DNA of 32,389 nucleotides from Clostridia bacterium (GTDB taxonomy: Bacteria; Bacillota; Clostridia; UBA1381). The DNA is taken from positions 1 to 32,389 of the forward strand of contig JAFSXU010000005.1 of NCBI GenBank assembly GCA_017443895.1, written 5' to 3'. Below, piece by piece: positions 1-32,389 of this stretch. The notes below the pieces were generated by a model. It searched no databases. It was not told the DNA's origin and worked only from the letters and a program-made list of their open reading frames with translations. The stretch's first letter is position 1; the number at the start of each line of letters is the position of its first letter. Both the position numbers and the translations under genes were made by a program.

Positions 1-963
1 GCCGTTTAAGCCGTAGGTATCAGCTTTCCAATCTGTACTACCAAGGGTTGTTGCAAGAGTTGACCATGACGGTGTAGTGGAATCAGAAACAACTGTAACA
101 TCTATCTCACCATCTTTTTTAGCTTTATCGCAATATACTGTGTAACCTTCAGGAGGGACTGCACTACTCGAATTTCCGAATCGTGCAAATGTGTACATCT
201 TGTTATAGTTTTCCACTGTTACATTTTTTGCATAAGAATTGCTTATGTTCGTTTTTTTTGTGCTGGAGCTTATATAACCGACAAATCCTGAAGATGCGAC
301 GCCACTACTACCTGTTATTTTTGATAATGCAGTGACTGTAGAATCTATTACATAGCAATTACTAACGCTTGCATCTGCGCCCAAACAAGCAGCAATCGGA
401 CCTGCTGCCTGAACATAGCCTGTTCCAATAACCGTTAATGTTGAGTTTTTTACATAACAGTTTTCAATGCTCGTTGTACCCTCTGCCCAGCAAGCAAGTA
501 TTCCAAGTCTCACACCTGCTTTACCGCTACTCTGAGTTACAGTAATGTTTGCACCTTCTATTCCAAGATTTTTTATTGTAGCACCATTAAGCTGAGCAAA
601 CATAGCAAATCCGGCATTGTTTGTATCGCCACTGTATGTTTTGGTGATTGTAAGATTTTTAATAACATGATTGTTTCCGTCAAATGTGCCGGTATAGTTT
701 TTTCTGTTAGCAGCAGCGGTTGCATGAGTACCGATTGGGTCAACCGTCTGACCGTCAAGGTCAATGTCGGCAATAAGCTTACCATTGATTGTAAGGTTGG
801 AATTTGCCATTGTAACAAATTCAGCATAATCCTCGGCAGTAGCTATCTCGTAATAGGTTTTGCCGCCAATTTCGATTGTGTTAAGCTCCGCCGATGCGGG
901 CAATGCCGTAAACAGGCTAAACAGCATTGCCAATGCCACTACGATTGATAATCTTTTTTTCAT
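1..963 (-). CDS. Secreted GLUG-repeat surface protein, 3' part cut by the window edge
   Basis: The minus-strand reading frame is open from an ATG at 963 to the window edge, giving 321 visible residues without a stop. AAGGAG stands upstream of the ATG. The first ~27 residues are a signal peptide (MKKR, hydrophobic core, cleavage near PASA|E). The rest is a GLUG-type right-handed beta-helix region, with the recurring pattern GTFDGNNHVIKNL, then 'IKNLGIEGA', then 'IENCYVKNS'. It is clearly a paralogue of the N-terminal halves of the 506-aa and ~1398-aa proteins next to it. The paralogues end in SLH domains, so the missing C terminus probably does too, but this is inference. It is last in the visible gene train, 45 bases after the stop of its neighbour. 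Family membership is secure; the ligand and function are unknown. Confidence 0.85.
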   Translation of the reverse strand, partial: MKKRLSIVVALAMLFSLFTALPASAELNTIEIGGKTYYEIATAEDYAEFVTMANSNLTINGKLIADIDLDGQTVDPIGTHATAAANRKNYTGTFDGNNHVIKNLTITKTYSGDTNNAGFAMFAQLNGATIKNLGIEGANITVTQSSGKAGVRLGILACWAEGTTSIENCYVKNSTLTVIGTGYVQAAGPIAACLGADASVSNCYVIDSTVTALSKITGSSGVASSGFVGYISSSTKKTNISNSYAKNVTVENYNKMYTFARFGNSSSAVPPEGYTVYCDKAKKDGEIDVTVVSDSTTPSWSTLATTLGSTDWKADTYGLNG

Positions 964-1008
964 AACTTTTACCTCTCCTTTTTATCATATTTTTAAATTA
1001 AACTTTTT

Positions 1009-2529
1009 CTATTCCGCCGACAAAAGCTTGCGCAAGGAATGGATTATCCTTGCCGCCTCTGCTCTTGTTGCTGTTCCGAGCGGCTCAAATTCATTTTCGC
1101 CTCTGCCGTTTACTATACCGCTTTCCTTTAAGCTGTAAACAGCAGTTTTGGCGTAGTCGGAAATTTTATAATCGTCTGAAAAGCGTTTTTCCTTTGTACC
1201 GTCTTGGAGCAGGTCTTTCATTGCGTTATGCACAATTACGCACATATCCTGTCTGGAAATATTTTTGGAAACTCCGAACTTATCGTCCGAAACTCCGTTT
1301 ACTATATTATTTTCAAATGCTGTTATTACATAAGGCGCAAACCAGTCATCATCGGAAACATCGGTGAATACTCCGTTATCAGTTACAAGCTCGATACCAA
1401 GCGCTCTTACGAGCATTGTAATTAACGCTTCTCTTGTAACTGCCTTTTCAGGTGCGAAGGTTCCGTCACCGTTACCCTTTACAATACCTTCTGCATACAT
1501 CTGTTCAATGTAATCCTTTGCCCAGTTACCCGAAATATCTCTGAATATTTCAGAGGCTGAGAAATCTTTTTCCCATGCAAGTCGGGGAGCTCCGCTGTTC
1601 AGACCGTATGTATCACTTTTCCAGTAAGTTTCGCCGCCAAGTTTAGCAGGCGTAAGCTCCGAAATATCCGAAATCACGGTTGCTGTGTCATACGCACTGT
1701 ACTTGTCGAGAATGTCCGTATAGCAGTTGATAAATGTAACAGTTTCAGTACCTTGATAACGGTATCTTGCAAAGTTTGTTCGTCTTTCTCCGTCTGCCCG
1801 AATTACATTATTTACAGCATAACAGTTTTGAATAGATTCTTCGGTAGCAGTATCACCCGTATAGCCTACAATAGTGCCCACCTGCAGGCCACCGCCACCC
1901 GGATAGATTGTACCAATCGCATAACCGACGGTACAACCGATTACATAACAGTTCCTGATAGATGCCTTACTTGAAATCATTGGAGCAATTGCTCCCACAG
2001 CCTGAGCCCAATGCTCAGTATCTTTTTCAATTATACTGTTTTTTACATAACATCCTTCAATGGTTGTTGTACCCGATACCTTGCCCGCAATACCGCCCAG
2101 CCATGCACCGCCTTTCGCTGATTGGGTAACTATTACAGAAGCGTTTTCAAGACCGAGATTCTTTATCGTCGCATCTTTAGCGACTCCAATCAATCCAACA
2201 TACACTGAGGACTTATTTTCGTAAGGTTCATTATAGGTGAAGTTCCTGATGATATGACCGTTGCCGTCAAATGTTCCGGAATACGGCACTTCCTCCACTG
2301 CTCCTATTCTGCCCGGCTTTTTACCTGCCAGGTCAATGTCCGCTGTGAGTTTACAATTGATTGTTCCGTCTATGTTTGAAAGTTCTACAAATTCTACATA
2401 CTCATCAGCCGTTCCAATCAAGTAAAAGCCGTCTGCATCCTGAGTGATGGTTGTTTCTGCATATGCCGGAATGTCTGCAAATGTACAAGTCATCGCAAAC
2501 ATCAGCAGGATATTGATAATTCTTCTCAT
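1009..2529 (-). CDS. Secreted GLUG-repeat protein with three C-terminal SLH domains (506 aa)
   Basis: An ATG at 2529 is preceded by AGGAGGT at good spacing. Residues 1-24 form a signal peptide ending near AYA|E. Residues ~25-325 are a GLUG-type beta-helix region (GTFDGNGHIIRNF, 'IKNLGLENA', 'IEGCYVKNS', several 'NCY' turns). From about residue 327 three SLH domains follow, recognisable by FRDISGNWAKDYI, FTDVSDDDWFAPYV and FSDDYKISDYAKTAV with TRE/SRQ/TRA turns. SLH domains bind pyruvylated secondary cell-wall polymer, so the protein should be displayed on the wall. It sits 15 bases after the alkaline phosphatase gene and is probably cotranscribed with it. The DNA of its SLH part is almost identical to that of the ~1398-aa paralogue. 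The role of the beta-helix (adhesion or glycan binding) is inferred only. Confidence 0.88.
   Translation of the reverse strand: MRRIINILLMFAMTCTFADIPAYAETTITQDADGFYLIGTADEYVEFVELSNIDGTINCKLTADIDLAGKKPGRIGAVEEVPYSGTFDGNGHIIRNFTYNEPYENKSSVYVGLIGVAKDATIKNLGLENASVIVTQSAKGGAWLGGIAGKVSGTTTIEGCYVKNSIIEKDTEHWAQAVGAIAPMISSKASIRNCYVIGCTVGYAIGTIYPGGGGLQVGTIVGYTGDTATEESIQNCYAVNNVIRADGERRTNFARYRYQGTETVTFINCYTDILDKYSAYDTATVISDISELTPAKLGGETYWKSDTYGLNSGAPRLAWEKDFSASEIFRDISGNWAKDYIEQMYAEGIVKGNGDGTFAPEKAVTREALITMLVRALGIELVTDNGVFTDVSDDDWFAPYVITAFENNIVNGVSDDKFGVSKNISRQDMCVIVHNAMKDLLQDGTKEKRFSDDYKISDYAKTAVYSLKESGIVNGRGENEFEPLGTATRAEAARIIHSLRKLLSAE
1043..1253. repeat. Near-identical DNA copy of SLH cassette (copy 1)
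   Basis: This stretch, coding for the last SLH domain and part of the second, matches 5087-5297 with only three mismatches that I can find in 211 bases. Similarity continues at a lower level to about 1371. It is a recent duplication or gene conversion between two surface-protein genes. Confidence 0.85.
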
Positions 2530-2544
2530 TTTTCAACCTCCTTT

Positions 2545-4965
2545 CTATTTGCTCTGTGCCAAGTCAACGAACGGCATATATACAAAATCATTAGCATTTT
2601 TCGCTGAACCGATACCTCCGGCATATTCTATCCAGCCGCGTCTGCCATTTCCATCATTATCATTGATAAGTGCCGAAAAACCAAGAACGCTACCTACCTT
2701 CGGAACATAGTCATATCCGAACAGTTCTGACCACTTAACCTTTAGTTCATATGTAAGTGTTTCTATTCCCTTTACACATTCCATAGCAAAGTTTTCGTTC
2801 TGATGAATTTCACCTATTGTTGTAAGACCGTTCTGGCTCATATATCTGAACGCACGGGGAACTCCGTCCATATATGCAAGACCGATTTCTTCAAACTTTG
2901 CGCTATCGTTTATCAACTGATTTTCCGCATCATTGAAGAAACCTAACAGAACACTGTCGCCAAGCCAAAGAGTTGAAACCTCAAAATCAGGCATAAAATC
3001 TTCATCCCGTACAACCGCGTACATATAAAGATATTCGTCATCCCATAAAATCGAGAAATCTCCCGAAAGGTCTCTATCACCTTTCCAGCCCTCAATATTG
3101 ACTATTTGTGAAGCGTCGTCACAAGTCATAACATATCCGTTTTTCCACGCCGCCTCATCAACTACACCGTCAATCTTAATTTCCTCATCCGTGAGTTCGC
3201 TATACGCAAGACCTTTAAACTCTGATGATTTGATATGATATACGCTTCCGTCATCTGAAATAATATCGTATTCAAACACAAGTCCTTCTTGACGCCAGTC
3301 AAAATTCGGGCATTCGATTTCATAAGACTTTGAACTTAATGAGCCAACCTCTATACTAATTTCGTCAATAGCCGTAAATTCTTTCGGTGCTGTGAATTTT
3401 ATTTTACCGTTGAAGCTACCACTTGGCAAAAATGATGTCACAGTAATTTGCCCGTTCCATTTGTTTATATCCGATGTGTCAACATAGACACGCATATCTG
3501 ATTTGATGGGATATATATATGTATTTGTCTCGTATTCAACTTTATTTTCCGCTATATCAAGAAGAAGCTGCGGTACATAGAAACGATCCTTTGCCATTAC
3601 AGTTATCTGTCCGTCAAGGTCTACCACCTCACCGTTAACATAGGCATAGGATACATTAGGAATTGCATACATATCATAATCATTAAACACAAACATTCCC
3701 ATGTCCTTGTCATATGTACACTTATCTGTAACATCAACAAAAAGCTTATTTGAAACATCATCAAGATCAACATTTATCATCTCAGCAAGATATGGTGCTA
3801 TAACCGTATTATCAATTACATTATTTTCATAAGCCGTATGAGTTCCGACGCCTTTTCCTGATATACCCTCGGGATATTTTTCACCCTCGGGAATATACAT
3901 AAATAAACCGACATTTCTTGCTGTATGATTGGTTGATTCCCATGCTATATCCTCCGGTTTTGTTCCGTTCTGAATATTTTTCACTGCATTTTCAAGATTG
4001 TCAGGAAGAATCATACCGCCGGTATCGTGGTCAGCAACAATCACAACAACAGTATCTTCTCTGTTTTTCGCATATTCAAACGCAACACCGCAAGCTTCAT
4101 CAAACGCAATAAACTCACTCGCCATTCCCACTGCATCGTTTCCGTGTCCGGCTCCGTCTACCTTACTGCCCTCTACCATAAGGAAAAACCCTTTCTCACC
4201 GCCGTCGTCAAGTGCTGTTATTGCCGCTTTTGTCATCTCGGCAAGGTTCGGTGTGCCTTCATTGTATGCTATGTCATAAGGAAAAGCAGAATCTGAAAGG
4301 TTTCCCCATATTCTGTCACCGGGCTTGACTGCTTCAAGCTCTTCCTGTGTATCTATTATGTCATAGCCACGAATTTCTGCCTCCGAAATATCTCCCCACT
4401 TAGCGGCACCAAAGCCAACGCCAAGTACCACATCAATGTTCTGGTTTACTATCTGCTCTGACATAGGTGTATAATTTCCTCTGTCCTTTTCATGTGCAGA
4501 AAAAGCTGCCGGTGTTGCATTGGTCCATTCATATGTAGTAACCATACCTGTTTTCATGCCCACATACTGAGCCGCCTCCAAAATAGTGGCCTTCGGTATT
4601 TCTTCCGCCGTCATTCCTACATGGTGGTTATTCGTTTTGTAACCCGATGAAAGAGCCGTACCTGCCGCTGCTGAATCAGTTATATCAGCATTCGCACTAT
4701 ATGTTGTGACCGCACCGACAAGATATTGTTTTGCACACATTTCTCCCGTTTGTACATCGGTCGAGTTAGGATATACATTTCTGTTAAATCCACCTGCCTG
4801 TTTCAGAGCATCACTAAGATAGAAAGGCTCCATACCTCCTCCATCAGGTATCATATAGATTATATTTTTAATTTTTGATTCTTCTTTTTTGCCTGTTGCC
4901 GATACTGATACAACATTAAGGAAACATACCGTCAGTATCAGTAATAATGAAATTATTTTTTTCAT
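2545..4965 (-). CDS. Secreted alkaline phosphatase with C-terminal CBM9-like domain (806 aa)
   Basis: I chose the ATG at 4965, with AGGAGAGG about 7 bases upstream, over an in-frame TTG two codons earlier. Residues 1-24 are a signal peptide. The alkaline phosphatase domain (about 33-400) keeps the expected residues: D41 in MIPDGGG, nucleophile S98 in DITDSAAAGTA, E265, D270 and H274 in MVEGSKVDGAGH, D312-H313 in ADHDTGG, and H347 in STNHTARN. It should be a metal-dependent phosphomonoesterase acting outside the cell. A middle part (~400-585) looks like beta-rich linker domains. From ~588 to the end the pattern IKIDGVVDEAAW ... ILWDDEYLYMYAVVRDEDF is that of CBM9-like/DOMON modules of surface glycan-active enzymes. 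No SLH domain is present. The family is certain; a phosphorylated glycan as substrate is inference from the CBM and the neighbours. Confidence 0.92.
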   Translation of the reverse strand: MKKIISLLLILTVCFLNVVSVSATGKKEESKIKNIIYMIPDGGGMEPFYLSDALKQAGGFNRNVYPNSTDVQTGEMCAKQYLVGAVTTYSANADITDSAAAGTALSSGYKTNNHHVGMTAEEIPKATILEAAQYVGMKTGMVTTYEWTNATPAAFSAHEKDRGNYTPMSEQIVNQNIDVVLGVGFGAAKWGDISEAEIRGYDIIDTQEELEAVKPGDRIWGNLSDSAFPYDIAYNEGTPNLAEMTKAAITALDDGGEKGFFLMVEGSKVDGAGHGNDAVGMASEFIAFDEACGVAFEYAKNREDTVVVIVADHDTGGMILPDNLENAVKNIQNGTKPEDIAWESTNHTARNVGLFMYIPEGEKYPEGISGKGVGTHTAYENNVIDNTVIAPYLAEMINVDLDDVSNKLFVDVTDKCTYDKDMGMFVFNDYDMYAIPNVSYAYVNGEVVDLDGQITVMAKDRFYVPQLLLDIAENKVEYETNTYIYPIKSDMRVYVDTSDINKWNGQITVTSFLPSGSFNGKIKFTAPKEFTAIDEISIEVGSLSSKSYEIECPNFDWRQEGLVFEYDIISDDGSVYHIKSSEFKGLAYSELTDEEIKIDGVVDEAAWKNGYVMTCDDASQIVNIEGWKGDRDLSGDFSILWDDEYLYMYAVVRDEDFMPDFEVSTLWLGDSVLLGFFNDAENQLINDSAKFEEIGLAYMDGVPRAFRYMSQNGLTTIGEIHQNENFAMECVKGIETLTYELKVKWSELFGYDYVPKVGSVLGFSALINDNDGNGRRGWIEYAGGIGSAKNANDFVYMPFVDLAQSK

Positions 4966-4997
4966 CGTCAAACCTCTCCTCAGAGCACGATTTACTT

Positions 4998-5027
4998 CCC
5001 CCCCCCGGGCTTGTTTTACAAACCCGG
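4998..5027 (-). terminator. Intergenic hairpin with adjacent G9 tract between the ~1398-aa and phosphatase genes
   Basis: In the 84-base gap, 5005-5027 can form a stem of 10 pairs with one mismatch and a 3-base loop (CCGGG..TTGT / ACAA..CCCGG). In the minus-strand transcript it is followed by a run of nine G (4998-5006) and not by a U tract. It therefore resembles a processing, stabilising or weak attenuating hairpin more than a classical terminator. The phosphatase ribosome site lies just downstream. Confidence 0.45.
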
Positions 5028-5055
5028 AGAGGGTGCATCGTGTATTTAGCTGTCA

Positions 5056-8000
5056 TTATTTAACAATAGCTTCCATAATTGAGCAAATTATCCTTGCCGC
5101 CTCTGCTCTTGTTGCTGTTCCGAGCGGCTCAAATTCATTTTCGCCCCTGCCGCTTACTATACCGCTTTCCTTTAAGCTGTAAACAGCAGTTTTGGCGTAG
5201 TCGGAAATTTTATAATCGTCTGAAAAGCGTTTTTCCTTTGTACCGTCTTGGAGCAGGTCTTTCATTGCGTTATGCACAATTACACACATATCCTGTCTTG
5301 AAACATCTTCAAAAACTCCAAATTTATCAGTCGAAATTCCGTTCACTATATTATTTTCAAATGCTGTTATTACATAAGGTGCAAACCAGTCATTATCGGA
5401 AACATCGGTGAATTTACTCCTTGACGGAACAAGCTCGAAACCTAATGCTTTTACAAATACGGTTATAAACTCTTCACGGGTTATATTTTCATCGGGAGAA
5501 AACTCAGACTCCGTTTTACCCGAAATTATACCGTCATTATAAAGCTCCTCGATATACTCCCTCGCCCAGTGACCTTGTATATCCGAAAATACTGCTTTTT
5601 TGTCTCCGGCCTGTGGTGGCGTATCGTTTATCTTAGGCATAGTTATTCCGCTTCCCGTTACAACGGCTGACATTCCGCCGCTGCCGCCTGAGCTGCCGCC
5701 ACCGCCGCCTGACGATGACACGGCTGTTTCCTGTTTAATGATGAAATCTACCTTGCGTTCTTCTGTAAAGGTTACCTCCTTTCCCTCAATTTCTGCTTTT
5801 CTCTCAACCGAAACAGTTAAGGTAACTTTTCCGTCACTGCCCTTCGGACGGTAAATAACGCCCGTATTTGTCATAAGCTTTTCATTTGATGATTTATAGG
5901 TTATTGTGCTTTTATATGACGGGTCGGTCAAAAGCTTAACATCCTTTGTTATATAGCTGACTGTGCAGTTATCGGTTATATACTTTAGTGCCTCATCGGC
6001 GTCCGACTTAACATATGACCTGTTATATAGTTCTGCCTGAGTTATAAATTTTACCTCTACCGATACATCGCTTTGCGGCATTGTAAATGAATACGGTGAT
6101 TTTATCTCATTGCCTCCGACCTTTACCCATTCAACCGCATAGCCTCTATCGGGAGAAGGGCTTATTTGTACCGTTTCGCCTCTGAACGCTTTTTCCGGTA
6201 CAGTTACACTACCGCCGTTGCTATTCGTTTTTGTTATGGTATACGGGGGCATAAACTTTGCCTCTACCGATACATCGGAGTCGGGCATTGTAAAGCTGTA
6301 CGGTGCTGATATTTCACTGCCGTTTACACGCACCCAATCAATTTTATACCCATCATCAGCCGTTACGGTAAGCTCTACCGTTTCGCCTTTAAGCGAAAGC
6401 GCCTTTGATGCCGTTACGGTGCCGTTTTCGGGCGGTGTTATTGCTATTGAATAAGCCGGTACAAGCTGTACCTCTAATTCTATATCGGTATTGGGCATTG
6501 TAAATCTGTATACCCCGTCCGTTTCATCAGGTGATATTTCCTCACCGTTTAATAATACCTTATCAAGTACATATTTATCATCAGGGATAATATCTATCTT
6601 GACCGTATCGCCCCTGAACGCTTTTTCGGGTACAGTTACGCTTCCATGCTCTGTATTTATAACGCTTATATTATGCGGGGACATAAACGCCGCCGTTACG
6701 ATTACATCACTTGACGGCATTATGAATTTGGTGTACGGTGCGGATATTTCCTCTCCGTTTACCTTTACCCAGTCAATTTTATAGCCCTCGTCGGGTACTA
6801 TACTAAGCGCTACAGTTGCGCCTTCAGCCGCCGTCATCGCTGAAGCTACCGTTCCGCCTGTAATGGAGCTATCAACCGTTATTGAATATATGACAGGCTC
6901 TTTTTCCCATTTAAGTGTCGGCACGCCTCCGTTTACCGCATAGGTATCTGCCTTAAATGCACTATCGCCGTTTATTCCGGCTAAAACTGTGCCATCCGAC
7001 CATTCGGGGGCATCGGTTTCGTAATAATTCATTGAAGTTCCTGCGTCAAAGCCCGTTTTTTTGTCCGTATACGAATTTAACCATGCAGTCGTTGTATTTC
7101 CGCTATAACCCAACCTTGCAAAGCCTACTGATTTTTGTCCCGATGGAACATTCAACAGTGTATTGTTATGTGCATAAGAGCGTACTATATTTTCCGCACT
7201 GCCACCCGTCGAAGAAACACATCCGACAAAGCACGATATCGAAGCTCCGCCGCTTGCAGTTCCGCCCGAGGTGCTGAAGCCTACGGTGTTGCCGGTTGAA
7301 TAGCAGTTTATAACCTTAGATTCGCCATTCAAAAATCCGCCTATAGGTGCCGCATAATTGATATAATTTTTAGGCTGTGTTGACAAAACACTGCTGTTCT
7401 TTACATAACAGTTTTCAATCGTTGTTGCATATGCTGCACCTACGATTACTGCCATAACAACGCCGTCTTTTGCGCCTTTGTTCTCAATTTTTGCATTTTC
7501 CAAGCCAAGATTTTTTATTACTGCGCCGTCTGTTGCAGAAAACATTGCAAAGCCGTTATCCGCTACCGCCGAAAATGTTCTTGAAATTGACAGATTTTTT
7601 ATTACATGACCATTACCGTCAAATGTACCGCTATAGCGTAACGAGTCAGCTCTTGCATTGGCATATTTGCCTATTTGAACGCCCGTCCAGCCATCAAGGT
7701 CAATGTCAGCCATGAGTATAGCATTTATAGTTAAGTCTGTATTTGCAAGCTCCACAAATTTCTTGTAATTGTCCGCAGTATAAATCCGGTAATAGGTTTT
7801 TTGGTCAATCACTGTCGTAACAAGCTCACCCTCAGGGATTTCCTTAAACTGTGCCGTTACAGTGACATTTTTATCGGGCATTGTAAATGTATACGGTTCT
7901 TCTACCGCCTCACCGTCTATACGAACCCATTCGGTAACATATCCTGTATCGGGGGTTACGGTCAGGCTTACCTCCTCGCCTCTGAATGCCTTTTCAGGTG

Positions 8001-9252
8001 CCGTTACCGTTCCGTTATCGGACTCAGTTACCGTTACGGTATACGGCAGCATAAACTGTGCCGTTACCGTAGCATTGCCCGACGGCATGGTAAAGCTATA
8101 AGGTGCTTTTATCTCATTGCCGTTTACACGCACCCAGTCAATCTGATAACCTGTATCGGGGGTTACGATTAAGCTTACACTTGCACCGTTTGCCGCCTCT
8201 GCCGGCGCCGTCACGCTACCGCCTGTGATTGAGCCGTCTACAGTTATTGTATATATCCCCGGCTCACTCTCCCACGAAAGTCTCGGCGCACCGCCGTTTA
8301 CAGACTGCGTATCAGCCTTGAACGCTTCTCCTAAAGTTCCGGCAAGCGTCGCCCACTCTGTGCTATCTGTTTCATAAAAGCCCATTTTACTTGTGCTGTC
8401 AAAGCCTGCAAGTAAATCGGTATATGAATTTGTCCATACAATGGTTGTGTTTCCGCTTGTGCCTTTTCTCGCAAAGCCCGTTCTTTTCTGATTGTCGGGT
8501 AAATTCGATAATGTATTACCTCTTGCATAAGAGTTTACAATATTCGCCGCAGTGCCTGCTGTTGCTACACAGCCTACAAATGACGATACCGATGTTCCGC
8601 CGTTTGCAGTTCCGCCTGCGGTACTAAAGCCTGCGGTATTACCCGTCGAATAACAGTTTGTTACCGTTGACTTTGCATCCATATAGCCTAACAGCGGTGC
8701 CGCATAGGTAATATAATTATTAGCCTGAGTTGATAAAACGGTACTGTTCTTTATATAACAGCCCTCTACTGCCGTTCCGTATGCCGCCGCTATAAGACCG
8801 CCCATTACAACTCCGTCTTTTGCGCCTGTGTTTTCAATCTTTGCATTTTCCAGTCCCAAATTCTTTATCACAGCACCGTTTGTTGAAGAAAACATCGCAA
8901 AGCCGTTATCCGCAACCGCTGAAAATTCCTTTGAAACTGACAAGTTTGTTATTACATGCCCATTACCGTCAAAGGTACCGCTATACCTTAATGAACCTGC
9001 GCCACTACCCTTGTATGTACCTATCGGAACAATCTCTTTACCGCTTAAATCAATGTCTGCGGTAAGAATGGCGTTTATTGTAAGGTCGGCATTTGCCAAA
9101 GCCACAAATTCAAGATAATCCTCAGCAGTGCCTATTTTATAATAGGTTTTACTGTCAATTTCAGTTGTGGCAAGCTCCGCAGACACAGGTATTGCCGTAA
9201 GCATTGTGAAAAGCATCGCCAAACACAGAGCCAATGAAAGTATTTTTTTCAT
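5056..9252 (-). CDS. Giant SLH surface protein: two GLUG modules, six InlB-type B-repeats, Ig-like domain (~1398 aa)
   Basis: An AAAGGAG directly abuts an ATG at 9261. The in-frame ATG at 9252 has it at 9 bases and is the likelier start. Domains in order: signal peptide (cleavage near VSA|E, ~residue 26); GLUG module 1 (~30-335); two B-repeat-like units of ~70 residues ('GYQIDWVRVNG..I.APYSFTMP'); GLUG module 2 (~475-790), strongly similar to module 1; four further B-repeats (~795-1075); an atrophied bacterial Ig domain ('ITYKSSNEKLMTNTGVIYRP'); a Gly/Ser-rich linker (~1180-1200); and three SLH domains (~1220 to end). The whole protein is predicted to be extracellular and wall-attached. Module order suggests duplication of a GLUG plus two B-repeats unit. 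Ligand binding or adhesion is inferred; no catalytic domain is seen. Confidence 0.9.
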   Translation of the reverse strand: MKKILSLALCLAMLFTMLTAIPVSAELATTEIDSKTYYKIGTAEDYLEFVALANADLTINAILTADIDLSGKEIVPIGTYKGSGAGSLRYSGTFDGNGHVITNLSVSKEFSAVADNGFAMFSSTNGAVIKNLGLENAKIENTGAKDGVVMGGLIAAAYGTAVEGCYIKNSTVLSTQANNYITYAAPLLGYMDAKSTVTNCYSTGNTAGFSTAGGTANGGTSVSSFVGCVATAGTAANIVNSYARGNTLSNLPDNQKRTGFARKGTSGNTTIVWTNSYTDLLAGFDSTSKMGFYETDSTEWATLAGTLGEAFKADTQSVNGGAPRLSWESEPGIYTITVDGSITGGSVTAPAEAANGASVSLIVTPDTGYQIDWVRVNGNEIKAPYSFTMPSGNATVTAQFMLPYTVTVTESDNGTVTAPEKAFRGEEVSLTVTPDTGYVTEWVRIDGEAVEEPYTFTMPDKNVTVTAQFKEIPEGELVTTVIDQKTYYRIYTADNYKKFVELANTDLTINAILMADIDLDGWTGVQIGKYANARADSLRYSGTFDGNGHVIKNLSISRTFSAVADNGFAMFSATDGAVIKNLGLENAKIENKGAKDGVVMAVIVGAAYATTIENCYVKNSSVLSTQPKNYINYAAPIGGFLNGESKVINCYSTGNTVGFSTSGGTASGGASISCFVGCVSSTGGSAENIVRSYAHNNTLLNVPSGQKSVGFARLGYSGNTTTAWLNSYTDKKTGFDAGTSMNYYETDAPEWSDGTVLAGINGDSAFKADTYAVNGGVPTLKWEKEPVIYSITVDSSITGGTVASAMTAAEGATVALSIVPDEGYKIDWVKVNGEEISAPYTKFIMPSSDVIVTAAFMSPHNISVINTEHGSVTVPEKAFRGDTVKIDIIPDDKYVLDKVLLNGEEISPDETDGVYRFTMPNTDIELEVQLVPAYSIAITPPENGTVTASKALSLKGETVELTVTADDGYKIDWVRVNGSEISAPYSFTMPDSDVSVEAKFMPPYTITKTNSNGGSVTVPEKAFRGETVQISPSPDRGYAVEWVKVGGNEIKSPYSFTMPQSDVSVEVKFITQAELYNRSYVKSDADEALKYITDNCTVSYITKDVKLLTDPSYKSTITYKSSNEKLMTNTGVIYRPKGSDGKVTLTVSVERKAEIEGKEVTFTEERKVDFIIKQETAVSSSGGGGGSSGGSGGMSAVVTGSGITMPKINDTPPQAGDKKAVFSDIQGHWAREYIEELYNDGIISGKTESEFSPDENITREEFITVFVKALGFELVPSRSKFTDVSDNDWFAPYVITAFENNIVNGISTDKFGVFEDVSRQDMCVIVHNAMKDLLQDGTKEKRFSDDYKISDYAKTAVYSLKESGIVSGRGENEFEPLGTATRAEAARIICSIMEAIVK
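5087..5297. repeat. Near-identical DNA copy of SLH cassette (copy 2)
   Basis: Partner of 1043-1253 in direct orientation, offset 4044 bases, with three mismatches over 211 bases. An uninterrupted identical block of over 100 bases lies between the second and third mismatch. This is enough for homologous recombination that would delete the phosphatase gene. Confidence 0.85.
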
Positions 9253-9289
9253 ATTTCTCATCTCCTTTGTCTATCCGCTTTTCAACAGC

Positions 9290-12200
9290 CTATTCTTCAT
9301 CATCGGGGAAAAAGTCTCGCAGGGAATATATAATTTTTGCAGCTTCAGCTCTGGTAGCCGTTCCCTGTGATACAAATTCGTTCCTGCCCCGTCCGCTTAT
9401 TATTCCGCTTTCCTTTAAGCTGTAAACCGCAGCCTTGGCGTACTCGGAAATCTTTTCATCGTCTGTAAATTTATCACCCAAAATGCCATCTTCAAGCAGT
9501 CCCTTCATTGCGTTGTAGACCATTACGCACATATCCTGCCTTGTAATGCTTCTGGATATACCGAATTTGTCCGCCGATATACCGTTTACAAGCTTATTTT
9601 CAAACGCCGTTATTACATACGGTGCAAACCAGTCATCGTCCTTGACATCTGCAAACTTATTGCGTCTTTGTACAAGCTCTATTCCCATCGCTTTTACAAG
9701 CAGTGTTATAAACTCCTCACGGGTGATGTTTTCATCAGGTCCGAAATTTCCGTCCTTTTTACCCGATACTACGCCCTCTTTATAGAGAGTTTCTATGTAT
9801 TCCCTCGCCCAGTGATTGGTTATATCGGGGAATACCGATTTTGTAACCGCTGCGCCGTCTGAATTATCCGAAGGTGTTACCGTAATACCCGAGCCTACAA
9901 CGACCCGTGATACTCCGCCGCCACCGCCGCCTGAGCTTGTTACCTTGCTCTCGTTAGTCTTTTGCGCCTTTAAAACAGTAAACGCTATCTCACGCTTTTC
10001 CACAGCTTCATTTCTCGTCGCCGTAACGGTAAGTATTACCTCTTTATCCGTATCTGACGGTCTTGTTACCTTGCCGTCGTCCGTTATATACCTTGCGTCC
10101 GATGACGAATATGTAAGCACGCTCCCGCGAGCACCGCTTTCTATAAGCTTTAAATCACTTGTTATGCGATTTGCCGTATGGTTTTGGTATATGTACTCAG
10201 CCACCTCGTTTACATCCTCCATGGCGTATATCAAATCACGCTCTTGGTCCGTCATTCCGTCATCTGAGCCGTTTGCCTTTAAAACAAGATCAAATACCTT
10301 TGTCCTGAAGCTGCCGTAATCGTTTTTGAATATTGCGCTGAACGCTATATTCTTATCCTCATCCGTCGGCACAGTTACCTTGCCGTCATCCGTTACATAA
10401 TCGGTGTCCGAGCTTACGGTTTCTACCGAGGTTTCTATAAGAGAAATTTCGGGTATGAACAAGTCGCCCCTAATAGCTTTTATATCCTGAGCGGCAAGGA
10501 ATTTCGATTCAAACAGCTCCGCTGCCTCTGACAGTGATGCTTTAGGCGAAATTTTCTTGATAAATTTCATATCATCTATGTAAACAATGTGTTCACCGAC
10601 CGCCGAATTATACACAAAATCAAAATAAAATCTTGCAAAGTTGGCTTTTGACGCCGCTTTTGTTACCTTGTATGAAAAGTCGTATTCTTTTATAAATTCG
10701 CCGTTCACAAAAACCCTATACACCTTCTCATAGGTATTAAATTCGATTTTTATATCCGCCCACTCATTATATGGTATTAACACGCCTGCTACCGTTACTC
10801 CGTCATCTTTTCTTACCACATTGACTTTTATCTCTTCACCTGTGCCAAATACCCCGAAAATACAGAAGTTCCTATCAGCAAGCTTTTCTACCAGCATACG
10901 CAATGAAACCTCAAATAAACCCGTTTTCTCGCCTATAGTCGCTATCTGTGTGCCTTTCTGGCTCATCGGCTGATAGGTTGAATCCTTATAAAGTCGCATT
11001 ACCTTATTTTCGGCGTTTTTTGGATCCTCTACGATAGATGTCCCCACATATGCCTTGTTCAAGGTTATGTTATCCCTTTTTGTTAGTTCGCCTATCTCGT
11101 ATTTTTCCATGTCAAGGAAAAATATCTCTTTCTCGGCATCAGGCTCTGCCAATGTAACAAGAAATTCCTTTGTCTTTGTAAGCTCTCCGAGCGAAATTTT
11201 GGCTGACAACTTGACGGATTTGTTCTCCGTTCCGAATTCGGGAGTATGTATATACCCCTTTGCATCCTCAGCAGATACCGTTATTACAGTTTCATCACTT
11301 GATGACCACTCTATGCTTGTACCGTACCTCCAGTCTGTCGGCAGGCTAATATCCTCCTCAACACAGTCTACAGGTGATGATGAAAGCTCTGAAAATACAA
11401 GCTCCTGTGCAGCTTTTTTTATTGCCTCCTCATCCGATAAGAATGCCTTTACGGTTAGGTTAAATTCCTTTATCCTGCTTACATTATTCTTTGAAATATC
11501 AGCGCTTAGTCTGACATTCTTGTCACCATCTGAGGGCATGGGTCTTAAAACTACGCCGTCCTCTGTAATTACATCGACAGGATCACTTGACCACGATACA
11601 TTTACACCGCTGTCATATTCCTTTCTTAACGGCAGGTTTTCTGTTACGGAGTTTATGTCCTCCGCCGAAAGGCTTTCCCATGTAATACTGTCATATACAC
11701 GGTTTACAAGTACTGTATCACTCTCTGACTTTACAACCGTGACGGTATATTCCCTTTCAAGCTTTGTTTCTCCGTATACGGCAGTTGCCGTCAAAACCAC
11801 ATCCTGACTGTTCTCGTTATTTGCAGGTCTTATAACCTTTGCTATGCCGTTCTCTATCTCTATACATGCGTTATCCGATACCCAACTAATCAGAGAAGAA
11901 TGGATTGCACCCTTTAAAGGCAGGGTAAAGCTTTCCGTTGCCTCAGCAGGTATGCCTACCACATCCATATCCTCTTTTATGCAGTCTGCCTCGGACATAA
12001 GTACATTAAAGAAATAGGTTTTTGTCTTAACTGCAGAGTTAATTTCAAAGGTTGCGGTAAGCTCTACAAATGTGTCCTTATTACCTCTGGTTACCGTGCC
12101 GTCGTCTGAAATTACGGATTTATTGTTTGAGTCCCATGTGATTGTGGAATTATACATTCCCTGCTTTGGTAATGTTATGTTCTTCGTTATTGAATTTATA

Positions 12201-14335
12201 TCCTCAACTGTTATTCTGTTATAACCCAAGCCGTCCATGGCTCTTATAAGCTTTGTTTCGTCCGACAACGGCGCAAGCACTGTAAGATTAAAGCTAACCT
12301 CCTTGGAAGCATCGTTAAGGCTCACCGTTGCGGTAAATGGTACCGCCTCGTCAAGATTATCAGTTTCGGGAAGTGTTACCGTTCCGTCATCTGAAATTAC
12401 ATCAGGCTTGCCTGATGACCAGCTTATGGAAACTCCCTCATATTCAGACGGTAACGGTTTTAAATTGCCTGTAACAGCGTTCAATTCTTCGTCTGTAAGA
12501 ATATCATCGGTAAGATAGTAATCAATAACATCGTGTACCTTTTCTTCGTCCGTTACCTCGTTATTGGCTGCAACCATGACATCAAATGTAACCGTTGCCG
12601 TCGGCTTTACTACTCCAGCCGTTGAAATACCGTCATAGCATACGGTCAATGTTACAGGAATACTGATAGCACGCCTTATTACCTCGCCGTTTTCTCTGAT
12701 TACCTTATCATTTGAGGTTTCCCACTTGAGCTTATATCCATTAAAGCCCGCAAAAAGGTTTATATCTTGGGTAATATTGCTTAGATCATTCTCTTCCATA
12801 AATATCTTCATAAGGTCGTCTGCAACCTTTGTAAGTGTCTCTTCATAGTCCTTATTTACGAAAATATTATCAATTTTACAGGTCATTGTGTCTTTTTGTG
12901 TAAAGACGATTTCGCTATGTCCTGCCTCTGCCAATAAGTTTTCCTGCTTTATCGGCTTGTTATCAACACTTACGGTATATTTCCCGTTGTTTACATCTAT
13001 CGCTACGCTATGCCAGCCTTCACCAAAGCTGTTTGATACTGTTTCATCAACACAGGTATCACCGTCTACATTTATAAGCTTAATCCCTACCTCATCGGAG
13101 GTGTCAAAATTTATATCGAATTTCACCGTAACTTCATCGGGTATATTTGACGACTCCTTTTTATGGTAAGGATAGCCATGGTTTACAAGTGTACTTACAT
13201 CTTCAATGAAGCCATCACCCAAATCGGTGGCAAGCTTGCCAAGCTTCTCCGATGTTACAGCCGCATACTTTGGCTCTACCTGCGTCATATTTGTTTTATA
13301 TGTTTCCACACCGTGAGCACAATAGTTATTACCGCTCTTTATATTGGCAGTGCGCTCTACCGCGCTTAATGCCCAGTAATTAAGCAATTTTGAATCGGGA
13401 ACAAACTTTCCTGCCACATAACAATTATATACGGATATTATATCGTCACTGCTCCTTAAATATCCGCCAAGACAGCCTATCTTATCAGAAGATGTGACAA
13501 ATTCTGCTTGATATGTAAAATCAACCACATACGAATTTTGTATGGTAGAACCCGAAAGTACGGTACCTGCAAGACCGCCCGTTGTATCAATGCTTTTGCT
13601 TTCTGAGGTATTGCCTATTTTTACATTTCTTGCATAGCAGTTATCAATCGTACCCTTGAAGTTTCCGACAAGTCCGCCTGCACTGCTTACGGCGTTTGAT
13701 GCGCTGTTTTCAATAATGTACTCAACATTTTCCACACCAAAATTACTAATGTTTCCGGTTACTTTTCCGAAAAAACCGATAAATTTATTAGTACTGTAAA
13801 GCTCATGCCTTGAAATATTTATTACTTTATTATAATTACCGTCAAAGCTACCGCTAAACGGGTAAGTGCCGTTTCCTATAGGTTCCCATTCATGGTTTGA
13901 CAAGTCAATATTATTCAAAAGCTTGAAATATTTGCCTTGATAAGAGTTTCCGCCGTTTACACTCTCTTGCAAAAGCTTCAAATCGGCTCCGCTCTTGATA
14001 AGGAACGGATTTTCCTCACTGCCATCACCGGAAAATTCTGTAGATACGCTTGTTCCGTCCCACAATACGGTATTACCCGGAATTGCATACCTGACCTCGC
14101 CTTCGCCGGAAATCGCAAGAACCCGAACATTATCTGAATCATCTATGACAATTTCAGCTTTAGCGTTGCCTGCTGTGTCGGGCAGGGTATCACCGTCAAA
14201 ATTGTCCACATAGTATGTAGCATTCTGAATGTCAACAGTATAGGCATTATCCTCTGCGTATACACTGTTTGGCAGTGCATACGACAAAAGGATCGTAAGG
14301 CAAAGTGCAAAAGCCGTTATTCTGTTCGCTTTCAT
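9290..14335 (-). CDS. Giant SLH surface protein with GLUG region and about eight atrophied Ig-like repeats (1681 aa)
   Basis: The ATG at 14335 has AGGAGGG about 6 bases upstream. Residues 1-28 are a signal peptide (SVYA|E). Next is the start of a concanavalin-like sandwich (YYVDNFDGD), then a GLUG region (~100-390; FSGSFDGNYNKVINI, 'GTIDNCYARN'), then a stretch that looks like the remainder of the sandwich ('SVAIDVNNGKYTVSVDNK' to 'CKIDNIFVN'). About six atrophied bacterial Ig repeats follow, each with the signature 'I.W.S....VI..DG.V.RP'. A second concanavalin-like domain (DMEKYEIGEL ... YIDDMKFI), two more Ig-like repeats, a GGGGGG linker and three SLH domains end the protein. The domains fit a long stalk that holds a glycan-binding head away from the wall. 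No catalytic residues are recognised. The gene starts 10 bases after its upstream neighbour and is 28 bases before the next. Confidence 0.9.
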   Translation of the reverse strand: MKANRITAFALCLTILLSYALPNSVYAEDNAYTVDIQNATYYVDNFDGDTLPDTAGNAKAEIVIDDSDNVRVLAISGEGEVRYAIPGNTVLWDGTSVSTEFSGDGSEENPFLIKSGADLKLLQESVNGGNSYQGKYFKLLNNIDLSNHEWEPIGNGTYPFSGSFDGNYNKVINISRHELYSTNKFIGFFGKVTGNISNFGVENVEYIIENSASNAVSSAGGLVGNFKGTIDNCYARNVKIGNTSESKSIDTTGGLAGTVLSGSTIQNSYVVDFTYQAEFVTSSDKIGCLGGYLRSSDDIISVYNCYVAGKFVPDSKLLNYWALSAVERTANIKSGNNYCAHGVETYKTNMTQVEPKYAAVTSEKLGKLATDLGDGFIEDVSTLVNHGYPYHKKESSNIPDEVTVKFDINFDTSDEVGIKLINVDGDTCVDETVSNSFGEGWHSVAIDVNNGKYTVSVDNKPIKQENLLAEAGHSEIVFTQKDTMTCKIDNIFVNKDYEETLTKVADDLMKIFMEENDLSNITQDINLFAGFNGYKLKWETSNDKVIRENGEVIRRAISIPVTLTVCYDGISTAGVVKPTATVTFDVMVAANNEVTDEEKVHDVIDYYLTDDILTDEELNAVTGNLKPLPSEYEGVSISWSSGKPDVISDDGTVTLPETDNLDEAVPFTATVSLNDASKEVSFNLTVLAPLSDETKLIRAMDGLGYNRITVEDINSITKNITLPKQGMYNSTITWDSNNKSVISDDGTVTRGNKDTFVELTATFEINSAVKTKTYFFNVLMSEADCIKEDMDVVGIPAEATESFTLPLKGAIHSSLISWVSDNACIEIENGIAKVIRPANNENSQDVVLTATAVYGETKLEREYTVTVVKSESDTVLVNRVYDSITWESLSAEDINSVTENLPLRKEYDSGVNVSWSSDPVDVITEDGVVLRPMPSDGDKNVRLSADISKNNVSRIKEFNLTVKAFLSDEEAIKKAAQELVFSELSSSPVDCVEEDISLPTDWRYGTSIEWSSSDETVITVSAEDAKGYIHTPEFGTENKSVKLSAKISLGELTKTKEFLVTLAEPDAEKEIFFLDMEKYEIGELTKRDNITLNKAYVGTSIVEDPKNAENKVMRLYKDSTYQPMSQKGTQIATIGEKTGLFEVSLRMLVEKLADRNFCIFGVFGTGEEIKVNVVRKDDGVTVAGVLIPYNEWADIKIEFNTYEKVYRVFVNGEFIKEYDFSYKVTKAASKANFARFYFDFVYNSAVGEHIVYIDDMKFIKKISPKASLSEAAELFESKFLAAQDIKAIRGDLFIPEISLIETSVETVSSDTDYVTDDGKVTVPTDEDKNIAFSAIFKNDYGSFRTKVFDLVLKANGSDDGMTDQERDLIYAMEDVNEVAEYIYQNHTANRITSDLKLIESGARGSVLTYSSSDARYITDDGKVTRPSDTDKEVILTVTATRNEAVEKREIAFTVLKAQKTNESKVTSSGGGGGGVSRVVVGSGITVTPSDNSDGAAVTKSVFPDITNHWAREYIETLYKEGVVSGKKDGNFGPDENITREEFITLLVKAMGIELVQRRNKFADVKDDDWFAPYVITAFENKLVNGISADKFGISRSITRQDMCVMVYNAMKGLLEDGILGDKFTDDEKISEYAKAAVYSLKESGIISGRGRNEFVSQGTATRAEAAKIIYSLRDFFPDDEE

Positions 14336-14345
14336 AACTGCCCTC

Positions 14346-17033
14346 CTATTCTAATATGAATACATCCCTGGTATTGTTATACCTCTGTCTTACAACCACG
14401 CTGCTCCCCACCGAGATGTCTTCGATATCTGCTTCTTCAAGACTTCTTGCGTCATGCTTATATCTCATTATCGTTGTTCCACCGTGTACCGACGCAACAT
14501 ACACATCACCGTCAATGGTTACATAGAAATTATCGTTGTCGATATAGTCAACCGTTCCCTTATATACCTTTATTCTTGCGTTATTATCCGTCAATGAGGC
14601 ATAATCCCACATGATAAAGTCATCGCCTAAATTATCAAAATCACATATGGAATTAAACAGTATCATTTCCTCCGATTTATCAGTGTTTATGGCAAATGAA
14701 CGCATTTCGGAATTCATTAAATACTGTATAAGCATCCCTTTCCTGAGATTGCTGATATTATCGGAATTGTTTTCAAGTGTGTCTGAAACGGCAACCTCTA
14801 CATATTTGCCACCTTGCCAGCCTGATACGACCTTTACCTTTTTGTCCTCCTGCTCGTCATATTTTTGTGAAACCTCATCAACGAGCATAACGGGCGAATT
14901 TACATAATCGAGTATATATTTATACCTTGTTGTCGCCAGTGCCGGAGTGTATAGTACAATACCTACATTACCGTCTGTTATATCATATAGTGATACTCTG
15001 TACGAGCTTCCGCTCTTTAGCATAGTTACCGCTTTTGACGCTTTCCACGCATCCTCATCACTGGTGGTAGGAATGTAGAAGCAGGCTGTTGTTGAGTCTA
15101 CCACATAGTGCTGTTCAAGCTGGAAATTTGCAAATTCACGGGTTTTAACACTTTCTGCCGCCCCCCACACGCTTGTATTTGCGCCATTTTGGGAAAGGCA
15201 AAGCTCTGTCAATTTTCCATCCTTGTCCAAAATGTATTTTACAAGCTGTGGCGTTACATCCGCATACTCCTGTGCAATCTTTACAACCTCTTTTTTCCGT
15301 ACCGAATACGATCCTCCCTCATATGCGCCAAACCTTAGCTTACCGCTTACCTTAAATTTTTCAAACACATTATCCTGCGTCAGAATTTTTACACTTAACA
15401 GTTCATCGGATTCTCTTATGGTAATGCTCTTTAAGTACCCATATTTATATGCGGTATTTCTTTTTTCGCCGCCTGTTACCTCTTCAGTATCGGTATCAAG
15501 CTCTGCTCCCACAATGAATGCTGCAATTTCACCCCTTGCGTTTAGGTATATTACACCTGTATCGCCAATCTCCGGCTTTGTGAAATAGCTATGGTCATCG
15601 GTGTACTCCGCATTATAGGCATATGAGAATATGTATTCTTTCTGAGTACCGTCTACATTGATATTGAAATACTTTTCGTTTTTATTGTTCGGGTTACGCT
15701 CCCCCTCACTTGTTATCTCGCCGTATTTTTTATCCCTTGTTATTTCAATGCGTATTCTCGTCTCGTCACTGTTTTTAGCAACGGCAATAACATCGCCTCT
15801 TTTTATACTGTCAAGGGAAACGACTTTTCCGCCATATAATACCGTCAGCTCAATATCATCGCCCAAATCCGAAAGGTCTAAAACTTTATTGTATTCGCAG
15901 TATATTTTCCCACTTGCTATACGGTCAACAACATATTCCTCCCAGCTCCATATAAGTGCAAGGTCATAGGTGTTATCTCCGTCAATATCCTTAAATTCAA
16001 CTCTGCCATTCTCAAGGTCAAACATCGTCGGCGCTATCTGTGAAGATGTCATCATATCACCGTTCTTTAAAACAACGAGCGAAGAATTTATGCGTATAGT
16101 GCGCTCTTTATTATCAACCGTGTATTTTATATTTTTGTCTAAATTTACCTCGTCTATGTCGTTAACATCAACAGAAAACTCTTGACTTTTCTTATTTGTT
16201 TTAAGGTATCTAATCTCCTCATCATCACCATCGGCGTCATAAACATATGCATCTACTGCCATTCCCAAATACTTTATACCGTCAGCAAAGCTTGTTTTGT
16301 ATCTTCGGTCATTTAAGAATATGTAGTATTTATTTGCGACCCTTTCTCCGCCTAAGCTTCCGCCCCATGCTGAGGTTACTGTTCCTTTATATACGGTATA
16401 GCCTATACACTTTAAAAGTGTGTCACCCTTTTCATATGATACTCCGTTTTTGGTATATGCCATTTCCACAGTCTCGGCGTCTAAGGCATTGCTTAAAATT
16501 TTTGTTACCTCGCCTCTTGTCAGCGGCGCGTCATATGCAGCCGTTATACCCTTTGAAAGTCCTATCTCTGTTCCTACCGCAATATACCCATCGGGGTATC
16601 CGCCGCGCTTTTGGGCAATCTCATCATAGCCCATGGCGTTTGCCAAGAATGTTATCGCCTGGCGGTGGGAAACCTGTGCATTGGGATCAAAGGTTCCGTC
16701 ACCGTTACCGTTTGCAACCTTTATTGCATTTGCCTGGTTTACATACGGATTTGCCCAGTGCCCGTCCATATCGGAAAATATCTTTTCACTTCCGAAAGAG
16801 CTTTCGCCGTCCCAGCCAAGAGTTCGCATCAGCAGTGTTACAAACTCCGCCCTTGTTATTTGATTATCGGGTCTGAAAGTCCCATCTTCATAACCGCTCA
16901 TTATTCCCATACCGATAATGAGCCTTGCATCCTGCTCATACTTATATCCGTCTATATCGTCGGCATATACGGCGGTTTTACATAAAACGCATAAAACGCT
17001 TAACATAATGAATATTTTAGTTATCCTCTTCAT
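14346..17033 (-). CDS. SLH-domain surface protein with large uncharacterised C-terminal region (895 aa)
   Basis: The ATG at 17033 is preceded by GAGGAGGT at 6 bases and lies inside the 3' end of the upstream gene (17-base overlap), suggesting translational coupling. After a signal peptide (cleavage near VYA|D, ~25) three SLH domains occupy ~27-205: GIMSGYEDGTFRPDNQITRA, then SDMDGHWANPYVNQA, then IGLSKGITAAYDAPLTRG. In contrast to its neighbours the anchor is N-terminal. Residues ~205-895 are rich in beta strands and aspartate, with recurrent short patterns such as 'Y.G.V' and 'KVYKGTVDYIDNDNFYVTI'. I do not recognise a catalytic family there. Comparable N-terminal SLH plus unknown-body proteins occur widely in clostridia and Paenibacillus. 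A structural or scaffolding surface role is the most that can be inferred. Confidence 0.85.
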   Translation of the reverse strand: MKRITKIFIMLSVLCVLCKTAVYADDIDGYKYEQDARLIIGMGIMSGYEDGTFRPDNQITRAEFVTLLMRTLGWDGESSFGSEKIFSDMDGHWANPYVNQANAIKVANGNGDGTFDPNAQVSHRQAITFLANAMGYDEIAQKRGGYPDGYIAVGTEIGLSKGITAAYDAPLTRGEVTKILSNALDAETVEMAYTKNGVSYEKGDTLLKCIGYTVYKGTVTSAWGGSLGGERVANKYYIFLNDRRYKTSFADGIKYLGMAVDAYVYDADGDDEEIRYLKTNKKSQEFSVDVNDIDEVNLDKNIKYTVDNKERTIRINSSLVVLKNGDMMTSSQIAPTMFDLENGRVEFKDIDGDNTYDLALIWSWEEYVVDRIASGKIYCEYNKVLDLSDLGDDIELTVLYGGKVVSLDSIKRGDVIAVAKNSDETRIRIEITRDKKYGEITSEGERNPNNKNEKYFNINVDGTQKEYIFSYAYNAEYTDDHSYFTKPEIGDTGVIYLNARGEIAAFIVGAELDTDTEEVTGGEKRNTAYKYGYLKSITIRESDELLSVKILTQDNVFEKFKVSGKLRFGAYEGGSYSVRKKEVVKIAQEYADVTPQLVKYILDKDGKLTELCLSQNGANTSVWGAAESVKTREFANFQLEQHYVVDSTTACFYIPTTSDEDAWKASKAVTMLKSGSSYRVSLYDITDGNVGIVLYTPALATTRYKYILDYVNSPVMLVDEVSQKYDEQEDKKVKVVSGWQGGKYVEVAVSDTLENNSDNISNLRKGMLIQYLMNSEMRSFAINTDKSEEMILFNSICDFDNLGDDFIMWDYASLTDNNARIKVYKGTVDYIDNDNFYVTIDGDVYVASVHGGTTIMRYKHDARSLEEADIEDISVGSSVVVRQRYNNTRDVFILE

Positions 17034-20000
17034 CCCGAACCTCCTCTGTTACTATTACCTTAACATTTTTAATAATATTAAACTCGTTTGAACAAACGAT
17101 AAGGTTTGCCGTTCCTTCCCTGACACCAATAAGACTCACGGTATCCTTGTTTACACGCACAACTTTTTTGTCCTCGCTTTCACAGACAATGGACTTATTT
17201 GTAACATCATCAGGCAGTAATTGGTATTCAAGCTTTTTAGTTTCACCCGGCTTTAGATATATAACATCATCAATTATCAAATCCTCTGCCTCTACCGGAT
17301 TATATTTATCCTTATCCGTAGTTTGGTCTATATAAGTCCTCTGTATCTTATGGTCATAGTTGTACTCAAAAAACCCTTCTACATAACCACTGAACGGATA
17401 GTATTCGGGGATCAAATCCTTATCCCCTCTTATAGCCGCTTCAAGATAGCAAAGAGAATAGTATTTATCCGCATTCTGTGCGCCTGTCTTTACTATATAG
17501 TACTGTGACGGCAATATACCCGTATTTGACTGTGCCACGAAAATTCCATACTTGTAATATGTAGAAATCATATTTTCGGCAATTCTTCTTGCAAGGGTTA
17601 AAAATTCGGTATTTTCCGTGGAGTAATAAAGATCTGTAACCGCCATAAGCAACAGTGGCGATGATGCTGTAGTTGCATAATTTAGCTCCATACCCCGGTC
17701 ACCTATATCATTTTCGCCAAGCTTTCCCAGTCCGTAGTATTTGGAGAAAAACTGGAGATATTTCCAGAGTATACCCGCCTGCTCCGAAAGTGCCTTGTCA
17801 TGCTTTGCTATATCATAGCAGGCACACGCAGACGGGAAAACATCAATGTTTATTGAGGTATATCCCATTGTTCCGCCATTGTCGTAATAGTTACCGAAAA
17901 ATCCGTTTCTCTTTGGCTTAAATCCGACAAGGCTTGTTCCGTCAGCCATTATCGGTCTTACCTTGTTGGTATTCTTTACCCATGCGTATTTAATGTACGC
18001 AGCAAGATTTATTGTCTGAAGTCTTTTTATTTCCTGTGCTTCATAGGAATCCTCGCCCAAAGCCTTTGCTATCTGTAAATCGTGTATTATCGGTGTTCCG
18101 AACTGGTCGGAATTATTAAAGTAATTGCCCTCGGTAAGCCTTGTATCATTTTCTGCGAGTACCGAAGAATCGTAAAATCCCTGTTTAACCAGATCGGTTG
18201 CAAACTGATTGAAAAATCTGTCACCATACTTTATCGCTGAGATAGTGTCGCCACTAAAGTGAGTCTTTTTCCACCAGTCCGGATCCTCCGCATCGGGATT
18301 GAGGCCACCCTTTGCATTTCTGCCCGTTGCATACATACTGGGAATTATACCCGTATTGGGATTACGCCGCTTATAGTAGCAGTTAAGTATTCTGTACGCC
18401 CATGTTCTTGCCAATTCATCACCCGTTTCCTTATATGCTATTGCAGCAACAGTTGATAAATCATCGCCTATACCCCTGAACGGCTGTTCCGTGCTGTCTC
18501 TTACCCAATCCGTGTTTGAATCGTCAAAAATATCGGGAATATCCCAGAATGCCGTGCTTTTGGCAATCTGCGGACCTCTTGTATTATCCACAAATGCGTG
18601 TCTGTTGGCTATAAGGTCCTTCCACCGTGCCTCCGAGCCTATATGACCGCCCCAGATGGTTTTTACCAGCGAGTATGCTCTGTCGGGATCAAGTCTGAAA
18701 AACGGATCCATATAAAATGCCGTATTTTTAAGCTCATGGGTATTGTCGTTGCCCTCACAGCCGAATCTGTCGGAGGTAAGCAGGTTTATATACGAGTGTC
18801 CGCCCCATTTGCCCATATTGTACTCATCTATACCGTAGTCAAGATACCACTGATATATCTCGTCCACCTTATCCGAAAAATCAGTCCTGCCCGTCAGCGC
18901 CGCCGCTGCATCAAACGCTCTGTATAAAACAGAATCCTGCGTCAGATTTGACATAACGGATTTTATGCCCTTTGTCATACTTACATAAACAGGCGACTGT
19001 CCCGTATGCAGATCGATGTTAGATGCAAGAAGCGGAGTACCGCCGTAAATATCCTTTGCATAGTCCATAACATTCTCTATCGCATCGCACAGAATATTCA
19101 TTCTTGCCTGATCGTTTTTATATGTTTCAAGATCCATAAGAGTGAGCTTCTTTTCCGCCTTTACACTCTTATCCTCCGCATAATAAACAACCAGAGTTAT
19201 ATGCTTTTCACCTTTTATAGGTGATAAAACAGTTAATTCTCCACTTTCATCAAGGCTCACCTCAGGACAAAGCTCTTTTATCCTCATTATCACAGGCTCC
19301 TTGCGTTGCAATAAGCCGTATTGATCATACATACTGTACTTGTATTTGAAGGTGTTTCTGTCATTCAGTCCATACGCAAGCTTTGTCTCACCGATTATCT
19401 CGATTTTTGAAATAATTGAATCAACGAGCATAATATCCGCAGTTTTCTTTACTGTGGGATTTTCGGCAAGTGTTGCACTAAGCTTTAAAATACCGTTATA
19501 TGCCGTATCCTCCGAGACAGATATTTTTGCCGAATTTCCATCACTTGTAAAAGTGATTCCGCTTACTCCGGCAGGACTTAAATCCCATACTATCTCATCA
19601 TCGCTCTGTGCTCCGTAATCGTCAAAAATCGTTGCGGTGTACTCATAAATATTTTCCCCGCTTATAGGAACGGTTGCCTTATTACTTCCGTCTATTACAA
19701 TTTTGTCAGGCTTATTGAGCGTTCTTATCTCGATATTATCCACTGCAAATCCCGGCGAGCTCCTTGTGTAAAAGCATATTGCATCACAGTAGCTCGACGC
19801 ACTTGTAAACGACTTGTCTATCATAACGGTTTTATTATCAGCTTTCACTGTAACAGTACCCTTTGCAAGATCCGCATTTACAGTAAACGAATACCACCTG
19901 TTCGCCTGATATTCGCTGACAAGTACCTCATGTGTACCGTCGCTGTTCTTATAGCTGATATTTCCGGCATTTGTTTCAATTTTCACTATTTCATCGCTTC

Positions 20001-20361
20001 CGCTAAGCAAAGCAAACACCGTTGTTCCGTTACTCTTTACCGACTGCTGTGAAAAATCAAATATAAATTCCGCCCCAACATCGCTTATTCTTGAAAAAGA
20101 CCTTTTAACCGTACTCATTGCGCCGTCATTATCCTTTGAAACCGCAATGCACTTACTGCCAAGGTAGCTTTCAACCGAAACCGTACCGTCTGTAAAATTA
20201 GCATGATACTGAGACGGCAGTGTCCCGACTGTAACATCTTCAAAGGTCTCGTTAATTTCGGCAAACTGAGCATTTGACGAAACAGGCACTGCAATGTCAA
20301 GCGCTGCTGTCATACACAGGCTCAATACTCCTGCTACGGCTTTTTTTATTTTTCTACGCAT
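17017..20361 (-). CDS. Secreted multidomain protein with probable alpha/alpha-toroid polysaccharide lyase/hydrolase core (1114 aa)
   Basis: The ATG at 20361 is preferred because AGGAGG is 10 bases upstream; an ATG at 20370 would be only 1 base from it. A signal peptide occupies ~1-32 (SSNA|Q). Residues ~35-205 look like a concanavalin-like carbohydrate-binding domain (ETFEDVTVGTLP ... AVDNIEI). Two Ig-like domains follow to ~400. Residues ~400-990 are alpha-helical and rich in W, Y, H and G ('MGKWGGHSYINLL', 'EQPFRGIGDDLSTVAAIAY', 'RRNPNTGIIPSMY'), as in alpha/alpha-toroid pectate and uronate-active enzymes. A Big_2-like domain ends the protein (~1010-1110). No SLH domain is present. Position after the GH105 gene suggests it generates the unsaturated oligomers that GH105 consumes. 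The family number is not certain; a PL2-like or other lyase and an unassigned hydrolase are alternatives. Confidence 0.8.
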   Translation of the reverse strand: MRRKIKKAVAGVLSLCMTAALDIAVPVSSNAQFAEINETFEDVTVGTLPSQYHANFTDGTVSVESYLGSKCIAVSKDNDGAMSTVKRSFSRISDVGAEFIFDFSQQSVKSNGTTVFALLSGSDEIVKIETNAGNISYKNSDGTHEVLVSEYQANRWYSFTVNADLAKGTVTVKADNKTVMIDKSFTSASSYCDAICFYTRSSPGFAVDNIEIRTLNKPDKIVIDGSNKATVPISGENIYEYTATIFDDYGAQSDDEIVWDLSPAGVSGITFTSDGNSAKISVSEDTAYNGILKLSATLAENPTVKKTADIMLVDSIISKIEIIGETKLAYGLNDRNTFKYKYSMYDQYGLLQRKEPVIMRIKELCPEVSLDESGELTVLSPIKGEKHITLVVYYAEDKSVKAEKKLTLMDLETYKNDQARMNILCDAIENVMDYAKDIYGGTPLLASNIDLHTGQSPVYVSMTKGIKSVMSNLTQDSVLYRAFDAAAALTGRTDFSDKVDEIYQWYLDYGIDEYNMGKWGGHSYINLLTSDRFGCEGNDNTHELKNTAFYMDPFFRLDPDRAYSLVKTIWGGHIGSEARWKDLIANRHAFVDNTRGPQIAKSTAFWDIPDIFDDSNTDWVRDSTEQPFRGIGDDLSTVAAIAYKETGDELARTWAYRILNCYYKRRNPNTGIIPSMYATGRNAKGGLNPDAEDPDWWKKTHFSGDTISAIKYGDRFFNQFATDLVKQGFYDSSVLAENDTRLTEGNYFNNSDQFGTPIIHDLQIAKALGEDSYEAQEIKRLQTINLAAYIKYAWVKNTNKVRPIMADGTSLVGFKPKRNGFFGNYYDNGGTMGYTSINIDVFPSACACYDIAKHDKALSEQAGILWKYLQFFSKYYGLGKLGENDIGDRGMELNYATTASSPLLLMAVTDLYYSTENTEFLTLARRIAENMISTYYKYGIFVAQSNTGILPSQYYIVKTGAQNADKYYSLCYLEAAIRGDKDLIPEYYPFSGYVEGFFEYNYDHKIQRTYIDQTTDKDKYNPVEAEDLIIDDVIYLKPGETKKLEYQLLPDDVTNKSIVCESEDKKVVRVNKDTVSLIGVREGTANLIVCSNEFNIIKNVKVIVTEEVRDEEDN

Positions 20362-20375
20362 TTTTACCATTCCTC

Positions 20376-21485
20376 CTATTCCTCATACTCTCCGCACATT
20401 ATCGCAAAAGCACCGCTTCCATGCAGGTCATTTGTGCACACATCACGGCTTATATAATGCTCATAAGTACCCTCGTCGATACAGGTACCCACGCATATAT
20501 CGCCCAGCAATAACACGCCCTCATTATCGTATTTCAATGAATTTATTATGCCTCTGTAGCCTTTCTTTGCAGTTTCTTTAAAGCTTTTATCAATATATCC
20601 CTTTCTTACCGCCTTTGAAATGGCATATACAAAAAGGCAGGATGAGGAATTTTCAAGCCAATTCCCCTTTTCTTTTGGCTTATCCGTAACCTCGTACCAG
20701 CGCCCGTCATCATCGCTCTGATATTTTGAAATTGCCAAAAGCGTATCGGCTAAAATATGTATGAGTCTTGCCCTGCCCGTATGCTCTTTTGGTAGATAGT
20801 CAAGGATATCAACTATCGCCGTCACATACCAGCCCATGGCTCTTCCCCAAACCTCTTGGGACTTACCCGTTTTCTTATCTGCCCACTTTGCCTTCTTTGA
20901 TTCGTCCCAGCCATGCACCAAAAGACCTGTTTTTTGATCAACCATATTTTCGTACATAACCGTTACCTGCCTTACGGCAAGGTCAAAAAATTCGGGCCTA
21001 TTCATTTTTTGGGCATACATCGCCATAAGCGGTCCCACCATATAAAGACCGTCAAGCCACATCTGATTTTCCTCATATTTCATATGCCATAATCCGCCCT
21101 TTGAATTTGTAGGATAATCCTTCAAGCTCTCAACCAGATAGCGGACATTGTTCAAATATTTCTCATCGTGAGTTTTCTCATACAGTGGAAAAAACAGCAC
21201 TCCTGCCTGACGGAAATCAAGTGTCTCAAGCGATACCCAGCCTGTACCCAGATCATTTACCGTACCATCTGCTTTTAAGGTGGAATCCACCCATAACTTT
21301 ATATAGTCAAACAATTCCTCATTGCCTGTTTTTTTATAAATCCCGTACATTCCCGAAAGGAACACACCCTGATGATAAGTAAACAGGGATATTTTATGAT
21401 ACGGAGGTAATTTTTTTGCCTCATACCGTTTCATTATGGCATACAGTGCCTGCATACCATAATCCACCGGCTTTAACTTTTCCAT
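20376..21485 (-). CDS. GH105-family unsaturated rhamnogalacturonyl/glucuronyl hydrolase (369 aa)
   Basis: The ATG at 21485 has AGGAGG at ideal spacing and follows the regulator's TGA with one intervening base. A longer in-frame start at 21518 would overlap the regulator and lacks this support. No signal peptide is visible, so the enzyme is cytoplasmic. The protein is full length for the family and shows the alpha6/alpha6-barrel patterns of YteR-type enzymes: MWLDGLYM at 142-149, whose D145 corresponds to the catalytic Asp (YteR D143), H191 in VHGWD, and VWGRAMGWY at 212-220. Members hydrate and release the 4,5-unsaturated uronic acid from the non-reducing end of lyase products such as rhamnogalacturonan disaccharides. 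The family call is firm. The exact substrate (rhamnogalacturonan versus another unsaturated uronide) is inferred. Confidence 0.92.
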   Translation of the reverse strand: MEKLKPVDYGMQALYAIMKRYEAKKLPPYHKISLFTYHQGVFLSGMYGIYKKTGNEELFDYIKLWVDSTLKADGTVNDLGTGWVSLETLDFRQAGVLFFPLYEKTHDEKYLNNVRYLVESLKDYPTNSKGGLWHMKYEENQMWLDGLYMVGPLMAMYAQKMNRPEFFDLAVRQVTVMYENMVDQKTGLLVHGWDESKKAKWADKKTGKSQEVWGRAMGWYVTAIVDILDYLPKEHTGRARLIHILADTLLAISKYQSDDDGRWYEVTDKPKEKGNWLENSSSCLFVYAISKAVRKGYIDKSFKETAKKGYRGIINSLKYDNEGVLLLGDICVGTCIDEGTYEHYISRDVCTNDLHGSGAFAIMCGEYEE

Positions 21486-21486
21486 A

Positions 21487-23691
21487 TCATTCTTCCTCCT
21501 CTTTATGATTTTGGACATATTCCCTGTACTCTGTAGGTGTCATACCTGTAATGCTCTGGAATAACCTGTTGAATGTTCTTACACTTACAATGCCTACCTG
21601 CTCCGATGCCTCCCTTATCTTTTTACCCTCGACTATGAGCTCCTTCGCCCGCTCAATTCGGTACTGGTTAAGATAGGAAATAACTGTTTTATTATATTTT
21701 TTCCTGAAGGTATTGTTTAAATGTACCACAGAATAATTAAGTTTATCACTTATTGTTTTCATACTTAATTGCGGATTGGTATAGTTATCTTGAATATACT
21801 CTTTTATCTCTTCTGCAAAATCTTCTTTTTCGCTTGTTTTTATTACATCATTACACATTTTATCTACGAAACGGATCAAGGTCTCCCTGAGAATCCGTAT
21901 GTTATTTCTACTCCTTAATAGTATTGAAATATCGTTTGTATCATAATTTTCACCGAAAACAGAATCCGCTATCCGCATCAGCGATGAAATCAGTCCGACC
22001 GAAACATTTGTATAAGTAAATGTATTTTCGGCATCAATTCTGCCTGTTGCATCGGCTATTATTTGGGCAGCGTCCTCTTTGTTTCCGCCCCGTATCGCCT
22101 TTGCAAGCCTCATTTCATCATTTAAATTAAATCTGAATCGGTTATTCTTATAGGTTAAATCCCTGTAAAATACAACCTTGGATTTATCGAACAAATCAAC
22201 CTTGTTCATAACCTCCAATGCCTCTGAATATGCCATAGGTATCTGCCAGTAACCCTCATGGACATCAGAAATGGCTATAGATGCAACAAACTCAAAATCT
22301 ATTTCCAAAATTTTTGTAAGATATGCAAATTTCAATCCAAGATTTTTTAGGTCCACATCAGACCCGGTATTATAAATGCACACCAAATACTGCCTCTTAG
22401 ATACTAAATACGGTACTCCTCCGTCATCGCTCACCATTTCTGTAATTGAATCTTCAAAGGTCTTTACAAGCTCTGAGTTTTCCTGCTCTGTAAGCTCATT
22501 ATCTCTGTAAATATTTATAAGAATTACAACAAAGCTGTTAAACTTGAATTGTAATCCGTAAATTTCTGTCTCTAAAATGTCCTTATTTATGTCACCTTTG
22601 AGGAGACCGTCAATAACTATCGTTCTTAACTTCGTATCCTTGTCCGCCAACATATTGTTAAGGATATTATTCTTATCTACAATGCTTTTTATGGGTTTTT
22701 CAAGTATTCTGTAATCAATTTTGTCAATATTTATCTGTAAAAGTTCCGATATTGCCTCTATGGGCTTTAACCTCGTTGTATACAGGTTATAGAGCAAAAA
22801 CGCAACTGTCAGAATCATTAAAATCATCATTGTATTTAAGACAAGCTGTGTGCTCTTTACCATATCCATATCAACATCTTTTTCAAAAATTACATTTATG
22901 TTGTATGGCATACCGTATACGGTAACATCATACGAGCTTACCTCGTATTTATCCTTCAGAGTGTATAATTCCGAATATGTCGGCTGAGTTGACATCCCTT
23001 CAAGCTTTATATTTTCATCGTAAAGATTGGGTCTGCCATTGTGGCTGTACACATATATGTTGCATTTGTTTACCCACGGAACATACGGGGTTTTCGGAAA
23101 AATCGAATTTCTGTTGGTAAAACCACCCAAAATGACACGGCTTTCTTCTCTTTTACCAAAATTATCATTTACCGCCAATGCAAAGGAAATCCTGTCGTCT
23201 TTTACAATAAAATCTCTGCCTCTGTTCTCATCCAATAGTATGTTTTTCCAATCCTCATATGATTCAAAATACTTTTTCTCTGCTATCTGATAGAACACTT
23301 CAGGCTCCAATATGCCGGATTTGCACAAAATAATGTCCGACTGCTCAAGATAAACATATGTCTGTTCTATCATCAAAGATGAACGGGCAACAGATCCCAT
23401 TTTCTTTGCAATATCTATTGCCGTTCGGGATCTGTAAACCTGTTGTTTGTCGGAAAGACTTTGAAGCACGGTAAATTCTTCCTCAGTTATTGTTCCTACC
23501 GCAAAAGAATCTACCTGTGCATAGAAATCAGAAATTCTTTCTATTGCCTGCTCTTTTACATAACTGTTTATCTCCACTATCTGACTCTTGAAGATTTTAT
23601 AAAACCATATGTTTACCAAAATCATCAAAAGTACAACAAAAAGAATCACTGCAATATATTTTCTTATTTTGAGCTTCTGAATTCTTTTCAT
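21487..23691 (-). CDS. Membrane-anchored AraC-family transcriptional regulator (734 aa)
   Basis: The ATG at 23691 is preceded by GGAGAG. Two membrane segments (about 12-31 and 283-304) enclose an extracellular sensor of ~250 residues, and a cytoplasmic region follows. The C-terminal ~105 residues are an AraC/XylS DNA-binding domain with two helix-turn-helix motifs ('SMKTISDKLNYSVVHLNNTF' and 'IREASEQVGIVSVRTFNRLF') and the typical GMTPTEYREY end. Between TM2 and the DNA-binding domain is a GGDEF-like or YesN-like linker that I cannot assign. Such proteins sense extracellular oligosaccharide directly or through a binding protein and activate the adjacent sugar-use genes. It is the second gene of the train, directly after the solute-binding lipoprotein and coupled to the GH105 gene. 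Target promoter is inferred to be the one upstream of 25296. Confidence 0.9.
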   Translation of the reverse strand: MKRIQKLKIRKYIAVILFVVLLMILVNIWFYKIFKSQIVEINSYVKEQAIERISDFYAQVDSFAVGTITEEEFTVLQSLSDKQQVYRSRTAIDIAKKMGSVARSSLMIEQTYVYLEQSDIILCKSGILEPEVFYQIAEKKYFESYEDWKNILLDENRGRDFIVKDDRISFALAVNDNFGKREESRVILGGFTNRNSIFPKTPYVPWVNKCNIYVYSHNGRPNLYDENIKLEGMSTQPTYSELYTLKDKYEVSSYDVTVYGMPYNINVIFEKDVDMDMVKSTQLVLNTMMILMILTVAFLLYNLYTTRLKPIEAISELLQINIDKIDYRILEKPIKSIVDKNNILNNMLADKDTKLRTIVIDGLLKGDINKDILETEIYGLQFKFNSFVVILINIYRDNELTEQENSELVKTFEDSITEMVSDDGGVPYLVSKRQYLVCIYNTGSDVDLKNLGLKFAYLTKILEIDFEFVASIAISDVHEGYWQIPMAYSEALEVMNKVDLFDKSKVVFYRDLTYKNNRFRFNLNDEMRLAKAIRGGNKEDAAQIIADATGRIDAENTFTYTNVSVGLISSLMRIADSVFGENYDTNDISILLRSRNNIRILRETLIRFVDKMCNDVIKTSEKEDFAEEIKEYIQDNYTNPQLSMKTISDKLNYSVVHLNNTFRKKYNKTVISYLNQYRIERAKELIVEGKKIREASEQVGIVSVRTFNRLFQSITGMTPTEYREYVQNHKEEEE

Positions 23692-23727
23692 AACAAAGTC
23701 TCTCCGAAATTTATTTTAGTTTATTTT

Positions 23728-25296
23728 TTATCTCTTGTTGTATCTGTCTAAAGCTGCTTCCTGAATTTCAATTGCACGGTCAATATTCAATGACTTTATT
23801 TTTGCCACAAAGCTGTCATATTCACTCAACGGTGTTGTGCCGATTATGAAGTTTGTGAACATCTTTGACTCGTATTTGCTTATTTCCGCCATTATGCCGC
23901 TGTATTCCTTTGCTTCTTCATCAGTCCTTGATATGTTCGGTATGTTATTCTTACTTACCTCATCATAGCCCAACAACCATGCATCAAGTGCCTGCTGTTG
24001 CTGAGGTCTGAAATAGAACTGGTCTATATAGCCTTTTGACTGTACAAACGGGCCTTTAAGCGAGCTTCTGAAATAATTTGCCATTGCCTGCTGCATTGTC
24101 AAACCATTGGGGTTATTATAAATCATATCCGTGTAGACATACTCTCCGTCCTTCTCTTCAAAGCTTACACCCTCTACACCGAAATTATACAGAATGTGCC
24201 CTTCGTCGCTATAGGCATAATCAAGCCAACGCGCTGCAAGCTCCGGATTTTTACATGCCGTGGTTATTGCAACAGAACCATATTTTGGATATTCCGTTTC
24301 AACCTTGTAGAAGCTTATTGGCTTATCCTCCGATATTCTTGTAAACGGTATGCCTGTCATATCAAAGTCCTTATCTTTCATAGTGTCAAGCCAGCCACCT
24401 AAGTTTCCTCCGCCTGTTCCGACAGTTATACCCGTTTTTCCGTTTAAGACATTCGCCGATAAGACGGTATCGTCAACCGATACAAAGTTGGGATCGAGCA
24501 AGCCTTCGTCATACCAACGCTTCAAGGTCTCAACCGCAGTTTTGTAATTTTCGGTGAGCGGTCCGTAAACAACCTTTCCGTCCTCAAGATAACAACCGGT
24601 AGATGTACCGAAATTACCTAAGAAAGTATCACGCTTACCCGGGACATAGCTTAACGGTGCTGTTGCGCCCTTTTTCTCCTTAAATGCCCTTAAAATGTTC
24701 TCCGTATCCGCAACAGTTTTAGGTTCTTCAAGTCCAAGCTCTTTGAGCCAGTCGCTCCGTATCAGTGTACCAACAGAAATCAAAAGTCGCTTGTCTCCTC
24801 TGATAAACGGGAATGCATAATAATTGCCCTCATCTGTTTTTACCATTTTGTCGATTTCGGGATGCTCCTGCAAATATTTTTTAAGGTTAGGCGCATTTTT
24901 GTCAATTATATCGTTCAACTGATAGATAATGCCCTCGCTTATGCTCTTTTCAGCACCACCGTTAAAATCCGCCCAAGAGGTCTCAATAAGGTCCGGTAGT
25001 TGATCCGATGCTATCATAAGATTTAATGCTGTTGATTCCTGACCTGTAGCCGGATGGATATACTCAACCTGCACTCCCGTTCTCTTCTCAAGCTCTTTTG
25101 CAAAATCTGTCTTGCCTGCATTGTCTACTACAGATGAGATGGATGTATTCATGTCCATCCAGTATGTAAGCTTTTGATCCGTTTCCATCGGATACTTTTT
25201 GAATTTGAAGTCCGAATTTGAAACCGTTCCGCCCTTTTGGCATCCACTAAGAAGCAGAGCCGCCACACACCCAAGTGCCATAATTTTTTTGATCAT
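23728..25296 (-). CDS. ABC-type extracellular solute-binding lipoprotein, LplA/YtcQ-like (522 aa)
   Basis: The ATG at 25296 has AAAGGAAG upstream. The signal sequence ends in a lipobox LLLSGC (Cys19), so the protein is lipid-anchored outside the membrane. The rest has the layout of family-1 sugar-binding proteins of the LplA/YtcQ type: 'LTYWMDMN' at the start of the mature domain, then 'FAKELEKRTGVQVEYIHP', 'MIASDQLPDLIE', 'YAFPFIRGDKR', and a C-terminal 'NPELAARWLDYAYSDEGH'. These proteins bind oligosaccharides, often uronate-rich pectin fragments, for a two-permease ABC importer. No permease gene adjoins it: upstream is mobile-element debris and downstream is the regulator, 36 bases away. 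It may serve a distant permease pair, or act as the ligand receptor for the regulator; both are inference. Confidence 0.92.
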   Translation of the reverse strand: MIKKIMALGCVAALLLSGCQKGGTVSNSDFKFKKYPMETDQKLTYWMDMNTSISSVVDNAGKTDFAKELEKRTGVQVEYIHPATGQESTALNLMIASDQLPDLIETSWADFNGGAEKSISEGIIYQLNDIIDKNAPNLKKYLQEHPEIDKMVKTDEGNYYAFPFIRGDKRLLISVGTLIRSDWLKELGLEEPKTVADTENILRAFKEKKGATAPLSYVPGKRDTFLGNFGTSTGCYLEDGKVVYGPLTENYKTAVETLKRWYDEGLLDPNFVSVDDTVLSANVLNGKTGITVGTGGGNLGGWLDTMKDKDFDMTGIPFTRISEDKPISFYKVETEYPKYGSVAITTACKNPELAARWLDYAYSDEGHILYNFGVEGVSFEEKDGEYVYTDMIYNNPNGLTMQQAMANYFRSSLKGPFVQSKGYIDQFYFRPQQQQALDAWLLGYDEVSKNNIPNISRTDEEAKEYSGIMAEISKYESKMFTNFIIGTTPLSEYDSFVAKIKSLNIDRAIEIQEAALDRYNKR

Positions 25297-25406
25297 TTTT
25301 ATTCATCTTCCTTTCTTTTCCCTGCGATACAGCTTGTTTTATCATCAATTAAGATTTAACAACACAGCTTTTTCACTCGCCATATGGGATTATTTTTGCT
25401 ATTTAT

Positions 25407-25435
25407 AGCATAACATTCCCCACATTCCTTTTCAA
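25407..25435 (-). promoter_or_regulatory. Candidate sigma-A promoter for the surface/polysaccharide gene train
   Basis: On the minus strand TTGAAA (25430-25435) and TATGCT (25407-25412) are separated by 17 bases, about 100 bases before the ATG of the solute-binding gene. The -10 is weak (4 of 6), as expected for a promoter that needs an activator such as the AraC protein. A second possible -10 (TATAAT at 25533-25538) has no good -35. Confidence 0.35.
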
Positions 25436-25668
25436 CAGACAAAAAAGAAACAAGCGGACAAATATTAAAATGATTTTTGCCCGCATTTGCCCCTGTAAAG
25501 CCATTTCCCTCTATTTTTTCAATCTGTCTAACATTATACTTTAAACCTTATTATGGATAATAATTTACCAAAAACATTTTAGTCTGATTAGAACGAATAT
25601 TTCGCTTTCAAAGTTTCCGTTGCTTTGTAACAGAATTCCTTGTGTATTTTTTGCAGCAATATAATTCT
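25436..25668. other. Intergenic A+T-rich stretch with no recognised gene
   Basis: I see no credible coding frame, tRNA or strong hairpin here. It lies between the candidate promoter and the 3' end of the NlpC/P60 remnant, and would hold any upstream activator sites for the gene train. Confidence 0.5.
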
Positions 25669-25854
25669 TCAGTAAAAGTTTGGTCTGCGAAAGACTGTAA
25701 ATCCAACGCTTGAAGCAGTCGCCAAAACAACATTATTTGCACTGCTTGAGCAATGGATAACAAGGATATTACCGCCTGTATCCTTGCCTACGACGATACA
25801 CACATGACTATAGCTTGGCAAAAATGCAAGATCTCCCGCCTGCACCTTAGCTCT
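25669..25854 (-). pseudogene. C-terminal remnant of an NlpC/P60-type cell-wall hydrolase
   Basis: A 61-codon minus-strand frame ends in TGA at 25669 and has no start; an in-frame TAG lies just upstream. It reads 'VQAGDLAFLP', 'SHVCIVVGKDTGGNILVIHC', 'GFTVFRRPNFY', the typical C-terminal half of NlpC/P60 endopeptidases carried by conjugative elements and phages. The His of SHV is the catalytic position, while the half with the catalytic Cys is missing. It begins within about 7 bases of the stop codon of the recombinase pseudogene, so the rest of the gene was probably separated by insertion or deletion at this point. Identification rests on my recall of the family pattern. Confidence 0.65.
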
Positions 25855-25860
25855 CTAACC

Positions 25861-27179
25861 TCATTTGTTTTTCTGAACACATTCCCTTTCTGTACCGTCA
25901 CGGAATGTAAATACAAGCCTGTTGTTATACACTGTTATTTTCGAACTGAAAATTTCCTCGTCAAAATTGCATATTTCTTTCTGTGTTATAAGGCAATTTA
26001 AATATATTTCGATTTCACGCTTATTGTCAAGTCTGCGTTTCAACTCCTGTTTTAGTTTTTCAAGCTGTGAATTTTCTCTGTCACATATAGCAGCAAGCTT
26101 ATTAAACTGTTTTTCATATTGCTCCTGATCTATGACTTTACAGGTATTTAAATAAATATAGTCTTCTACATTTTTAGCTACAGCTCTACATTTTTGTTCT
26201 TGCTCCGATATTTGCTTATCAATTATTATTGTATCCATAAGATTTTCTATGGTTGTTTTTATAAACATAACAACCTCATCCTTGTTATTTATCATCTCGT
26301 TAAAAACAGTTACAAATGCTGATTTTAACATATCCTCAGTAAAATGTTGGGTACTGCACTTATTCTTGAACTTGCTGTTACACTGCCATACCGTCCTTCG
26401 GTATTTTGTATTGCTGTGCCATACCTTTGAGCCGAAAATATCGCCACACTCACCGCAAAACACTTTACCTGAAAAACAGCTTGCAGTCGGCTTATAATTT
26501 TTACTTCGTTCTCGTTTCTCAAACTCTATCTGCGCCAGTTCATATACCTCTTTTGAAACTATTGCCGGATGGCTGTCCTCTACATAATATTGAGGTACCT
26601 CACCCTCGTTTAGTTTCTTTTTCTTTGTAAGAAAATCTGTTGTAAAGGTCTTTTTAAGTAAGGCAGAGCCTTTATATTTTTCATTTTTTAAAATTGATGT
26701 TACTGTGGAAATGCTCCACTTACTACATTTTCTCGGTGTTGGAATACCCATATCGGTAAGCTGCCGTGCTATATACGACGGTGTTTTTCCTTCAAGGAAC
26801 TGCTTGTATATAAACCTCACCACCCTTGCCTCTTTTTCAACTATTCTCGGCTGACCGTCATCGTCACGCTCATAGCCTAAAAAACTTGAGAACGGCATAA
26901 TCATTTTGCCGTCTGCAAACCGTTTACGCTGTCCCCATGTTACATTCTCAGATATGCTCCGGCTCTCCTCTTGTGCCAACGATGACATTATTGTTATAAG
27001 TAACTCCCCCTTACCGTCCATGGTATATATGTTTTCTTTTTCAAATACACCTCTACATTGTGCGCCTTAAGTTCTCGTACTGTCGTAAGACTATCAACGG
27101 TGTTCCTTGCAAATCTACTAACACTCTTTGTTATTATCAAATTTATCTTACCTGCAAGAGCATCATTTATCATTTCATG
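25861..27179 (-). pseudogene. Large serine recombinase, missing catalytic N terminus and frameshifted
   Basis: The continuous part starts at an internal ATG (27021) and gives 386 residues: the end of the resolvase domain (SSLAQEESRSISENV), the recombinase domain (FLGYERDDDGQ ... KWSISTVTSILKNEKYKG), a zinc-ribbon (CGECGDIFGSKVWH ... CNSKFKNKC) and a coiled coil. Upstream, in another frame, the same family continues ('[20 protein letters not shown]', [15 protein letters not shown]). The two frames join if one T is restored near 27043, where the expected Phe-Glu codons are short by one base. Before about 27179 the sequence changes to a different recombinase on the plus strand, so the N terminus with the catalytic serine is absent. 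The gene should be inactive. Confidence 0.85.
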
Positions 27180-27305
27180 GAATTGCCGGAACCACCGTTA
27201 GCATTTGACGAAAGGCTATGGAGCGTTTCAATAGACCACGCCACCGTTTACAATGACGGAAAGATAACCTTTCTATTTAAAGACGGAACGGAAGTCAGCA
27301 TATAA
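27180..27305 (+). pseudogene. 3' tail of a second serine recombinase
   Basis: The plus strand here encodes about 41 residues ending in [16 protein letters not shown] followed by 'VTVYNDGKITFLFKDGTEV'-like residues. This is the usual C-terminal end of large serine recombinases, also seen in weaker form at the end of the neighbouring minus-strand copy ('ITVYNNRLVFTFRDGTE'). The open frame extends upstream to 27060 only because it runs antisense through the other recombinase, so that part is not genuine. A rho-independent terminator follows immediately. Confidence 0.7.
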
Positions 27306-27318
27306 ATCATACCTTAAT

Positions 27319-27342
27319 GCCTCACAGCCGTGAGGCTTTTTT
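27319..27342 (+). terminator. Rho-independent terminator after the plus-strand recombinase tail
   Basis: A perfect 7-bp stem GCCTCAC/GTGAGGC with a 4-base loop (AGCC) is followed by six T. It lies 13 bases after the stop codon at 27305. Confidence 0.85.
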
Positions 27343-27360
27343 CTTTTGTCCCATTGAAAG

Positions 27361-27412
27361 GTGTCACGGGTTCGGAGTTTTGTGTCACGGGTTCGGAGTT
27401 TTGTGTCAAGGG
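27361..27412. repeat. 21-bp tandem repeat, two full copies plus a partial third
   Basis: The unit GTGTCACGGGTTCGGAGTTTT occurs at 27361-27381 and 27382-27402 without change. GTGTCAAGGG at 27403-27412 begins a third, degenerate copy. It stands in the noncoding gap between two terminators. It may be the end of an insertion element or a protein-binding array; I cannot decide. Confidence 0.85.
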
Positions 27413-27515
27413 TATAGCCGATTTTTGCTGTTTTAGGACTGAAATTTCAGATTTTCAGTTGAACCTTCGACACCGATAACACCAACAAAGCACACTGTTA
27501 AGCCTTTCTTGGCAC

Positions 27516-27556
27516 AAAAAAAGAACAATAGGAATGGTATCAATCCTATCGTTCTT
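27516..27556 (-). terminator. Rho-independent terminator of the DUF6809-like gene
   Basis: On the minus strand a 13-bp stem with one mismatch (AAGAACGATAGGA / TCCTATTGTTCTT) and a 10-base loop is followed by seven T. It is about 60 bases beyond the stop codon of the small gene. The rest of the 27413-27614 gap shows no convincing gene. Confidence 0.8.
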
Positions 27557-27614
27557 ATGTGGCATTGGACTTAATCTTTGATACAAGGCAGTTCATTTTT
27601 CATTCAGGGGTATT

Positions 27615-27890
27615 TTAATACTCCTCTTGCAATAACATTTCAACCATAAACCTACCGCCGAGCCGAAAGGCATATATGAACAAATCCCGCTCTATTATAC
27701 TATTCAGCTCCCCGATGCTTTCATCGTATTTTTTTAATAGTTCTTTCTGCTCTTCTGTTAGCGTATCAGAAAGCTTTGTTAGATTTTTGTCGGCAAGCCG
27801 TAATAGCTCATCAACCTCTGGGTGATGGTTGGTATATTGCTCCTGTGGCGTAACATTGCCGTACCAAAGCTCATCAAGCAATTCTCTCAT
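27615..27890 (-). CDS. DUF6809-like small protein of mobile elements (91 aa)
   Basis: The ATG at 27890 is preceded by GGGAGGG at about 9 bases. The protein is soluble, acidic and mostly helical. It starts MRELLDELWYGNV, has 'LTEEQKELLKKYDESIGEL' in the middle and ends 'FRLGGRFMVEMLLQE'. This layout matches a family I know as DUF6809, frequently found in integrative elements and prophages of gut Firmicutes, with no established function. It has its own terminator, a candidate promoter about 130 bases upstream, and an overlapping leader ORF with a hairpin. Expression is probably controlled in the leader. Family assignment comes from recall of sequence pattern, not from a search. Confidence 0.75.
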   Translation of the reverse strand: MRELLDELWYGNVTPQEQYTNHHPEVDELLRLADKNLTKLSDTLTEEQKELLKKYDESIGELNSIIERDLFIYAFRLGGRFMVEMLLQEEY

Positions 27891-27993
27891 TTCGCATCCC
27901 TCCCATATAACAAAACGACCGCAACACCGAGAATATCATCGGTAGTACGGTCGTCTTCGTATGATTATTAAAATTTCGCCTTATTCGTTGCAT
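27874..27993 (-). CDS. Possible 39-aa leader peptide upstream of the DUF6809-like gene
   Basis: AGGAGGT (28002-28008) stands 8 bases before an ATG at 27993, a better ribosome site than that of the main gene. The frame encodes MQRIRRNFNNHTKTTVLPM and about 20 further residues, basic at the start, and ends in TGA at 27874, 17 bases inside the DUF6809-like gene. The mRNA hairpin 27915-27954 lies within it. The layout of strong ribosome site, short ORF, hairpin and overlap with the next start is typical of translational attenuation or coupling. I recognise no homologue, so it may also be translated only to control its neighbour. Confidence 0.45.
   Translation of the reverse strand: MQRIRRNFNNHTKTTVLPMIFSVLRSFCYMGGMRNERIA
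27915..27954 (-). promoter_or_regulatory. Hairpin in the leader of the DUF6809-like gene
   Basis: An outer 7-bp stem ACGACCG/CGGTCGT (27948-27954 with 27915-27921) encloses an inner 5-bp stem ACCGA/TCGGT with an 8-base loop. Four U follow. It could be a weak terminator or an attenuator, being placed between the leader start and the ribosome site of the main gene. Confidence 0.55.
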
Positions 27994-28019
27994 AGTGTTG
28001 TACCTCCTCGCAGCATGAC

Positions 28020-28048
28020 ACTATACCATACAATTTCAGAGATAGCAA
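28020..28048 (-). promoter_or_regulatory. Candidate sigma-A promoter of the leader/DUF6809-like unit
   Basis: TTGCTA (28043-28048) and TATAGT (28020-28025) are 17 bases apart on the minus strand. The expected start of transcription, near 28013, is about 20 bases before the leader ORF and just upstream of its ribosome site. Confidence 0.5.
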
Positions 28049-28160
28049 GCTAATTATTCTCGCCGGTCTGCCCATTTTCATCACCCTGAATATATGAAAA
28101 ATTTTTTTCAATGTGTCAATAGCAAATGTGACAAAAATGGCATGTCCCCACGTCACTCGT

Positions 28161-28397
28161 TTATTGTCCTTTTATAACGCTATCTATAAATTTTACTACA
28201 TTTTCTACATTCTAATCACGTGTTTCTCTCTGAAAGTCTGGTTTTCTGATTACACTCGTCAAAAAACCACCTTGTAAATCATTGATGCTAATCGCTGCTT
28301 GTATATTTGCCATAACGCCGACATCCTCTGCAGCAAAATCTTCTCTAGTAATCATAGCATCCAAATTATCTGTTTTTGCCATTTTATAATTCCCCAT
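28161..28397 (-). pseudogene. Truncated DUF262 (GmrSD/ParB-like) gene with an amber codon
   Basis: From an ATG at 28397 (or 28382) the frame reads 'INDLQGGFLTSVIRKPDFQR' and ETRD, then TAG at 28212-28214. This is the N terminus of DUF262 proteins, in which the motif continues D-W-x-P/V-E. The TAG differs by one base from the expected TGG. After it the same frame continues NVENVVKFIDSVIKGQ, as in the family, and ends at TAA (28161). Full-length members are several hundred residues, so the gene is both interrupted and cut short. DUF262 nuclease-like proteins are common in defence islands, which agrees with its place 42 bases behind the restriction genes. A 61-aa product could still be made. Confidence 0.7.
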
Positions 28398-28439
28398 TTC
28401 TTGACATGCTTTATAAATTATTTATTTATACCATACTTC

Positions 28440-29468
28440 TTAGCAAAATGGCAACAAATTACGTAATCTATTTTCGTTATAGTTTCCTTTTGAATCAAAC
28501 ACACTCAAATGCAAATTCCTATTAATCTTTCTATTTTGTTGCGCTTCAAGGCTATTTATAGAATTTGCTATAGACACTTCATCAAACAATCCCCATCGAG
28601 ATGCTATTTCTATGTATTTGTTCGTGTCGCTATACAAATGACTCGGCGTATTTATAAACACATACTTTTCCATAAAATCCGCGGTTGCTATACTGCGTAT
28701 CAAATCGAGTAGTTCTTGCATCGTTCCTTCTTCTCCAGATAAATACGACCATAGTTCTTCCGCAACAAGAATTTCGTTTTCATCGCAAAATTTCGGAAAC
28801 TCTATCATATTATTCATAAACCGTTCTTTGTCGTATCCTGTGTCAGTATCGGATGTAGGGTCAAATGGGAATCCAAAATAATATTTAACATCCTTAGTTG
28901 GATACATAATTCTCAATGCAGCTTTTGCCTTGAGAATTTTCTGTTTTTCACCACGTGTCTCACCTGAATTTGGACGAACAGATTTGAGTTCAATTGCAAC
29001 GATAGAACTTTCATCTTCAAAATAGCAATCTGCAGTAAAATTTGTACCTGTAACAAGTTCTCCTGTGGCTGCTTCTGCGATTTTGCAATCTTCCTGTGTA
29101 ATATTGGGAACACTATCCCCGTTTTTTAAATTCGTCATAATTTCTGCGATAGTGCGTTCTTGCTCAGAATAGATTTTATACTTACTTCCATTAAATCCAC
29201 GCTTATCGCCATCGCACAAAATATGTGCAACTCCTTCGAAAAATGTCTGTCCCAAAGTAGTATTTAATCCATGCATCCAAGAGCTCATGCTAATCACTGC
29301 ATCTATATTTGTTCCTGCTGCATCTATTTTTTCTGAAAAAGCCTGTAAAAAAGCCTTATGAAACGGAGCATTTCTTGGTTGGTTGTAATCCTCTGGAAAA
29401 GAATCAAAACGCGATTTTAAGACTTTTATTATAATTTTTGCAATTTCCTGTTTGGTTATGTGATTCAT
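28440..29468 (-). CDS. TdeIII-like type II restriction endonuclease, long homologue (342 aa)
   Basis: The ATG at 29468 is preceded by GGGGG at 7 bases. The protein has a PD-(D/E)xK-type active site: D147 in FTADCYF, then E160 and K162 in IVAIELKSV. Its N-terminal pattern (PFHKAFLQAF ... SMSSWMHGLNTTLGQTFFEG) and C-terminal pattern (VAEELWSYLSGEEG) are shared with the adjacent 264-aa protein and with TdeIII-family enzymes, whose founder cuts GGNCC. It has about 80 extra residues, largely at the C terminus. It is the fourth gene of the operon, 23 bases after its homologue. The nuclease fold and family are fairly clear. The recognition site, and whether it acts alone or as partner of the shorter protein, are unknown. 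Confidence 0.75.
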   Translation of the reverse strand: MNHITKQEIAKIIIKVLKSRFDSFPEDYNQPRNAPFHKAFLQAFSEKIDAAGTNIDAVISMSSWMHGLNTTLGQTFFEGVAHILCDGDKRGFNGSKYKIYSEQERTIAEIMTNLKNGDSVPNITQEDCKIAEAATGELVTGTNFTADCYFEDESSIVAIELKSVRPNSGETRGEKQKILKAKAALRIMYPTKDVKYYFGFPFDPTSDTDTGYDKERFMNNMIEFPKFCDENEILVAEELWSYLSGEEGTMQELLDLIRSIATADFMEKYVFINTPSHLYSDTNKYIEIASRWGLFDEVSIANSINSLEAQQNRKINRNLHLSVFDSKGNYNENRLRNLLPFC

Positions 29469-29491
29469 TGGTCATCCCCCTTTGTTACAAA

Positions 29492-30286
29492 CTATTTTGT
29501 ACATTTAAATTTTGAAAAATAATCATCTATTTCTTGCCTCATATTTACCCCTACATTTTCAAAGCAATCTAATATATCGGCATAGGCTCCTTCTCCACCA
29601 AGAAAATCCCAAAACTCTTCCGCCACATACAATTCTTTTTTCAAATCAAGCATTCCAGCCATTGTCCATCTCGAATAAGGGCGAGGTTCATATGGATTAT
29701 ACGGGATTGCGATTGCTGTTATAATTTTCTGCTCCGGATTTTCATATAACGCAGCCGCAACCCATTCAAGTAAAGTTCTTTTAAACTCCTGAAACCCACC
29801 TTTATTAGGTTTTGCAGTTTTTATGTCATAGTAAAATAATTCACCGCTATGACTTTCTAATTTCAAGTCGATTTTAGTCAATTTGACATTCTGTGGAATT
29901 CCGCTGCGACAAACTTTTCTGATTCTTTCTATTTCAGATTCTTTATCCGGGGAGGATGTTGCTGCTCGCAAATCATCAACGATACTTTGTATTTCTATCA
30001 AAGCATCCAAACTGATAATTTTCTCAGGCGTCGCCTGATTTTCTGCTGATTTAAATTTATTTAATGCCAGTGCTTTTGCAACCGGTTCGAAGATTGTCGT
30101 TCCAAAATTCGTGTTCATTGAATGTATAAACGAAAACAGCGCCATACGATCTTTTCCAAGTAATCTTGTGTGAAACGGCATTGCGCTTGTTTCGGGCTCA
30201 TAATTTTGAAATTTGTTGCGTAACACATCGGTTAACAACCTTTCTATTGCGTCGCTTTGAGTTTTCGACAAGCATATATTTGACAT
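29492..30286 (-). CDS. TdeIII-family type II restriction endonuclease, short homologue (264 aa)
   Basis: The ATG at 30286 follows the methyltransferase TAA with one base between, and AAGGAG is 10 bases upstream. The N-terminal pattern MPFHTRLLGKDRMALFSFIH followed by SMNTNFGTTIFEPVA is the family signature. The active site is D140 in KIDLKLE and D154-I-K156 in YYDIKTAKPN, the D..(D/E)xK triad. It should cleave double-stranded DNA at the sequence protected by the methyltransferase next to it. The length is normal for the family and the gene looks intact. It shares layout with the 342-aa protein but is clearly diverged, so the pair is not a recent duplication. Target by analogy with TdeIII could be GGNCC-like, which is not shown here. 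Confidence 0.85.
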   Translation of the reverse strand: MSNICLSKTQSDAIERLLTDVLRNKFQNYEPETSAMPFHTRLLGKDRMALFSFIHSMNTNFGTTIFEPVAKALALNKFKSAENQATPEKIISLDALIEIQSIVDDLRAATSSPDKESEIERIRKVCRSGIPQNVKLTKIDLKLESHSGELFYYDIKTAKPNKGGFQEFKRTLLEWVAAALYENPEQKIITAIAIPYNPYEPRPYSRWTMAGMLDLKKELYVAEEFWDFLGGEGAYADILDCFENVGVNMRQEIDDYFSKFKCTK

Positions 30287-30287
30287 T

Positions 30288-31865
30288 TTATTTTTTCTCC
30301 TTCATTCTAAAAATTGTTTCCGAATATGCGTTTTTATCTTTCTCTGTTCTGTTAAGGACAGGACGCTTAAATTGTTCTACAACTGTCATGCCAGCTTTTT
30401 CAGCAATTTCTTGATACAGTCCAAACTTATCATTAGCCACAATAAACACCTCATAGTCTTCTGTTAAATACTTTTTGCAGTTCAGCAATACGGATGATAC
30501 GCCTTCAACATATGCCTGCTGTGCTAATTTTGTACTGCCTTTTTGCATAGAACCAATTTCTAAATCATCACGCCTATCAAGACCGTACAATTCATATGCA
30601 TATGCATGCTGCTCATGGTAATCAATTAACCCTACATATGGAGGACTACAGAAAATTCCTTTAATCTTTTTTTCTCTATACGTGCTCGCTATAACTCCTC
30701 CCATGCCTAATATGCATCGTTCAATATCAACGGTGGCTGAATTTTCAGCAAAACATTTTTGCATAGTATTGGTATTTATTTTCGCAAATTGCTCAATTCT
30801 CTTAACTGTATCTTTTGAATAAGTCTTCCACCATTTCAAGATGCTGAATAATGGTTTGCAAATTTTCTTATGCTTTGTACAATAATAGGTGGTGTAAACT
30901 GGTTCGATAAGAGTAGCTAAATCGGAATGAGTGGTAGCCCTACAAGAACGCATTGTTCTTGATAATATAACCTGGAGCAATTCTTTCAACTCACTATTTT
31001 CAACTTTCTCTATAAGAGAATTTACATAGTATATTTCTTTACGTGCTGTTTCAAAATACCATCTTTCTAAAAAAGACTCACTTGTAACATCCAGCGATAT
31101 CTGATGTTTTTTTGCTAATCTTATAAAGTTCGGAAGAAACTCCTTTTCCTTTTCTCTTCCATACTCTTTCTCGATAATTTGTTTTGTGTATACTTTCTTC
31201 TTAAAATCTGGTGATGGAAAATACTTTGTATTAAACTTATACAATTCAGCAAGAAGCTCCTGCTCAAATGCGGAAACATTAAGCTCAGCTTCGAATTTCT
31301 GGAGTCTTATCGTAATCCCATCAACATATTTTTTCAGCATTGCAATATCGTATCTACGAATTTTTGCATTAGAAATTTGTGCATTATATGCAGAAATTTC
31401 AAATCCGACCGCATGCATCCCCAACTCATTAGCCTGCACTAATGTTGTTCCGCTTCCACAAAAAGGGTCTATTACTATATCCCCCGGATGAAAATAAATT
31501 TCTTTCTTAAATGAATCCGTATGCTCATCTAAAAAATATTCTACAAGTTGAGGGATGTATTTTCCCTTATAAGGATGCAATCTATGAACATGTTTGGTTG
31601 TTTCAGATTCCTTGTATCCATCAAATGAAAGCTCCCAATTTATGTCATTGCCAAGTTTATTTTTCCATTCAATTTCTTTTTTTCCTCTAAAAGATTCATA
31701 ATAAGAAACCAGCTGTCCTTGCTGAACACATATGACACCATCATTTACAAATTTATCTATTCTACCATACTGAATCAAATATGAAATATTTGATTCAGTT
31801 ACTAATTTACCTATAAGCTGAGATGCAAAAGCACTGGCCTCTGCTATGGTTAAAAGATTATTCAT
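30288..31865 (-). CDS. Type II DNA amino-methyltransferase (N4-cytosine or N6-adenine, 525 aa)
   Basis: The ATG at 31865 has AAGGAG at 9 bases. The open frame reaches back to 32036, but that part overlaps the HTH gene and has no ribosome site. Residues ~1-40 look like a helix-turn-helix or target-binding segment. Motif I, the AdoMet site, is DPFCGSGTT at 133-141 (preceded by HPYKGKYIPQL), and the catalytic motif IV is SPPY at 407-410. The ~265 residues between them probably include the target-recognition region. The enzyme protects host DNA from the two nucleases encoded immediately downstream. Motif IV of the SPPY type fits N4-cytosine as well as N6-adenine modification; I favour neither. 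A perfect inverted repeat lies in codons 22-32. Confidence 0.88.
   Translation of the reverse strand: MNNLLTIAEASAFASQLIGKLVTESNISYLIQYGRIDKFVNDGVICVQQGQLVSYYESFRGKKEIEWKNKLGNDINWELSFDGYKESETTKHVHRLHPYKGKYIPQLVEYFLDEHTDSFKKEIYFHPGDIVIDPFCGSGTTLVQANELGMHAVGFEISAYNAQISNAKIRRYDIAMLKKYVDGITIRLQKFEAELNVSAFEQELLAELYKFNTKYFPSPDFKKKVYTKQIIEKEYGREKEKEFLPNFIRLAKKHQISLDVTSESFLERWYFETARKEIYYVNSLIEKVENSELKELLQVILSRTMRSCRATTHSDLATLIEPVYTTYYCTKHKKICKPLFSILKWWKTYSKDTVKRIEQFAKINTNTMQKCFAENSATVDIERCILGMGGVIASTYREKKIKGIFCSPPYVGLIDYHEQHAYAYELYGLDRRDDLEIGSMQKGSTKLAQQAYVEGVSSVLLNCKKYLTEDYEVFIVANDKFGLYQEIAEKAGMTVVEQFKRPVLNRTEKDKNAYSETIFRMKEKK
31769..31799. repeat. Perfect 14-bp inverted repeat inside the methyltransferase gene
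   Basis: ACTGAATCAAATAT and ATATTTGATTCAGT flank the 3-base centre GAA. It falls in codons ~22-32 of the methyltransferase, roughly 70 bases after its start. It could be an operator, an mRNA hairpin that limits translation or transcription, or a chance product of coding. Confidence 0.9.
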
Positions 31866-31938
31866 TTTTATGACTCCTTTGACAATTTCCCAATATAATT
31901 CCATCACATAGCACTGTCCGTTTTTCAGGACACACATA

Positions 31939-32136
31939 TTACTCAGAAGCCTTACCACTTCTAACCCATTCGTCAACTTCACTAACTTTAAATTTCCAGT
32001 TGCGGCCAACCTTGTGCGCAGGCAGTTCTTTTTCATTTATCCATGAAAGCAAAGAATCGCGGCCAACGCCAAGATGCTCGCAAATCTCCTTTGTAGATAA
32101 CCAGCGTTCTGCTTCGCTTTTTACAATATCATTCAT
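31939..32136 (-). CDS. Excisionase-type helix-turn-helix DNA-binding protein (65 aa)
   Basis: The ATG at 32136 has GAGGAG about 9 bases upstream; a longer in-frame start at 32175 has no such site and lies at the predicted transcription start. The protein is a single winged helix-turn-helix of the excisionase/MerR-like type: WLSTKEICEHLGVGRDSLLS, then WINEKELPAHKVGRNWKFK and VDEWVRSG. It is the first gene of the restriction-modification operon, 73 bases before the methyltransferase. In this position it may act as the controller that delays nuclease expression, or it may be an accessory DNA-binding subunit. Excision of a mobile element is the other known role of the fold. Its likely operator is the dyad over the -35 region. 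Confidence 0.85.
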   Translation of the reverse strand: MNDIVKSEAERWLSTKEICEHLGVGRDSLLSWINEKELPAHKVGRNWKFKVSEVDEWVRSGKASE

Positions 32137-32181
32137 TTCAACTTCTCCTCTTTCTAAAGAAAATTGCAATAACACATTATA

Positions 32182-32210
32182 ATTATAACATATATATTTG
32201 AATATTTCAA
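32182..32210 (-). promoter_or_regulatory. Sigma-A promoter of the restriction-modification operon with overlapping dyad
   Basis: TTGAAA (32205-32210) and TATAAT (32182-32187) are 17 bases apart, and TG one base before the -10 makes it an extended -10. The -35 lies within the dyad TTGAATATTTCAA (32198-32210; 5-bp arms, 3-base centre), a possible operator. Confidence 0.7.
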
Positions 32211-32325
32211 GGTTTTACAACGATTTTTATATTTTATTGCCGATTTATGCCGATTTAAATTTGTAGCTCATCGGTCATTTCAACCATAATTATGATATAA
32301 AAAATATTGAAATTCGTTTAGGAGA

Positions 32326-32371
32326 GGACTCGAACCTTTAACAGTATTTATTCAGGTAAAGGGTCGAGTCC
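32326..32371. repeat. Imperfect 14-bp inverted repeat near the right edge
   Basis: GGACTCGAACCTTT (32326-32339) is the reverse complement of AAAGGGTCGAGTCC (32358-32371) except for one base, with an 18-base spacer. No gene is seen in the 32211-32389 stretch. Confidence 0.8.
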
Positions 32372-32389
32372 CCGAGGGCGAGCTGTCAA

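Follow-up and report, generated by a model that had tools for sequence, protein, structure and literature searches.

A predicted pectin utilisation locus of a Clostridia bacterium in which a PL2 pectate lyase gene adjoins a recurring pair of SLH protein genes

Described systems for comparison

Gram-positive fibre degraders of the gut and rumen have no universal PUL marker of the SusC/SusD kind, which makes it difficult to predict where their loci lie and what substrates they serve. Among systems that have been described, the rhamnogalacturonan cluster of Bacillus subtilis (the yteR/yes genes) combines a YteR-like GH105 enzyme, a sugar ABC importer, and a membrane AraC regulator, as does the locus analyzed here, whereas it is not known to include SLH giants and relies on PL11 or other lyases rather than PL2. 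In Bacteroidetes, SusC/SusD loci carry a recurring pair of surface proteins that has been expanded by paralogy across glycan loci. The present locus shares this pattern by analogy only: it encodes no SusC or SusD homologue among the proteins scanned, the cell has no outer membrane, both partners are predicted to be wall-anchored through SLH repeats, and import would proceed via an ABC transporter.

The overall strategy is already known from Paenibacillus sp. JDR-2, whose SLH-anchored systems for xylan, beta-glucan, and starch belong to a genome with 77 SLH genes, 29 of them for carbohydrates (PMC4765114). Both share multimodular SLH wall proteins, dedicated ABC importers, regulators, and intracellular processing, but the division of labour differs: in JDR-2 the enzyme itself bears the SLH domain (PMC4765114), whereas here the lyase is without SLH, and its conserved neighbour is a dedicated SLH protein (hereafter the SLH/OB protein) with no recognised catalytic domain, accompanied by a partner. 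The cultured pectin degrader Monoglobus pectinilyticus likewise has an SLH/OB homologue adjoining an SLH gene and cell-wall genes; unlike those of the pectate lyase loci, it falls in a slow single-locus clade outside the PL2-linked clade (one record searched).

Architecture and probable continuation of the locus

The stretch of DNA analyzed (the window) is the whole of contig C7 (32,389 nt) from a 2.72 Mb genome that comprises 77 contigs and is 99.5% complete. Its minus strand holds ten co-directional ORFs between position 25296 and base 1:

23728..25296, minus strand: sugar ABC solute-binding lipoprotein (SBP_bac_1, E 7e-21; lipobox LLLSGC)
21487..23691, minus strand: AraC-type regulator, predicted to be membrane-bound (HTH_18, E 2e-17; hydrophobic segments in the sequence)
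20376..21518, minus strand: GH105, YteR-like unsaturated (rhamno)galacturonyl hydrolase, predicted cytoplasmic (Glyco_hydro_88, E 9e-101)
17017..20370, minus strand: PL2 pectate lyase, predicted secreted, without SLH (Pectate_lyase_2, E 6.5e-69)
14346..17033, minus strand: SLH/OB-type protein of 895 aa, core of the recurring pair (SLH the only Pfam match)
9290..14335, minus strand: giant SLH protein with GLUG, eight aBig_2, and three SLH repeats, partner of the SLH/OB protein (Pfam)
5056..9261, minus strand: giant SLH protein with two GLUG beta helices, six InlB repeats, aBig_2, and three SLH repeats (Pfam, GLUG alignment)
2545..4971, minus strand: alkaline phosphatase, predicted secreted, with C-terminal CBM9-like domain (Alk_phosphatase, E 2e-55; CBM9_1, E 7e-12)
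1009..2529, minus strand: GLUG beta-helix protein with three SLH repeats (SLH, E 3e-35)
1..963, minus strand: GLUG protein cut by the contig end, resuming on contig C43 (L020; 141-nt overlap)

From the solute-binding protein gene to gene 10, intergenic distances are 36, -32, 5, -17, 10, 28, 84, 15, and 45 nt; no terminator-like hairpins were found on the minus strand in the gaps between the ten ORFs, and the 564 nt upstream of 25296 contain a promoter-like TTGAAA-17-TATGCT. With gaps ranging from -32 to +84 nt, the single co-directional run without real gaps described in the original prediction is borne out, and its domain guesses (solute-binding protein, AraC, GH105, SLH, phosphatase, GLUG) were all matched by Pfam. 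The secreted toroid-type enzyme that it proposed also exists and can now be named as Pectate_lyase_2 (PL2). Its count of ten genes holds for the window, while the whole locus is larger and goes on in contig C43. Of the "at least four, probably five" anchored or beta-helix giants, four carry SLH; the fifth (1-963) is a GLUG protein, in whose continuation on C43 no SLH was found. Pfam likewise detected no SLH repeats in the phosphatase (2545-4971).

Beyond the 564 nt upstream of the locus lies a recombinase fragment. A large serine recombinase is present there in two pieces (25861-27173): the ORF at 25861-27021 has no N-terminal resolvase domain, part of which is encoded by a short out-of-frame ORF at 26994-27173. 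The pectin locus therefore adjoins the remains of a mobile element. Further upstream (28440-32036), a DNA methylase gene (N4/N6) shares its strand with a tandem pair of genes for TdeIII-type restriction endonucleases, and the three likely constitute a restriction-modification system.

At the other end, the final 141 nt of the window in the minus-strand direction recur without any difference at the start of contig C43. This overlap is exact and in-frame, its full sequence is found nowhere else in the genome, and the reading frame of gene 10 runs on across it; from this assembler overlap we infer that C7 and C43 are adjacent in the genome. C43 completes gene 10 (GLUG/InlB) on the same strand and then encodes a second PL2, here in fusion with a GLUG domain, a giant protein with aBig_2 and GLUG, GH3, a histidine phosphatase, GH39-like and PHP-like proteins, two ABC permeases, and a GH36-like protein. 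The importer that seemed to be absent from the window therefore does exist, and the total locus would comprise about 20 genes and about 45 kb on two contigs. The C7-C43 junction was not observed in a second genome, the congeners G001-G004 having yielded no match to the GLUG/phosphatase end. The other end of C43 also lies in an exact 141-nt overlap, which indicates that this value is the assembler's k-mer length. Here a 141-nt end of contig C57 is common to C43 and C40, and copies of a glycyl-radical-enzyme-like gene (96% nucleotide identity) stand at the ends of C43 (L020:18853-19674) and C40 (L089:3799-4626). Given that this far end is a repeat common to C40 and C57, the next contig is ambiguous, and the locus was therefore not extended past C43.

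Anchoring of the giant proteins at the wall, as originally proposed, agrees with the three SLH stretches that Pfam finds in each of the proteins at 9290-14335, 5056-9261, and 1009-2529, and with the presence of a CsaB pyruvyltransferase in the same genome (TIGR03609, 258 bits, above cut-off, at C21). The binding role that had been suggested for the GLUG modules, by comparison, found no support. When modelled, the GLUG domain of the 1009-2529 protein (residues 24-320) folds as a right-handed beta helix. Among solved structures, BACOVA_03286 (3n6z; Z 27.9) comes closest to it, followed by the IgA1-protease beta-helix domain (Z about 21), while pectate lyases and other beta helices score Z 11-12. 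In the model this likeness is one of shared fold, with no sign of catalysis or bound sugar. While the fold of the GLUG modules is that of the IgA1-protease beta-helix domain (3n6z, 7uvk, 6xja), the present proteins have no peptidase domain, and GLUG is instead fused to SLH, Ig-like repeats, or pectate lyase.

Two described types of apparatus were rejected on domain content. Pfam gave no cohesin or dockerin modules in the ten proteins at E values up to 0.1, which speaks against a cellulosome. Neither a SusC TonB-dependent transporter nor a SusD lipoprotein was matched by Pfam or NCBIfam in the ten proteins or in the scanned C43 genes, which leaves the SusD comparison of the original prediction as an analogy and not as membership of a Sus-type system.

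Predicted pectin enzymes and substrate

The PL2 protein at 17017..20370 covers positions 1-490 of the 491 in the Pfam Pectate_lyase_2 profile, i.e. a full-length catalytic domain, which aligns along its whole length with solved PL2 lyases (PDB 6ojk, E 2e-38) and is accompanied by an N-terminal CBM-like and a C-terminal Big_2 domain. Residues H525, E546, R590, and H591 are conserved in the alignment; from what is known of the family, we take R590 to be the catalytic Arg and H525, E546, and H591 to be metal ligands. The protein is accordingly a PL2 family member with an intact active site, and would act on galacturonan. At another locus (G082), a PL2-like protein (L024:11655-15149) has Gln in place of the metal-ligand Glu while the Arg and both His are kept, and its activity is possibly altered or lost.

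The closest solved relative of the GH105 protein is YteR (PDB 1nc5, E 7e-90), and no signal peptide was found in 20376..21518. The solute-binding protein is closest to PDB entries 5xs8/5gub (E 3e-43), followed by AlgQ1/AlgQ2 (E ~1e-35), all of them proteins that bind unsaturated uronide (glycosaminoglycan) or alginate oligosaccharides; a 54% identical orthologue is encoded at the PL2 locus G040:C38. In the AraC regulator, two hydrophobic segments read from the sequence flank an outer region. Taken together, the PL2 lyase, the YteR-like GH105, and the uronide-type solute-binding protein converge on lyase-made pectin-type uronides, in keeping with the uronate-rich substrate that had been predicted.

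We consider it improbable that the lyase and GH105 act on some other acidic polymer, such as a uronide of host or algal origin or an exopolysaccharide made by bacteria. Such a substrate would accord with the best PDB matches of the solute-binding protein, to unsaturated-glycosaminoglycan and alginate binders, and with the heparinase-like and alginate-lyase-like enzymes at other SLH/OB loci, but PL2 enzymes are known on galacturonan and the catalytic residues are conserved here, YteR, to which the GH105 comes closest, acts on rhamnogalacturonan, and of the named relatives the nearest is a genome from the rumen. One co-directional cluster holds the gene content of a Gram-positive PUL, namely an AraC regulator, a solute-binding protein, permeases (on C43, joined via the 141-nt overlap), two PL2 lyases, GH105, GH3, and a GH36-like protein, and we read it as a PUL for pectin, i.e. 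for homogalacturonan and probably also rhamnogalacturonan. The alkaline phosphatase (closest PDB entry 3wbh, E 2e-39) was rejected as a core part of the locus since none of the other PL2 loci examined showed it; it is lineage-specific, and the explanation preferred below does not account for it.

The SLH/OB protein, its partner, and a possible surface platform

PL2 genes are rare, occurring in 5 of 150 relatives' genomes and in 4 of 391 genomes of a class-wide draw. Contigs were long enough for a test of gene neighbourhood at seven PL2 loci (the window, RUG12844, G040:C11, G040:C38, G082, G093, and G437), a set that leaves out second PL2 genes of the same locus (on C43 and its RUG12844 counterpart). 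An SLH/OB homologue lies directly after PL2 in all seven of these informative loci, which span three families; a lack of such conserved enzyme-SLH linkage in related genomes had been named in the original prediction as grounds for its own refutation, and that outcome did not occur. The RUG12844 locus has 85% nucleotide identity to the window over 10.6 kb. At every PL2 locus with enough contig, the gene next after SLH/OB encodes an SLH or Ig-repeat giant, and a GH105 gene lies nearby at four (window, G082, G040:C38, and G437). The loci G040:C38 and G437 belong to different families and yet are sisters with 100/100 support whether the tree is built from PL2 or from SLH/OB sequences, while the second PL2 locus of G040 is placed elsewhere; the two trees agree where both resolve. 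On these phylogenies, the PL2-SLH/OB module moves as a unit.

The 895-aa protein consists of three N-terminal SLH repeats and a body of ~700 aa made up of OB-like beta domains, and beyond SLH it has no significant match in Pfam or NCBIfam. Two SLH stretches are scored by Pfam, and in the AlphaFold2 model (pLDDT 79) the SLH trimer reaches Z ~19 to SpaA/Sap. Neither Foldseek nor structure comparison of the model gave an informative match for the OB-like body; LEF-3, RPA, and DDB1, to which Foldseek matched the beta body, were set aside as generic beta/OB matches, and the similarity of the C-terminal residues 820-895 to the self-assembly domain of 9fs9 (Z 7.2, rmsd 2.7 over 68) is tied with generic OB folds. 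The model does combine an SLH anchor with an array of beta domains, as would be expected of an S-layer protein. The reading as a plain S-layer protein was set aside as incomplete because the PL2-linked copies form a fast clade of their own.

A search with a body-only profile placed the SLH/OB family in 101 of 121 relatives, with at least nine scored copies in many genomes. The 4.1 Mb genome G010 (L098-L105) gave 88 first-look candidates, which are not confirmed members, and at least nine scored copies, a count that suggests extreme expansion. In the family tree, the slow single-locus clade that includes M. pectinilyticus (100/100) stands apart from fast paralogs, which sit in glycan loci, and every PL2-linked SLH/OB protein falls into a single clade (100/99). 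The family is undescribed and is the novel part of the locus; searches of the literature outside subscription journals gave no description of the protein pair.

Pairing was assessed in 40 further SLH/OB copies from eleven genomes, taken from the top of the match list in SLH-rich genomes. The immediate same-strand neighbour is an SLH protein in 31 of them, a fraction that is an estimate for these 40 copies and not for all family members. SLH proteins account for 35 of 73 adjacent genes, compared with 17 of 276 among the remaining genes of these regions (Fisher p 1.2e-15). Distances between SLH/OB bodies correlate with those between partner SLH segments, the segment being longer than the SLH triplet for a few partners (Mantel r 0.56; mean r 0.16 with partners shuffled within genomes, p 2e-4). 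A non-SLH domain of ~330 aa, detected by HMM, is common to the short SLH partners (538-592 aa) and several long ones (its carriers also lie on L107, L106, L123, L128, L104, and L117), while Pfam gives only SLH in the first short partner. This domain is absent from the partner in the window (9290-14335); a single partner family was therefore rejected, and there are at least two partner types.

Pfam tallies of neighbouring genes include ABC permeases, solute-binding proteins, CBMs, alginate-lyase-like and heparinase-like lyases, GH28, GH88, GH42, rhamnosidase, and others, although the control set of distant genes also holds some glycan genes. At L072:2190-8323 in genome G012, next to an SLH/OB gene, two adjacent proteins show an unusual fusion: each has an FGE-sulfatase (formylglycine-generating-like) domain at its N-terminus together with a heparinase II/III-like domain.

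Constant pairing, co-divergence, relatedness to a conserved SLH protein that occurs at a single locus, and the place in glycan loci together make a surface platform specific to each locus, whether scaffold or receptor, the most likely role of the SLH/OB protein with its SLH partner. We regard as reasonably likely the explanation that joins this platform to the pectin lyases and importer in one locus. The membrane AraC sensor would switch the locus on, and secreted PL2 lyases, whose family and active site are apparent, would cut de-esterified galacturonan near the cell. The solute-binding lipoprotein would bind the fragments, the ABC permeases encoded on C43 would import them, and the YteR-like GH105, judged by homology, would open them in the cytoplasm. 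At the wall, the giant SLH proteins would hold beta-helix and Ig-like modules via pyruvylated secondary wall polymer, and the SLH/OB protein with its SLH partner would most likely form an S-layer-like platform specific to the locus, holding polymer, enzyme, and products close to the importer.

It is less probable, though far from negligible, that the SLH/OB protein and the SLH giants serve for attachment to plant fibre as general adhesins or as components of an S-layer, sharing an operon with pectin enzymes incidentally and having no substrate-specific role. SLH proteins are very numerous in this genome (112 SLH repeats), the SLH/OB family has a conserved single-locus member by cell-wall genes in Monoglobus, and adhesins commonly contain GLUG and Ig modules; set against these points are the conserved adjacency and parallel trees with PL2, the repeated occurrence of SLH/OB copies beside importers and lyases, and the confinement of fast divergence to the locus copies.

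Under the preferred reading of a locus-specific platform, the best SusD-analogous candidate would be, rather than the giants, the 895-aa SLH/OB protein, whose family has expanded in glycan loci along with an SLH partner. More tentatively, and with the odds somewhat against it, the pair could be a wall-anchored counterpart of SusC/SusD that derives from a conserved envelope protein, supplies one receptor or scaffold per glycan locus, and marks Gram-positive PULs. If this were true, the recurring surface pair would serve as a PUL marker across an order of largely uncultured Clostridia, and the S-layer-type wall would be a modular display platform with one tile per substrate. The family-wide SLH/OB pair is the part likely to be of most interest to the specialist, and given that M. 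pectinilyticus is cultured and has at least the single-locus relative, expression and localisation are testable now. The M. pectinilyticus record L137 (NZ_OY725740.1), labelled "plasmid 16", contains a ribosomal protein operon, secY, and rpoA, and looks like a piece of chromosome.
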